Source: Acinetobacter sp. WCHA55
Lineage (GTDB): Bacteria; Pseudomonadota; Gammaproteobacteria; Pseudomonadales; Moraxellaceae
Length of the DNA stretch: 64,000 nucleotides
Reading direction: 5' to 3'
Assembly: GCF_002165305.2 (NCBI RefSeq)
Contig: NZ_CP032286.1
Location: 1-64,000 of the forward strand
Below, piece by piece: positions 1 through 64,000 of this stretch. Position numbers and translations under genes: made by a program. The notes below the pieces were generated by a model. It saw only the letters and a program-made list of their open reading frames with translations. It did not search any database and was not told where the DNA came from. Each line of letters begins with the position of its first letter. Position 1 is the first letter of the stretch.

Positions 1-1380
1 ATGCTTTGGACGGACTGCTTAACTCGCTTGCGACAAGAGCTCTCTGGGAATGTCTTTACAATGTGGATACGCCCTTTAGTTGCAGAAGAGTTACATGACA
101 CACTACGTCTTTATGCTCCGAATCCCTATTGGACACGTTACATTCAAGAACATCACCTAGAACTGATTACAATTTTAGTGGAGCAGCTCTCTGAAGGGCG
201 CGTACGTAAAGTTGAAATTTTGGTTGATTCACGCCCGGGTGCAATTTTATCTGCGAGTGAGCAACCTGCAACGACGACTGCTGCTTTAGAGTCTGCTCCA
301 TCGCCTGTTGTGCGTCCGAAAAAAGAAAAAGAAGAAGCTAATTCTAAAAATAGCCGTAAACGCCAGTTAAATCCTTTATTTTCCTTCTCACTTTTTGTGG
401 AAGGTCGTTCAAACCAAATGGCTGCTGAAACGTGTCGTAAGGTTCTAACTCAGTTAGGTGCTTCTCAGCACAATCCCTTATTTTTATATGGGCCGACTGG
501 ATTGGGTAAAACACACTTAATGCAAGCAGTGGGGAATGCCTTGTTGCAAGCTAAGCCCAATGCACGTGTCATGTATATGACGGCTGAGAGCTTTGTTCAA
601 GATTTTGTTAGTTCTTTACAACAAGGAAAAGTTGAAGAATTTAAGAAAAATTGCCGATCTTTAGATCTATTATTGGTTGATGATATTCATTTACTGGCGG
701 GTAAAGAGGCGAGTTTAGTTGAGTTTTTCTATACTTTTAACGCACTTTTAGATGAATCTAAGCAAATTATTCTGACTTCAGATCGCTATCCAAAAGAATT
801 AACGGAGTTGGATCCACGTTTGGTTTCACGTTTCTCTTGGGGATTGTCGGTTGGGGTTGAGCCGCCAGATATTGAAACCCGTATAGAAATTTTGCTGAAA
901 AAAGCGGAAAGCAATGACGTGGAGTTACCGCGTAACTGCGCGTTATTTATTGCACAACAAGTGGTTGCAAACGTACGTGAATTAGAAGGTGCGCTGAATA
1001 AAGTGGTGGCTATTTCACGTTTTAAGGGGACAGCCATTGATTTGGATGTTGTGCGTGAGTCATTAAAAGACGTCTTGGCCATTCGTGCACGAACCATCAG
1101 CACGGAAAATATTCAACGTGTGGTGAGTGAGTACTTTAGAATCCCACTTAAAGAGTTGGTTGGGCCCAAGCGTACCCGTATTTATGCTCGTCCGCGCCAA
1201 TTGGCAATGGGCTTGGCACGTGAGCTAACGGGAGATAGTTTCCCTGAAATTGGTATGGCCTTTGGCGGTCGAGATCACAGTACCGTCATGCACGCTTGTG
1301 AAAAAGTTTTAAGTCTGCGTGATGAAGATCCGATCTTCAATGAGGACTATAAAAACTTACAACGCTTGCTGCAAAGTTAA
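1..1380 (+). CDS. dnaA: Chromosomal replication initiator protein DnaA
   Basis: This 459-aa AAA+ ATPase binds DnaA boxes at oriC and opens the duplex for DnaB loading. Domain I spans about residues 1-80 and starts MLWTDCLTRL. A charged linker covers about 80-125. The Walker A motif GPTGLGKT is at residues 164-171 and Walker B (LLLVDDIHLL) near 223. The C-terminal helix-turn-helix signature (DHSTVMHACEKV) lies near residue 425. The length is normal for the family. The window starts exactly on the ATG, so the promoter and any oriC upstream of dnaA cannot be seen. dnaN follows after 110 bp, in the classic dnaA-dnaN-recF-gyrB order. Confidence 0.98.
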   Translation: MLWTDCLTRLRQELSGNVFTMWIRPLVAEELHDTLRLYAPNPYWTRYIQEHHLELITILVEQLSEGRVRKVEILVDSRPGAILSASEQPATTTAALESAPSPVVRPKKEKEEANSKNSRKRQLNPLFSFSLFVEGRSNQMAAETCRKVLTQLGASQHNPLFLYGPTGLGKTHLMQAVGNALLQAKPNARVMYMTAESFVQDFVSSLQQGKVEEFKKNCRSLDLLLVDDIHLLAGKEASLVEFFYTFNALLDESKQIILTSDRYPKELTELDPRLVSRFSWGLSVGVEPPDIETRIEILLKKAESNDVELPRNCALFIAQQVVANVRELEGALNKVVAISRFKGTAIDLDVVRESLKDVLAIRARTISTENIQRVVSEYFRIPLKELVGPKRTRIYARPRQLAMGLARELTGDSFPEIGMAFGGRDHSTVMHACEKVLSLRDEDPIFNEDYKNLQRLLQS

Positions 1381-1408
1381 GCGAAATTGCTCAAATTCTA
1401 TTCTTGCA

Positions 1409-1429
1409 ATGCGGCATGTTCTGCCGCAT
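1409..1429 (+). other. Perfect hairpin in the dnaA-dnaN gap
   Basis: The arms ATGCGGCA and TGCCGCAT form a perfect 8-bp stem with a 5-nt loop. No U-tract follows, so it is not an obvious intrinsic terminator. It lies 29 bp after dnaA and could be an mRNA processing or pausing element between the two cistrons. That role is inference. Confidence 0.45.
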
Positions 1430-1490
1430 AGTACACTGCTAAAAACACATTTATTTATTATTTTATCTTCAGTTTTTCGAGGAATGTATC

Positions 1491-2639
1491 GTGCGTTTAA
1501 AAATCGCGAAAGAAAGCTTACTTAATGTTCTATCACATGTCGTAGGAGCGGTTGAACGTCGCCATACTTTAAATATTCTCTCAAATGTTAAAGTACAAGT
1601 AAGCCAAGCATCGTTGACGATCACAGGTTCAGACTTGGAAGTCGAATTGGTTGCAAGTACCCCTCTTGCAGAAGGGGCATGTTTACAAGCGGGTGAAACC
1701 ACTGTTCCTGCACGTAAGTTGATGGATATTTGTAAATCTTTACCGACTGCAGCGCTGATAGATTTACAAATTACTGAAGATCAACGTTGTATTTTAAAGT
1801 CTGGTAATAGTCGTTTTGTGTTAGGTACTTTACCCGCTGAAGATTACCCATTATTGACCACAGAGAACACTCAAGGCACGCAAGTTGCGGTGACACAGCG
1901 TGAATTAAAGCGCCTATTTGAAAAAACTGCATTTGCTATGGCTGTGCAGGATGTACGTTTTTATCTCACGGGAACCTTGCTTGAAATTGATAATAATCAA
2001 CTGCGTGCAGTGACCACAGATGGTCACCGTTTAGCGTTATGTGAAACTGTAGCCAGCTCAAATGCAACTCAACTGATTCAAGCAATTGTCCCACGTAAAG
2101 CAGTGGGTGAATTACAACGTCTATTAAGCATTGAAGATGAACAATTGGCGTTATTGATTGGTCGTGAACTATTGAATGTGACCATTTCTATTGCCAGTCG
2201 TGACAAAGAACAAGGGGATACGACTGTTCGTTTCACCACAAAATTGATTGACGGAAAATTCCCTGATTATCGCCGTGTGATTCCACGTGGTGGTGATAAA
2301 AATGTGTTAATTGCACATGATGTCTTTAAACAATCTTTACAACGTGTTTCGATTTTAAGTAATGAAAAACTACGTGGTGTGTTCTTAAATTTTGCCGCTG
2401 ATACTTTGCAGCTACGTGCCAATAACCCAGAGCAAGACGAGGCCATAGAAGATTTGGCGATTCAATATAATAATGCGCCAATGGAAATGTCTTTCAATGC
2501 TCAATACATCTTGGAAGTCTTAGGTGCATTGGATGGTGATGATGTTTCAATGACGATGACTGAAGCCAATCAATCGGTTCTCGTGCAAGACCCAGCCCAT
2601 CAAGATCAGACCTATGTAGTCATGCCAATGCGTGTTTAA
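1491..2639 (+). CDS. dnaN: DNA polymerase III beta subunit (sliding clamp)
   Basis: This 382-aa ring-forming processivity clamp tethers polymerase III to DNA. The start is GTG (MRLKIAKESLL), preceded by a GAGG-type ribosome binding site (cgagg) about 6 nt upstream. The beginning matches the usual N-terminus of beta clamps. The C-terminus ends TYVVMPMRV, the canonical P-M-R-[VL] tail. Length is typical, with three repeated clamp domains. It sits between dnaA and recF and ends 15 bp before the recF start, so it is very likely co-transcribed with recF. Confidence 0.98.
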   Translation: MRLKIAKESLLNVLSHVVGAVERRHTLNILSNVKVQVSQASLTITGSDLEVELVASTPLAEGACLQAGETTVPARKLMDICKSLPTAALIDLQITEDQRCILKSGNSRFVLGTLPAEDYPLLTTENTQGTQVAVTQRELKRLFEKTAFAMAVQDVRFYLTGTLLEIDNNQLRAVTTDGHRLALCETVASSNATQLIQAIVPRKAVGELQRLLSIEDEQLALLIGRELLNVTISIASRDKEQGDTTVRFTTKLIDGKFPDYRRVIPRGGDKNVLIAHDVFKQSLQRVSILSNEKLRGVFLNFAADTLQLRANNPEQDEAIEDLAIQYNNAPMEMSFNAQYILEVLGALDGDDVSMTMTEANQSVLVQDPAHQDQTYVVMPMRV

Positions 2640-2654
2640 GCTCTAGGTTCAGGC

Positions 2655-3737
2655 ATGCAAATCACGCGTTTAAACATCGAACGTGTTCGAAATCTCAGAA
2701 CGGTTGCTCTCCATGGATTGCAACCGTTTAATGTTTTTTATGGACAAAATGGTTCAGGTAAAACCTCTATTTTAGAAGCAATCCATCTGCTGGCGACAGG
2801 GCGTTCCTTTCGTACACATATTCCGAAACACTATATTCAAACTGATACCCAAGACGCGATTGTGTTTGCCCAATCCAGTTCTGAAAAAATTGGGATGCAA
2901 AAGCTGTTGTCTGGTGAACAGCTCATCAAGGTTAATGGCGACAACATTGCCACCCAAGGGCAGTTAGCTAAAATTCTTCCTTTGCAACTGATTGATCCGC
3001 AAAGTACCGATATTATTGACCATGGGGCTAAGCCCAGACGGCAGTTGTTAGATTGGCTGATGTTCCACGTGGAACCTGAGTTTTATCATGCGTGGCAGTA
3101 TTATTCACGGGCATTAAAACAGCGTAATAGTTTACTGAAAACAAGACGGAATCTAAGTCTGACAGATTTGGAGCCGTGGAACAAAATGCTCAGTGATTAT
3201 GGAGAAATGCTGCACTCACAGCGTGTTAGTATTGTCGAGCAGTGGACGGGATTTTTTGAGCAAGATTTAAAACACTTGCTACCAGATCTCGAGGTTCAGT
3301 TAGAATATAGCCCTGGTTTTCATACCGAGTTAGGGCTGCTGTATGACCTGCAAAGTCACCATCAAAAAGACCTTGAACGGCGCTATACCGAGTATGGTCC
3401 ACACAAGGCAGATTTGCGTTTAAAAACAAGCCTTGGCGATGCTGATATTGTACTGTCACGTGGACAAAAAAAGCTGTTAATCATAGCCTTAAAACTGTCA
3501 CAGATTGCAATGCTACATGCTTGTAATAAGGAAACTGTGGTATTATTAGATGATCTGACAGCAGAATTAGATTTAACAGCACAACAACGTTTAATTGAGC
3601 GATTGAGCCAACTAGGTAGTCAAGTTTTTATTACCACTTTAGAGTATGAATCAGTCAAAAATCACTTACATGATTTATCTATTTCTTATCAATTATTCTG
3701 TGTTGAAAACGGTCAAGTTCAAGTTGTCGCACAATGA
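2655..3737 (+). CDS. recF: DNA replication and repair protein RecF
   Basis: This 360-aa SMC-like ATPase loads RecA at single-strand gaps together with RecO and RecR. The Walker A motif GQNGSGKT is at about residues 31-38. The ABC signature LSRGQKKLL lies near 266 and Walker B ([12 protein letters not shown]) near 295. It starts 15 bp after dnaN and ends 52 bp before gyrB, consistent with one transcript. A parS-like 16-mer (3061-3076) is embedded in the coding sequence and encodes residues FHVEP without disturbing the frame. Confidence 0.97.
3061..3076. other. parS-like centromere site inside recF
   Basis: TGTTCCACGTGGAACC is a near-perfect palindrome around CACGTG. It matches the chromosomal ParB-binding consensus TGTTNCACGTGAAACA closely and is, from memory, identical to a well-known Pseudomonas parS variant. 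Its place about 3 kb from dnaA fits, since parS sites cluster near the origin. ParB binding is inferred; parAB are not in this window. Confidence 0.75.
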
Positions 3738-3780
3738 TTTTAGATTTTACCCATCACGGGATAGACCTATTTTTCGCTAG

Positions 3781-6261
<2,481 letters not shown>

Positions 6262-6281
6262 ACGCATTACAAAATACATAG

Positions 6282-6311
6282 AAAAAAGCACTCGTTAGAG
6301 TGCTTTTTTTT
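6282..6311 (+). terminator. Intrinsic terminator after gyrB
   Basis: The stem GCACTC/GAGTGC has a 4-nt loop (GTTA), flanked by an A-run and followed by eight T residues. It lies 20 bp after the gyrB stop and ends the dnaA-gyrB gene block. The A/T flanks make it potentially bidirectional. Confidence 0.9.
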
Positions 6312-6431
6312 ACAGCATTTTTATGCTTTTGAATAAAATATAAGCAATGTACAATGTTATTAAACTGACTTATAGCGATGTCATGATGTAAGTATCAAGT
6401 CTTTTTGCACAGTGCAAAATGTGAGGTCATT

Positions 6432-6800
6432 ATGATGGATAACCAACTAGAACAAGTACGCGACATTTGGGTGAATGCATTTTTCACCGGTAATTATGAA
6501 GTTTTAGCTCAATATGAAGATGAGCATTTTAAAGTGGTCTATGAACAAGCTGATCGTGTAGAAAGCAACTATACACGCTATGAAAAGATCGCACATGCGG
6601 TGAAAAATGGGGTTTGGAAACCTCAAAAACCTGATGTCGAATTTGAAGAATTTGAGTTTAACCGAGACCAAACACGCTGTCAGGTTTTGATTGGTTTGGT
6701 TGAAAATCGCCAACAAATCCAAGAAACATGGATCTTTGATCGGGGCTGGAAAATACAAGAATTACGTTTTTTAAAGGCGAAAAGAGCCGTTTTAAATTAA
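6432..6800 (+). CDS. Small NTF2-like (SnoaL/DUF4440-type) hypothetical protein
   Basis: This predicted cytoplasmic protein has 122 aa, no signal peptide and no membrane segment. The sequence has the alternating aromatic and charged pattern of small NTF2-fold proteins: helical N-terminus (VRDIWVNAFFTGNYEVL), then strands ending TWIFDRGWKIQELRFL. I see no catalytic residues to assign a reaction. The start at 6432 is chosen because GAGG lies 5 nt upstream; the frame remains open back to 6405, but with no ribosome binding site there. It stands alone after the gyrB terminator. The NTF2 assignment is by pattern only. Confidence 0.7.
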   Translation: MMDNQLEQVRDIWVNAFFTGNYEVLAQYEDEHFKVVYEQADRVESNYTRYEKIAHAVKNGVWKPQKPDVEFEEFEFNRDQTRCQVLIGLVENRQQIQETWIFDRGWKIQELRFLKAKRAVLN

Positions 6801-6863
6801 AGAAAAACGGCTAAAAAGGGTTAACTTTAGCTAAAATAATCGAATAAATAAGCATCACCAAGC

Positions 6864-6872
6864 TGTGGATAA
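6864..6872 (-). promoter_or_regulatory. Perfect DnaA box (minus orientation)
   Basis: TGTGGATAA is the exact reverse complement of the strong consensus TTATCCACA. It faces a second perfect box 43 bp downstream. Confidence 0.7.
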
Positions 6873-6915
6873 AATATAAATACGCTTTATATTAGGTGTC
6901 AAAATACGTATAATT

Positions 6916-6924
6916 TTATCCACA
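6916..6924 (+). promoter_or_regulatory. Perfect DnaA box (plus orientation)
   Basis: TTATCCACA is the exact consensus. Together with the inverted box at 6864-6872 it makes a head-to-head pair with centres 52 bp apart, about five helical turns. Confidence 0.7.
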
Positions 6925-7345
6925 ATGGATGTGGTCTGAAGAATCTAAATTTAAAAGTTGTGGTATTTTTTGAATTTAAAACTGCTTTCCTGTTTACCTT
7001 GTCCTTTTAAATTCAAAACAAACTGTTTTTGAATAATTTGAAATGTTGTTGTTTAGTGGCCGAGATGTTTTGCTACAGAAAATTGTGCTTTGGACACGCA
7101 TAATTAAGTTTATTTGAGTTTACATGATTGAATATTCTATTAATTTAGCAGAACTAAATAATCGAAAAATCACTTTTTAAGAATATCTAAATAATAGTTA
7201 TTATTTTTTATAAGTATATGTTTTATTTAAAAAAAATATAATTTTCTTGATGGAAAACTGGATTGATTTTTATATCAAAGAGGTCCGTTTGGAGAGTGTT
7301 TGAAAAACATTCAGCCAAAGTCCGCCGATAAAAATGAAAAAGCAT

Positions 7346-7376
7346 AAAAAAACCCGCGATGCTTGTGCATCACGGG
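7346..7376 (-). terminator. Intrinsic terminator of yheS
   Basis: Read on the minus strand, a GC-rich stem (CCCGTGATG against CATCGCGGG, one mismatch) is followed by seven T residues. It lies 28 bp beyond the yheS stop. Confidence 0.88.
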
Positions 7377-7404
7377 CAGTGGTAGCTGTGTTAGATAGAA
7401 TGTT

Positions 7405-9342
7405 TTAGTCTTCGAATGAACTTTCGAGCTCTTCAAGTTCCATCATCAGCTCTAGCATTTGTTCTTCGGCTTCACTGATTTGGTTTTTAAGTTCGGTTTG
7501 CTCATTCATCAGTTTCATGAGTTCATCTTTGCGTGCAACGTCATATAGGCCAGAATCACCGAGTAAGCTTTCGATTTCGACTAAACGTGGCTGGTGTTTT
7601 GCCAGCAGGCTTTCACATTTTTCGATATTTTTACGAATCGGGCGTGTTTGTTCACGGCGCTGTGCAGCCAATTTACGCTGTGCTTCTTTATCAACTTTAG
7701 ACACGATAGTTTTTTGCGTGCTGACTTTAGATATGATCGGTGCCACGATTCCACCTTGTTTAATCATCTCTAAGCGCGCTTGCCGTAACCAGTTGGCATA
7801 ATCGTGTAGATCACCTTCAAATTCTGTCGATTTTCCAGCATGGACTAAAATGAGGTCATCACATACGCTGGCAATTAGTTGGCGTTCGTGTGAAACCAAG
7901 ACCACAGCACCTTCATAGTCTTGTAAAGCCATGGTCAGTGCATGGCGCATATCTAGGTCTAAATGGTTGGTCGGTTCATCTAGAATCAATACATTAGGAC
8001 GTAACCACACGATTAAAGCCAGTGCTAAACGTGCACGTTCACCACCAGAGAAGCTCTCGCATGGGGTATCCATCCGTTCGCCACTAAAGCCGAAACTGCC
8101 TAAAAAGGCACGTAAGGTCGCTTCACTAATTTTTTTATCTGCAATTCGTGCCAATTGCAGCATTGGGCTAGCCGACTCATCCAGTGAATCCATTTGATGC
8201 TGTGCAAAATAGCCAATATTCAGCAGTTCTGAGGCTTTGCGTTGTCCTGCCAATAAAGGTAAATCGCCGACCAAGGATTTGATTAAAGTTGATTTACCTG
8301 CACCATTCATCCCCAATAAGCCAATTCGGCTCGTCGGGGTGATTTGTAGGTTGATATTGGTGGCAATCAGTTTGTCGCCATAACCAATATCAGCCTGCTC
8401 TAAAGTGAGCAGTGGTGAACTCATTTTAGTGGGTTCACGGAAGCTAAAGGTAAACGGAGTATCGACATGTGCAGGGGCAAGCAGTTGCATCCGTTCCAGT
8501 TGTTTAATTCGGCTTTGTGCCTGACGTGCTTTAGTGGCTTGGGCTTTAAAGCGGTCAATATATTTTTGAATATGCGCCCGTGTTTCGAGCTGCTTTTCAT
8601 AGGCTTGTTGTTGTTGTGCCAAACGTTCTGCACGCGTGGTTTCAAAGGTAGAATAGTTGCCGCTATAGAGGGTAAGTTCTTGATTTTCTATATGCAAAAT
8701 ACGGTTGGTAATGGCATCTAAGAAATCGCGGTCATGCGAAATTAAAATCAGGGTACCCGTATAGGCATTTAACCAATCTTCTAACCATAAAATAGCATCG
8801 AGATCTAAGTGGTTGGTTGGTTCATCGAGTAATAATAAATCCGAACGGCTCATCAGGGTTCGTGCTAAGTTTAAACGCATTCGCCATCCACCTGAGAAAC
8901 TCGAAACCAAGAGTTGGTTTTGATGTTCCATAAAACCTAGACCCGCCATAAGTTGAGCGGCTTTAGCAGGTGCCGAATAACCGTTAATTTCGTCGAATCG
9001 GCCGTGTAAATCAGCCAGTTCAGTGTCAGTTAACTGTTCAGGATGGTTGAGCTGTTGTTGAATGTTCCAATATTCTTCATCACCAGTCAGGACGAAATCA
9101 ATCGCGGCCATATCTAAGGCTTTTACTTCCTGCGCCATGTGCGCCACTGTCCATACGGCAGGGCGACTCAGAGTGCCATCATCAGGAACGATTGAGCCTA
9201 AGAGCGCAGCAAACAGGGTTGATTTTCCAGCACCGTTGACACCGGTAAGACCAACTTTCCAACCCGGATGGATTTGCATGGAGGCTTTTTGAAATAACAC
9301 TCGTCCACCACGGCGCAATGAAACTTGATCAAGCTGAATCAT
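7405..9342 (-). CDS. yheS: ABC-F family ATPase, YheS type
   Basis: This 645-aa cytoplasmic protein has two tandem ABC ATPase domains and no membrane segments, the ABC-F arrangement. The first Walker A (GVNGAGKS) is at residues 34-41 and the second (GMNGAGKST) near 343. The signatures are SGGWRMRLNLA and SGGERARLALA. A charged inter-domain linker contains the YIDRFKAQATKARQAQSRIK region typical of ribosome-binding ABC-F factors, and the C-terminus is a glutamate-rich coiled coil. The order and sequence of motifs match E. coli YheS better than Uup or EttA. ABC-F proteins act on ribosomes with trapped or slow peptidyl-tRNA; the exact role of YheS here is inferred from the family. It is monocistronic. 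Confidence 0.93.
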   Translation of the reverse strand: MIQLDQVSLRRGGRVLFQKASMQIHPGWKVGLTGVNGAGKSTLFAALLGSIVPDDGTLSRPAVWTVAHMAQEVKALDMAAIDFVLTGDEEYWNIQQQLNHPEQLTDTELADLHGRFDEINGYSAPAKAAQLMAGLGFMEHQNQLLVSSFSGGWRMRLNLARTLMSRSDLLLLDEPTNHLDLDAILWLEDWLNAYTGTLILISHDRDFLDAITNRILHIENQELTLYSGNYSTFETTRAERLAQQQQAYEKQLETRAHIQKYIDRFKAQATKARQAQSRIKQLERMQLLAPAHVDTPFTFSFREPTKMSSPLLTLEQADIGYGDKLIATNINLQITPTSRIGLLGMNGAGKSTLIKSLVGDLPLLAGQRKASELLNIGYFAQHQMDSLDESASPMLQLARIADKKISEATLRAFLGSFGFSGERMDTPCESFSGGERARLALALIVWLRPNVLILDEPTNHLDLDMRHALTMALQDYEGAVVLVSHERQLIASVCDDLILVHAGKSTEFEGDLHDYANWLRQARLEMIKQGGIVAPIISKVSTQKTIVSKVDKEAQRKLAAQRREQTRPIRKNIEKCESLLAKHQPRLVEIESLLGDSGLYDVARKDELMKLMNEQTELKNQISEAEEQMLELMMELEELESSFED

Positions 9343-9468
9343 GGAACTATCAAATATCAGAAAAAGGTGCGCCTATTCTAATGGAAGCGTCAGCAAAAGA
9401 CTAAACATTCAAAATTTATCTGAACTGAAATCTCTCAGCGTTTCTTTATAACGGGAGGATGAAACCAT

Positions 9469-9511
9469 TTGACCTTTGGTCGGAAAGCTAAAAATTGACC
9501 TTTTTTGACCT
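9469..9511 (+). promoter_or_regulatory. Three direct TTGACCT repeats upstream of the first adeT-like gene
   Basis: TTGACCT occurs at 9469-9475, 9495-9501 and 9505-9511. The last two are spaced exactly 10 bp, one helical turn; the first overlaps the small inverted repeat GACC-TTT-GGTC. They lie 60-105 bp before the adeT-like start, where an activator or a -35 element would bind. No clear -10 hexamer is visible at standard spacing. Confidence 0.4.
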
Positions 9512-9573
9512 ATATTGAGGAATAGTACGCAGATATATTTTCCCAGTAAAACAAAAAATATGAAGGGATAATA

Positions 9574-10584
9574 ATGAAAAGAAAAGGATTTTTTATTTTA
9601 TCGACGCTCGCACTGTGTGCTTTCTCCAATATGGTGCAAGCGAAGCAGCAGGTGTGTGTCTTTGATTTACTGGGTAAAGCAGGGGAGTCTTATAAATTTT
9701 TAGAAGAATGGGCTTTGGTCAGTAAAAAATGGGGCGCACAGGTACAGTTGATTTCGTTTCAGGATGAAGACTTGGCCGATAAAGCCTTTCAAAATGATAA
9801 ATGCGATGCGGTGTATATGACCTCAATGCGCGCGCGCACCTATAACAAGTTCGCAGGTTCGATTGATGCTTTAGGCGGAGTGCCAAGCAATAAAATTGCA
9901 CAAAAGGCGGTGGAATATGTGTTGGATCCTAGAAATACCAAGCGCATGACCACTACATTACAAGGTGCAAACTATGAAGTGGCAGGTATTGGCTTGATTG
10001 GTTCAGCCTATATTTTTGTCAAAGACCGAACTCTAAATACCATCGAAAAAGCACAAGGTAAAAAATTTGCCATTTTGCATTATGACCGGGCACAACGGGT
10101 GATGGTGGAGCGAGTGGGCGCTGTACCTGTAATGTCAGATATTTCCAATTTTATAAAAAAATTTAATACAGGCGAAGTCGATGTGGTTGCGGCACCTGCT
10201 TATGCGTATAAGCCTTTAGAAATTGAAAAGGGTCTAGGCTCTAAAGGTGCTATGCTTAACTTTCCTGTGGTTAATGTCACTGCAGATTTAATTGTAAGAC
10301 CTGAGCGTTTTCCTGCCCAATTTGGCGAGCAATCGCGGCAATGGTTTTTACAAAAGATTCCGCAATCCTTTGCTATGGTGCAGCGACTAGAAGCAGCCAT
10401 TCCAAACAAAATCAAAATGCAACTCAGCAAGGAAGACAAAGAAAAGTATCAGCGCTTGCTACGGGAAGGACGCATTGATTTAACCAAACAAGGAGTCTAT
10501 GACCCAGGCATGATGCGTGTGCTGAAAAAAGCCCGTTGTACGGTTGAACGTACCAACTTTGAATGTTCATTGGGTGGTGAATAA
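9574..10584 (+). CDS. AdeT-like putative periplasmic solute-binding protein, copy 1
   Basis: This 336-aa exported protein has a Sec signal peptide (hydrophobic core to about residue 23, cleavage near VQA-K). The mature part opens with CVFDLLGKAGESY, the hallmark of the AdeT1/AdeT2 family of Acinetobacter (Pfam family for putative solute-binding proteins). AdeT proteins were once reported as RND efflux parts, but they have no transmembrane helices and look like periplasmic binding proteins. Conserved cysteines at the mature N-terminus, in DKCD and in the C-terminal RC...FEC suggest disulfides. It is the first of three tandem paralogues. The ligand is unknown. The ribosome binding site is AAGGGAT before the ATG. 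Confidence 0.85.
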   Translation: MKRKGFFILSTLALCAFSNMVQAKQQVCVFDLLGKAGESYKFLEEWALVSKKWGAQVQLISFQDEDLADKAFQNDKCDAVYMTSMRARTYNKFAGSIDALGGVPSNKIAQKAVEYVLDPRNTKRMTTTLQGANYEVAGIGLIGSAYIFVKDRTLNTIEKAQGKKFAILHYDRAQRVMVERVGAVPVMSDISNFIKKFNTGEVDVVAAPAYAYKPLEIEKGLGSKGAMLNFPVVNVTADLIVRPERFPAQFGEQSRQWFLQKIPQSFAMVQRLEAAIPNKIKMQLSKEDKEKYQRLLREGRIDLTKQGVYDPGMMRVLKKARCTVERTNFECSLGGE

Positions 10585-10839
10585 GGTGAAAAGCTGTATT
10601 TCTTTGTAATATTAAGCATTATTCATGTAAAGCGGATGATACTGGTTTTTTATTCTAAAATGATGAATTTAAATTGGTTTTATAAATCATCTGAAAATAA
10701 GAGATTGAGAAAAGCAAAAAAATTTGCCCAATTGACAGTTATTTTTGAGTAAATGCTCTATTTTTTTAATTTTAACTTGCTTAATATTTTGCATGTGTAT
10801 GGACACCTGTCAAACAACAAAACGAACAAGGACATAACA

Positions 10840-11850
10840 ATGAAAAAACTAACACTCGCACTCGCTGCTTTTTCTGCTTTTGGTGTGGCGTCGACGGCAC
10901 AAGCGGCTAAAGTGGACATCTGTGTATTTGACTTGCTTGGCAAATCAGGTGAGTCCTATCAAATGGCGCAAGAATGGGCTCTAGCTGCAAAAGGCTGGGG
11001 GGCTGAAATTAATTTAATCCCTCGTCAAGATGAAGCCGTTGCAGACAACGATTTTAAAGCAGGTAAGTGTGATGGCGTGTTTATGACCGCTATGCGTGCA
11101 CGGCAGTACAATAAATTTGTCGGTTCTATTGATGCATTGGGCGGTGCTCCAAGCAATGCCATTGCACAACGTGCGATTACTTTTGCATTGGATCAGCGTA
11201 ATGCGACAAAAATGGTGACCAATCTTGGAGGTAAAAAATACGAAGTGGCTGGGATTGCACCTTTAGGTTCGGCTTTTATTTTTGTACGAGATAAAAGCAT
11301 TAATTCCATTGAAAAAGCGGCGGGCAAAAAGTTTGCGGTTTTGGGCTATGACGATGCGCAAAAAATCATGGTACAACGCGTCGGTGCTCAAGCAGTGATT
11401 TCCGATGTATCTAACTTTGTGGCGAAGTTTAATAATGGTCAAGTCGATATGGTCGGCGCACCTGCTTATGCTTATAAACCCCTAGAAATTTATAAAGGTT
11501 TAGGCACAAATGGTGCCATGTTTAACTTCCCTGTATTACAAGTGACTGCTGACTTTGTGATTCGCCCTGATCAATTTCCCGCAGGCTTTGGGCAAAAATC
11601 GCGAGATTGGTTTGTGAAAAACCTACCGAAAAGCATCGCGATGATAGGCCGTTTAGAAGCAGGCATTCCTGCAAAATACAAAATGAATCTCAGTGCAGAA
11701 GACAAAACCAAATATCAAAAAATGTTGCGTGATGGTCGGATGGATATGACCAAACGAGGCATTTATGATCCAGCAATGATGTCGGTCTTGAAGAAAGCCC
11801 GTTGCTCGGTGGATAAAGCCAATTTTGAATGCTCACTGGGCGGTGAGTAA
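10840..11850 (+). CDS. AdeT-like putative periplasmic solute-binding protein, copy 2
   Basis: This is a 336-aa paralogue of the preceding gene, with the same length and colinear blocks (CVFDLLGKSGESYQ, MRARQYNKF, GSIDALGG, AYAYKPLEI, FECSLGGE end). The start at 10840 (MKKLTLALAAFSAFG) gives a classic signal peptide cleaved near AQA-A and follows the ribosome binding site AAGGAC. The frame is open further upstream to 10753 without a binding site, so that extension is rejected. The 255-bp gap from copy 1 suggests its own promoter (a TTGACA at 10732 is a possible -35). A terminator follows directly. Confidence 0.87.
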   Translation: MKKLTLALAAFSAFGVASTAQAAKVDICVFDLLGKSGESYQMAQEWALAAKGWGAEINLIPRQDEAVADNDFKAGKCDGVFMTAMRARQYNKFVGSIDALGGAPSNAIAQRAITFALDQRNATKMVTNLGGKKYEVAGIAPLGSAFIFVRDKSINSIEKAAGKKFAVLGYDDAQKIMVQRVGAQAVISDVSNFVAKFNNGQVDMVGAPAYAYKPLEIYKGLGTNGAMFNFPVLQVTADFVIRPDQFPAGFGQKSRDWFVKNLPKSIAMIGRLEAGIPAKYKMNLSAEDKTKYQKMLRDGRMDMTKRGIYDPAMMSVLKKARCSVDKANFECSLGGE

Positions 11851-11866
11851 TTTACTGAGTGTAATT

Positions 11867-11900
11867 AAAGAAAGCTCAGTTTAAATGGGCTTTCTTTTTT
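11867..11900 (+). terminator. Intrinsic terminator after adeT-like copy 2
   Basis: The stem AAAGAAAGC/GCTTTCTTT with an internal TCA/TGG part is closed by an AT loop and followed by a T-run. It begins 17 bp after the stop codon, separating copy 2 from copy 3. Confidence 0.8.
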
Positions 11901-12068
11901 GATTTTAATTGACCGATTTAAATGGATTTGACGCAGCTAATTTGTATAGTGCGTAGGAAATGAGTGGTTTTGAACCGAGCGAAGTGTCATTCGGGGCATT
12001 AAAAAATAACAAAGAGCACAAGTGAGTGTCTCATCACAATAAACAACAATAAGTCAAAAGGAAGATGT

Positions 12069-13082
12069 ATGAAACAGTGGATGAAAGGCCTCGGTGTCGG
12101 GACATTAGTCATTTCTGCAACAGCGATGGCACAGGCTAAACAAGTGGTTTGTGTATTCGACTTGGTTGGTAAAAATGGTGATGTGTATAGTCTGATGAAA
12201 GATTATCAGTTAGCGGCTAAAAACTGGGGCGCGGATATTGAACTGCGGGTCGGACAAAACGAAGCCGTGATTGCTGAGGATTTTAAAGCAGGAAAGTGTG
12301 ATGCCATTAGTGTTACAGGTATGCGTGGGCGCCAATTTAACGCGTTTACAGGCTCACTCGACGCGATTGGCGCGATTCCCGACCTCAATTTAGCAGTGAA
12401 AGTCATGCAAGGCTTAGCCAGCCCAACTTTTGCTAAACATATGGTCAATGGCAAGTATGAAGTTGCAGGTGTAATCCCCGTTGGAGACGCTTTTTTAATG
12501 GTGAATGACCGTAGCATCAATACCGTGGCCAAAGCGGCGGGTAAGAAAATTGCCGTTTTAGACTATGATCAAGCGCAGAAGATCATGGTTCAGCAAATTG
12601 GTGCACAAGCTGTCAGTGCCGATGTCACTAACTTTGGCGCAAAGTTTAATAACGGCCAAGTCGACATTATTGGTGCGCCTGCTGCGGTTTTTAAGCCCTT
12701 AGAGTTACATAAAGGTTTAGGAACGAAAGGCGCCATTGTGAATTATCCGATTTTACAGGTCACAGGGAATATCATTATTCGCCCGGATAAATTCCCAGCA
12801 GGTTATGGACAAAAATCACGGGAATGGGTCAAAGGACAGTTACCGCGTGCATTTGGTATTTTGGGTAAAATGAAAGCCGAAATCCCACAAAAATATTGGA
12901 TGCAGGTGCCTGCAGCCGATCAATCTGGCTATCAAAAGATGATGCGTGAAGCTCGGATTGATCTCACCAACCGCGGTATTTATGATAAGCGAATGATGAA
13001 ACTGTTATGGCAATTCCGTTGTAAGCAAGCAGCGAAAAACTTTGAATGTGGCTTACAAGATGAGAATTACAAACAATCTTGA
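12069..13082 (+). CDS. AdeT-like putative periplasmic solute-binding protein, divergent copy 3
   Basis: This 337-aa protein has a signal peptide (MKQWMKGLGVGTLVISATA, cleavage near AQA-K). It shares the family frame (CVFDLVGKNGDVY, ITNFGAKFNNGQVD-like block, ELHKGLGTKGA, RIDLTNRGIYD) but is the most divergent copy. The 'SMRAR' block is changed to GMRGRQFN, the tyrosine-rich AYAYKPLE becomes AAVFKPLE, and the C-terminus ends FECGLQDENYKQS. These changes line up with likely ligand-contact regions, so it may bind a different ligand; that is inference. The ribosome binding site is AAAGGAAG. It is separated from copy 2 by a terminator, so probably independently transcribed. Confidence 0.83.
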   Translation: MKQWMKGLGVGTLVISATAMAQAKQVVCVFDLVGKNGDVYSLMKDYQLAAKNWGADIELRVGQNEAVIAEDFKAGKCDAISVTGMRGRQFNAFTGSLDAIGAIPDLNLAVKVMQGLASPTFAKHMVNGKYEVAGVIPVGDAFLMVNDRSINTVAKAAGKKIAVLDYDQAQKIMVQQIGAQAVSADVTNFGAKFNNGQVDIIGAPAAVFKPLELHKGLGTKGAIVNYPILQVTGNIIIRPDKFPAGYGQKSREWVKGQLPRAFGILGKMKAEIPQKYWMQVPAADQSGYQKMMREARIDLTNRGIYDKRMMKLLWQFRCKQAAKNFECGLQDENYKQS

Positions 13083-13120
13083 TAAAATTAGTCTGATTTG
13101 ACTTTAAATATTCAAATAGG

Positions 13121-13162
13121 GACCATATATTGAGTATGCTATACTCGAAATATGGTCTTTTT
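13121..13162 (+). terminator. Intrinsic terminator after adeT-like copy 3
   Basis: The long stem-loop has outer arms GACCATAT/ATATGGTC and inner arms TGAGTAT/ATACTC, followed by five T residues. It ends 38 bp before the erpA start, so it could also shape the erpA leader. Confidence 0.8.
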
Positions 13163-13200
13163 GATTTGAAAGACAGCTGAACCGAACTGAGGAATCTAAG

Positions 13201-13536
13201 ATGAATGCCCAAGCACTTGAACTAAGCGACAATGCCGCAAATAAAGTACGTCAATTACGTGACAGTGAAGGGAATCAAGATTTAATGCTCCGTGTATATG
13301 TTACGGGCGGTGGTTGTTCAGGTTTTTCTTATGGTTTTAACTTTGCTGAAAACCAAAATGAAGACGACGCAGAATTTATCAATGGTGATGTGAAAATGTT
13401 GGTTGACTCATTGAGTTATCAATATTTGGTCGGTTCAGTGGTGGATTATATTGAAGGTTTGGAAGGTTCACGTTTCGTTGTGCAAAACCCAAATGCAACA
13501 ACGACCTGTGGTTGTGGTTCATCTTTCTCGATCTAA
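13201..13536 (+). CDS. erpA: Iron-sulfur cluster insertion protein ErpA
   Basis: This 111-aa A-type carrier delivers Fe-S clusters to apoproteins such as those of isoprenoid synthesis and respiration. The three cluster-ligand cysteines are present: C39 in [11 protein letters not shown], and C103 and C105 in the terminal CGCGSSFSI. The wording of the motifs fits ErpA better than IscA or SufA, and the gene is not in an isc or suf operon, also typical of erpA. The ribosome binding site is GAGG before the ATG. It is monocistronic between two terminators. Confidence 0.93.
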
Positions 13537-13550
13537 ACCTGACCTAATTA

Positions 13551-13578
13551 AAAAAACCCTCATGATGAGGGTTTTTTT
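13551..13578. terminator. Bidirectional terminator between erpA and a convergent gene
   Basis: The perfect stem AAAAAACCCTCAT/ATGAGGGTTTTTT lies between convergent genes, with T-runs on both strands. Confidence 0.92.
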
Positions 13579-13596
13579 ATGTGCAAACATTCACTT

Positions 13597-13959
13597 TCAA
13601 TCGAGTTTAATCGCATCGAGTAAGTCAAAAATAATCGTGGTGACATCTTGGCTTAAGTCACGGTTATTAAAAACTTCATAGGCAGTAATGGTGACATCAG
13701 TGTCACTCGGTAACAGTTTCTGCTCTTCTTCAATCAAATCATTGATCGGCAAAAGCGTCTGTTTCACTTCCAGATGTAAAACATCTTTAAACTCTAAATT
13801 TTCATCTTCAAGTTCTAACAGTTGCTCGTTGAAATAAGGCAATAGAATAGAATGGAGATAAGGTTGAATCTCAACAATATCAAAGATTTCGATATCACGA
13901 GTTTCTTCAATCGTACTGATGTGGTCATTTACTTCGATTAAGATATGGTAGTAACTCAC
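13597..13959 (-). CDS. Small acidic hypothetical protein
   Basis: This 120-aa cytoplasmic protein has no signal or membrane segment and is rich in Glu, Asp, Leu and Ile. I do not recognise a family. The start is set at a GTG (MSYYHILIEVNDHI) because GGAG lies 6 nt upstream; the open frame extends four codons further to a TTG that overlaps that ribosome binding site. Alternating hydrophobic strands at the start and a helical acidic middle (FNEQLLELEDENLEFKD) suggest a compact alpha/beta fold. It is convergent with erpA and separate from the protease gene upstream. Confidence 0.7.
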   Translation of the reverse strand: MSYYHILIEVNDHISTIEETRDIEIFDIVEIQPYLHSILLPYFNEQLLELEDENLEFKDVLHLEVKQTLLPINDLIEEEQKLLPSDTDVTITAYEVFNNRDLSQDVTTIIFDLLDAIKLD

Positions 13960-14086
13960 ATTCGTCTCCAAAGCTTCTAGTGGATATTCAATTATTTACA
14001 ATAACACGAACCTGAGTCAAGACGTACTTTGATTGTATTTCATACACATATTAAAAATAGGGGATTATTTTTAGTAATCCATCATT

Positions 14087-14998
14087 TTAACGGGTATTAA
14101 ACAACGCAATATCTGCATTTTGTAAACGAAAATGCTGCATATCTTGTGCATCTAACATTGGATACATCAAGGCTTTCGGATCATTATGATGTTTCATGCC
14201 GAGGGCGTGACCAAATTCATGTGCCAAGGTCATGCGTAGGTCATCTTCTGACTCGAACTCATAAATGTGAATTTCTCGCCCATTAAACAGTCCTTTATCA
14301 AATAGTCGGGGTTGAAAGCGTTGGTTGAACTGGTCAATGGCGAGATTATGGCCTTGATCTAAACGATTCAGCTCATCTACCTTTTGGTTGTAGGCATTCA
14401 CTTGTAGATTAAAGCTGGCAATTTGTTGGTCTAAAACTTGTTGCTGTTGACGCAACTGCGCCAAACTCTGTTGTACAGCAGCTTGCTGCGAAGGAGGGAC
14501 TCCGCCGTGCTGGTTATACTGACGGATCATTGCATTATAGTTTTGGCTAAGTTCCTGTAGACTCTGTTTTTGCATATCTAAAGTTACTTCGTTACGTGCC
14601 AGATTTTCTTGCATGGCTTTGAGTTCAGTATTTTTTTGACTCAGCCCTTGTTCATTATGCGTGAGTTTAGTCAGTTGATCACGGCGTTGTACCGACTCAT
14701 CTTGTCTTTGATCATAAATGAGATGAATACTGAGCCGAGCATCAGGGTCATAAACAAAATAGTCTTTTCCGAGACCTTGTTTCCAAATATCGGTGGCTTG
14801 TTGACTGATCTGTTTTAGTTCTACTTCACTTAGGTTAAAACGAGGGTCAACTTCTGCAATCCGATAGCGAATACGTTGATCAAAAGGGTGGGTGATGCGA
14901 TCTAACAATGGATTGAGCCGAAGTTGAGGATGTTGCAGATTTTGATAAAAAATCATCCCTAAAAAGCCAAGTAGAGCAAACAATACAATGAGACGCAT
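14087..14998 (-). CDS. Membrane-anchored matrixin-like zinc metalloprotease
   Basis: This 303-aa protein has an uncleaved N-terminal membrane anchor (VLFALLGFLGMIFYQ) that places the rest in the periplasm. The zinc-binding signature HEFGHALGMKH starts at residue 260 (His260, Glu261, His264, His270) and is followed by a Met-turn (ALMYPM), as in M10 matrixins. Residues about 95-210 form a long Gln/Leu-rich coiled coil between anchor and protease. Substrate is unknown. The coiled coil inserted ahead of a minimal catalytic tail is an uncommon build for this superfamily. It looks monocistronic; blaOXA upstream reads the same way but is 82 bp away. Confidence 0.85.
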   Translation of the reverse strand: MRLIVLFALLGFLGMIFYQNLQHPQLRLNPLLDRITHPFDQRIRYRIAEVDPRFNLSEVELKQISQQATDIWKQGLGKDYFVYDPDARLSIHLIYDQRQDESVQRRDQLTKLTHNEQGLSQKNTELKAMQENLARNEVTLDMQKQSLQELSQNYNAMIRQYNQHGGVPPSQQAAVQQSLAQLRQQQQVLDQQIASFNLQVNAYNQKVDELNRLDQGHNLAIDQFNQRFQPRLFDKGLFNGREIHIYEFESEDDLRMTLAHEFGHALGMKHHNDPKALMYPMLDAQDMQHFRLQNADIALFNTR

Positions 14999-15080
14999 AT
15001 TTTATTCATAGATCGTTGTTTTTAACTACTTTAGCTTAAAAAGGATGATTGCTAAATAAAAATGCGTCAGATTAAGGGCT

Positions 15081-15905
15081 TTAAATTAGACCCAATGTAG
15101 TCAAGCTTTGTTTAACCAGTTGCTCACGTACGCTGGCTGGAATTCCCGTTTTCATGTGCATATTTAAAGAGAAATAGACCTTTTCACGATCGGGATATTC
15201 TACCCAGCCTGTCCACCAACCAACTTGCGGTTCTATGTCCATGCCCCAACCTGATTTTGCATAGAGTTTATAATTCGGTTTCTGTTCAATCAGTAGCATG
15301 TCTTGTACCGCCTGTTGCACTTCTGGTTTAAATGCAAGCTTTTTATTTGCCAGCTTTTCGACAAAAAGGACTTCTTGAACAGGCGTAATTTGCAGTGGGC
15401 CGACTAACCAAAAATTATCGACAACGGTGCCAATCTGTTGATTGCCATATCCAATGCGTTGCACTTCTTTTTGCATCAGCTCTAGACCAATGCGCCGTGC
15501 TAGCTCCTGATAAACTGGAACAGCAGATGCTTGCATGGCTTGCCCTAAAGTCATGTCTTTTTCCCAAGCAGGAAAGCTACGCTTTTGACCATCCCATTTA
15601 AATACCTCGTTAATGGTTGCCTTATCATGTTCTAGTCCGATTAAGGCATTCAGCATTTTAAAGGTAGAAGCGGGCACATACGGTGTCTGAGCGCGGCTTA
15701 GGTCATTGCCGTAGTTGTGTAAGCCATGTTGATCCTTAATGACAATCACCCCCGTGGTTTGGAGTTGATTGAAGGCTTGTTGGATCTGCTGTTGCGCACC
15801 TTGCTGCTGCTGGTTTTTAGCTGTTTCTACGGAGGGGTTTATTGTGGTACAAGCAGAACCGAAGGTTGTAATGAGGGCGATGAGGCCCAACTGTAAAGTT
15901 TTCAT
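15081..15905 (-). CDS. blaOXA: Class D (OXA-type) beta-lactamase
   Basis: This 274-aa serine beta-lactamase has all class D landmarks: active-site S80-T-F-K83, S127-A-V129, Y153-G-N155 and K217-S-G219, followed by WWTGW. The N-terminus is a lipoprotein-like signal with Cys19 in GSAC. Sequence blocks ([33 protein letters not shown]) belong to the intrinsic Acinetobacter carbapenem-hydrolysing OXA group. From memory the closest are OXA-211 or OXA-134 relatives, but the subfamily needs a database match. No insertion sequence or strong promoter lies upstream, so this is a resident chromosomal gene, probably weakly expressed. No good ribosome binding site precedes the ATG. Confidence 0.93.
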
Positions 15906-15977
15906 GGGTGGTTAAATTCTAAATTTTTTATCAGGCTAATGTAAAAGTGGAATACGACACAACGTGCTTTAGGTAAT

Positions 15978-16005
15978 AAAAAACCGCGCTTTCGCGCGGT
16001 TTTTT
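15978..16005 (-). terminator. Intrinsic terminator of dnaK
   Basis: The perfect stem AAAAAACCGCGC/GCGCGGTTTTTT with a TTTC loop lies 15 bp after the dnaK stop. T-runs exist on both strands. Confidence 0.92.
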
Positions 16006-16019
16006 ATTAAAGAGACAAA

Positions 16020-17960
16020 TTATTTTTTGTCGTCTTTTACTTCTGTGAACTCAGCATCTACAACGCCATCGTCCGCTTTTTGTTGTTGACCAGCGTCACC
16101 GCCGAATGCATTTGGGTCGAAACCTTCAGCACCGCCTTGACCTTGCGCAGCTTCATACGCACGTTGCGTGATCGGCATAATGATGTTTTGTAAAGCTTCA
16201 GTTTTCGCTTTGATGTCTTCTACATCATTTTCTTTAGTCGAAGTTTCAAGCTCAGCAATTGCAGTCTCAATGGCAGTTTTTTCGTCGCTTGTTACTTGCT
16301 CGCCTAGATCTTTCACTGCTTTTTGAGCAGAAGATACTAATGCATCTGCTTCGTTACGCGCTTTCGCTAGTTCTTCGAACTTACGGTCTTCTTCAGCATT
16401 CGCTTCAGCGTCTTTGATCATTGCTTCGATTTCAGCATCAGACAAACCTGAGTTTGCTTTAATCTGGATCGATTGCTCTTTACCAGTGCTCTTATCTTTA
16501 GCTGATACTTTTAAGATACCATCAGCATTGATGTCGAACGATACTTCAATTTGTGGCACACCACGTGGAGCTGGTGGAATGTCGCCCAATTGGAAGTTAC
16601 CCAACAATTTGTTTTGCTGTGCCATTTTACGTTCACCTTGGAACACAGAAATGTCTACAGCAGGTTGGTTGTCCGCAGCAGTTGAGAACACTTGAGATTT
16701 CTTCGCAGGAATCGTGGTGTTTTTCTCAATAATTGCTGTTAACACGCCACCCATGGTTTCGATACCAAGTGTCAACGGCGTCACGTCAAGAAGAAGTACG
16801 TCAGTTTTGTCACCAGACAATACCGCACCTTGAATCGCAGCACCCATTGCTACCGCTTCGTCAGGGTTCACGTCTTTACGTGGCTCACGACCGAAGAACT
16901 CTTGTACTTTTTGTTGTACAAGTGGCATACGAGACTGACCACCCACCAAGATCACATCAGAAATCTCAGAAGTTGAAAGACCTGCATCTTTAAGTGCAAT
17001 ACGGCAAGGTTCGATTGTACGTTCAACCAAATCAGCCACTAAACCTTCAAGTTTTGCACGCGTTACATTGATCACTAAGTGTTTAGGACCAGTTGCGTCC
17101 GCCGTGATGTACGGCAAGTTAATTTCAGTTGCATTTGATGAAGAAAGCTCAATTTTTGCTTTCTCAGCGGCTTCTTTCAAACGTTGTAATGCAAGTGGAT
17201 CTTGTTTCAAGTTGAAGTTTTGTTCTTTCTTGAACTCTTCAACCAAGAATTCAATTAACGCGTTATCAAAGTCTTCACCACCAAGGAAGGTATCACCATT
17301 GGTTGATAACACTTCGATTTGTTGGTCGCCATCAAGGTCTGCGATTTCAATGATAGATACGTCAAAAGTACCACCACCTAAGTCGTAAACTGCAATTTTA
17401 CGGTCGCCTTCTTTTTTGTCCATACCGAACGCAAGTGCAGCAGCCGTTGGTTCGTTGATGATACGTTTAACTTCTAAACCTGCGATTTTACCCGCATCTT
17501 TGGTTGCTTGACGCTGTGCATCGTTAAAGTAAGCAGGAACGGTAATCACCGCTTCAGTTACTGTTTCACCTAAGTAATCTTCTGCAGTTTTCTTCATCTT
17601 TTTCAAGATTTCAGCAGAGATTTGTTGTGGTGCAAGTTTCTTGTCGTTTACATCAACCCAAGCATCACCATTGTCTGCTTTGATGATTTTGTAAGGTACA
17701 AGACCGATGTCCTTTTGAACCGCTTGGTCTTGATACTTACGACCGATCAAACGTTTGATCGCGAATAATGTGTTTTTAGGGTTAGTCACTGCTTGACGTT
17801 TTGCAGACTGACCCACCAAGATTTCGCCATCTTTATACGCAATAATCGATGGTGTTGTACGTGCACCTTCAGCGTTGTCGATCACTTTAACTTTGTCGCC
17901 TTCAAGTACAGCGACGCAAGAGTTTGTTGTACCTAAGTCAATACCAATGATTTTAGCCAT
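16020..17960 (-). CDS. dnaK: Chaperone protein DnaK (Hsp70)
   Basis: This 646-aa ATP-dependent chaperone works with DnaJ and GrpE. The N-terminus carries the ATPase signature [14 protein letters not shown]. The phosphate-binding [12 protein letters not shown] and the VGGQSRMP motif follow at their normal places. The substrate-binding domain contains [13 protein letters not shown], and the tail is the usual acidic end after a Gly/Gln-rich stretch. Length is normal. It lies downstream of grpE with 119 bp between; a sigma-32-like promoter sits in that gap. dnaJ is not adjacent in this window. Confidence 0.98.
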
Positions 17961-18007
17961 TTGGATGATTCCTCAAAAATTTTTGCAATGTTTTTGCTTG
18001 TTATTCG

Positions 18008-18035
18008 ATATGAGAGCCGTTCAATTTTTTTCAAG
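18008..18035 (-). promoter_or_regulatory. Sigma-32-like heat-shock promoter of dnaK
   Basis: Read on the minus strand, CTTGAA is followed after 14 nt by TCTCATAT, close to the sigma-32 pattern CTTGAA-N(11-16)-CCCCATNT (5 of 7 defined -10 positions). It lies about 47 bp upstream of the dnaK ATG. Confidence 0.55.
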
Positions 18036-18079
18036 TGATAATCACGAAAAAATTTTACAAACTCTCGAATTTATAGGGC

Positions 18080-18628
18080 TTATGCGCCAACCATGACCAT
18101 TGCTGGACGGAGCAAACGACCATTTAAGGTATAACCTTTTTGCAATACCGTTCCGATCTCGTTGGCTTTTGCATTTGGATCAATCCCGACTGCTTGATGC
18201 AAGTCCGCATTGAAACCATTTGCTGTATCAACTGCAACCACACCAAATTTTTCCAGTGCAGTCAGTAACGATTTCAACGTCAGTTCCACACCTTCAAACA
18301 TTGGTGTTTTTTCTTCACCCGACGCGCTAATGGCACGTTCTAAATTGTCCACTGAGTCAAGTAACTCTTTTGCGAATTTTTCTAGAACGGTGTCTTTATG
18401 CTTATCTGATTCACGTTGAATACGCTCTACACTTTTTTGTGCTTCGTATACAGCATTTGCAGTGCGTGCTTTTTCAAGCTTTAAGCTTTCTTCAAGATTG
18501 GTAATTTGAGCTTGTAAATCCTCAACTGAAACTTCAGCTTGCTCCGTTTCAGCTTGAGTTTGCGTTGTTTGTGAATCCGCTTGCTCTTGCCCTAGATCTT
18601 GAGCGTCTTGATTGTGCTCAGTCGCCAT
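18080..18628 (-). CDS. grpE: Nucleotide exchange factor GrpE
   Basis: This 182-aa co-chaperone releases ADP from DnaK. It has an acidic disordered N-terminus, a long coiled-coil helix ([20 protein letters not shown]) and a C-terminal beta domain ending [11 protein letters not shown]. The start at 18628 (MATEHNQ) has a GGAG binding site 8 nt upstream and gives the usual family length. An ATG 11 codons upstream (18661) also has an AAGGA and cannot be excluded. The longer frame reaching 18757 is rejected because the sigma-32-like promoter overlaps it. Downstream lies dnaK on the same strand. Confidence 0.95.
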
Positions 18629-18740
18629 TGATTTACTCCGTTTAAATGGGTTCTTAAACATGTACAGTCCTTCAGGCATCAGTGTTAACTGGGTTAATCT
18701 GAACTGCCATGCGTTATTGAATTCAGGATTACTACAAAAG

Positions 18741-18766
18741 GTCGGGGCAACAGTCAAAAATTCAAG
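18741..18766 (-). promoter_or_regulatory. Sigma-32-like heat-shock promoter of grpE
   Basis: On the minus strand, CTTGAA and CCCCGAC are separated by 13 nt, a good match to the heat-shock consensus CTTGAA-N13-CCCCATNT. It lies about 110 bp upstream of the chosen grpE start. Confidence 0.7.
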
Positions 18767-19117
18767 CGGCTTCAGTGATTAATTCATGTATTTTTGGTGA
18801 AAAATTGCTGAAATCACGCTTTCTTGGCGCTTATTCTGTGTGAAGGTCCATTTCCAATCCAGCTTTAGTTTTTTTATGTTGAAAAAGTCTAATCGTTACA
18901 TTGAATTATTTTAATTAAATTTATCTGTTTTACTAATTTTTCGATTGTCTACATAATGAATTTATCAGCGGTGATCATACTTTGTGGAAAGAGTAAAGTA
19001 TGGTGACTGCAACCTATTTGTATAGCTTGAGGGAAACTCTCCTAATTTAGAGATTTAGGTTTTTGAATAGTACGTCTCCCAAAACTACTTTATTCAGTGT
19101 AAAGGTATAATACTGTC
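18767..19117. other. AT-rich gene-free region upstream of grpE
   Basis: About 350 bp without a credible gene. A weak hairpin, CCTAA/TTAGG followed by five T residues at 19042-19065, may end a short transcript. A TATAAT hexamer at 19106-19111 is the likely -10 box for the small-RNA candidate that follows, although no convincing -35 is visible. Confidence 0.4.
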
Positions 19118-19223
19118 AGAATGATTCGAGCTTTGCGCTCAAAATTCGATTTTTAAGACTGTGGTTTCTTTATTTCTATATGCTTTTTCGAGCTTAATCC
19201 GCCTTGGGTTAAGCTTTTTTTTT
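19118..19223 (+). ncRNA. Candidate small RNA with strong intrinsic terminator
   Basis: A perfect TATAAT lies at 19106-19111. About 105 nt downstream is a clear terminator (19191-19223), and no open reading frame is supported in between. The transcript would start with a short GAGC-TTTGC-GCTC hairpin. No known RNA family is recognised. The promoter lacks a clear -35 element, so this rests mainly on the orphan terminator. Confidence 0.35.
19191..19223 (+). terminator. Orphan intrinsic terminator
   Basis: The stem AGCTTAATCC/GGGTTAAGCT (one G-T pair) with a 5-nt loop is followed by nine T residues. No annotated gene ends upstream on this strand for more than 5 kb, so it must serve an unannotated transcript. 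Confidence 0.75.
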
Positions 19224-19344
19224 GCTTCAAATTTAAAAATAACATTATTTAATCGTGTATCAGCATACAGGAGTTCTGCAATGCTGAAGAGTTGATGGGC
19301 TAAGCATAGAGTTCCTTTTGTGCTGCTAATCAAAGAGAGAAACA

Positions 19345-19398
19345 ATGAAGAATCAGCACATTAACTTACGTTGCTGTGGAGATGTAGCGCTAAGGTGA
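19345..19398 (+). CDS. Possible 17-residue leader peptide with Cys-Cys
   Basis: The ATG is preceded by AGAGAG and encodes MKNQHINLRCCGDVALR. A 7-bp hairpin (AGTTGTA/TACAACT, 19430-19460) follows, then a terminator-like hairpin (GCAAAG/CTTTGC plus a T-rich tail, 19505-19528) 26 bp ahead of the lipoprotein gene. This order, short peptide then alternative hairpins then gene, resembles an attenuator. The adjacent cysteines could make it cysteine-responsive. Evidence is circumstantial. Confidence 0.3.
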   Translation: MKNQHINLRCCGDVALR

Positions 19399-19504
19399 TA
19401 TTTGTGCCCAATTAATAAAAAATTGCACAAGTTGTACTCGAGTCTGCAAAAACTACAACTCAGGACGTGTGTAAAAGTTTTCGGATTTGACAAAGATAGG
19501 CAGG

Positions 19505-19528
19505 GCAAAGTTTGGCTTTGCTATTTTT
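19505..19528 (+). terminator. Terminator-like hairpin ahead of the lipoprotein gene
   Basis: The stem GCAAAG/CTTTGC with a 5-nt loop is followed by TATTTTTG. It is placed 26 bp upstream of the lipoprotein ATG, where it would act as an attenuator rather than an end-of-gene terminator. Confidence 0.4.
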
Positions 19529-19553
19529 GTATGACGTAAAAGGAAATGAAAGA

Positions 19554-19781
19554 ATGTTAAATAAGAAAACTGCATTATTGTCTCTAGCGCTTTTAGGTTC
19601 AGCTTTTGCCATTGTGGGCTGTAGCTCAAATGAAACCACTACAGCGCCTGAGGCCGCTCAAGTGACCACTGCACCAGATGCAACAGCAACCGCTGAGGGA
19701 AGTGCTGGAGTAGAGGTTCAAGCAGATCCTGCTGCTCAGGTTGAACCCATCCAATCTGCGCCCGCGACAACACAACAATAA
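19554..19781 (+). CDS. Small Ala/Thr-rich lipoprotein
   Basis: This 75-aa precursor has a lipoprotein signal peptide ending in the lipobox IVGC. The mature part is low-complexity, rich in Ala, Thr, Pro, Glu and Gln, and probably disordered. The start at 19554 follows AAAGGAAATG; the frame is open back to 19512 but without a binding site. I do not recognise a family. Being acidic and unstructured, it may be an envelope tether or spacer; that is inference. A terminator follows at once. Confidence 0.8.
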   Translation: MLNKKTALLSLALLGSAFAIVGCSSNETTTAPEAAQVTTAPDATATAEGSAGVEVQADPAAQVEPIQSAPATTQQ

Positions 19782-19821
19782 AGCTTAAAAGAGAACTTCT
19801 CTTACACTGGCTTTGTTAAAG

Positions 19822-19851
19822 GCCTTCACAGGATACCGTGAAGGCTTTTTT
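19822..19851 (+). terminator. Intrinsic terminator after the small lipoprotein
   Basis: The perfect stem GCCTTCAC/GTGAAGGC with an 8-9 nt loop is followed by six T residues. It lies between convergent genes. Confidence 0.9.
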
Positions 19852-19891
19852 AGAGGATAAATCACTCAAACTGTTCAGCCGTGTTATTTCA

Positions 19892-20464
19892 TCAGTCTGA
19901 TGTGCGATAACGATTTCCTCGATCTTGACGCGAGTTATCCCAACCTTTGTTTTGATCGCGGCGTTGATCATCGGGACGTTGCTTACGATCGTTATTGGAT
20001 TGTTTACGTCGATCTTCAGTCCGTTGACGCTCTTGCTCACGACGTTGGCGTTCGGCATTTTGTCGTTGTTGACGTTCAGTATCATAACGCTTACGTTCTT
20101 GATTTAATCGCTCTTGCTCACGCTTTTTCTGTTGCCAGTCTTGATGACGTTGATTGGCAACCCGTTGACGCTCAGCTTCAATGCGTTGTCGTTCTTGTTC
20201 GCGGTTCTGGCGTTCCCATTCAGCATATTTTTGGCGGTTTCGGTCTGCCTCGTGACGTTCACGTTCGATGCGGTTTTGTCGTTGTTGATATTCCCAACGT
20301 TGGCGGTCTCGTTCACGTTCATAGCGGTCATGCTGGTCGTGGCGCCGATCATCATAATCATAGCGGTGGTCGTAGCGTCCGTCATAATAGCTATCCTCAG
20401 GAAAAGCCACACAACCAACAAACAAGGTGCTGATGAGCGAGAGGAATATTATTTTTTTAGTCAT
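19892..20464 (-). CDS. Arg/Gln/Glu-rich repetitive lipoprotein
   Basis: This 190-aa precursor has a lipoprotein signal (MTKKIIFLSLISTLFVGC, lipobox FVGC). A Tyr/Asp/Arg segment follows (YYDGRYDHRYDYDDRR), then about 130 residues almost entirely of Arg, Gln, Glu, Asn and Lys in short ER/RQ-type repeats, ending in an Arg/Asp tail. It is predicted to be a long charged helix or disordered rod, with no enzyme motif. The start at 20464 has AAGGAG 7 nt upstream; the open frame to 20500 lacks one. A long open frame on the opposite strand is a by-product of the repetitive codons. Function unknown; an envelope or peptidoglycan-spanning role is possible. Confidence 0.82.
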   Translation of the reverse strand: MTKKIIFLSLISTLFVGCVAFPEDSYYDGRYDHRYDYDDRRHDQHDRYERERDRQRWEYQQRQNRIERERHEADRNRQKYAEWERQNREQERQRIEAERQRVANQRHQDWQQKKREQERLNQERKRYDTERQQRQNAERQRREQERQRTEDRRKQSNNDRKQRPDDQRRDQNKGWDNSRQDRGNRYRTSD

Positions 20465-20662
20465 GACAGGTCTCCTTAATAAAACGGAGTAGCAAAACAC
20501 TCCTAAATCAGCATAAAAATTGTCAATGACAAGCTCTTAAAAGAAGATTAGCGTATAGGGCGTATTGCTATGTATCTTGATGTGAAGACTTATATAAGAG
20601 AATGGTCACGTAAGTGCTGATCATGTAGAGAATATGAAGAACGATAAAAGGATATTATTGAC

Positions 20663-21736
20663 ATGGGCGTTTTGAATCAAACTTTACAACAATGGATGGA
20701 ACAAGGCCAAGGCAGTACCGCTCGGGTGATTGATCACTTACCGACGCTAGCACAAGAAGGCCTAGTTAAAGCACTGGGTTATCCTTACCAGTTTGAACAA
20801 TTAGACCCCTTTATTAAATGCTTAATGGCGGCCCAATATAAGCAGGGCAAATCGGGCTTTATTTTTGAAGATTACCATCGTTCGCGTAAATTGTTTGATC
20901 ATCAAATTCAAATTTTGACCACGAAATCCAGTACTGTAAAACAAGTGGAAGATTTACGTCTACCTTTACAAAGTGGAACTGTATTTGCGCGGCATTATCA
21001 TCCTGCACCAAACAAGAAACTTCCGATGCTGGTGTTTTATCATGGCGGTGGCTTTGTAGTCGGCAGCCTCGATAGCCATGATGAAGTCTGTCGTTTACTG
21101 GCAATCCATGCCAAAGTGCAGGTGCTCAGTATTGATTATCCTTTAGCTCCTGAAGCTAGTCCGCAACTATTGATTCAATCTTGTGAAGACGCTTTAGCTT
21201 GGGTGTATCAAAACCGACGTCAACTTAAAATTTTGAAAAACCGAATTGCGGTGGCTGGCGATAGTGCAGGTGGTAATATCTGTGCGGTGCTGGCGCAGCG
21301 AACTGCTGCAAAAGCTTATGCGCCAAGTGCACAACTATTAATTTATCCTGTGGTCGATTTCAAAAGTCGCCATCCATCATTCTTTGCATATAAAGAAGGA
21401 CTGACCCTAACGGAGCAAGATGTTGATAGGGTGACATCAGTGTATGCTGAACAACATCAGGTGGCTTTAGATGACCCGCTAGTTTCTCCTACCTATGGAG
21501 TGCTAAAAGGTTTGGCTCCTGCCTATGTCATTACAGCGGGTCATGATTTATTGCATGATGAAGGTGAAATTTATGCCATCAAATTAAAGCAGCAGGGTAA
21601 TAAGGTTTATTATCAGAATTATCTAGATCAACCCCATGGGTTTGTGAACTTCACCATCATTTCTCGTCGAGCAAAAAAAATCACCATAGAAATGGCAAAG
21701 GATTTTAGAAAATTTTGGGATAAGAATGCCAAATAA
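20663..21736 (+). CDS. Alpha/beta hydrolase, hormone-sensitive-lipase family esterase
   Basis: This 357-aa cytoplasmic esterase/lipase has the oxyanion-hole motif HGGGF at residues 127-131 and the nucleophile elbow GDSAGG with Ser201. The acid lies in the TAGHDLLHDEG region near residue 297 and the histidine in PHGFVNF near the C-terminus. This is the HSL (family IV) layout, acting on short- to medium-chain esters; the physiological substrate is unknown. The N-terminal ~80 residues form the usual cap. The ribosome binding site AAAGGA is upstream of the ATG. It is monocistronic and convergent with the next gene across a shared terminator. Confidence 0.9.
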   Translation: MGVLNQTLQQWMEQGQGSTARVIDHLPTLAQEGLVKALGYPYQFEQLDPFIKCLMAAQYKQGKSGFIFEDYHRSRKLFDHQIQILTTKSSTVKQVEDLRLPLQSGTVFARHYHPAPNKKLPMLVFYHGGGFVVGSLDSHDEVCRLLAIHAKVQVLSIDYPLAPEASPQLLIQSCEDALAWVYQNRRQLKILKNRIAVAGDSAGGNICAVLAQRTAAKAYAPSAQLLIYPVVDFKSRHPSFFAYKEGLTLTEQDVDRVTSVYAEQHQVALDDPLVSPTYGVLKGLAPAYVITAGHDLLHDEGEIYAIKLKQQGNKVYYQNYLDQPHGFVNFTIISRRAKKITIEMAKDFRKFWDKNAK

Positions 21737-21752
21737 AAAAGCATGAATTTTC

Positions 21753-21784
21753 AAAAGAATGTTTCACGTGGAACATTCTTTTTT
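21753..21784. terminator. Bidirectional terminator that contains a parS-like site
   Basis: A near-perfect 30-bp palindrome with arms AAAAGAATGTTTCAC and GTGGAACATTCTTTT is flanked by T-runs. It lies between the convergent esterase and ADC-like genes and overlaps the latter's stop codon. The centre of the palindrome is the parS-like sequence listed next. Confidence 0.82.
21760..21775. other. parS-like centromere site in a terminator
   Basis: TGTTTCACGTGGAACA differs at one position from the consensus 16-mer TGTTTCACGTGAAACA bound by chromosomal ParB. It is about 22 kb from dnaA, within the usual parS zone. With the recF copy at 3061 it makes two sites in this window. Confidence 0.78.
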
Positions 21785-22452
21785 TATTTAGAGCGGATTT
21801 TGGCTTCTGGAAAAATGAGCTGAAAGCTCGGGACATAAAAACTTTGTAGAGCCTTGGCTTGTCCAAAGTCTGGAAAGAGGGTGGTATTGTTTTGCCATTC
21901 AAATATTTTCAGTTTCATTAGCTTTGCGCGAAACTGTGGAGAAAACTCATAACGTTGACCTTGCCATGCTTGCTGTATTTTGAGCATGGAGCGGGGAATG
22001 TGATGACTATTAATATAAAACGGATGTGCCTTTTTACATTGGGTGAGTGTTAAACACAGAGTTTGGTTTTGAGTACTGAGTTGGCATTGTGTTGTTTCAT
22101 TCTGCGTATACCAATCAAACTGAGCAAACTCTTTCGGAATACCCCAAAGCTGTTGACCATGTTCAACTGAAATCTGTGTAGATACATAAATTTTAGGAAT
22201 TGAACTTAACCGCCGTTTGCTCAGTAAAGGGTGGTCAAGTAAAAGCAGTTCGTCATAAGGGCCAACAGGGGATTGATGATAACGAACCAACATAACTTGA
22301 ACCACACGACCAATTGGGGAGGGTGCGATACGAAACGCTTTATATTGTCGGATAAATTGCGGACTGATCCAATAATTCAAAATAAAGGCTTCACCTTGTA
22401 AGTGCCAAGGTGGAAATTGATTCAATTGGGATAGGGTTAAAGCTTCATTCAT
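21784..22452 (-). CDS. Acetoacetate decarboxylase-like protein
   Basis: This 222-aa cytoplasmic protein carries family features: SPVGPYDELL at residues 61-70, then IYVSTQ and WGIPKEFAQF. Lys107 in the last motif is where acetoacetate decarboxylase has its Schiff-base lysine (the usual PKK is PKE here, so the pKa-tuning second lysine is missing). Family members of this size include decarboxylases and many of unknown activity, and I would not assign a substrate. The ATG at 22452 has a weak GAG binding site. It is divergent from the cyclophilin gene and convergent with the esterase. Confidence 0.72.
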   Translation of the reverse strand: MNEALTLSQLNQFPPWHLQGEAFILNYWISPQFIRQYKAFRIAPSPIGRVVQVMLVRYHQSPVGPYDELLLLDHPLLSKRRLSSIPKIYVSTQISVEHGQQLWGIPKEFAQFDWYTQNETTQCQLSTQNQTLCLTLTQCKKAHPFYINSHHIPRSMLKIQQAWQGQRYEFSPQFRAKLMKLKIFEWQNNTTLFPDFGQAKALQSFYVPSFQLIFPEAKIRSK

Positions 22453-22548
22453 CGTTATTCTCGTTTTCTTAGAAGAAGTAGTGTTTTATTTATACTGAAC
22501 GATTAATATACCGAAATCTAATAACATCTGAATGCTGTGAGTAACGAA

Positions 22549-23118
22549 ATGTTAAAGAAGAGTTTAGTTGCAGTGGCGGCTACTTATATGAGTATGGCGG
22601 TCATGGCAAATAACACGATTGTTGAAATGAAAACATCAATGGGCAACATCGAAATTGAACTGTTTAATGATAAAGCACCAATCTCAGCAAAAAACTTTGA
22701 AGACTACACGAAAGCTAAGTTTTATAACGGCACGATCTTTCATCGAGTCATTCCAGGTTTCATGGTGCAAGGTGGGGGCATGACTGCTGACCTTGTGGAA
22801 AAGCCAACACGACCAGCCATTCAAAATGAATCAAGCAATGGTCTATCGAATAAACGTGGCACTTTGGCGATGGCACGAACCAACCTACCGCATTCTGCAA
22901 CTAGTCAGTTCTTTATTAATGTGGTGGATAATAACTTTCTAGATAGAAGTACCAATAACGCAGGTTATGCGGTTTTTGGTCAGGTCACTAAAGGTATGGA
23001 TGTGGTGGATAAGATCACTAAAGTACCGACAGGACGTGCAGGGCCACATCAAGATGTACCGAAACAACCCATTAAAATTCTCAGTGTGAATATTAAAGCA
23101 GCAACAGTGCAAAAGTAA
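22549..23118 (+). CDS. ppiA: Periplasmic peptidyl-prolyl cis-trans isomerase (cyclophilin)
   Basis: This 189-aa protein has a signal peptide (cleavage near VMA-N) and a complete bacterial cyclophilin domain: [13 protein letters not shown], the [19 protein letters not shown] block and YAVFGQV. It should catalyse proline isomerisation during folding of exported proteins. The start is placed at ATG 22549, which gives a clean signal peptide; an in-frame GTG at 22537 has no ribosome binding site. It is single, between a divergent gene and the rRNA operon. The symbol is by function and location. Confidence 0.9.
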
Positions 23119-23129
23119 TGAAAAAAGAG

Positions 23130-23165
23130 AGCAGAAATATTAAATCTATATTTCTGCTTTAAAAT
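23130..23165 (+). terminator. Intrinsic terminator after ppiA
   Basis: The perfect 11-bp stem AGCAGAAATAT/ATATTTCTGCT with a 7-nt loop is followed by a short, interrupted T-tract (TTAAAATT). Confidence 0.75.
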
Positions 23166-23252
23166 TATGGGGTTAAATGTATGTTTGTATGTTTTTGAAC
23201 CTTTTTAGTGCATAAAAATACAACACCCGATAAAACAACCAGTTAAAAGCAC

Positions 23253-23280
23253 TTGCAAAGCTTTAGAAATGGTCTAGAAT
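23253..23280 (+). promoter_or_regulatory. rrn promoter
   Basis: The -35 TTGCAA and -10 TAGAAT are spaced 16 bp and followed by GCACCCC, the GC-rich discriminator typical of stringently controlled rRNA promoters. AT-rich sequence precedes it (possible UP element). The transcript leader to 16S would be about 260 nt. Confidence 0.8.
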
Positions 23281-23396
23281 GCACCCCATACCGACGAGAT
23301 AGACAGAAACGAACGAAGCACGAAGTGCTGAGTTGTTGAGTATATTGAGTCCAGCTTCTATCACTGACGAGGTAATAGAAAGATCATTAAGAGATT

Positions 23397-23430
23397 ATGA
23401 AGAACAACTTGTGTGGATTTTTACTGATTG
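23397..23430 (+). other. 16S processing stem, 5' arm
   Basis: This arm is complementary to 25097-25130 downstream of 16S over about 33 nt with a few mismatches. Such a stem brackets 16S pre-rRNA and is cut by RNase III. Confidence 0.75.
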
Positions 23431-23545
23431 ATCGATCGAAAATATTTCATTGATTGAATGGTAGAAATTACTCGAAGTTTATTTGAGAAATTAATGTCAG
23501 AAAATTGATGAGCCAAGATTTGTAGCCATAAGCTACTAATGATTT

Positions 23546-25083
<1,538 letters not shown>

Positions 25084-25096
25084 ACGAAAGATTGAC

Positions 25097-25130
25097 GATT
25101 GGTAAGAATCCACAACAAGTTGTTCTTCAT
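25097..25130 (+). other. 16S processing stem, 3' arm
   Basis: This arm pairs with 23397-23430 across the 16S gene to form the RNase III stem. Confidence 0.75.
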
Positions 25131-25144
25131 GACGATGTATCTGA

Positions 25145-25221
<77 letters not shown>

Positions 25222-25289
25222 AATCTGACTAACCGGTATTATTAAATGCTGAATACAGAAAAACAGAAACATTGACTTATTGATAAGCT

Positions 25290-25365
25290 GGGGACTTAGC
25301 TTAGTTGGTAGAGCGCCTGCTTTGCACGCAGGAGGTCAGGAGTTCGACTCTCCTAGTCTCCACCA
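25290..25365 (+). tRNA. alaT: tRNA-Ala (TGC)
   Basis: This 76-nt cloverleaf has acceptor arms GGGGACT/AGTCTCC, an encoded CCA and anticodon TGC at 25323-25325. The Ile-Ala pair in the spacer is the standard rrn arrangement. Confidence 0.97.
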
Positions 25366-25714
25366 TAGATTATAGAATTTAGTAAGTTAAAGCTTATTAA
25401 CTTCTGTGATTTATCACAGTTTCCTGACCTGACGAAGGCTGGAAAAATCATTAACAGAATATATTTGAGTTGAAATAATTTGTTCATACTCGTTTTAAAG
25501 ATCGACATTAACAGTGATTTATTACTGATTGATGAAGGTTGGAGAAATGAGTTACTAGCGAAATTAACTGAATCAAGCGTTTTGGTATGTGAATTGAATT
25601 GAAGCTGTACAGTGTTTAAGTACACAGAGCAACAAACTGTAAGGAAGTGATGAGGAATCATCATAGACTGTCTTAATCCTACTTGTAGGGATTAACGACT
25701 GTTTGGGGTTGTAT
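25366..25714 (+). other. Spacer between tRNA-Ala and 23S
   Basis: This is transcribed spacer with no gene. Its last 23 nt (from 25698) pair with 28599-28622 after the 23S to form the second RNase III processing stem. Confidence 0.7.
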
Positions 25715-28608
<2,894 letters not shown>

Positions 28609-28807
28609 ACAACACCCAAACAGTTGGTGTTGTGGTTCAAATCACTGCAAACAACTTGATTTAGTTATAAAGCTAAGTAGAATGTGCAAATTAAATTAAC
28701 TCAGATGTTCTGTTATGAACGATGTTCAAAGCACTGCTTTGAACGAGTGCAAGATTTGGTAGAAAGCGAGGCAATCATAAGACCTAGCGAGTATCCATAA
28801 ACAGTTG

Positions 28808-28922
28808 TGCTGGCGACAATAGCAAGAGTGAACCACCTGATCCCTTCCCGAACTCAGAAGTGAAACCTCTTAGCGCTGATGGTAGTGTGGAGTTATCCAT
28901 GTGAGAGTAAGTCATCGCCAGC
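28808..28922 (+). rRNA. rrf: 5S ribosomal RNA
   Basis: This RNA is about 115 nt. The terminal helix TGCTGGCGA/TCGCCAGC is intact, and the CCGAACTCAGAAGTGAAAC core is diagnostic. It is the last gene of the rrn operon, 199 bp after the 23S end. Confidence 0.95.
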
Positions 28923-28932
28923 TCATTAATTC

Positions 28933-28969
28933 AAAAACCCCCTCCGCTTAATGCAGAGGGGGTTTTTTT
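28933..28969 (+). terminator. Terminator of the rrn operon
   Basis: The GC-rich stem CCCCCTC/GAGGGGG, extended by A-T pairs, is followed by seven T residues and lies 10 bp after 5S. Confidence 0.95.
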
Positions 28970-29298
28970 ATCATGAAATGATTCAATAAAGAAAAAGTGA
29001 AATTTTAAGAGGGAAAAATAACTACAAAAAAGAGAAAAGCCTAGAATGCGCCGATAATTTATACAAAAATAGATTTATATAAATTAAAATTATGTGAAAC
29101 ATCTATCATTTATCAAAGAATCCAAAGAAGTGCAAATCGATTTGCATTATTTTTATACAACTTTAGTCTAGTTTTCTCAAAAAAAGCCGTTTCAATTGTT
29201 TTATTTATAGACAAAAACTGAATTATGATTCATTTTATGTAAAAGTGAATTTGGATTCACTTTTTATAATAAAGCTCACAATTGGAGGTGAGGGAAAA
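28970..29298 (+). promoter_or_regulatory. Regulatory region of the MFS transporter gene
   Basis: This region holds no gene. It contains a perfect 16-bp palindrome, TGCAAATCGATTTGCA (29131-29146), and two copies of TGAAT-N4-ATTCA (29219-29232 and 29246-29259) spaced 27 bp centre to centre. The second copy extends to a 10-bp stem, AAAAGTGAAT/ATTCACTTTT, with a T-run after it. These look like operator sites for a dimeric regulator. The regulator gene is not in view. Confidence 0.5.
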
Positions 29299-30657
29299 AT
29301 GACAGCGACAACAATGAATGTAAATGCTGTAATCGATCAGGCTAAGTTTAAGCCTTTTCATTTAACGGTTGTTTTGTGGTGCTTATTCGTCGTCTTGTTT
29401 GACGGCTATGATTTAGCAATTAACGGTGTGGCTTTACCGCTTTTAATGAAAGAGTGGGGTATGACGGCTGTTCAAGCGGGAATGCTAGCCAGTACGGCCT
29501 TAGCAGGCATGATGTTTGGTGCAATGCTATTTGGAATGTTGGCTGATAAAATTGGCCGTAAAAAAGTCATTATTATTTGTGTCACCTTGTTCAGTGGGTT
29601 CACTTTTGCGGGTGGCTTTGCATCAAACCCGACTGAATTCGGTATTTTACGCTTTATCGCGGGTCTTGGGATTGGTGGTGTATTACCGAATTTGGTCGCT
29701 TTAACTTCGGAATATGCGCCGCAGAAGTTTCGTAGTACCTTAGTGACCGCAATGTTTAGTGGCTATGCGATGGGTGGGATTATGGCAGCACTGCTAGGTG
29801 TTGCGTTTACACCAACCTTTGGCTGGAAGATCATGTTTTTCATTGCAGGTATTCCATTACTGTTTATTCCGATTTTATGGAAATTCTTACCAGAATCAGT
29901 CACTTTTTTAGTGAAAGACCAGCAAACAGAAAAGGCTCGCAGTATTATTCAACGTCTGGTACCTGAAGAGACTGTAACTTCAGATACGGTTCTAGTGCTG
30001 AACGAAGCTAAAGTCCCTGATGCATCTGTCGTTGCTTTGTTTAAAAATGGTCGTGGTATGGGTACAGTTCTATTTTGGTGCTGCTTTTTCATGTGCTTAT
30101 TGATGGTTTATGCCCTAGGCAGCTGGTTACCAAAACTGATGATGGCTGCGGGTTATTCGATGGGCAGCAGTTTAATGTTCCTTCTTTCTTTGAACATTGG
30201 CGCGGTGATTGGCACTGCAGGTGGTGGTGTGCTTGCAGATCGTTTCCACTTGAAACCTGTCATTATTAGCATGTTGACTGTCGGGGCATTTGCATTGGTG
30301 GGTTTAGGTTTTAATTCTCCACAACCTGTAATTTATTTATTGGTTGCACTTGCAGGAGCCGCTTCAATCGGTTGTAGTATTTTACTATATAGCTATGTGG
30401 CGCAATATTATCCATTGGCTGTTCGTTCAACGGGGTTGGGTTGGGCATCGGGGATTGGTCGTGTGGGGGCAATCGTGGGTCCAATCGTCATTGGGGTATT
30501 GTTGGGCATGGAATTACCACATAAGTTGAATTTTATTGCTGTGGCGATTCCTGCGGTACTTGCTGCGATAGCAGTTTCTTTTATCCGTTTAAATAGTGCT
30601 GAAGAAGCAGTTAAAACTCAGGTGAAAGTTTCGAGTTCAATCAAAGCATCTTCTTAA
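29299..30657 (+). CDS. MFS transporter, aromatic acid:H+ symporter (AAHS) type
   Basis: This 452-aa inner-membrane transporter has about 12 membrane helices. The first helix carries the DGYD motif (VLFDGYDLAINGVALP) typical of the AAHS group that takes up benzoate, 4-hydroxybenzoate, muconate and similar acids. The loop 2-3 signature GMLADKIGRKK is clear. The start at 29299 (MTATTMNVN) has GGAGG-type sequence upstream; a GTG at 29245 lies inside an operator-like repeat and is rejected. No catabolic genes are adjacent, so the substrate stays open. Palindromes upstream suggest repressor or activator control. Confidence 0.87.
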   Translation: MTATTMNVNAVIDQAKFKPFHLTVVLWCLFVVLFDGYDLAINGVALPLLMKEWGMTAVQAGMLASTALAGMMFGAMLFGMLADKIGRKKVIIICVTLFSGFTFAGGFASNPTEFGILRFIAGLGIGGVLPNLVALTSEYAPQKFRSTLVTAMFSGYAMGGIMAALLGVAFTPTFGWKIMFFIAGIPLLFIPILWKFLPESVTFLVKDQQTEKARSIIQRLVPEETVTSDTVLVLNEAKVPDASVVALFKNGRGMGTVLFWCCFFMCLLMVYALGSWLPKLMMAAGYSMGSSLMFLLSLNIGAVIGTAGGGVLADRFHLKPVIISMLTVGAFALVGLGFNSPQPVIYLLVALAGAASIGCSILLYSYVAQYYPLAVRSTGLGWASGIGRVGAIVGPIVIGVLLGMELPHKLNFIAVAIPAVLAAIAVSFIRLNSAEEAVKTQVKVSSSIKASS

Positions 30658-30668
30658 TCAAACCCTAA

Positions 30669-30704
30669 AAATAAAAGGCTCTCATTTTGAGGGCCTTTAT
30701 TTTT
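30669..30704 (+). terminator. Intrinsic terminator after the MFS gene
   Basis: The stem AAATAAAAGGC.CTC/GAG.GCCTTTATTTT with an ATTTT loop ends in a T-run, 11 bp after the stop. Confidence 0.88.
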
Positions 30705-30795
30705 GCAAAATCGGTATACCGCTGGGTGATATTTGGTTGTGTTTGAAAGAGAGTGCTATGCTAAAGGTAGCATTAAATAAGGCAGTATAATAACA

Positions 30796-31359
30796 ATGAT
30801 TAAGCAGCAGAAAGAACTCGAACCTGAGCAAACTGAACGTTTATTCAATACCTTAGAACAACGGTTTCAACAGCATACTGAACGTCATATGCAAGTTAGT
30901 TGGGCCTCTGTCCGAGAACAACTTTTGCAGTCTCCTGAAAAACTATATGCGTTACAACAAATGGAAATAAGTGGTGGTGAGCCCGATGTTGTCGCTTTAC
31001 CGAATACACAAGATGTGTATTTTTTTGATTGTTCAATTGAGTCCCCAAAAGGGCGACGGAGCATGTGTTATGACCGAGAGGCACTATTGAGTCGTAAAGA
31101 CCATCCGCCTGAAAATACAGTACTAGATTGGGTACAGGCTTATGACTTAAGCTTAATGACGGAAAAGCAGTATTATGCCTTACAGCAGATTTTTAATTTC
31201 GACTTGAAAACATCCAGTTGGGTTGAGACGCCAGCTGAATTACGTCAGCAAGGTGGGGCGATCTTTTGTGATCAGCGTTATGGTCGTACGTTTACCTATC
31301 ATAATGGCGCTGCTTCGTACTATTCGAGTCGAGGATTTCGGACTTATATTCAGCTTTAA
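30796..31359 (+). CDS. DUF4256 family protein
   Basis: This 187-aa cytoplasmic protein shows recognisable DUF4256 features: SGGEPDVVAL, VYFFDCSIESPKGRRS and MCYDREALLSRK, then TSSWVETPAELR and FCDQRYGRTFTYHNGA. Length is that of the family. Function is unknown. It is monocistronic, with a terminator behind the MFS gene before it and its own terminator after it. Confidence 0.85.
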   Translation: MIKQQKELEPEQTERLFNTLEQRFQQHTERHMQVSWASVREQLLQSPEKLYALQQMEISGGEPDVVALPNTQDVYFFDCSIESPKGRRSMCYDREALLSRKDHPPENTVLDWVQAYDLSLMTEKQYYALQQIFNFDLKTSSWVETPAELRQQGGAIFCDQRYGRTFTYHNGAASYYSSRGFRTYIQL

Positions 31360-31376
31360 TTGCGAAATAGAGATAA

Positions 31377-31409
31377 AAAGAAACCCCGACATCCTGTCGA
31401 GGTTTCTTT
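31377..31409 (+). terminator. Intrinsic terminator after the DUF4256 gene
   Basis: The stem AAAGAAACC.CGAC/GTCG.GGTTTCTTT has a 5-nt loop and a short T-rich tail. Confidence 0.85.
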
Positions 31410-32040
31410 GTATTTCAGTGCTTAGGTACAACTCCTGTCATATCTCACGTCCTGATGCTCAAACTGATTATTGTTGTTTTAAGTTTGGGAAACGTCCTGT
31501 TTCCTAATGATTTAAATATACATGGCGGTGGCTGTTGTTCATACAGCATTTTAACTACGTTATTTGTAAGCCTAAGCTGACAAATCCAAATAGCTTATAT
31601 AATTTTTGCTTACCGCTTTAAATCAGCATCTTTTAAGTAGCCTGCCAAATGCTGGATTGATCTACTGAAACTGTTGATGTTCTACGCAATGACTGGTTGT
31701 AGCAGTTTCTCTTTTAAATATAGAGCATCACTGGTACAGCGTAGTTGTAAATACGACTGCGCGATCAATACAGAACAAAATTAAAAGCCATATTCATGCA
31801 TGTGATGTTCATCAGAAACATGGTCAATATTCTGTGATGGAATGAATATTTGAATAAAATGTGAAAAGTAATGTTTTATACATACAATTTATGGCTTGAG
31901 CATCCCTTAGATTATTTTTTTTAGTAGGTTGAACATCGTTGAGGGATATTAAAATTTTATGTAGCGAAATAGGTGCAATAAATCATTCCAAAAAGTTTGT
32001 TAATTTATAACTAATTTTGTACAATAAATAAGCTGATTAA
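31410..32040. other. Gene-free region
   Basis: About 630 bp in which I find no coding sequence of convincing length on either strand, no tRNA and no repeat of a known mobile element. A small hairpin, GGAAAC-GTCCT-GTTTCC (31488-31504), is the only clear structure. The stretch could be decayed sequence or hold an unknown RNA. Confidence 0.5.
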
Positions 32041-32070
32041 TTGAACGGTTGAATCAGAACACATTATAAA
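32041..32070 (+). promoter_or_regulatory. Sigma-70-like promoter of the NSS transporter operon
   Basis: TTGAAC and TATAAA are spaced 18 bp. If used, the mRNA has an untranslated leader of about 245 nt before 32322. Confidence 0.45.
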
Positions 32071-32259
32071 AATGGAATATTTGAAGTAGAAATTACAGAA
32101 TATTTTTATAAAAGTGAGTATTGTTGAACCATATAAAAGGGAAGTTTAATCGACACACTTTAACCAAGGTTTTGTGAAAACTCCTCTGTTTGTCATTTAG
32201 AACCTTGCACCCAAAAGGTCGAAGCTAAATCAAACACTCAAGATTAATATTGTATGGCA

Positions 32260-32290
32260 CTTTTTACTTGCGAGATAAGCAAATAAAAAG
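32260..32290 (+). other. Leader hairpin before the NSS transporter
   Basis: The arms CTTTTTA(C)TTGC and GCAA(A)TAAAAAG form an 11-bp stem with one internal mismatch and a 7-nt loop. It is about 30 nt upstream of the start codon and could affect translation. No known riboswitch is recognised. Confidence 0.4.
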
Positions 32291-32321
32291 CAGTTAAAAA
32301 GTGTCTAGGTTTAGGTGTTTT

Positions 32322-33800
32322 ATGTCAGGAACTCGTGAAAACTGGACATCACGATCTGGTTTTATTATTGCAGCTGTAGGTTCGGCTGTAGGTTTAGGTA
32401 ATATTTGGCGTTTTCCTTATGTTGCTTATGAAAATGGCGGCGGTGCCTTTCTTATTCCTTATTTATTGGCGTTAATTACCGCTGGTTTACCTCTGTTATT
32501 TTTAGATTATGCAACGGGACATCGTAGTTCTGGGTCACCACCTAAAGCCTATCGAGCTTTGTTTAAAGGCGGTGAAACGCTGGGTTGGTGGCAAGTCTGT
32601 GTGTGTATCATCATTGGTTTGTACTATGCCAGCGTACTGACGTGGGCGGGAAGTTATGTTTACTTCTCGATTGGCCAGACTTGGGGCAGTGACCCTGAAA
32701 GTTTCTTCTTTAACACCTACTTACAAACTTCGAAAGCAACAGGTTTCGATTTACAGTTTGTAAGCCATTTATTTTGGCCAATCGTGGGAATTTGGGCACT
32801 GACCTTAATTATCCTTTTTGGTGGAGTTAAAAAAGGTGTTGAATTATCAAATAAGATTTTCATGCCTTTGCTATTCGTTTTATTCAGCATTTTAGTGGTG
32901 CAATCACTTCGTTTACCTGGTGCAGCAGAAGGCTTAAATGCATTCTTTACGCCAAACTGGTCTGCGATGATGGACTATAAAGTGTGGTTAGCGGCGTATG
33001 GCCATACCTTCTTCTCACTTTCTGTGGGTTTCGGGATTATGGTGACTTATGCATCTTACTTAAAGCCAAAGACCAACTTGACAGGCTCAGGTTTAATCGT
33101 TGGTTTTGCCAACGCTTCAACTGAAATTTTGGCGGGTATTGGTATTTTTGCTGCATTAGGCTTTATGGCGCATGCCGCAGGTAAAGAAGTCCAAGATGTG
33201 GTAAGTGGTGGTATCGGTCTGGCATTTATTGCTTTCCCGAAAATCATTTCAAGTCTAGGTGCGGGTGCTGATTTATTCGGTCTATTGTTCTTCTCATCAT
33301 TATTTGTTGCTGGTATTTCTTCCATGGTGAGTATCTTGGAAGTGCCAATTGCAGCGATGCAGGATAAGTTAAAATGGAGCCGTAAAAAAGCAGTGACCAT
33401 TATTGGTGGTGGTAGTGCTTTAGTTTCAGTTATTCTTTTCTCAAGTGTGAATGCGATTAAATTGGTTGATATTGTCGATCACTTTATTAATAACATTGGC
33501 ATTGTGGGTGGCGCGCTTGTTTCAATCCTTTGTATTACGTGGTTTAAGCGTTCTGCATTGATTGAGTTGCGTGATCACGTAAACCGTATTTCCACAATTC
33601 AACTCGGTAAGGGGTGGGCATTTACCTTGACCGTAATTACTTCACTCGTGTTATTAACGACGCTGAGTATGACGTTATTTAATTTGGTGAAAAATGGTTA
33701 CGATACCTATAGCATGAGTCTGCAAGGGCTATTTGGTTGGGGCAGTGTGATTTTCTGTGCCGTTATTGCAATCGTACTCAGCAAAGTTAAAGATCGCTAG
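32322..33800 (+). CDS. Sodium-dependent NSS/SNF-family amino acid transporter
   Basis: This 492-aa inner-membrane protein begins MSGTRENWTSRSGFIIAAVG. The diagnostic first-helix motif GSAVGLGNIWRFPYV supplies sodium and substrate contacts in LeuT-type transporters. About 11-12 membrane helices are visible. The start at ATG 32322 is preferred over an upstream GTG (32301). It is followed after 9 bp by a 47-codon gene for a MetS-like small subunit, the pairing known for MetP-MetS methionine/alanine importers. Methionine/alanine uptake is therefore likely but inferred. Confidence 0.88.
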   Translation: MSGTRENWTSRSGFIIAAVGSAVGLGNIWRFPYVAYENGGGAFLIPYLLALITAGLPLLFLDYATGHRSSGSPPKAYRALFKGGETLGWWQVCVCIIIGLYYASVLTWAGSYVYFSIGQTWGSDPESFFFNTYLQTSKATGFDLQFVSHLFWPIVGIWALTLIILFGGVKKGVELSNKIFMPLLFVLFSILVVQSLRLPGAAEGLNAFFTPNWSAMMDYKVWLAAYGHTFFSLSVGFGIMVTYASYLKPKTNLTGSGLIVGFANASTEILAGIGIFAALGFMAHAAGKEVQDVVSGGIGLAFIAFPKIISSLGAGADLFGLLFFSSLFVAGISSMVSILEVPIAAMQDKLKWSRKKAVTIIGGGSALVSVILFSSVNAIKLVDIVDHFINNIGIVGGALVSILCITWFKRSALIELRDHVNRISTIQLGKGWAFTLTVITSLVLLTTLSMTLFNLVKNGYDTYSMSLQGLFGWGSVIFCAVIAIVLSKVKDR

Positions 33801-33809
33801 GAGAAAAAA

Positions 33810-33953
33810 ATGAATACTTCAGCAATCGTAATGATGGTGATTTCAATGTTGTTTGTTTGGGGAGGACTTGTGTTGTCTATTCTCCACTTGATGAAAAATC
33901 CAGAAGAGCTCGATGATGTTCTTGACGATGTGAAAGACCAGCATACGTTGTAA
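33810..33953 (+). CDS. metS: MetS-like small subunit of methionine/alanine importer
   Basis: This 47-aa single-span membrane protein starts MNTSAIVMMVISMLFVWGG, then LVLSILHLMKNPEE and an acidic cytoplasmic tail (DDVLDDVKDQHTL). The length, one hydrophobic helix and the position 9 bp behind an NSS transporter match the family of small subunits needed by MetP-type importers. The ribosome binding site AGGAGA lies just upstream of the ATG. It is too short for most gene-length cut-offs and easily missed. Symbol by family; biochemical role inferred. Confidence 0.85.
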   Translation: MNTSAIVMMVISMLFVWGGLVLSILHLMKNPEELDDVLDDVKDQHTL

Positions 33954-33997
33954 TACCTGATATAAAATTTAACCCTGAAATAGGTATTTAACTATTT

Positions 33998-34037
33998 AAA
34001 ATAACGCCCGATGAGCTTCATTGGGCGTTATTTTTTT
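33998..34037 (+). terminator. Terminator of the NSS transporter operon
   Basis: The stem AAATAACGCCC.ATG/CAT.GGGCGTTATTT with a 5-nt loop is followed by a long T-run. Confidence 0.92.
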
Positions 34038-34263
34038 CTAAGGGTAGATGAGTTGGCATCTTCAGCAGTTTCGATAAGCTTTTTTTGATGAATTGATTTG
34101 GAGTTATTGTTCACGCCCATTTGGCTCGAAATAAATAAGAATTTAAAGGGCCAAAAAGTATGCTGTACAAATTTTATCTAATAAATATGCAATCACAATA
34201 ACAACTATGATACAAAATAGTATAGAATTGTGACACAGTTTGTATTTTTGCTGGCTAATTCAT
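34038..34263 (+). other. Upstream region of DUF11 operon 1
   Basis: An AT-rich stretch of about 225 bp between the NSS-operon terminator and the first DUF11 gene; it must hold the operon promoter. A TATAGAAT sequence at 34221-34228 is a possible -10. No consensus -35 is evident. Confidence 0.35.
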
Positions 34264-36909
34264 ATGAAAATTAACAAAAAGAAATTTTCTGCTCTGTCAT
34301 TTTTATTTTTTTTTTCATTAGAAGCACATGCATTTCCACAACCGGGAAGCTATATTTCTAACGTTGCATCTGGGGACTATACCGATGAGATGGGGAATGT
34401 TTTATTGGTCAATTCCAATCCTGTGGCATTGGAAGTGCAAAAAACGTACTCACTGACTTTAGTACAAAATCAAAACCAATATGGTGTGGTCGGTGGGGCT
34501 GTGAATCTGCCACATGTGTTAACCAATACAGGTAATACTGCTGATCGATATACATTGGGGCTAGTGCAAAGTAGCACGGATAATTTTGATTTAAGTAATG
34601 TGAAGGTCTATGCAGACCGCGATCAAAATGGTTTACCAGATAATACTGAAGACTTATTGGTGGGATCAATTGAGCTCAATGCGGGTCAATCTTTAGCAGT
34701 CGTGATTGTAGGCAGTATCCCGACCAATGTCTCTTTTAATCAGCTCAGTAGTTTAGATCTCAAAGCTGTAAGCCAGCAAAATACGACACTTTCTGCACAA
34801 GTCACAGATACGATTCGCGTTGTAGATGATGCTGTGATTTCTCTCGTTAAAGCGCAAAGTGCAAGTGAAGGTAATATTGGTGACCTGATCACCTATACTT
34901 TGACCTATCGGAATACAGGGACAGCAACACGTCGTGTTGTGCTGCAAGATGTATTGGATGATTCTTTAGAATATGTATCTGGGTCAGCAGTTTGGAATCA
35001 AAATAGCACAGCACTCACCGATGCAAATGATACAGAAGGATCTGCCAATACAGGAATTGCCTACCAGCTTAAACCTGATGGGAAGAGTCTAGAAGCCAGT
35101 ATTACAGCTGTTGCACCGCTCACATCAGGCACATTGGCTTTTAAAGCCAAAGTGAAACAAGGTGCTGCCAATAAAATTCCAAACACGGCAGGTTTTGTAC
35201 AATATGACATGGATAATACCACGGTAAAACTGAGCAGTTTCTCCAATACCGTGATCTACAGTTTGGCTGCTGTCTATGGGGTGGTTTTAAATAATAAATC
35301 CAGTTCAGCAGCGAACGTTGGTAACCCGAATAACAGTCCTGATAACTTGGTGATTCAAGCCAGTTTGAAACCAGGGCAAGAAGTTTTCTTTAATAACTAT
35401 GTTTGGAACGTTGGTAATACCACAGATACTTATAATTTAAGTTATAGCTCAAACAATTTGCCTAGCTGTGTCAAAGTTAATTTTTACACGCAGGATGGAA
35501 AAACATTATTTACGGATACCAATGGTGACGGTAAAGTCGATACAGGCTCGATTTCAAATGCTGCGGTAAAACAAATTCAGGTTGGGGTATCAGCCTCTAC
35601 AGGCTGTACCAGCAGTGTCAGCAATATCAATATTGATGTGGTTGCAACATCCATTGCTTCAAGTACAGCCTCTGACCCGATTCGTAACCAAATTACAGCT
35701 TTAGCCGCTGCATCTAGCAGTAGTGATTTATATAATGCTGACCAATCTGGTTTAGGTGTGGGGATTGTGGATAACGCCGGTCAACCATTACGTACAGTTA
35801 AAGTTACTTCGGGAAAAGCGGTTTTTCCTTTGGTGGCAAAGAATAATTCAACTCAAGCCAACAACTATAATTTGTATGCATCCTTTAGCGCGATCGATGT
35901 AGCCAATATTGCACTTACCGCTAAAACGGGTTTTAGCGTCAAATTTTATGAAGGTGATGCAAGCTGTCAAACGGTGGGTAAGCAAATTACCAATACGGGA
36001 ACCTTAGGCGCTGGAGCAAGCAAGAGCTATTGTGCGGTGATTGAGGTTGACGCCAGTCAACAGAATTTTACAGCACCGATTTGGTTTGCGATTCAATCAC
36101 CTGTTAATCAACAAGCGGACTCGATTAAGAACCAAATTGAAAGTAATGTCGCACGTTTACTCACTCTGACCAATGATCAGCAGGGACAGGTAAGTGTGGG
36201 CGGCACAATTGTCTATGCACATACTTTAAAGAATTTGGGCAATATGGCAGAAGGCGCAAATGCAGGTTCTCAGGTTAATCTAAAAGTTGTACCACTGAAA
36301 AATGATGGCTTTGTCTATACCCTTTATTATGATGCGAATAAAAATGGTCAGATTGATAGTGCAGACCAAATTATTAGCGCAACCACCAGTTTAAATCAGC
36401 TTTTGGGTAGTGCAGGTTTAGTGGCTCAGGCTGATATTCAGTTGTTACTCAAAGTTCAAGCAGCACCTTCGGCAACAGAAGGGGTGGTGAGTCAGGCAGA
36501 TATCGTGGTTGAAGTGTCAGACTTTAACGGCATTCATTTAGATAACTTAAAAAATACAGATGTGACCACGGTTGCAACGGGGCATTTACAGTTAGTTAAA
36601 ACACAAGCAGCGAATAGTAGCTGTACCACCACTAATTTAGCAGCTCTGAGCTATTCCACCCAATTGGTTTCGGTCAAGCCAAATCAATGTGTGGTGTATA
36701 AGCTGACCCTTAAAAATGATGGTAGTTCGGTGGTGAAGAATGTGCAATTTAATGATGTTGTTCCAGCTTATACCAGCCTAGTAGGAACGCCTGTCATTGT
36801 TCCGTCAGGTACAAATTTATCTTCTGGTGACAAAGTTTCTGCTTTGGTGAGTAGTTTAGATCCAAGCCAAGAAGCCAATTTCTACTTTGTTATTCGTGTT
36901 AACCCTTAA
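34264..36909 (+). CDS. Large exported DUF11-repeat protein, paralogue 1
   Basis: This 881-aa secreted protein has a signal peptide ending EAHA. The mature N-terminus carries the head motif YISNVASGDY...NSNPV. Modules, by my reading: an Ig-like unit with calcium loop DRDQNGLPDN (about 48-175), a DUF11 repeat (about 190-330, GDLITYTLTYRNTGT), a unit with DTNGDGKVD (about 335-490), a cysteine-paired unit (about 510-610), a unit starting DQQGQVSVGGTIVYAHTL with DANKNGQIDSAD (about 640-760), and a final DUF11-like unit ending FYFVIRVNP. There is no sorting signal, C-terminal anchor or catalytic motif. A frame extension to TTG 34240 is rejected. It is the first gene of operon 1; the next gene is 15 bp away. 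Presumed surface or fibre protein. Confidence 0.82.
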   Translation: MKINKKKFSALSFLFFFSLEAHAFPQPGSYISNVASGDYTDEMGNVLLVNSNPVALEVQKTYSLTLVQNQNQYGVVGGAVNLPHVLTNTGNTADRYTLGLVQSSTDNFDLSNVKVYADRDQNGLPDNTEDLLVGSIELNAGQSLAVVIVGSIPTNVSFNQLSSLDLKAVSQQNTTLSAQVTDTIRVVDDAVISLVKAQSASEGNIGDLITYTLTYRNTGTATRRVVLQDVLDDSLEYVSGSAVWNQNSTALTDANDTEGSANTGIAYQLKPDGKSLEASITAVAPLTSGTLAFKAKVKQGAANKIPNTAGFVQYDMDNTTVKLSSFSNTVIYSLAAVYGVVLNNKSSSAANVGNPNNSPDNLVIQASLKPGQEVFFNNYVWNVGNTTDTYNLSYSSNNLPSCVKVNFYTQDGKTLFTDTNGDGKVDTGSISNAAVKQIQVGVSASTGCTSSVSNINIDVVATSIASSTASDPIRNQITALAAASSSSDLYNADQSGLGVGIVDNAGQPLRTVKVTSGKAVFPLVAKNNSTQANNYNLYASFSAIDVANIALTAKTGFSVKFYEGDASCQTVGKQITNTGTLGAGASKSYCAVIEVDASQQNFTAPIWFAIQSPVNQQADSIKNQIESNVARLLTLTNDQQGQVSVGGTIVYAHTLKNLGNMAEGANAGSQVNLKVVPLKNDGFVYTLYYDANKNGQIDSADQIISATTSLNQLLGSAGLVAQADIQLLLKVQAAPSATEGVVSQADIVVEVSDFNGIHLDNLKNTDVTTVATGHLQLVKTQAANSSCTTTNLAALSYSTQLVSVKPNQCVVYKLTLKNDGSSVVKNVQFNDVVPAYTSLVGTPVIVPSGTNLSSGDKVSALVSSLDPSQEANFYFVIRVNP

Positions 36910-36924
36910 GAGTAGGCTCGGAAA

Positions 36925-39582
36925 ATGTTTGCAGAAAAGAAAATCATTCGAAATATGCGTATTGCCATGCTGAGCTTATTGGGGGCAACAGCATCGACTT
37001 GGGTTTTTGCTGATGCGCTGGTCATCAGTAACATGGCGGTGGGTGAATACAAAGAAGAAGGTTCTACTGTGGTTCAAGTGGCACGTTCCAATTTGGTTCA
37101 AACCACTGTTATTCCTGTGTATAACCTCAGTTTGAAAGATAACCGAACGGAATATGTACGTCCGGGGCAGGCTGTTTACTATCATCATGTTTTAACTAAT
37201 ACAGGGAACGAACGCGATCTTTATAACTTGGTGAGCAGTCAAATTGCAGGGGGCAGTTTTAACCATAGTAATATTGAAATTTATTTAGATGCCGATCGAA
37301 ATGGTGTCGCTGATAGTAATACTCCAATTAGCCAATATGGCTTAAATGCTGGAGAGACAGTTGCACTGATTATTAAAGCCATCATCCCTTCAACAGCAGC
37401 CGTAAATAGCACCAGTCAGATTCAACTCACAGCGACCTCTACACAACAGCCGAGCCTGACTCAAAATAATATTGATACATCTCGCATCACGGATCAGGCA
37501 GTTTTAAACTTAACCAAAAGTTTTGATAAAACAATTGTAGTAAATGGGGATATCGCAACAGTCCGTTTAACCTATTTTAATAACGGCAATACCAGTGGTG
37601 TAGTGAATATCAGCGACCTGCTAGATACCACACAGTTGACCTATGTGACGGGAAATGAAAACTGGAATGGGCAAGCACTCAATGCTGCATCAAATAATGA
37701 TGACCCGACAGGAATAAACTATTATCTGGATGCGGATGGTAAAACCATTCGTGCACAAATCACCAATGTGCCTGCGAATGCACAAGGTTATATTGAGTTC
37801 CGTGTTCGCGTGGCACGTACTGCACCAGGTGAGATCCCCAACTTTGCCAATATGGACTATGACCATGATGGGTTGTCTACTACAGCAAATTTAACCACGC
37901 AGTCAAACACCGCAGTATTAAACATTAAACCGATTTATGGGGTGGTGATTAATGCGGATGTAAATAGTGTGAGTGGTGCAGACTTACTGACTAAATCTGC
38001 TGTAAGTAGTGGTGGTACAGTTAGCTTTGAAAACTATGTCTGGAACACTGGAACAGCGGCAGATCGGTTCAATTTAAGTTTTGCTAGCCATAATTTACCG
38101 ACAGGGAGTGTGCTGGAGTTCTATCGTGCAGATGGTGTTACGCCATTATTTGATAGCAATAATGACGGGATTGTTGATACGGGAACGCTAGATGCTGGTG
38201 CTAAGCTTCCGATAATTGTGAAAATTACGTTCCCACCAGACTATATTGATACAGCCAATACCACATATAACATTGTGCCTAAAGCACAGTCGATAACAGA
38301 CAATACCAAAACAGATACGGTACAAGATCGGACCTCATTGATACAAAATGCGGCCTCTCGCTTAGTGGACTTGATCAATAGCCCTGAAACCACAGCAAAT
38401 GGGACAGGAAATGGCAATGTGTCGAATGGCAGTTCGCCGTGGAAAACCTTGGCGGGGGTGAATAACCAAACGGTGGTGTTCCCGCTTACGGTACGCCATA
38501 CGGGTCAAGCGACGAGTTATAACTTTAGTGCTGATGCTGATAACAATTTTGCGACGGTTGCTTTGCCAAGCGATGTTAGTTCTGTGCGCTATTTTGCTTC
38601 ATCAACCATAGACTGCTCGGTACTTGGAGCAGAAATTACTTCAACGCGGTTATTGAATAATGGGGAGTCTCAGCTTTATTGTGCGGTTGTGGAAATTCGA
38701 GCAGACGCAAAAAGCACAACTCAGCCGATTCCAATTTATTTTAAAGTGGCTTCTTCTAGTTTGCCTACCTCAGCACCAAACAATGGCTATGATGTAATTC
38801 AAAATGCCATTACGATTAACTCGAATGCGAGTCAAGGTGGTGTGAGTTTAGAACCTGATTTGCGTGGGCAAATCGCACCAGGTGGCAGTATTGTGTATAC
38901 CCACACATTAAAGCCGTGGGGAACATCTGCATTGTCCGCAACGGATAATTTCAGTGTTGCCAATGATCGAATTGGCTTTACCACAACCCTTTATTATGAT
39001 GCCAATAACGATGGGCAGTTAGATGCGTCCGATCCGATCATTCAAAATTTATCGGTTGTGAGTGCTGCAATTCTCAGCAGTAAAGCACAGCTTCGTATCT
39101 TTAATAAAGTGGAAAATACCGCGTATAACACTGTTGGAGTCGTGAATACTTCCATCATTAGCCTAAAAAATAGTGCTGGTACGATATTGGATACGGCAAC
39201 AGATATTACAACCATAACCAGTGCACCAGTCCGTTTGAGCAAGTTACAAGCCAAAGATAATAATTGCGATGGTGTCGCGGATACGGCGTATACCTCAAAT
39301 GTGTTACCGATTACACGTAATGCAGATGGTTCGGGGCAATGTGTTTTGTACCAATTGACAGTGAAGAACTTGGGGGCTTCGGCCATTGGGCGATTTAATT
39401 TTTATGATTACACGCCTGAGGCGATGGTGATGAGTAAAGCGCCAAGTTGTACAACGTGTGAAGTGGGTTCATTAACTGCACCAGCACTTGGACAGTCGGG
39501 TGCAATTAAGGGTTCAGTTGCTGCAATAAAAAGCAATGAAAGTCATAGCTTAGAGTTTGGGGTGAAATATGTGGGGAACTAA
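36925..39582 (+). CDS. Large exported DUF11-repeat protein, paralogue 2
   Basis: This 885-aa protein has the same module order as the preceding gene: head motif VISNMAVGEY...RSNLV, calcium loop DADRNGVADSN, DUF11 repeat, loop DSNNDGIVDTG, cysteine-paired unit (IDCSVLG...LYCAVVEI), the RGQIAPGGSIVYTHTL unit with DANNDGQLDASD, and a C-terminal unit with cysteines (NNCDGVAD...GQCVLYQL) ending LEFGVKYVGN. The signal peptide is MRIAMLSLLGATASTWVFA, after a short polar N-extension from the ATG at 36925. A product of tandem duplication with divergence. It ends 4 bp before the next start, so it is firmly co-transcribed. Cell-surface location and fibre role are inferred. Confidence 0.82.
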   Translation: MFAEKKIIRNMRIAMLSLLGATASTWVFADALVISNMAVGEYKEEGSTVVQVARSNLVQTTVIPVYNLSLKDNRTEYVRPGQAVYYHHVLTNTGNERDLYNLVSSQIAGGSFNHSNIEIYLDADRNGVADSNTPISQYGLNAGETVALIIKAIIPSTAAVNSTSQIQLTATSTQQPSLTQNNIDTSRITDQAVLNLTKSFDKTIVVNGDIATVRLTYFNNGNTSGVVNISDLLDTTQLTYVTGNENWNGQALNAASNNDDPTGINYYLDADGKTIRAQITNVPANAQGYIEFRVRVARTAPGEIPNFANMDYDHDGLSTTANLTTQSNTAVLNIKPIYGVVINADVNSVSGADLLTKSAVSSGGTVSFENYVWNTGTAADRFNLSFASHNLPTGSVLEFYRADGVTPLFDSNNDGIVDTGTLDAGAKLPIIVKITFPPDYIDTANTTYNIVPKAQSITDNTKTDTVQDRTSLIQNAASRLVDLINSPETTANGTGNGNVSNGSSPWKTLAGVNNQTVVFPLTVRHTGQATSYNFSADADNNFATVALPSDVSSVRYFASSTIDCSVLGAEITSTRLLNNGESQLYCAVVEIRADAKSTTQPIPIYFKVASSSLPTSAPNNGYDVIQNAITINSNASQGGVSLEPDLRGQIAPGGSIVYTHTLKPWGTSALSATDNFSVANDRIGFTTTLYYDANNDGQLDASDPIIQNLSVVSAAILSSKAQLRIFNKVENTAYNTVGVVNTSIISLKNSAGTILDTATDITTITSAPVRLSKLQAKDNNCDGVADTAYTSNVLPITRNADGSGQCVLYQLTVKNLGASAIGRFNFYDYTPEAMVMSKAPSCTTCEVGSLTAPALGQSGAIKGSVAAIKSNESHSLEFGVKYVGN

Positions 39583-39586
39583 GTCA

Positions 39587-42500
39587 ATGAAGCGCATTAT
39601 TGCATTCTCAGCAAGTCTAGGTTTGGGGCTGATATTAAATTCGGTAGCAATTGCTGCTGTACCCACTTTGGAGATATCTTCTGCAAGTGGTACGGCTGGA
39701 ACGGGGCCAACCACAGCGTCTCAAACAAATACATATTTATTTAATGCTGATAACCCAACGGCAAATACCTTTAGTCAAAGCTACTTTCCTAAAACAACAG
39801 TGACATACACACTTGAAAATCAGCAGTATCCAAATGGAAATAATAGCGGTCTCTTTTTTGGTGATAATACAGGTACAGCAGCTGAAAGAAGTATTTTTAT
39901 TCCTATAGGTGATCAAGGTGCTCCCCGAGACAATGATTTTACCTCAAGTCGTCTAAATCCTTCTATGGGGACAGGAATTAGCATTACGAATAATTACGGC
40001 ACACGTGTTGTTTTAAACTCGAGCATATTGGCAAGTAATGTTAGTCGAGTTACAAGTGGATTGGGAGTTTACTTTGGTGACGTAGTCGTAAATTTTAATA
40101 GACCAGTTAAAAATCCAGTCATTAATTTATCAGGCATGGGGGGAACTTTTGGTGGAGTTGGTATTACTGCTAATTTTAGGTTATCAAGTGCTCCATCTGG
40201 TACAACGATCAGACTACTTTCAGGAAGAAATTTAGTTATTTCTGGAAGTGATATCCGAAATAATGCAGGTAGTTATGGAGCAACAACGGGCAGTGGTGGT
40301 GCCAGTGGAAGTGTGCAAGTTGAAAATTCGAATACGATAACATCATTAAGGTTCGGGGTTTATCTTGCTTCTGATGCAAGTTCTGGGGTTGGTTGGGGGA
40401 GTTCTGGCGATGCTTTTGTTTTTAGTGCAGCTAGCGTTGACTCTATGGTTGGCGATTTGGTTGTTTCTAAAACGAATAATGTAACCCAAGTCTATTCAGG
40501 TGGGACAACCACTTATACCGTACGTGTCTCGAATAACGGCCCTGACACTTATACTGGAACATTACTTAAGGATGTGGTCGGTACAGGATTAACGGCGATA
40601 GCTGTATCTTGTAGTACAGTTGCCAATAATAAATGTACTACAGCTCCAGCTTTAAGCAGTTTGGCTTCTATTGACACAGGGAGTTTAGCCTCTGGCGAAT
40701 TCTACGAAATTTTAGTTACAGCACGTGTGGATGCTACAGTGGGCAGTACTGTGTCAAATACAGCGACAGTAGAAGTGCCTACATTAGGTTCCTCTACAGG
40801 AGCTAGTTGTACGGCTTTAAATAGTGGAGGTATTACACGTTCATTTAACCAAACCACTGGTGCTTGCACAACAACAGATCAAGACACGGTATTGGCATCG
40901 GCAGATTTGGAAGTCTCGAAAACTTCTGATAAAACGATATACAATACAGGTGATGTCGTGAAATATACGATTAAGGCTTGGAATAATGGTGGTGTTGCGG
41001 TTACCGATGCAACATTAACGGATTTAGTTCCTACAAATATTTCGAGTTTAAGTTGGACATGTGCCAAATATGGGACGGCAGTATGCCCAACAACTGCAAA
41101 TATGGTGACTTCAGAAAGCAGCAACAGTCTCAGCGCAACTGGGTTAAACCTTCCTGCCAATGGAAAAGATGTCAATTATTTAGAGTTCATTATAACGGGC
41201 CTAGCTTATAAAGCAGGTTCAGTTGCCAATACTGCATCTATTTCTACTAGTGTTTTTGATCGAAACTCTGCTAATAATAGTGCCACAGCAAACATGACGA
41301 TTACACAGAATACGCCAATTACTACTGGAAGTTCGCAAAATCAGTGTTCAGCGAGTCAAGCGGTAAATCTTGTTTCTGATATGACTTTTAGAAAATATGA
41401 TGCCGACAATACTTTGGCAGCTTTTGATAATAATTTAAAAACAGCGGGGAGTAGTCCAACAGTACTTCCGAATAGCGTCATGTATGGCACGGGAGCAAAT
41501 GGTGCTTTGCAAGTGCGAGGGCGGCTGAGTTGGTCCTATGGTTACCCGCGCAGTAACACAACAGGGGCGACCATTCGTGTCTTGGTAGATGGAATAGCTT
41601 ATGCTGTGCTGATTACTCCAGGTAAAAGTTCAAATACAACAGCGTCATTCAATTCCTTAAATGGTGCTCAAGTTTCACAATCAGATTATTCATTAACTTC
41701 ATATCAAACAGATCCAGGAAGTATTAATTTTACGATTACACTACCTACTTCTGTAACGAGTATCAAAGTTGTACGTACCGAATTCCAGAGTTATGCGGGT
41801 TCGGGTGTAGCAGGTGATGATATTGGTATTGGTTTAAATGACGTGAATGCGTGTTTAAAGCCAACGTTCCAAATGAACAAAGTATCTGAAAATGGCACCG
41901 ATAGCTTTAACTTTAACGCGTTCTCAAATTTGACAAATAACAACGCTGAAACCATTACTAGCGGTGAAGTGGTCACGACGGTTATTGGTGCTGCGCAATC
42001 TGTGCGTTTGAAAACCAGTACATCGCTTATAGAGCAAGGTGCAACAGTAGTTTACGCAATACCAAACACCGCGATTAGCTTTACTGAGTCTGCTTCAACT
42101 TTATATTCTCTTAAAAGCATTGAATGCACAGATACTAATGCTTCAATTTCAGGGAACGGCACGGGGAATTTGGGTGGTGTAAATGGTATGACTCAAACCA
42201 TTCCTGCAGCCAATGTGAAATTTGCATCCAAGCTTGTATGCCGCGTAACGAATAGTAAAAAAGCCGGCTATGTATTCTCTGGACGAGTCTTTAATGATAA
42301 CGGTGGTACATCTTCAGATATTTCAAAGGCATATAACGGAAGCGTAGATGTTGGTGAACTAGGTATTGCTGGCAGTGTAGTTGAACTCCAAGATTGTTCA
42401 ACTCAGGCAGTCTTAGCATCGGCAACATCCAATGCTAATGGTGATTTTAGAATACAGACTTTACAGGATGTCTTCTCTGGGCGCAGTAATGTCTGTCTCG

Positions 42501-43372
42501 TGCAACGTAATGTGACAGGCTATGATTCAGTAAGTTCTGCAAAAGCAAGCACGGTCACAGCGACCGTTGATAGTAGCAATGATCAGTTCACTATTCCCAA
42601 AGCGAATAATGTCACGAGTTATGAGGGATTCTTATTTGGTGATGCTGAGTTGCAATTGATCTTAAGCCAAAATGGACAAAAAACTATTGTAGCTGGAGAT
42701 GTGGTGGATTATCCACATGAGTTGACAGCTAAAAGTGTGATGAATGTGCTCAATTTAACGGAAAGCAAAGAGCAGCAACCTGCAAATAATCAGCCTTGGC
42801 AAAGTTTAGTTTATGTGGATAGCAACTGTAATGCACAGTTAGATCAAGGGGAGAGTTTACTGTCGAGTCGCACCATCAAAGCCAATGAAAAAGTCTGTTT
42901 AATTCAGAGAGTGGTTTCACCAACCACAGCGCAAGGTGGTGATCGGTTTATTGCGAGCTTTAAGGTCAATGGAAAAGGAACTTATAGCGCTGCTACGGCA
43001 AAAGAAAGTAATAGTGTGAATGACATTACGACTATTGGGACAGCAGGTTTAAACATCAGTAAGTTGGTTCGAAAAACATCTACATGTCCTGCACCTAGCA
43101 ATAATACGACGCCATTTACTGTGTCAAACCAAGCTGCGAAAGGAGATTATTTGGAATATCAAATCACCTATACCAATAACTCAAACAAAAACTTAGTTGA
43201 TGTTGTTTTAAAAGATAGTGTTCCCGTGGGTACAGTTTATGGAACGATGTCATGTACAGCTACAGGTTGTCAAACTGAGGCAAATGCAGGGCAGTTGAAA
43301 TGGACAATACCTGGTGTCTTGGCACCGAAACAAAAGGGACAGGTAGGTTTCTGTGTACGCATTCCCGATTAG
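39587..43372 (+). CDS. Giant exported DUF11/SdrD-B-like mosaic protein
   Basis: This 1261-aa protein has a signal peptide ending near AIAA. Residues about 25-290 form a Gly/Ser/Asn/Thr-rich beta domain unlike its neighbours. Two DUF11 repeats follow (about 290-410 and 440-570; STTYTVRVSNNGPD-type and GDVVKYTIKAWNNGG), then a unique middle unit (about 580-760), an Ig-like stalk, an SdrD-B-like unit (VFSGRVFNDNGG, about 894-1000), a unit with DSNCNAQLDQGE, and a terminal DUF11 unit ending VGFCVRIPD. The start at 39587 is preferred because it begins a clean signal peptide; the frame opens 18 nt upstream. The N-terminal domain uses AGA/AGG/CGA arginine codons, unlike adjacent genes. Perhaps the adhesive tip; inference. 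Confidence 0.78.
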   Translation: MKRIIAFSASLGLGLILNSVAIAAVPTLEISSASGTAGTGPTTASQTNTYLFNADNPTANTFSQSYFPKTTVTYTLENQQYPNGNNSGLFFGDNTGTAAERSIFIPIGDQGAPRDNDFTSSRLNPSMGTGISITNNYGTRVVLNSSILASNVSRVTSGLGVYFGDVVVNFNRPVKNPVINLSGMGGTFGGVGITANFRLSSAPSGTTIRLLSGRNLVISGSDIRNNAGSYGATTGSGGASGSVQVENSNTITSLRFGVYLASDASSGVGWGSSGDAFVFSAASVDSMVGDLVVSKTNNVTQVYSGGTTTYTVRVSNNGPDTYTGTLLKDVVGTGLTAIAVSCSTVANNKCTTAPALSSLASIDTGSLASGEFYEILVTARVDATVGSTVSNTATVEVPTLGSSTGASCTALNSGGITRSFNQTTGACTTTDQDTVLASADLEVSKTSDKTIYNTGDVVKYTIKAWNNGGVAVTDATLTDLVPTNISSLSWTCAKYGTAVCPTTANMVTSESSNSLSATGLNLPANGKDVNYLEFIITGLAYKAGSVANTASISTSVFDRNSANNSATANMTITQNTPITTGSSQNQCSASQAVNLVSDMTFRKYDADNTLAAFDNNLKTAGSSPTVLPNSVMYGTGANGALQVRGRLSWSYGYPRSNTTGATIRVLVDGIAYAVLITPGKSSNTTASFNSLNGAQVSQSDYSLTSYQTDPGSINFTITLPTSVTSIKVVRTEFQSYAGSGVAGDDIGIGLNDVNACLKPTFQMNKVSENGTDSFNFNAFSNLTNNNAETITSGEVVTTVIGAAQSVRLKTSTSLIEQGATVVYAIPNTAISFTESASTLYSLKSIECTDTNASISGNGTGNLGGVNGMTQTIPAANVKFASKLVCRVTNSKKAGYVFSGRVFNDNGGTSSDISKAYNGSVDVGELGIAGSVVELQDCSTQAVLASATSNANGDFRIQTLQDVFSGRSNVCLVQRNVTGYDSVSSAKASTVTATVDSSNDQFTIPKANNVTSYEGFLFGDAELQLILSQNGQKTIVAGDVVDYPHELTAKSVMNVLNLTESKEQQPANNQPWQSLVYVDSNCNAQLDQGESLLSSRTIKANEKVCLIQRVVSPTTAQGGDRFIASFKVNGKGTYSAATAKESNSVNDITTIGTAGLNISKLVRKTSTCPAPSNNTTPFTVSNQAAKGDYLEYQITYTNNSNKNLVDVVLKDSVPVGTVYGTMSCTATGCQTEANAGQLKWTIPGVLAPKQKGQVGFCVRIPD

Positions 43373-43390
43373 TTAATTTTTGATATGGCA

Positions 43391-43425
43391 AACCCCTTCT
43401 GGGATTTACAAGAAGGGGTTTTTTA
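43391..43425 (+). terminator. Terminator of DUF11 operon 1
   Basis: The perfect 10-bp stem AACCCCTTCT/AGAAGGGGTT with a 10-nt loop and a T-run lies 18 bp after the third gene, so the cluster is two transcription units. Confidence 0.93.
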
Positions 43426-43874
43426 TTGCTCATTTTTATAAATGGGAGATGTAGTTTTTTTATGTATTTACTTGAAAAATATATTAAATGATAAGCGTGG
43501 ATTGAATAATTTAAAGACAGTTATAGTCCCTATTTTTCCCAGATAGTTCTCTCAGAAAAATAACATTTAGGACTTTTAAAGAGCATTAAAATTTTTTTTA
43601 GGAATTATCATTTTTGGTAGTTTTTACAAATGTTTCATTATGTAATTTTAACTTAAGTTTAAAATATATTATATATCAGCATCTTAATTTATTTTGTGTG
43701 ATTTATTGTATCTAATGAAAATCACCTAAGGTGAACTAGTTAACATTTTTTTTAAATAATGTATGGTTGTTTGTGTGATTTTTGTTTAATATTGCTTTGA
43801 GATTTGTTGCATTAATTTATAAAAAAGTGATTAGTGTCACAAAAAAATCGCATTGGTTCGCAGTGGATAAAATC
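43426..43874 (+). promoter_or_regulatory. Long AT-rich leader/promoter region of DUF11 operon 2
   Basis: About 450 bp with no gene and a very high A+T content. A possible promoter is TTGAGA (43797-43802) with TATAAA (43818-43823) at a short 15-bp spacing. Such AT-rich upstream regions are common targets of H-NS-type silencing; that is inference. Confidence 0.4.
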
Positions 43875-44369
43875 ATGTTAAACAAAAATTCTATGCTGAA
43901 AAAAATGACAATTAGTTTGATGTTTGTTGGGGTTGCTGCCAGTGCGATGGTGGCAACTGCAGCGACCAATAATGAGCCTGTCTCTGTTCAGCTTAAAGCG
44001 TTTAAAAAAGTTGTAGACAATAAGGGGAATGCGCAATTCAAAGCTGCAGACTCAATTAAACCGCAGGATGTGATTGAGTATCGTGCGACTTATACCAACA
44101 ACACCACAGGTAATATCAAAAGCTTAAAGGCGACATTACCGATTCCAGCCGATACCCAATATTTGGGTGCAAGTTTGCCTTCTGGTGCACTGGGAAGCAC
44201 GGATGGTGTCAACTTTGCAGCAATGCCATTAAAGAAAAAAGTAGATGGCAAGTTGGTCAATATTCCATTGAAAGAATACCGTGCTTTACAGTGGCAGATT
44301 GCAGAGTTACCAGCGAAAAAGTCCGTAACGGTTAGTGCTCAAGCCAAAGTAAATACTTCAAACGATTAA
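43875..44369 (+). CDS. Small exported single-domain DUF11-like protein
   Basis: This 164-aa precursor has a signal peptide (cleavage near ATA-A). The mature part is about 135 aa and a single Ig-like DUF11-type unit: KPQDVIEYRATYTNNTTGN, LKATLPIPADTQYLG, and a last strand KSVTVSAQAKV. Lysine-rich, so basic, unlike the acidic large paralogues. The start at 43875 (MLNKNSMLKK) gives a normal signal; the open frame to 43782 is rejected. It is the first gene of operon 2, 46 bp before the 900-aa protein. Its size suggests an initiator, cap or periplasmic carrier of the repeat proteins; this is inference only. Confidence 0.75.
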   Translation: MLNKNSMLKKMTISLMFVGVAASAMVATAATNNEPVSVQLKAFKKVVDNKGNAQFKAADSIKPQDVIEYRATYTNNTTGNIKSLKATLPIPADTQYLGASLPSGALGSTDGVNFAAMPLKKKVDGKLVNIPLKEYRALQWQIAELPAKKSVTVSAQAKVNTSND

Positions 44370-44415
44370 TTTCTAAATTTTACACACATCATTCCGATGG
44401 AGTCGGGGGACTTTC

Positions 44416-47118
44416 ATGTCTATGAATTTGAAAACAACAAAGCGAAATAACCTTTATTTGTCAATTGCGACAGTCTTAGGTGGGTTTGCTTTCTTTGCTA
44501 CAGGCACCACATATGCGGCTGCGCCAGCTGCAGGTACGAATATTAGTAACATTGCAACAGCATCGTATGTGGATGGTACGTCGACTACACGTACTGTCAC
44601 TTCGAATGAAGTCAAAACGACTGTTTTACAAGTGGGCAGTTTCACACTTGAACAAGACCGTAGTGCGACTGCGAATCCGAACGGTGTAGTGACCCTATCA
44701 CACGTCTTGACCAATACGGGTAATGGAACAGATAAGTTCACATTAAGTTTGGCAAACATCGCTGGTGATGCATTTGATTTCTCAAATATTGCGATTTATT
44801 TAGATGCGAACAAAGACGGTGTGCCTGATAACAACACCAATTTAATGGGACAAGTTATTACTTTAAATGCGGGTGAGTCTGCAGGTTTAGTTGTTGTGGG
44901 TACAACGGCATCAACAGCTCAGGCAAATGACTTGGGTAAATTGACTTTATCAGCAGAGAGTACGTTCATCGGTTCAAGTGATATCAAAGTTAACACGGAT
45001 ACAGTGAAAATCGTGGGCGGCGCAGTGATTCAAGTCACGAAATCTGCCAATGTTACTGCTGTAACTCGTGGTGATACGGTGACTTATGAGTTGACCTATA
45101 AAAATACAGGTAATGCTGACGCAACAAATTTAACCATTGAAGATATCCTGCCAGCAGGTGTGACGTACGTTGCGGGGTCTGCGCGTTGGAGTGGTCAAAC
45201 AGCGGCATTGACAGATGCTACTGGTGACGAAACAGCAGCGAAGTACGAATTTACCAATGGTAAAGCGCAGTTGGTATTGGCATCAGTACCACGTAACAGC
45301 ACAGGAAAATTAACTTTCCAAGTAACAGTCAACGCAAGCGCACCAGCCGGTAAAATTACCAACATTGCAACATTTGACCCGGATGGTCCAGGTACAGAAA
45401 GTCCTCAACCTACTAACCCGTATGATGTCACAGTTCAGTCGACTTATATTGGTACGATCAATGATTTAGCAACAGACCCTTACTCAGATGCTGAAGTCGC
45501 GGGTTCTAAAGATGACTTAATCTCTACCACTGCTGTTCAAGGTTCACCTATCTTATTTGGTGCTTCAAGCTCAACTGAAGATATTTGGATTCATAACCTA
45601 GGTAATGTGACTGAGACATATAACATTAAAGTCGATAAATCTAAGTTACCAGCAGGTTCTATTGTTGAATTGTTAAAGTCGGATGGTAATACACCATTAA
45701 CGGATACCAATGGTGACGCAAGTGTAGATAGTGGTCCATTGGCTTCTGGTGGTCATCTTGAAATTTCTGCACGTATTACTTTGCCAAATGGGTATACAGG
45801 GCCGATTACAGCTCCTGGCCTAGATACGATCTTAACCATTACACCTGTACATGGAACTCTATCAGATAAGATCACTTTACGTATTACTGACATCACTACT
45901 TCTAAAGTCGATTTGAGTAATGGTAAGGGTAATAAAGACTATATAGAGAATGATACTGCACTTACAGGTGAAGGCGCATATGTTGCGGCTAATATTGTAA
46001 CGACAGTAACGACTAAACCTGGTGTTGCAGGGACATTCCCGATAGCTGTGACCAATGGTGGTTCAACTGCAGACAACTATAACTTTGGTACAGATCAACC
46101 ATTACCATCAGGTTGGACCGTTGAGTACTTTGTTGCTGACGCAACTGGTGTGTGTTCTTCAACTAAAGTGACCAACACAGGTGCAATTCAGCCAAATGCA
46201 ACGGCTTATTTCTGTGCAAAAGTGACGCCTTCTGCAAATGCAACGCCTGCAAATAGCCAAGATATTGTCTTCACGATTAATTCTCCTGCAACTGGCTTAA
46301 CTGACAAGATGAAAGATCGTCTTGTTGTAGAAGCTGTTCGTGGACTGTCGTTCTTAGCTGATCAACAAGGTCAGGTCGCTCCAGGCGGTACGATTGTTTA
46401 TAAGCATACTTTGACCAACAACGGTAACGTTGTAGAAGGTGTGACAGGGGGAAGTACACTTCCATTTGCAATCACGCATGACCCATCAAATAGTGGCTTT
46501 GTAACCTCAGTTTATGTGGACAAAAACAATAATGGTGTTGCTGACGCGAATGAGTTGGTTACTGGCACTGATCTTAATGCGTGGCTAACAGCGACGAATG
46601 GTGAAGATGGTCTTTCGCCAAATGAAAGTGTAAGTATCTTGGTGAAGGTTGAAGCTCCTAGTAATGCAACTGCAGGTCAGGCCGATCTATCTATTGTAAC
46701 CATCACTCCGACAGGTGACTTGAACAGTATTGCTGCCCCAGCTGCTGTCACTGTAACTGATAAAACTACAGTGAACATTGGTCAAGTCCGTTTGGAAAAA
46801 TTACAAGCGCTAGACGCTGATTGTAATGGCGCTGAAGAAGGGAACTTCGGAACATCGACGCTTCAAGCAAAACCAGGTGCTTGTATCATTTACCAAATTA
46901 AGGCGGTAAATGATGGTAACCAAGCAGTAACTAAAGTTGTGATCACGGATGCTGTGCCAAGTTATACCACTTTAGGTACAACACCAGCAGCTGCACTAGA
47001 TCCTGCATCAAAAGGTACGGTATCGAATACAGCAAACAATTTGAAATCAACTGAGTTTGCTTTAGCACCTTCTGAAACGGTCACAATGAAGTTCAGCGTT
47101 AAGGTCGATGGACAATAA
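44416..47118 (+). CDS. Large exported DUF11-repeat protein, paralogue 3 (likely major subunit)
   Basis: This 900-aa protein is colinear with the two large operon-1 paralogues: signal peptide to about TYA, head motif NISNIATASY...TSNEV, loop DANKDGVPDNN, DUF11 repeat (GDTVTYELTYKNTGN...YVAGSARW), loop DTNGDASVDSG, cysteine unit (VCSSTKV...YFCAKV), DQQGQVAPGGTIVYKHTL with DKNNNGVADANE, and a C-terminal unit ending MKFSVKVDGQ. It is preceded by GGGGGA 5 nt before the ATG. Codon use is more uniform (CGT, GGT, GAA) than in operon 1, suggesting higher expression. A strong hairpin follows before the barrel gene, a layout like that of pilin operons. Major-subunit status is inferred. Confidence 0.82.
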   Translation: MSMNLKTTKRNNLYLSIATVLGGFAFFATGTTYAAAPAAGTNISNIATASYVDGTSTTRTVTSNEVKTTVLQVGSFTLEQDRSATANPNGVVTLSHVLTNTGNGTDKFTLSLANIAGDAFDFSNIAIYLDANKDGVPDNNTNLMGQVITLNAGESAGLVVVGTTASTAQANDLGKLTLSAESTFIGSSDIKVNTDTVKIVGGAVIQVTKSANVTAVTRGDTVTYELTYKNTGNADATNLTIEDILPAGVTYVAGSARWSGQTAALTDATGDETAAKYEFTNGKAQLVLASVPRNSTGKLTFQVTVNASAPAGKITNIATFDPDGPGTESPQPTNPYDVTVQSTYIGTINDLATDPYSDAEVAGSKDDLISTTAVQGSPILFGASSSTEDIWIHNLGNVTETYNIKVDKSKLPAGSIVELLKSDGNTPLTDTNGDASVDSGPLASGGHLEISARITLPNGYTGPITAPGLDTILTITPVHGTLSDKITLRITDITTSKVDLSNGKGNKDYIENDTALTGEGAYVAANIVTTVTTKPGVAGTFPIAVTNGGSTADNYNFGTDQPLPSGWTVEYFVADATGVCSSTKVTNTGAIQPNATAYFCAKVTPSANATPANSQDIVFTINSPATGLTDKMKDRLVVEAVRGLSFLADQQGQVAPGGTIVYKHTLTNNGNVVEGVTGGSTLPFAITHDPSNSGFVTSVYVDKNNNGVADANELVTGTDLNAWLTATNGEDGLSPNESVSILVKVEAPSNATAGQADLSIVTITPTGDLNSIAAPAAVTVTDKTTVNIGQVRLEKLQALDADCNGAEEGNFGTSTLQAKPGACIIYQIKAVNDGNQAVTKVVITDAVPSYTTLGTTPAAALDPASKGTVSNTANNLKSTEFALAPSETVTMKFSVKVDGQ

Positions 47119-47148
47119 TTAAGTCATAACATTAATAACTATTTTTGT

Positions 47149-47175
47149 GGATAGGCATTGTCAAAATGCCTATCC
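47149..47175 (+). other. Perfect mRNA hairpin between major DUF11 gene and barrel gene
   Basis: The arms GGATAGGCATT and AATGCCTATCC form an 11-bp perfect stem with loop GTCAA and no T-run after it. It sits 30 bp after the 900-aa gene and 35 bp before the 2004-aa gene. It could cap and stabilise the upstream message or cause partial termination, giving unequal expression. Confidence 0.65.
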
Positions 47176-47210
47176 CTTAACCTTGTTTTACTTGGTATTG
47201 GGGTATTTTC

Positions 47211-50200
47211 GTGATTAAACGAGTTCAGCCGCTATATAATCATAAGATCAAGCTCATTTTCTCAAGCTTAGCAACCGCTATGGCTTTGGTAAATCATGCT
47301 TATGCTATGATGCCTGCTGCTGGGCAAAATATCACCAATACTGCATATGCAAGTTTTGTACAAAAGGACGGTTTGATTGGTCAGGCCGTTTCCAATACTG
47401 TTCAAGTCACGATTAATCCCTTATATGTCATTAGTTTAACTTCACCAGCTCGTCAGGAAATTAATGCGGGTGCAAAAGTTATTTGGTTAAACACTTTAAC
47501 CAATCACAGTAATACACAAGCCGATATTGCAATTGATAAAAATTCGGTTCCAGAATTATCCAATATAAAAATTTATGTCGACAGTAATCAAAATGGCGAG
47601 TTTGATCGTTCAGACTTATTGGTGACAGGGCATTTGAGTTTAGAAAGTGGTCAAAAAGTTGACCTATGGGTCATCGCTGATTCATCGAGCTCTTTAAATG
47701 ATAGTCAACAAGTTGATTTACCACTTCGTGCATATGTTATTCAAGATCCAGCAGCTATTGCAGATGCTGTTAATGGCTTAATTAGTTTTTTACCTCAGTT
47801 AACGGCAACCAAAGCTGTCGATAAAAGTAGTTTCGAACCAAAAGCTGGTCAGTCTTACGATTTAACTTATACCTTAAACGTAAAAAATACATCTACGCGT
47901 AATTCGGGTACTAAGCCAATTGAAGTGGATGGTCAAACCATTAATGCTGTGGTGTTATTGGACGAGTTACCAGCCAATACTACGTTTAAATCAGCAAAAG
48001 CAACTAACTCAAAAGCTTTAGTGCTATACCCATTAGGTCAAGATAAATTTACCCAGCAGATCCCGAACGATAAATCACTTATTAATACTTTAGTGGTGGC
48101 TTATCCGCAAGCGTTAGCAGCCAATGCGACTGAAACGGTCGAACTGGTTGTGACGATGAACTCGAATATTAACCATACTTCGGTTTCCAATGTGTTTAGT
48201 GTAGAGCACGGCCTAGTCTCAAATATTAAAAAGACGCTGTCGAATGAAGTGGTCACCACGGTGGGTGGGCGCTCTTCCATCACGAATAACAGCAAAGATT
48301 ATTCTAATATTTTAGCGACTGGCAGTTTAACTAAGCCGTTGTATATTGCTGCAAATAGCGCCATGTGTAATGCCACGCGCAGCAGTGTAGATAAAGTTAA
48401 AATCAAAGTTCAATCGATGAAAACCGGTGATATTGAATATGTACAGGGTGTTGAAACAGGCATCAACACAGGCATATTCCGTTTTTCATTACCTACGCAG
48501 GAGTCTGCGACAGCAAAACAGAATGATCAAATTCTACAAACGATTAAGCGCGATCAAGTGGTTGTTAGCTTAACGGATTGCTTGGATGAAAATGGGAACT
48601 CCACAACCAGTATCAGTGATGTGGACACCAATGTACTCATTGATCCATATGGCGTGGTTTTTGATGCCAAAACCAATCAACCTGTTGCGGGTGCAACCGT
48701 GACGCTATTGGATGCCAATGGTAAACCTGCTGAAAATGTTGCTTATAAACTAGATGAAACCACAGGGGACAAAGTTGTTATTCCTGCAAAGCAGGTCACC
48801 AATAGTGATGGTGAGTTTATTTACCCTTATGTCGAAAACGGTACTTATAGCTTATATATCGACACCTCTACGATTGCAGGTGGAACCCGCTATAAATTTA
48901 CCAGTGATAAAACCATTTATAATAATTTTGATCAGCGTGTGGTTGATGCGTCATGGTCTTATGGCGGAAACTTCACTTTAAAAACAGGTGATGCTGCACT
49001 TAATATTGATATCCCAATCGACCCAGTTGATATTGTGACGCCAATCAATGACAAATTGGTCATTAAAAAAGAAGTGGTGGGCGATAAAACAGCTGAGATT
49101 GGTGACTTTAAAGATTATATGGTGACGGTTGCCAATATGGGTGATTCAACACTGTATGACGTCAATATGAAAGATACTTTGCCACGTGGCTTTGTGTATG
49201 TGTCAGGCACTACACGGGTCAATGGTCAAAAGAGTAACGACCCTCAGGGTGGCAAAGGTCCTTATTTAACTTTAGGCTTAGGGACACTGACACCGAAACA
49301 AGAAGCGAAAGTTCAATACCGTGTGTATGTCGGGCCAAATGCTTTAAGTGGCGATGGGATTAACCGCGTTTATGCGCAGGACAATAAAAATACCACATCA
49401 AATGAAGCGCAAGCGGCAGTCAAAGTGACACCGGGAGTATTTAGTCCAGATGGTTTTGTGGTGGGTAAAGTCTTTACCGACTGTAACCGCAATGGGGTAC
49501 AAGATGCAGGTGAGCTGGGCGTACCAGGCGTTCGTATTTACATGGAAGATGGGAACTTTGTGGTCACTGACCGTGAAGGGAAATATAACTTCTATGGCAT
49601 TAAACCCATTACGCATGTGCTAAAAGTTGACAATACTACTTTACCAAATAATGCCGAATTGGTACTGATTAGTAACCGTCAAGCGGGTGATCCAGCCAGC
49701 CGATTTGTGGACCTAAAACGTGGTGAATTGCACCGTGCCGATTTCGCGATTGCAGATACCGCAGGCGAATGTAGTCAAGCTTTGGCCACACAAATTGATG
49801 CACGCCGTAGTAAAATAGATGCGCAACTGGATGCACTTGAACAAACCTTACGTCAGGACTTAACGGTAGATCCACTGAGCAGTTATGTGACTGATGTTCA
49901 AGGTCAGCCAGCAAGTGGTTGTATTAGTGCTTCAGGGGCTTCGGCAAACTGTAATATTGAATATAAAAAAGAACAGATTAAAGAGGTTAAAACGGTTCAA
50001 GTTGAACCCGTTAAAACACCAACGATATTAGATTTAGAACAGGAACTACAACGTTCTGAGTCGAACCAACTTGCAATTTTGAACTTAAATGAACAGCAAG
50101 TACTACCTGCTCAACAAGCAACCATTCAGGTGAAAGGTGCTTTAGGAACTGACATCCGTTTATTTGTGAATGATGAGCAAATTTCTGAAAAACGTATTGG

Positions 50201-53200
50201 TAAAAAAGCAGCTTATCAGGAGCATGGTGTTGCAGGTTTAGACTTTATTGGTGTGCCGTTGCTTGCAGGTAAAAATACAGTCGCAGTTCGCCAGTACGAC
50301 AGCTTTGGCAATTTACGTGACCAACAGCAAGTGACAGTGATCGCACCTGATGCGATGAGTCAATTGGCTACGCAGCCTGTTGAACAAGTGGTGTATGCCA
50401 ATGGCAAAGACGTTTATCAAGTTGTTGTTAAGGTGCTTGACCGTAATGGTACGGCTGTTGCAACACGTACCCCTATCACGATAGAAACATCGGTGGGAAC
50501 GATTCAACTCAAAGATTTAGATCCAGATAAACCGGGTATTCAAGTTTTTGCTGAAGGTGGCTCACTGGTTATCCCAGTTCTTGCACCATTAGAAGCGGGT
50601 TCAGGTGTGCTACGTATTCGTAGTGGTATTTATGAGCAGACTGTTCCAGTTCACTTTTTAGCAGAATTACGACCAATGTTGGTTGCGGGGATTATCGAAG
50701 GTTCATTTGCATTGAACAAATTTGACCCAAAAAATTTATCGCAAAGCTCAACACAAGATGGCTTCGAAGAAGAACTGAATGATTTGTCCAGTTCAGGCGA
50801 TGGTGAAACTGCGATTCGTGGTCGTGCAGCCTTGTTCCTGAAAGGCAAGGTACGTGGGGATTATTTACTGACTTTGGCTTATGACTCAAGTAAAGAAAAT
50901 AATCAGCGTCTATTCCGTGATATTCGCCCAGATGAATATTACCCCGTGTATGGTGATGCATCGGCAAAAGGGTTTGATGCGCAGTCCACCAGTAAACTGT
51001 ATGTACGCGTGGATAAGGGCCGTTCTTATGCCATGTATGGGGACTATGTTACACGTACTGAAAATGACGAAGGGCTTTCATTGGGGCAATACAGCCGTTC
51101 ATTGACAGGTCTAAAGTCAACTGTTGAAGGGGATCGTTACCAAGTTTCGGGCTTCGCAGCACGAACCAATGCAACGCAAATCGTGAATGAATTACGTGCA
51201 ATGGGGGTTTCTGGCCCATATTCTTTAGGTATCGATACTGACGATATTTTAGAAAATAGTGAAAAGGTGGAAGTGATTGTTCGTGATCGTAACAATCCAG
51301 GTTTGATTATTGCGCAGCGTACTTTAAATCGCTTCAGCGACTACCAAGTAGATACCTATACCAACAGTATTTACCTGACCTCACCATTGAGCAGTATTGA
51401 TGAAAACCTGAATCCTGTTTATCTACGGATTACGGTAGAGTCGGATCAAGGGGGACAGGAATATACCGTTGCTGGTGTGAATGGCCGTTATAAGCTCAAT
51501 GATAAAGTGACAGTGGGTGGTTCTTATGTGCAAAATGATGATCCAATGGATCAAGAGAAAATTGCCAGTGCTAATACCGTCATTCATTGGAACGATAAGA
51601 CCAAACTGATTGCAGAATATGCATATTCTGACCACGATGCCCTGAACCTTGACCAATTGACTGATGTGAATGCATCAAATAGTACAGACACCTCGGGTGA
51701 TGGCACAGCAGCACGTGTTGAATTGGAATACAAAAATGACAAGGTCGATTTACGTGCTTACCATCAACAAGCAGATGAAGGTTTCCGTAATGCAGCGTCT
51801 TCAATCAGTTCAGGGCGCAAAGAAAGTGCAGTCAAACTGAATGCACGTTTAGATCAGTTTGGTATTTTACGTGTTGAAGCGGTCAGAACTGAAGATAGCG
51901 TGAATGAAGGTGTTCGCCATGGCGTGAGCGCTTCGATTGAGAAAGCGATTAACCGTATTGTAAGTTTAGAGCTGGGTGCACGTTATTATAATGAGTCAGC
52001 CAATGCAGCCAGTGCTTCCACCCAGAATGTTGAAACGCCATATGATGGCACCACTGTGCGCGCTAAATTAAAAACTGCACTTCCTTTTGATGGTTCAAGT
52101 GCTTTCCTTGAATATGAACAAGACATCGCGGATAGTGACCGCCGTGTATTTGCTGTAGGTGGTGATGCACAAGTTTATAAAAATATTCATGCCTATGCGC
52201 GCCATGAGTTCATTTCAAGTATAGGCGGATTATATGAGCTGAACGACACGCAAAAACGTAATACGACCGTTTTTGGTTTAGACAGTGAATATATGCGTGA
52301 TGGTTCAGTGTTTAGTGAATACCGTGTACGTGATGGTATGAGTGCTCGTGAAGCTGAAGCCGCGATGGGTGTGCGTAACCGTTGGCAACTTAAAGAGGGT
52401 CTATTCTTTAATACCAGTTTTGAAAAAGTAAAAGTCTTTGAAGGTGAAAATAAAGATTCACTAGAGTCCACTGCTGCGACTTTGGGCTTTGAACACCTTT
52501 CCAATCCACGTTGGAAAAATGTGGCACGTATAGAAGGGCGCTGGTCTAATCAAAGTGATAGCTATTTAAATACTTTAGGTACAGCGTACAAGTATTCAGA
52601 CGAAGTGACTTTATTGGCTAAAAATGTCTTGAATATTACGGACAATAAGTCTGCAGATTCTGGTGATCGCGTGATTGACCGTGTTCAGCTCGGTGCAGCA
52701 TATCGTGATTTGGCAACCAATCGTTTTGACTCCTTGAGCAAAATTGAATATCGCTACGAGAAAAATGAAACAAGTCTGAATGATCCATATGAGCGCAATG
52801 TTTACATCATGTCTCATCATATGAATTATCATCCAACACGTTCGGTACATGTATCAGGGCAATATGCGGTTAAATATTTGGATGAAACCTATGATTTATT
52901 GCAAACCAGTGGTATGACTCAAATGCTCAACAGCCGTTTTATGTACGACATTAATGAGCGTTGGGATGCAGGGGTGAATGCTGGCGTGATGTGGAACAGT
53001 GTTTCGGATGGAACCAAGTTGATGGCAGGGGTTGAAGTGGGTTATCTACTAGCCTCAAACCTTTGGGTTTCAGGTGGATATAACTTTGTAGGTTATCAAG
53101 ATAAAGATCTGATCGATAGTGATACAACGATGGATGGTGCATATTTCCGTTTCCGCTTCAAATTTGACGAAAACTTATTTAACAAAAATAAGCCTTCAGT

Positions 53201-53225
53201 CAATAAAGCCTTGGAGCCTAAATAA
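47211..53225 (+). CDS. 2004-aa outer-membrane barrel protein with DUF11, carboxypeptidase-regulatory-like and SdrD-B-like domains
   Basis: Signal peptide about 1-32, then the same head motif as the repeat proteins (NITNTAYASF...VSNTV) and loop DSNQNGEFDRSD. By my reading: DUF11-like region (about 190-350), carboxypeptidase-regulatory-like unit (GVVFDAKTNQPVAGATVTLL, near 482), DUF11 repeat (near 620), SdrD-B-like unit (GKVFTDCNRNGVQDAGE, near 755), a short coiled coil (about 855-885), then Ig-like domains (AGKNTVAVRQYDSFGN near 1020). From about 1150 to the end alternating beta-strands with aromatic girdles (motif RPDEYYPVYGDAS near 1238) and a last strand GAYFRFRFKFDENLF indicate a large outer-membrane barrel. 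The start is GTG. I infer an export or anchoring platform for the repeat proteins. Confidence 0.8.
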   Translation: MIKRVQPLYNHKIKLIFSSLATAMALVNHAYAMMPAAGQNITNTAYASFVQKDGLIGQAVSNTVQVTINPLYVISLTSPARQEINAGAKVIWLNTLTNHSNTQADIAIDKNSVPELSNIKIYVDSNQNGEFDRSDLLVTGHLSLESGQKVDLWVIADSSSSLNDSQQVDLPLRAYVIQDPAAIADAVNGLISFLPQLTATKAVDKSSFEPKAGQSYDLTYTLNVKNTSTRNSGTKPIEVDGQTINAVVLLDELPANTTFKSAKATNSKALVLYPLGQDKFTQQIPNDKSLINTLVVAYPQALAANATETVELVVTMNSNINHTSVSNVFSVEHGLVSNIKKTLSNEVVTTVGGRSSITNNSKDYSNILATGSLTKPLYIAANSAMCNATRSSVDKVKIKVQSMKTGDIEYVQGVETGINTGIFRFSLPTQESATAKQNDQILQTIKRDQVVVSLTDCLDENGNSTTSISDVDTNVLIDPYGVVFDAKTNQPVAGATVTLLDANGKPAENVAYKLDETTGDKVVIPAKQVTNSDGEFIYPYVENGTYSLYIDTSTIAGGTRYKFTSDKTIYNNFDQRVVDASWSYGGNFTLKTGDAALNIDIPIDPVDIVTPINDKLVIKKEVVGDKTAEIGDFKDYMVTVANMGDSTLYDVNMKDTLPRGFVYVSGTTRVNGQKSNDPQGGKGPYLTLGLGTLTPKQEAKVQYRVYVGPNALSGDGINRVYAQDNKNTTSNEAQAAVKVTPGVFSPDGFVVGKVFTDCNRNGVQDAGELGVPGVRIYMEDGNFVVTDREGKYNFYGIKPITHVLKVDNTTLPNNAELVLISNRQAGDPASRFVDLKRGELHRADFAIADTAGECSQALATQIDARRSKIDAQLDALEQTLRQDLTVDPLSSYVTDVQGQPASGCISASGASANCNIEYKKEQIKEVKTVQVEPVKTPTILDLEQELQRSESNQLAILNLNEQQVLPAQQATIQVKGALGTDIRLFVNDEQISEKRIGKKAAYQEHGVAGLDFIGVPLLAGKNTVAVRQYDSFGNLRDQQQVTVIAPDAMSQLATQPVEQVVYANGKDVYQVVVKVLDRNGTAVATRTPITIETSVGTIQLKDLDPDKPGIQVFAEGGSLVIPVLAPLEAGSGVLRIRSGIYEQTVPVHFLAELRPMLVAGIIEGSFALNKFDPKNLSQSSTQDGFEEELNDLSSSGDGETAIRGRAALFLKGKVRGDYLLTLAYDSSKENNQRLFRDIRPDEYYPVYGDASAKGFDAQSTSKLYVRVDKGRSYAMYGDYVTRTENDEGLSLGQYSRSLTGLKSTVEGDRYQVSGFAARTNATQIVNELRAMGVSGPYSLGIDTDDILENSEKVEVIVRDRNNPGLIIAQRTLNRFSDYQVDTYTNSIYLTSPLSSIDENLNPVYLRITVESDQGGQEYTVAGVNGRYKLNDKVTVGGSYVQNDDPMDQEKIASANTVIHWNDKTKLIAEYAYSDHDALNLDQLTDVNASNSTDTSGDGTAARVELEYKNDKVDLRAYHQQADEGFRNAASSISSGRKESAVKLNARLDQFGILRVEAVRTEDSVNEGVRHGVSASIEKAINRIVSLELGARYYNESANAASASTQNVETPYDGTTVRAKLKTALPFDGSSAFLEYEQDIADSDRRVFAVGGDAQVYKNIHAYARHEFISSIGGLYELNDTQKRNTTVFGLDSEYMRDGSVFSEYRVRDGMSAREAEAAMGVRNRWQLKEGLFFNTSFEKVKVFEGENKDSLESTAATLGFEHLSNPRWKNVARIEGRWSNQSDSYLNTLGTAYKYSDEVTLLAKNVLNITDNKSADSGDRVIDRVQLGAAYRDLATNRFDSLSKIEYRYEKNETSLNDPYERNVYIMSHHMNYHPTRSVHVSGQYAVKYLDETYDLLQTSGMTQMLNSRFMYDINERWDAGVNAGVMWNSVSDGTKLMAGVEVGYLLASNLWVSGGYNFVGYQDKDLIDSDTTMDGAYFRFRFKFDENLFNKNKPSVNKALEPK

Positions 53226-53776
53226 TGTTGAAACACCATACTAAACATGTGTTGTCGCTTCTGGCTTTAGGTACTGTAGTGGCGCATGCTACAGAGGGTC
53301 CTGTTAGTTCAAGTTATCGAGTTTCGCAGCAACAGGTGCATGAGCAATTACACACTGCATTTGAGCGAGCGACGGACGTACGGGACAAGTACCAATTAGA
53401 AAAAGCACGAACATGGCTGAGTTATGCTGACCATGAATATAGTGAAAAAGCGAAGCGTCAAAATATTGATCTGATCTATCAGCAGGTCTTAGACATTGTA
53501 TATGCGGATCAGCGTGCAACGTTAAGTGTAGAAACACCAATACTACCGTTTTCCCAACTGATGCGCCGTGACTTATGGACGCGTGTCGCAACCATAAAAA
53601 CACAGACTGGATTTCAGTGTGCTTATAAAGAACTTGCACAAGCTGAAGTGAATTTGGTTTGGGCGGCTGCTGAATACCGTGAATTAGGTTGGCATCATTC
53701 GCGTGAGATTTTTGCTTCAGCAGAACGGTTGATGGATCAAGCCACTTATTTATCTGAAAACTGTGGCACACTTTAA
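53225..53776 (+). CDS. Periplasmic helical protein coupled to the barrel gene
   Basis: This 183-aa precursor has a signal peptide (MLKHHTKHVLSLLALGTVV, cleavage near AHA-T). The mature part is mostly helical: a KARTWLSYADHEYSEKAKRQ segment and a second long helix near AAAEYRELGWHHSREIF; two cysteines near 133 and 180 may pair. Its ATG overlaps the stop codon of the barrel gene by one base (TAATG), a sign of translational coupling and fixed stoichiometry. I do not recognise the family securely; the KAxxWLxxAxxEY start recalls N-terminal modules of some OmpA-like envelope proteins. Probably an accessory or plug partner of the barrel; inference. Confidence 0.72.
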   Translation: MLKHHTKHVLSLLALGTVVAHATEGPVSSSYRVSQQQVHEQLHTAFERATDVRDKYQLEKARTWLSYADHEYSEKAKRQNIDLIYQQVLDIVYADQRATLSVETPILPFSQLMRRDLWTRVATIKTQTGFQCAYKELAQAEVNLVWAAAEYRELGWHHSREIFASAERLMDQATYLSENCGTL

Positions 53777-53832
53777 CTTAACGCAGTTCGCTTTTTAGAA
53801 AAATTGCAGTAACTGCAATCAGTACACACATG

Positions 53833-53858
53833 AAAAAAGGAGCCTTTCAGCTCCTTTA
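53833..53858. terminator. Bidirectional terminator between DUF11 operon 2 and rsmB
   Basis: The stem AAAGGAGC/GCTCCTTT with a 6-nt loop has A/T runs on both sides. It serves rsmB on the minus strand and, more weakly, operon 2. Confidence 0.85.
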
Positions 53859-53862
53859 ATTT

Positions 53863-55167
53863 TTAAATCTTTTCAATACGACAATAATAAAAACCATCGC
53901 CACGCCCTACCTGTGGGAGTAGTTGGCGACCATGAACCTGCTCAATCCCCCAATCGGCATCAATTTTAATTTCTTTGGCATCAGAATGCTGGGCAAAGAA
54001 GTCGACCATTTGCTGTTCATTTTCTGCTTTTAAAATCGAGCAGGTGATGTATAACAATGTGCCGCCCACTTTGAGCTGTTGCCACATATTTTCAAGAATT
54101 TGCTTTTGCAGCTGTACCGTTTTGGCAATATCACTCGACTGACGCAGTAAACGAATATCGGGATGGCGACGAATCACTCCAATGGCAGAACAGGGTGCAT
54201 CGAGGACAATACAATCTGCCAGTTCAGGCGACGTCCATTTCACTGCATCGGCAGTGATAATTTCCACAGGCTCTTCGCTTAAAGCCAAACGCTCTAAGTT
54301 TTCAGACACACGTTTTAAACGTTTTTCATCTTGGTCGAGCGCAATCAGTTTTTTCGGCTGATACTTCTCTAAAATATGCGCTGTCTTGCCGCCAGGTGCT
54401 GCACAGGCATCAATGACGAATTTGCCGTTTAAGTCAGGTAACAAGGTTGCACAGAGTTGAGCATGTTCATCTTGTACTGAAAAACCACCTACTTCAAAAC
54501 CCGGTAGGCTTGGGATATGTAGACTTTCATCCAGCACAATACCCACATTCGAAAGTTCACACGCGTGTGCTTCAATGCCTTCATCTTCTAAAATTTCAAG
54601 ATATTCATCACGGCTAACTTGTAAGGTGTTAACGCGCAAGGTTAAGGGCGCAACTTGTTTCAGCTCATAGCTGATTTCAGCTAGTTGTTCACCCCAGTCC
54701 TTTTTCAAACGCTTCGCTAACCAACTTGGCAGATTCGAGGCTTGTTCGAGCACTTCATAGAACTGTTCAGTTTCACGTGTTGCACGGCGCAAAATAGCAT
54801 TCACTACACCACTTAAGCTTTCCATACCCAATTGTTTGGCTGCTTCTACAGTTTCAGAAATTGCAGCATGCGCTGCAACACGGGTACACAGCAATTGGTA
54901 TAAACCCACATATAAACAGGTTTCAACGACTTGATTTTCCAATGGCTTAGTCAACAACGGTAAAGTCACTTGTTTAAGCGCATGCCATTGGCGTAAACAG
55001 CCAAGAACTAATTCATGGTACAAGGCACGATCTTTGTCAGACACAATCGCCATGTGTTGCTGAAGCACCGACGCCAATGATTGACCATTTTGGACAGCCA
55101 ACAATGTTTTAACAACCTGAGCACGTAAGTTTAGCGTCTTACCTGAGGCGTGGAGAGATTGTTTCAT
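53863..55167 (-). CDS. rsmB: 16S rRNA (cytosine-967-C5)-methyltransferase
   Basis: This 434-aa enzyme uses SAM to methylate C967 of 16S rRNA. The N-terminal third is a NusB-like RNA-binding domain (starts MKQSLHASGKTLNLRAQ). The SAM site DACAAPGGKTAHILE and the two catalytic cysteine motifs (DAPCSAIGVIRRHP and YITCSI) are intact. The ATG overlaps the fmt stop by one base, so it is translationally coupled to fmt, the usual fmt-rsmB pair. Confidence 0.96.
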   Translation of the reverse strand: MKQSLHASGKTLNLRAQVVKTLLAVQNGQSLASVLQQHMAIVSDKDRALYHELVLGCLRQWHALKQVTLPLLTKPLENQVVETCLYVGLYQLLCTRVAAHAAISETVEAAKQLGMESLSGVVNAILRRATRETEQFYEVLEQASNLPSWLAKRLKKDWGEQLAEISYELKQVAPLTLRVNTLQVSRDEYLEILEDEGIEAHACELSNVGIVLDESLHIPSLPGFEVGGFSVQDEHAQLCATLLPDLNGKFVIDACAAPGGKTAHILEKYQPKKLIALDQDEKRLKRVSENLERLALSEEPVEIITADAVKWTSPELADCIVLDAPCSAIGVIRRHPDIRLLRQSSDIAKTVQLQKQILENMWQQLKVGGTLLYITCSILKAENEQQMVDFFAQHSDAKEIKIDADWGIEQVHGRQLLPQVGRGDGFYYCRIEKI

Positions 55168-56126
55168 TATAAAATTTGTCCAATATTCAGTTTTTGGGTT
55201 TGTAAAATTTGTACGGCATTTAAGGGTTTACCGCCTGGCCATTGCAGAGAGCTTAAACACACCGCGTGTTCATCGCCACAAGCGACATGAACACCGTTTT
55301 TATCAATGGCTAAAATGGTGCCTACAGCTTGAGCTTGGGCATTTTCTTGAGACAACATCGAACCCCAAACGCGTAGATTATTGCTTTCATCCAGTGCGAT
55401 AAATGCGACAGGCCATGGGTTAAATGCGCGAATATTGCGGTCGATTTGCACCGCTGTTGAAGTCCAATCAATTTGTGCTTCAGCTTTAGAGAGTTTGTGT
55501 GCATACACTGTCAGAGCTTCATCTTGCACTTCACGGTTATCTAAATAGTGCTGCAATGTGCTTTCAGAGGCTAAAACCTTGACCGTCGCTTCGGCCCCTT
55601 GTTGTGCCAATTTGTCATGCAAGCTTGCAGAGGTATCCGTGGCTTCAATTGGGCAGTAGGTTTTATACATCATATCGCCCGTATCCAAGCCTGCGGCCAT
55701 TTTCATAATGGTGACCCCAGTTTCGGTATCTCCAGTAGAAATTGCACGTTGAATAGGTGCTGCACCCCGCCAGCGTGGTAACAGCGAACCGTGAATGTTT
55801 AAACAGCCATATTTAGGCGTATCCAGAACCACTTGCGGCAAAATCAGGCCATAAGCCGCCACTACCATGACATCTGCATTTAAGGCTTTCAATTCAGCCT
55901 GAGCCGCTAAACCTTCTTCAGTTGAGGACTTAAAATGCAGCGGTTGATACACAGGAATATTATGCGCTAAAGCCAACTGCTTCACGGCTGAAGCGGTAAG
56001 TTTCTGCCCACGACCTGCTTTACGGTCAGGTTGTGTATAGACGGCTACAATTTCATGTTCTGTTTTTAGGAGAGCGTCTAAGGCCACAGCCGCAAATTCG
56101 GGTGTGCCTGCAAAGATGATTTTCAA
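55167..56126 (-). CDS. fmt: Methionyl-tRNA formyltransferase
   Basis: This 319-aa enzyme formylates Met-tRNA(fMet) from 10-formyl-THF. The start is a TTG giving MKIIFAGTPEFAA, the conserved beginning; the open frame runs further upstream to 56180 but that extension has no family counterpart. The catalytic Asn/His/Asp signature is present in NIHGSLLPRWRGAAPIQRAI and the following GDTETGVTIM. The gene def, often just upstream in relatives, is not here. It is followed directly by rsmB with a one-base overlap. Confidence 0.95.
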   Translation of the reverse strand: MKIIFAGTPEFAAVALDALLKTEHEIVAVYTQPDRKAGRGQKLTASAVKQLALAHNIPVYQPLHFKSSTEEGLAAQAELKALNADVMVVAAYGLILPQVVLDTPKYGCLNIHGSLLPRWRGAAPIQRAISTGDTETGVTIMKMAAGLDTGDMMYKTYCPIEATDTSASLHDKLAQQGAEATVKVLASESTLQHYLDNREVQDEALTVYAHKLSKAEAQIDWTSTAVQIDRNIRAFNPWPVAFIALDESNNLRVWGSMLSQENAQAQAVGTILAIDKNGVHVACGDEHAVCLSSLQWPGGKPLNAVQILQTQKLNIGQIL

Positions 56127-56597
56127 GAAATACTCGGAAAAAAGGAGAAGATTAAAACAATTATAGCAAAACTCGAGCAACTACAGATTTATCCTGCATA
56201 AAAAGCCGATAGAGCAGTTCTAACTGGATCATGTACGAGAGTTTTATTCAAAAAATAGTGAAAGGATCCTTAATGGCATATCGCTCAAAATTTGTATTTC
56301 ATATAAATAAAACTCATGCAAAATTTAAAAATTATTCATAGAAGTTTTGTATTGCAAGGCGATTGAACGGGTTATAGTAGTTTCCATATGCAATTGAATG
56401 TCAGCTCATCGGTTAAAATGTAGCGCGCAAACATACTGCCGTCCGTATTTTAGGTCGAGATGCCTCAAAACGAGATTTACGCAGAATGTGAATATACTAT
56501 GTTTAAATTTTTGACAGTTTGACACTCTCAGAACTCAGATTTTAGCCAGAGTGAATGTGGACATTCATCTCAAGCACAACTATGTTGGAAAAGTACA
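56127..56597 (+). other. Divergent promoter region of fmt and ilvD
   Basis: About 470 bp without a gene. The perfect inverted repeat TGAATGT-GG-ACATTCA (56552-56567) lies 30 bp before the ilvD ATG and could be an operator or a translation-blocking hairpin. TTGCAA (near 56352) and TATAGT 15 bp later are a weak promoter candidate. No branched-chain leader peptide is seen. Confidence 0.4.
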
Positions 56598-58427
56598 ATG
56601 CCTGACTATCGTTCAAAAACATCAACACACGGAAGAAACATGGCGGGTGCGCGTGGCTTATGGCGCGCAACGGGGATGAAAGACGAAGACTTTGGTAAGC
56701 CGATTATTGCGGTAGTCAACTCATTCACTCAATTTGTACCGGGTCACGTTCATTTAAAAGACTTAGGTCAACTGGTGGCACGTCAAATTGAAGCTGTAGG
56801 TGGTGTGGCGAAAGAATTCAACACCATTGCCGTTGATGATGGGATTGCAATGGGACATGACGGCATGCTGTATTCATTGCCATCACGTGATTTGATTGCC
56901 GATTCAGTAGAATACATGGTCAATGCACACTGTGCCGATGCTATGGTCTGTATTTCAAACTGTGACAAAATTACACCAGGCATGTTGATGGCGTCTATGC
57001 GTCTGAATATTCCAGTGGTGTTTGTCTCTGGCGGTCCAATGGAAGCGGGTAAAGTGAAAATCCGTGGCAATGAACACGCGATTGACTTGGTCGATGCCAT
57101 GATTGTGGCAGCAGATGACAGCTTCACCGATGAAGAAGTGGCTGAATACGAACGTTCTGCATGTCCAACTTGCGGTTCATGCTCAGGCATGTTCACCGCG
57201 AACTCAATGAACTGTTTAACCGAAGCTTTGGGTCTTTCACTTCCAGGTAATGGCTCAACTTTAGCGACACATGCAAATCGTAAAAAATTATTTGAAAAAG
57301 CAGGTCAATTGATCGTTGAGATCACTAAACGCCATTACGAACAAAACGATTACAGCTTATTACCACGTTCAATTGCCACCAAAGCCGCTTTTGAAAATGC
57401 CATGACCCTTGATATTTCAATGGGCGGTTCAACCAATACAGTTCTTCACTTGTTGGCGGCAGCGCATGAAGCAGACGTTGACTTTACCATGACTGATATT
57501 GATCGTTTATCACGTCAAGTACCTGTACTGTGTAAAGTTGCCCCTGCAAAACAAGATGTGCACATGGAAGATGTTCACCGTGCAGGCGGTATTATGTCAA
57601 TCTTGGGTGAGTTGGACCGTGCTGGCTTGTTAGATACTTCTGTACCGACTGTACATGAAAAAACCTTAAAAGATGCGTTGGATAAATGGGACATCATCCG
57701 CACTGAAGACGAAGAGGTGTATCAGTTCTTCCGTTCAGCACCAGGTGGCGTACCAACACAAACCGCATTTTCACAAGACCGTTACTACTCGCGTTTGGAT
57801 GGCGACCGTAACAACGGTGTGATTCGTAATGCTGAACATGCGTTCTCTCAAGATGGTGGTTTAGCTGTACTTTACGGCAACATCGCGTTGGATGGTTGTA
57901 TTGTCAAAACAGCAGGCGTAGATGATTCAATCTTGAAATTCAACGGTACAGCGCGCGTATTTGAAAGCCAAGATGCTGCGGTAGAAGCGATTCTGGGTGG
58001 CAAAATCACCGCTGGTGATGTAGTGGTGATTCGTTATGAAGGTCCACGTGGTGGTCCAGGCATGCAAGAAATGTTGTATCCAACCAGCTATTTAAAATCG
58101 AAAGGTTTGGGTAAAGATTGTGCTTTACTCACTGATGGTCGTTTCTCTGGTGGGTCATCGGGTCTATCTATTGGTCACGTTTCGCCAGAAGCAGCTGAAG
58201 GTGGTGCGATTGGTTTGGTTGAAGATGGTGACCGTATCGAGATTGATATTCCAAACCGTAGCATTCACTTGGCCGTAGATGATGCAACCATGGCAGCGCG
58301 CCGTGAAGCACAAGAAGCCAAAGGCTGGCAGCCAGCTGAACCGCGTCCACGTAAAGTGTCTAAAGCATTAAAGGCGTATGCAATGCATACCACCAGTGCA
58401 TCGAAAGGTGCAGTACGTGAAATTTAA
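56598..58427 (+). CDS. ilvD: Dihydroxy-acid dehydratase (long, E. coli-type)
   Basis: This 609-aa Fe-S lyase converts dihydroxy-isovalerate or -methylvalerate to the 2-keto acids in valine, leucine and isoleucine synthesis. The start [19 protein letters not shown] is the classic IlvD beginning. Cluster cysteines lie in [11 protein letters not shown] and [19 protein letters not shown]. The alkyl-binding end block [14 protein letters not shown] is intact. Length matches the long subfamily with an oxygen-sensitive [4Fe-4S] cluster (family knowledge). It is monocistronic, with a terminator 22 bp after it. Confidence 0.96.
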
Positions 58428-58448
58428 TCGCTAGTCTTTGAATGATTA

Positions 58449-58477
58449 AAAAGAGCACTCCATTTGGGGTGCTTTTT
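58449..58477 (+). terminator. Intrinsic terminator after ilvD
   Basis: The stem AGCACTCC/GGGGTGCT (one G-T pair) with an ATTT loop is followed by six T residues. Confidence 0.85.
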
Positions 58478-58793
58478 TATGGATGGATGAAAATAGCGCA
58501 GCCACATTTTACAGTACGATTTGCACTTTTATTGCATAGACGAGGTTTTACTTTTGACCGCATAAAGGTAACAAAACGCCTTTGTTTCCCTGATATGGCA
58601 TCCTTGCCATACATTGAAACAGCGACATCCATATCGCTTCATCAGGTGACCTGATTTGGGTAAACAACAATAAATGGTTTCATGTAATACCCAGCGAGTC
58701 GCTTTCATGTGTAGCCTGCTTTCTATACAATAAAAACAGAAAAAATTGCCAAGACTGTAGAGCAATACGCAGCCATCGCTAAGGACAAATACA
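58478..58793 (+). other. Upstream region of the second dehydratase gene
   Basis: About 315 bp without a supported gene. The inverted repeat TATGGCA-TCCT-TGCCATA (58594-58611) is an operator candidate. No clear sigma-70 pair was found near it. Confidence 0.4.
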
Positions 58794-60479
58794 ATGAGTA
58801 AAGACAATATCCGCGAACATTCAGCCCCTGTTTATGAGGGCATTGAAAATGCGCCTGCACGTTCCATGATGCGTGCAACAGGCTTTAAAGATTCCGACTT
58901 TACCCGTCCCTTTGTCGGTATTGCGTCTACGTGGGCCAATGTCACGCCGTGTAATATGCATATTAATGAACTGGCGCGTGAGGCTGAGAAAGGGGTCAAT
59001 CAAGCTGGCGGCAAAGGCATTATTTTTAATACCATCACCATTTCAGATGGTATTTCTAACGGTACCGAAGGCATGAAGTATTCATTGCTGAGCCGTGAAA
59101 TTATTGCTGATTCGATAGAAGCTGTGGTGGGGTGTCAAGCCTATGATGGGGTGATTGCCATTGGTGGTTGTGACAAAAATATGCCAGGTTGTATCATGGG
59201 CTTAGCCCGTTTAAACCGTCCAGGTTTGTTTGTCTATGGCGGGACAATCAAGCCGGGCGCAGGGCATACTGACATGATTTCAGTCTTTGAAGCTGTGGGT
59301 CAGCATGCCAAAGGTGAAATCAGTGCCATTCAAGTCAAACAGATTGAAGAAGTGGCACTGCCGGGGCCAGGTTCATGTGGTGGCATGTACACTGCAAATT
59401 CGATGGCTTCTGCGATTGAAGCTTTGGGCATGAGTTTGCCGGGCTCCTCTGCACAAGAAGCGGTTTCTGATGACAAGCGGATTGACTGTCAAAAGGCAGG
59501 CGAAGCAGTGATGAATTTGCTACGCTTGGACTTGAAGCCACGCGACATTATGACTAAGGCTGCATTTGAAAACTCGATTAAAGTGCTAATAGCCTTGGGT
59601 GGTTCGACCAATGGTGTGCTGCACTTACTGGCAATGGCACATACTGCTGGGGTTGAACTGAGTTTGGATGATTTTGTTCGTATCGGGCAAGATATTCCCG
59701 TAGTGGCAGATGTACGCCCATCTGGTAAATATTTGATGTCTGAGCTGATTGCGATTGGGGGAATTCAACCGTTGATGAAACGCATGCTGGATGCTGGCAT
59801 GCTCGATGGTTCATGTTTAACGGTAACGGGCAAGACCTTGGCAGAAAATTTGGCGGAGGTGGAAGATTACCCTGAAGGCCAGCAGATTATTTTACCATTC
59901 GACGCGCCTATTAAAAAAGACTCTCACTTGGTGGTGCTTAAAGGTAACCTATCTCCAACAGGTGCTGTGGCTAAAATCACGGGTAAAGAAGGCCTGTACT
60001 TTGAAGGGCCCGCGCGTGTCTTTGAAGGTGAAATCGGTGCGATGCGCGGCATTTTAGACGGCGAAGTTCAAGCGGGTGAAGTGGTGGTGATTCGTGGAGA
60101 AGGGCCTAAAGGCGGACCGGGCATGCCAGAAATGCTGAAACCGACCTCAGCGATTATTGGTAAAGGTCTCGGTAAATCTGTGGCCCTGATCACGGATGGT
60201 CGTTTCTCTGGCGGCAGTCATGGTTTTGTCATTGGACATGTCACCCCAGAAGCCTATGAAGGTGGGCCAATTGGTTTAGTGCAAAATGGCGATAAAATCT
60301 CAATCAATGCAGAAACCCGCGAAATGACGTGGCATGTTTCGGCAGAAGAGATCGCCGCACGTCAAGTGGCTTGGGTGAAACCGCAGCCGAATTATCGTTA
60401 TGGGGCCTTGGCCAAGTTTGCAAAACTGACCACTGGCGCAGAAAAAGGCGCGGTAACTGATCTAAATTTAGATGTCTAA
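58794..60479 (+). CDS. Dihydroxy-acid dehydratase paralogue (short subfamily)
   Basis: This 561-aa IlvD/Edd-family protein differs clearly from the neighbouring ilvD. Start [20 protein letters not shown]; cysteines in [21 protein letters not shown] and [13 protein letters not shown]. The end block [19 protein letters not shown] is conserved. Length and motifs match the shorter subfamily found in many bacteria, cyanobacteria and plants, whose studied members carry an oxygen-stable [2Fe-2S] cluster. It may back up IlvD under oxidative stress or act on another sugar acid; that is inference. The ribosome binding site AAGGAC precedes the ATG. Confidence 0.9.
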
Positions 60480-60505
60480 TTGATCATTTTGCTGTGAATT
60501 GATAT

Positions 60506-60534
60506 AAACCCTTGTAGTACTTTCAAGGGTTTAA
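60506..60534 (+). terminator. Hairpin after the second dehydratase gene
   Basis: The perfect 9-bp stem AAACCCTTG/CAAGGGTTT with a 9-nt loop has only a short T-tail. It is a probable weak terminator or attenuator, 16 bp before the next start codon. Confidence 0.55.
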
Positions 60535-60550
60535 TGTAGAGGCTTTGCTC

Positions 60551-61849
60551 ATGTCACTGTTGCGTCGATGGTTCGATCCGATTCGATCGCGTTGGTTTTA
60601 CCAAAAACCGATTCGTCAAACGGTCGTATCTACAGAACAAGGCTTGAGTATTCATTTACGCCTCGACGATGTATATAGCTATTTAGCGGTTCAGCAGTTA
60701 CCACAAATTGAAGAAATTTTAGCGGACGAACTGAAACCATTGAAGGTGGTGATTTCCAGTCGGGCTGCTGAACCTCCGAACCAAATGTCGGCTTTGGAGT
60801 GGCAAACTTATTGTTTAAATGATGCCAAAATTCTGTCGCGTCAGCACCGTTTTAGCTTTCATGAAACGCCAGAACAACCTAGTTCAGAGGCGCTGAGCCA
60901 AGCGGAAACTATCTTGCGACATACCCCGCTGCGAGGACAGGATTTTTTGTATTTGTTGGAAGATGTGTTTCACATGCTGTGGCAAAAACAAGAGGGTAAG
61001 CTGCGCACCTTATATGCGATGGCCAGCCGTCACCATCAAGAGCAACATTTTCCAGAACGTATTTTTAATGATGATGCGGTACTGGCCAGTTACTTCCAGC
61101 TCGGTGACCGTCAGTATCATGCCGTCGATGATCTGCTGCGTTTAACGCGCCGTTTAAAACAACAAAAATTATTTACCGATAACCCCATTTTCTTGATCAA
61201 TCATATTGATTGGCGTGAGCATTTGATTAGTGATGCTGAAGAGTTAAATGAAATTCAGGCGCTCGATCCAGAGTTAGATTTATATGTTGCGCTGGAAGAT
61301 CCAATTTCATGGTTGTTATTGGCTTATATTAAAGAAGAACTGGCCGACTATTATAATATTCAGCTCAATGTCTACCCGCTCAGCTATCATGGTCGAGACG
61401 GATTTGATTGGAGTTTGGCAACGCGTTTATCCAAACGTGCAGAAATCAAATTCACACCGTTTTGCCGCCCGACGCAAGCGGGCACTTTGGCGATGGCGCA
61501 GTTATTTTATAGCGTGCCTGAAGAGCAGCGCATTGATGCTATGTATCGGATATTGAAAGCCGTTTGGACCCAAGGCAAAGATGTATCCTTTAAGTCGCAT
61601 TTTGATCAACTGATGCAAGAATTGGAAATCACAGCATTGATCACCGAAGATGTAGAAGCCAAGCTTCAAGAAAATGACATGCTCTGTGAAATGAAGTCCC
61701 AGCCTGATTTTCCCGTGATTGAACTGCGCGTGGATGGGCAATGTTATGTCTTTAATAGTTTGTATCGTGTCTGGATGATTGAAAGTATTTTCAGTAATGT
61801 GCTCGAAGACCAGTATAAAACCGATCCTGTGGATGAAAGCGAAGGCTGA
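60551..61849 (+). CDS. Tandem GST-kappa/DsbA-like thioredoxin-fold protein lacking catalytic cysteines
   Basis: This 432-aa cytoplasmic protein has two halves that each start like a 2-hydroxychromene-2-carboxylate isomerase/GST-kappa domain. The first opens at about residue 33 with IHLRLDDVYSYLAVQQL, the second near 245 with LYVALEDPISWLLLAYI. The D-x-x-S-x-L pattern replaces the CxxC of DsbA, so it is not a disulfide oxidase. The second half has the helix-rich insert (QAGTLAMAQLFYSVP). The ATG at 60551 follows GAGG. It is a fused double domain with no known function; a glutathione-dependent isomerase activity is possible but unproven. Confidence 0.75.
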   Translation: MSLLRRWFDPIRSRWFYQKPIRQTVVSTEQGLSIHLRLDDVYSYLAVQQLPQIEEILADELKPLKVVISSRAAEPPNQMSALEWQTYCLNDAKILSRQHRFSFHETPEQPSSEALSQAETILRHTPLRGQDFLYLLEDVFHMLWQKQEGKLRTLYAMASRHHQEQHFPERIFNDDAVLASYFQLGDRQYHAVDDLLRLTRRLKQQKLFTDNPIFLINHIDWREHLISDAEELNEIQALDPELDLYVALEDPISWLLLAYIKEELADYYNIQLNVYPLSYHGRDGFDWSLATRLSKRAEIKFTPFCRPTQAGTLAMAQLFYSVPEEQRIDAMYRILKAVWTQGKDVSFKSHFDQLMQELEITALITEDVEAKLQENDMLCEMKSQPDFPVIELRVDGQCYVFNSLYRVWMIESIFSNVLEDQYKTDPVDESEG

Positions 61850-61883
61850 GTCATTAAAGTGCTTATTAATAATGTTAATGATG

Positions 61884-61913
61884 TTTAACAATTAAATTCA
61901 TTGTTAAATTTTA
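61884..61913 (+). terminator. AT-rich inverted repeat after the double GST-kappa gene
   Basis: The arms TTTAACAAT and ATTGTTAAA form a perfect 9-bp stem with a 7-nt loop and a TTTTATT tail. It is weak because it is all A-T except two pairs, but it is placed as a terminator. Confidence 0.5.
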
Positions 61914-61934
61914 TTAATAAATAGGCTTACAAAT

Positions 61935-61953
61935 GAAAATGATTATAATTGGC
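61935..61953 (+). promoter_or_regulatory. Fur box upstream of the TonB receptor
   Basis: GAAAATGATTATAATTGGC matches 14 of 19 positions of the Fur consensus GATAATGATAATCATTATC. It lies 26 bp before the start codon, consistent with iron repression. Confidence 0.65.
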
Positions 61954-61979
61954 ATTCTTTCTGTCTGTTGATCGATGTT

Positions 61980-64000
61980 ATGCGTTTTCATATTTCTTCT
62001 TTGAGCTTATCCATTTTGGCCGTGATGACTACAGCAGCGTTTGCTCAGGGCGAGACACAGGAAACAGCATCATCCCAAGTTTTACCGACTTTGCAATTTG
62101 AAGCCCAAGACGCAGATGAAAAAGCGGCATATGCAGCCAAAACGGCCTCAGCCGTGCTACGTTCTGATGCACCGCTGTTTGAAACAGCACAATCAATCAG
62201 CGTGATTAGTGAAAAACAACTCGAACAGAAACAAGCAAAAACACTGTCTGAAGCTTTGCAGGGCGTAGCGGGAGTCACTGCAGGACAGTATGGTCGCCGT
62301 GGTTGGGATGACTTTATTATTCGTGGGCAGGTTTCCAGTGCACAGACCTATGTCGATGGCTTGCGTATTCAAACTTCTGATAATGCCCTACGTTCAGAAG
62401 ACATCAGTAGTTTACAGTCAATTGAGGTGGTGAAAGGGCCGACATCGACTGGTTTTGGCTTTGCCTTACCGGGCGGCTTAGTTAACTTAACCACCAAACG
62501 TCCTGAATCTGAAACTTTTTCTCGGGGTAGTGTGAGCTATGGCAGTAATGCTTTTGTAGATGGCACATTTGATATCAACTATGCACCAAATGACAGCGAA
62601 AAAGGGGCGTTTCGTGTGGTGGGTCATGCCTCTGATCAGGACGATCCAACAGATTATGTTTATTATAAAAATTATTATATTGCGCCCTCTTATAATTTTG
62701 ATTTAGGCGAAAAAGACGAACTGTCTGTGATTGCCAGCTATCAGCATCGGGATTTTATTCGCCAGCAAGGGGTTCCCTATAGCAATGGCGCTTATAAAAA
62801 TTATTCACCGAGTTTGTTTTTTGGCGCGCCGAATTTAAGCAATACGGTTGATGTTTTGCGCTTAGGTTCGAACTATGCACATTATTTTGATAATGGCTGG
62901 ACCTTTAAGCAAAATTTTGCAGTCACTACAACCGATGCAGATAATAATCCTGTATTGGCGGGGAGTAATAATACATTACCGACCATCAAACGGACGGTGG
63001 AAAGACAGATTAAAGACGATGTGAATTTTGCACTAGATCATAATCTGTCGCGTCATTTCGATTGGGGCAAAACACAATATGATTTGATGATCGGTTTGGA
63101 CATGATGCATGAGCGTAGTGATTATGAACGCCGTCGCAATAGTTTGTCATCTTTTAATGCCAATAATCCTGTTTACACTGCGATTCCAAAAGCAACAACA
63201 ACAATTGCTCATCAAATTACCGATACCCAATATATGGGTGTATATCTACGTAATAATTTTAAAATTGATGATCATTGGATCGTGGGCTTATCAGGTCGTC
63301 ATGACTGGACTCAAGTAGAGGTCGATGATCTTTTCAATGATACGAAATCAAAAAATTCAGATAATGCCTTTACGGGTAATGCATCTTTGATGTATCAGAT
63401 TAATGATATGTTTGCCCCTTACGTGAGTTATGCAACCTCTTTCTTTCCTGTGAGTGATGCTGGTGCAGATGGTACGCTGCTGGACCCAGAAGAAGGGGAA
63501 CAATATGAAGTTGGTGTGAAGTTCCAAGGGCTGAATCAAAGACTGCAAGGTTATGTAGCTTATTATGATTTAACCCGTCAAAACGTAACCGAGACGGATA
63601 CAACAGGTGATTATTCTGTACAAATTGGCGAGCAAAAGACCAAGGGTTATGAAACAGAGTTATCCGCAGCTTTGACGGATCAATGGAACCTGACCGCAAC
63701 CTATAGTTATATTCCTACAGCCAAAATTACTGAAAGTGAAACCAGCAGTGATATTGGCAAGCGAATTAACCATGTGCCTAAAAATGCGGCCTCTTTATCA
63801 ACTCAATATTTCTTTGGTGGTGATCAACTGGGCTGGAATATTGGTGCCAGTGCGAATTATCAAGGCGAGCGTACAGCGCAACGCGGGACTTCTTATGTGC
63901 CACTATCGAGTTATACACTCTACGATGTCAGTGCAGGTTATGAAGCGAAAAATTGGGGCGCAAAATTCAGCGTAAAAAACCTGTTTGATAAAGAGTATTT
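61980..64000 (+). CDS. TonB-dependent siderophore receptor (partial, runs off the window)
   Basis: The frame from ATG 61980 stays open to the window end (673 codons seen). A signal peptide (LSILAVMTTAAFA-Q) is followed by a plug domain (FETAQSISVISEKQLEQK, TLSEALQGVAGV, FIIRGQ, YVDGLR, IEVVKGP, GGLVNLTTKRP) and most of a 22-strand barrel, ending in the conserved VKNLFDKEY segment, which normally lies about 25-45 residues before the C-terminus. So only a short tail is missing. The layout is that of hydroxamate/catecholate siderophore receptors (FhuA/FpvA type); the ligand cannot be named. A Fur box upstream supports iron control. Confidence 0.93.
   Translation, partial: MRFHISSLSLSILAVMTTAAFAQGETQETASSQVLPTLQFEAQDADEKAAYAAKTASAVLRSDAPLFETAQSISVISEKQLEQKQAKTLSEALQGVAGVTAGQYGRRGWDDFIIRGQVSSAQTYVDGLRIQTSDNALRSEDISSLQSIEVVKGPTSTGFGFALPGGLVNLTTKRPESETFSRGSVSYGSNAFVDGTFDINYAPNDSEKGAFRVVGHASDQDDPTDYVYYKNYYIAPSYNFDLGEKDELSVIASYQHRDFIRQQGVPYSNGAYKNYSPSLFFGAPNLSNTVDVLRLGSNYAHYFDNGWTFKQNFAVTTTDADNNPVLAGSNNTLPTIKRTVERQIKDDVNFALDHNLSRHFDWGKTQYDLMIGLDMMHERSDYERRRNSLSSFNANNPVYTAIPKATTTIAHQITDTQYMGVYLRNNFKIDDHWIVGLSGRHDWTQVEVDDLFNDTKSKNSDNAFTGNASLMYQINDMFAPYVSYATSFFPVSDAGADGTLLDPEEGEQYEVGVKFQGLNQRLQGYVAYYDLTRQNVTETDTTGDYSVQIGEQKTKGYETELSAALTDQWNLTATYSYIPTAKITESETSSDIGKRINHVPKNAASLSTQYFFGGDQLGWNIGASANYQGERTAQRGTSYVPLSSYTLYDVSAGYEAKNWGAKFSVKNLFDKEY

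What the first reader, a model, noticed from the sequence alone, without database searches (positions are those of the whole stretch)
34264..53776. Two-operon DUF11 surface system with its own outer-membrane barrel
Seven genes over 19.5 kb encode only exported proteins: three colinear ~880-900-aa repeat proteins, a 1261-aa mosaic, a 164-aa single-domain protein, a 2004-aa protein with a C-terminal barrel, and a 183-aa coupled periplasmic protein. No known secretion machinery (chaperone-usher, autotransporter, two-partner, curli, T9SS) is recognisable. Together they look like a complete assembly system for a surface fibre or layer: subunits, possible tip, small initiator or cap, outer-membrane platform and periplasmic partner.
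Basis: partly seen in the sequence, partly recalled or inferred. Interest (0 to 1): 0.88.

Follow-up and report, generated by a model that had tools for sequence, protein, structure and literature searches.

The report
Self-gluing surface fibre gene cluster
An Acinetobacter gene cluster appears to encode a surface fibre whose subunits snap together because each one ends with an unfinished domain and begins with the missing piece of it, probably locked by a self-made covalent bond and held in the outer membrane by its own barrel protein.

Summary
The seven genes are real and conserved. P4, P5 and the barrel gene occur together in 43 of 175 Acinetobacter genomes. The isopeptide Asn lies on the donor (131/131); the Lys and Asp lie on the acceptors of P1, P2, P3 and P5 (115/115). 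This implies head-to-tail donor-hairpin assembly with a self-formed bond between subunits, like an engineered Tag/Catcher. P3 (acceptor only, variable N-terminus) would be the tip, P1/P2/P5 the shaft, the barrel protein (donor only) the outer-membrane anchor. P4 is an acceptor without the catalytic Asp in 56 of 58 sequences: probably a reversible chaperone or cap. P7 is a truncated OmpA-type protein, often missing. The same logic recurs in other Gammaproteobacteria. No polymer, bond or secretion was observed; these are inferred.

The parts
34264..36909 (+). P1, 881-aa shaft subunit: N-terminal donor hairpin, Ig-like domains with one intact CLIPPER (res ~192-336), C-terminal acceptor
34333..34449 (+). 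P1 donor hairpin (res 24-62); reactive Asn33 at 34360-34362
   Evidence: 25/25 homologues hit model positions ~107-144 (median 9.2 bits); Asn 25/25
36586..36906 (+). P1 acceptor: CLIPPER domain without its last two strands; Lys779, Asp831
   Evidence: no hit beyond model position 106; Lys 25/25, Asp 25/25
36925..39582 (+). P2, 885-aa shaft subunit
37009..37122 (+). P2 donor hairpin (res 29-66); Asn36
   Evidence: 25/25 but weak, median 2.7 bits; Asn 25/25; 88.7-94.1% to the other donors
39226..39579 (+). P2 acceptor; Lys773, Asp828
39587..43372 (+). P3, 1261-aa tip candidate: no donor, clade-specific N-terminal ~430-760 aa, DUF11/SpaA_4/SdrD_B domains, C-terminal acceptor
43049..43369 (+). P3 acceptor; Lys1159, Asp1210
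   Evidence: Lys 25/25, Asp 25/25
43391..43426 (+). terminator-like hairpin and T-run between the two operons
   Evidence: read by eye; not in the list because of its loop length
43875..44369 (+). P4, 164-aa single acceptor-type domain, no donor, Leu88 in place of the catalytic Asp; predicted reversible donor-binding chaperone or cap
   Evidence: (Leu 41/41)
44416..47118 (+). P5, 900-aa core shaft subunit; intact CLIPPER at res 201-341
44521..44637 (+). P5 donor hairpin (res 36-74); Asn45
   Evidence: 40/40; N45, A47, A49, Y51, S63, N64 invariant in 56 sequences; strands, pLDDT blocks of 82-90 from residue 41
46783..47115 (+). P5 acceptor; Lys795, Asp845
   Evidence: 40/40 each; both invariant
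47211..53225 (+). P6, 2004-aa anchor/platform: donor hairpin, DUF11, SdrD_B and Ig-like domains, predicted outer-membrane barrel
47310..47426 (+). P6 donor hairpin (res 34-72); Asn43
   Evidence: 41/41; 88.6% to positions 110-149 of the P5 intact domain
50988..53222 (+). P6 predicted barrel (~res 1260-2004), ~36 long strands, with a patch of short strands after the first four
   Evidence: model only moderate (pLDDT 65)
53225..53776 (+). P7, 183-aa protein like the N-terminal half of OmpA-domain proteins; the OmpA domain is absent in this clade

Best explanation
The cluster encodes a surface fibre assembled by a split CLIPPER (DUF11) domain. Each shaft subunit (P1, P2, P5) carries at its mature N-terminus the last beta-hairpin of a CLIPPER domain, with the isopeptide Asn. 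At its extreme C-terminus it carries a CLIPPER domain lacking that hairpin, with the Lys and catalytic Asp. The N-terminal hairpin of one subunit completes the C-terminal domain of the subunit ahead, and the rebuilt Lys-Asp-Asn triad forms an inter-subunit isopeptide bond without a sortase. P3 (acceptor only) is the tip. The barrel protein P6 (donor only) completes the last shaft subunit, so the fibre ends covalently fixed to an outer-membrane barrel that may also export the subunits. P4 (acceptor without the Asp) binds donors reversibly, as chaperone or cap. P7, where it has its OmpA domain, ties the base to peptidoglycan. Shown by sequence: the complementary split, the placement and conservation of the triad, the gene co-occurrence, the missing Asp of most P4 proteins. 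Inferred: complementation between (not within) chains, bond formation, tip-first growth, export through the barrel, the roles of P4 and P7.
For: (1) A profile of 106 intact internal DUF11 domains from P1, P5 and P6 (145 positions) is divided between the two protein ends: C-terminal domains never match beyond position 110 (P1 25, P2 25, P3 25, P4 41, P5 40 sequences); N-termini match from 102 or later to ~144 in P1 25/25, P2 25/25, P5 40/40, P6 41/41. N-termini of P3 and P4 give only scattered, near-zero scores. Profile-profile: acceptors match within 11-111, up to 97.2%. (2) Triad: donor Asn 131/131; acceptor Lys and Asp 115/115 in P1, P2, P3, P5, while intact internal domains have lost the Lys in 2/25 (P1) and 1/40 (P5). 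The solved CLIPPER domain 9ifr has Lys715-Asn806 with Asp748 (PMC12617251); corresponding positions align here. (3) Roles are complementary: tip-like acceptor-only proteins sit upstream (P3, 24 of 40 loci) or downstream of the barrel/P7 (11 of the other 16, each with the Asp by eye). (4) P4 has Leu at the Asp position in 41/41 Acinetobacter sequences (L88) and, in 17 other loci, Asn 11, Leu 2, Ile 1, Gly 1, Asp 2; non-P4 acceptors of those loci have Asp in 28/29, the other a Glu. (5) P4 goes with the split type: 23 of 25 class genomes with a full-length P4 match have the barrel, and 11 of 14 barrel genomes without P4 carry a single-chain DUF11 protein instead. (6) An engineered split of a related domain at the same kind of hairpin (R2Tag/DogTag, from RrgA) reacts spontaneously (PMC8878318).
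Against: Individual donor matches are weak (medians 9.2, 2.7, 10.3, 10.5 bits for P1, P2, P5, P6). With a tail-only profile 23/25 P1, 29/40 P5, 36/41 P6 and 0/25 P2 N-termini exceed 3 bits, against a shuffled maximum of 4.0. By hhalign 7 of 12 donor comparisons land on the expected end, but six of these have probabilities of only 0.4-29% (one 88.6%), and none does against the P6 domain; of 75 control comparisons one reached 88.8% and five 13.7-24.5%, so the hhalign scores of the donors alone are not decisive. Two P4-like proteins (L143, L149) keep the Asp, and the L143 barrel protein has no donor motif. One single-chain locus (L165) also has a 203-aa protein with an acceptor-like end. No coordinates were available, so where the donor docks in the P5 model is unknown. 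The barrel model is moderate and shows no sequence relation to ushers. The bond was not observed. Co-occurrence shows a unit, not a mechanism. In the class search 18 of the 25 P4 genomes had supplied rows of the query; of the 7 independent ones 5 have the barrel, one has a barrel-type N-terminus beside P4 at a contig end, one is unresolved.
Confidence: 0.72

Rival explanations
1. Donor-hairpin complementation occurs and builds a fibre, but the joints are non-covalent; the conserved triad only aids packing.
For: [quoted passage not shown] TasA fibres assemble by donor-strand exchange (PMC9674648, search listing and start of abstract only).
Against: Lys and Asp are invariant in the split acceptors (115/115) but the Lys is not in the intact internal domains of P1 and P5; 28/29 acceptors elsewhere keep the Asp; mainly P4 has lost it (56/58).
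Confidence: 0.13
2. The N-terminal hairpin closes the C-terminal domain of its own chain, a circularly permuted domain; the proteins are monomeric or ring-like surface proteins, not a fibre.
For: Donor and acceptor lie on the same chain in P1, P2 and P5.
Against: P3, P4 and the downstream tip candidates have acceptors without a recognisable donor and the barrel protein only a donor, so partners must come from other chains; the chain is a string of Ig-like domains.
Confidence: 0.06
3. The N-terminal motif is only a cap packed on the next domain, inherited from tandem arrays, and the short C-terminus is a natural end; the proteins are separate adhesins sharing an exporter.
For: In tandem arrays the same motif ends one domain just before the next; the donor has confident strands in the monomer model; single donor scores are weak.
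Against: The losses at the two ends are complementary in several protein families; the reactive Asn is invariant on the donor though it would have no function there; the giant single-chain DUF11 relatives beside the same barrel family do not end in a truncated domain.
Confidence: 0.07
4. The barrel protein is only an anchor or porin, and the subunits reach the surface by another route. (Compatible with the best explanation except for the export step.)
For: No sequence relation to ushers; the structural matches include nutrient receptors and porins.
Confidence: 0.4

Closest known systems
Chaperone-usher pili (FimA/FimH/FimD type)
   Different: No PapD-like chaperone among the seven proteins, no usher by sequence, subunits of another domain family, a two-strand donor, probable covalent joints, and the barrel protein itself carries a donor.
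CLIPPER (DUF11) fibrillar adhesins, PDB 9ifr (PMC12617251)
   Same: Same domain family and Lys-Asp-Asn triad; a genome with 100% identity to the two 9ifr segments compared has a divergent member of the same barrel family next to that gene.
   Different: There the adhesin is one long chain with intramolecular bonds; here the domain is split between proteins.
DogTag/DogCatcher (engineered split of RrgA domain 4, PMC8878318)
   Same: Same kind of cut: C-terminal beta-hairpin with the Asn on one piece, Lys and acid on the other; spontaneous bond (passages).
   Different: Man-made; not a natural polymer; RrgA uses Glu as the acid.
Archaeal threads, Saci_0406 (PMC9715654)
   Same: Donor-strand chain with a proposed covalent link between subunits and no known sortase (passages).
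   Different: The proposed bond joins the N-terminal alpha-amine of one subunit to an Asn two subunits away, not a triad rebuilt inside the complemented domain; no outer membrane.
Sortase-built pili of Gram-positive bacteria
   Same: Covalent shaft of Ig-like domains, some with isopeptide bonds; RrgB, BcpA and SpaA are among the structural matches of the P5 CLIPPER domain.
   Different: Those need a sortase and a C-terminal sorting signal (recalled); none of the seven proteins shows such a domain in Pfam or NCBIfam.

Membership tests
CLIPPER/DUF11 isopeptide domain | Significant match to DUF11 (PF01345) | tested here: met
   P1, P3, P5, P6 above cut-off; P4 below it; P2 no hit
CLIPPER/DUF11 isopeptide domain | Lys-Asp-Asn triad as in 9ifr | tested here: met
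   for intact domains of P1, P5, P6; split between chain ends in the terminal domains
CLIPPER/DUF11 isopeptide domain | Bond actually formed | not testable with these tools
   needs mass spectrometry or a structure
Chaperone-usher pili | Usher barrel (PF00577) | tested here: not met
   no Usher hit in 30 barrel sequences; hhalign probability 0.4% against five ushers
Chaperone-usher pili | PapD-like periplasmic chaperone in the cluster | tested here: not met
   no such domain in the seven proteins
Chaperone-usher pili | Usher-like barrel fold | tested here: inconclusive
Donor-strand-complemented fibres (general) | Subunit with incomplete Ig-like domain and a terminal segment that completes it | tested here: met
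   by sequence only; single donor scores are weak
Donor-strand-complemented fibres (general) | Polymer seen | not testable with these tools
   needs microscopy
OmpA-type peptidoglycan-binding proteins (P7) | C-terminal OmpA domain (PF00691) | tested here: not met
   absent in the window's P7 and in L081; present in the relative at L106
Sortase-assembled pili | Sortase and sorting signal | tested here: not met
   no such domain among the seven proteins; the rest of the genome was not searched for sortases

The most novel reading that the evidence does not exclude
A natural Tag/Catcher polymer: a widespread Gammaproteobacterial fibre system in which a split isopeptide domain joins subunits head to tail covalently without any enzyme. 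A tip protein lacks the tag, an outer-membrane barrel carries only the tag, and a dedicated, mostly catalytically dead catcher (P4) acts as a reversible chaperone for the tags.
Probability: 0.5. Interest if true: 0.95.

Novelty: categorically new. Interest (0 to 1): 0.86.

Why it matters
If right, this is a class of bacterial surface fibre that welds itself together, using in nature the trick that protein engineers invented as Tag/Catcher pairs. It would explain what many DUF11 gene clusters of Gram-negative bacteria do, give roles to proteins now named only hypothetical or SdrD B-like, and supply new orthogonal ligation pairs. It also links a family of large outer-membrane barrels, for which I found no description, to surface display, both of single-chain CLIPPER adhesins and of split-subunit fibres.

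Tried and rejected
Usher homology of the barrel: Pfam on 30 sequences, profile against solved structures (only 6xi3 at E 0.001 and a ribosomal protein, judged chance or local) and hhalign against five ushers gave nothing; only the fold comparison hints at it. Foldseek on the P5 model ranked axonemal and complement proteins first, a generic chain of Ig-like domains. A tail-only profile lost P2 entirely. PHROGs found nothing for P4, P6, P7. TRF found no DNA tandem repeats. The donor pattern used for other genera also fits 13.7% of shuffled N-termini and 2 of 17 P4 proteins and 2 of 11 downstream tip candidates; one of the 17 barrel matches (L154) and two subunit matches (L156 at 6557, L157 at 17848) look spurious. 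The Lys of P4 could not be placed with confidence, so I make no claim on it. An error of mine, found on checking: one search read the P4 Asp position in a wrong column (and so showed no Asp at all); one search repeats it on the profile and gives 2 Asp in 17, and the Acinetobacter figure is now taken from L88 (Leu 41/41; the profile alignment gives Leu 39, Asn 1, gap 1). Empty-site analysis of genomes without the cluster was not done. Paper searches (open-licence PMC only) listed no description of a split DUF11 fibre or of this barrel family; most listed papers were seen only as listings. PMC11952670 (passages) has DUF11 domains in a spore-fibre anchor, not split. PMC12617251 cites a natural intermolecular isopeptide bond in a helical hairpin (Remaut, Sleutel and Sogues 2025; seen only as that citation) and phage-capsid bonds, so self-formed bonds between chains are not unheard of.
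Full report
What is there. Seven ORFs at 34264-53776 encode proteins with signal peptides (peptides judged by eye). I call them P1-P7 in order. The organism is an Acinetobacter by the names of close matches; a DNA polymerase III beta subunit gene lies at 1491-2639. Pfam and NCBIfam find DUF11-type repeats, SpaA_4 and SdrD_B domains and no secretion family. A terminator-like hairpin follows P3 (by eye), so P1-P2-P3 and P4-P5-P6-P7 are probably two transcription units.

A conserved unit. In 175 Acinetobacter genomes the barrel protein P6 is found in 46: 43 with essentially the whole protein (in G013 over two contigs), two divergent (G127, G146) and one remnant (G159). P4 occurs in 44 (E <= 1e-12) and P5 in 44 (E <= 1e-30; this search also hits P1 and P2), the same 44 genomes. 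All 43 are among them; the 44th, G155, has only a partial P4 and a P5 fragment. I fetched 40 of the 42 other such loci (G013 and G066 left out). Order P4-P5-P6 holds in 40 of 40. P1-P2-P3 precede it in 24 of 40. In the other 16 the fetched stretch lacks them; seven of those stretches are shortened by contig ends, in three genomes (G180, G123, G103) P1/P2-like genes lie elsewhere, and P5 is in two pieces in one (L062).

The split domain. I built a profile from 106 intact internal DUF11 domains of P1, P5 and P6 and scored N- and C-terminal segments separately. C-terminal domains of P1, P2, P3, P4 and P5 never match beyond position 110 of 145: the last two strands are missing and the protein ends there. 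N-terminal segments of P1, P2, P5 and P6, just after the signal peptide, match from position 102 or later to ~144: the missing piece. P3 and P4 N-termini give scattered, near-zero scores (above 0 in 5/25 and 24/41). Scores of single donors are low (P2 weakest), and a tail-only profile recovers P1 23/25, P5 29/40, P6 36/41 and P2 0/25 above 3 bits, with a shuffled maximum of 4.0. Profile-profile comparison places 7 of 12 donor comparisons on the expected end, one strongly (P6 donor, 88.6%) and six at 0.4-29%; the other five land elsewhere without support, including all four against the P6 domain. All six donor-donor pairs reach 88.7-97.9%. Acceptors fall within 11-111, up to 97.2%. Among 75 control comparisons (25 segments) one reached 88.8% (P6 300-338 against positions 90-120) and five 13.7-24.5%. 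So the case for the donors rests on position, mutual similarity and the Asn, not on single scores.

Roles. P1, P2 and P5 have donor and acceptor (shaft). P3 has an acceptor, no donor, and an N-terminal ~430-760 aa outside the BLAST matches between clades: a tip. In 11 of the 16 loci without upstream P1-P3 a 958-989-aa protein with an acceptor end lies just downstream of the barrel or P7 instead; the loose donor pattern fits 2 of the 11, which I take for chance. P6 has a donor and no acceptor: a base. P4 has only an acceptor; at the Asp position it has Leu in 41/41 Acinetobacter sequences (L88) and, in 17 other loci, Asn 11, Leu 2, Ile 1, Gly 1 and Asp 2 (L143, L149). P7 aligns with the N-terminal half of OmpA-domain proteins in relatives (PF00691 in L106). 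It is present beside the barrel in 30 of 40 loci, 22 with a complete OmpA domain and 8 shortened (the five nearest relatives of the window, L110, L113, and L112 only at its very end); absent in 10 (nothing convincing in a lenient rescan).

Beyond Acinetobacter. The barrel occurs in 37 of 274 Gammaproteobacterial genomes, 34 of 222 genera. I read 20 of these loci first and 12 more later (12 of the 14 stretches, read). In the first 20, 17 have a P4-like gene; the three without are two single-chain loci (L140, L141) and a short contig (L147, whose genome has P4 on other contigs). Barrel N-termini carry the donor motif in 17 of 18 non-fused loci, one of them doubtful (the motif fits 13.7% of shuffled N-termini). 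Of 29 non-P4 acceptors in these loci, 28 have Asp and one Glu, and all 29 have a Lys on the first strand by eye. Searching the same 274 genomes with a P4 profile gives 50 with a match at E <= 0.001; 25 of them have a full-length match (E below 1e-30), the rest being weak matches to domains of larger proteins. Of the 25, 23 have the barrel; 18 of the 25 had supplied query rows. The two others: G423 has P4 followed by the N-terminus of a barrel-type protein at a contig end; G288 is unresolved. Of 14 barrel genomes without P4, 11 have one giant DUF11 protein fused to or beside the barrel that does not end in a truncated domain (the 5' end was out of view in several); L165 among them also has a 203-aa protein with an acceptor-like end. 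Three are fragmentary, one of which (G389) I did not fetch. So P4 goes with split subunits rather than with the barrel as such. A genome whose 2145-aa DUF11/OmpA reading frame is identical to the two 9ifr segments I compared has a divergent barrel gene next to it.

Mechanism. Subunits enter the periplasm by Sec (inferred from signal peptides); P4 may hold donor hairpins reversibly; P3 leads; each new subunit's N-terminal hairpin completes the C-terminal domain of the one before, and the Lys-Asn bond forms. The N-terminal hairpin of P6 closes the last shaft subunit and fixes the fibre to the barrel. An engineered split at the same kind of hairpin of a related domain reacts spontaneously (PMC8878318, passages), so the chemistry is plausible. 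Archaeal threads (PMC9715654, passages) are the nearest natural precedent I found, with different chemistry.

Novelty. The domain, the bond and donor-strand assembly are each known. Their combination, a natural split isopeptide domain used as a polymer joint with its own barrel and a mostly catalytically dead acceptor, was not found in the held literature, which lacks most subscription journals. I rate the system as categorically new if the mechanism holds; a cautious reader could call it a new variant of donor-strand fibres.

Noticed in passing
window 56598-58427 and 58794-60479: Two neighbouring dihydroxy-acid/6-phosphogluconate dehydratase (IlvD/Edd family) genes on the same strand.
   Followed up: no
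window 30796-31359: A DUF4256 protein of unknown function upstream of the cluster.
   Followed up: no
L179 (G127) and L180 (G146): A single-chain DUF11/OmpA adhesin beside a divergent barrel gene of the same family; the L179 protein is 100% identical to the two compared segments of the crystallised CLIPPER domain 9ifr.
   Followed up: partly
L140, L141, L165-L170, L172, L174, L175: A second architecture of the barrel family: giant single-chain DUF11 proteins fused to or beside the barrel, without P4 and without a truncated C-terminal domain.
   Followed up: partly
L143 and L149: Variant split loci: P4-like proteins that keep the Asp; the L143 barrel protein also lacks the donor motif.
   Followed up: no
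G155 C37 and G159 C27: Remnants of the cluster: partial P4 and P5 in G155, a 40-residue piece of the barrel gene with stops in G159.
   Followed up: no
window 53225-53776 and L078-L082: P7 has no OmpA domain in the window's clade, and P7 is missing or shortened in several other lineages, as if the peptidoglycan tie were dispensable.
   Followed up: partly
L062 and L046: P5 is in two pieces in L062 and shortened to 796 aa in L046.
   Followed up: no
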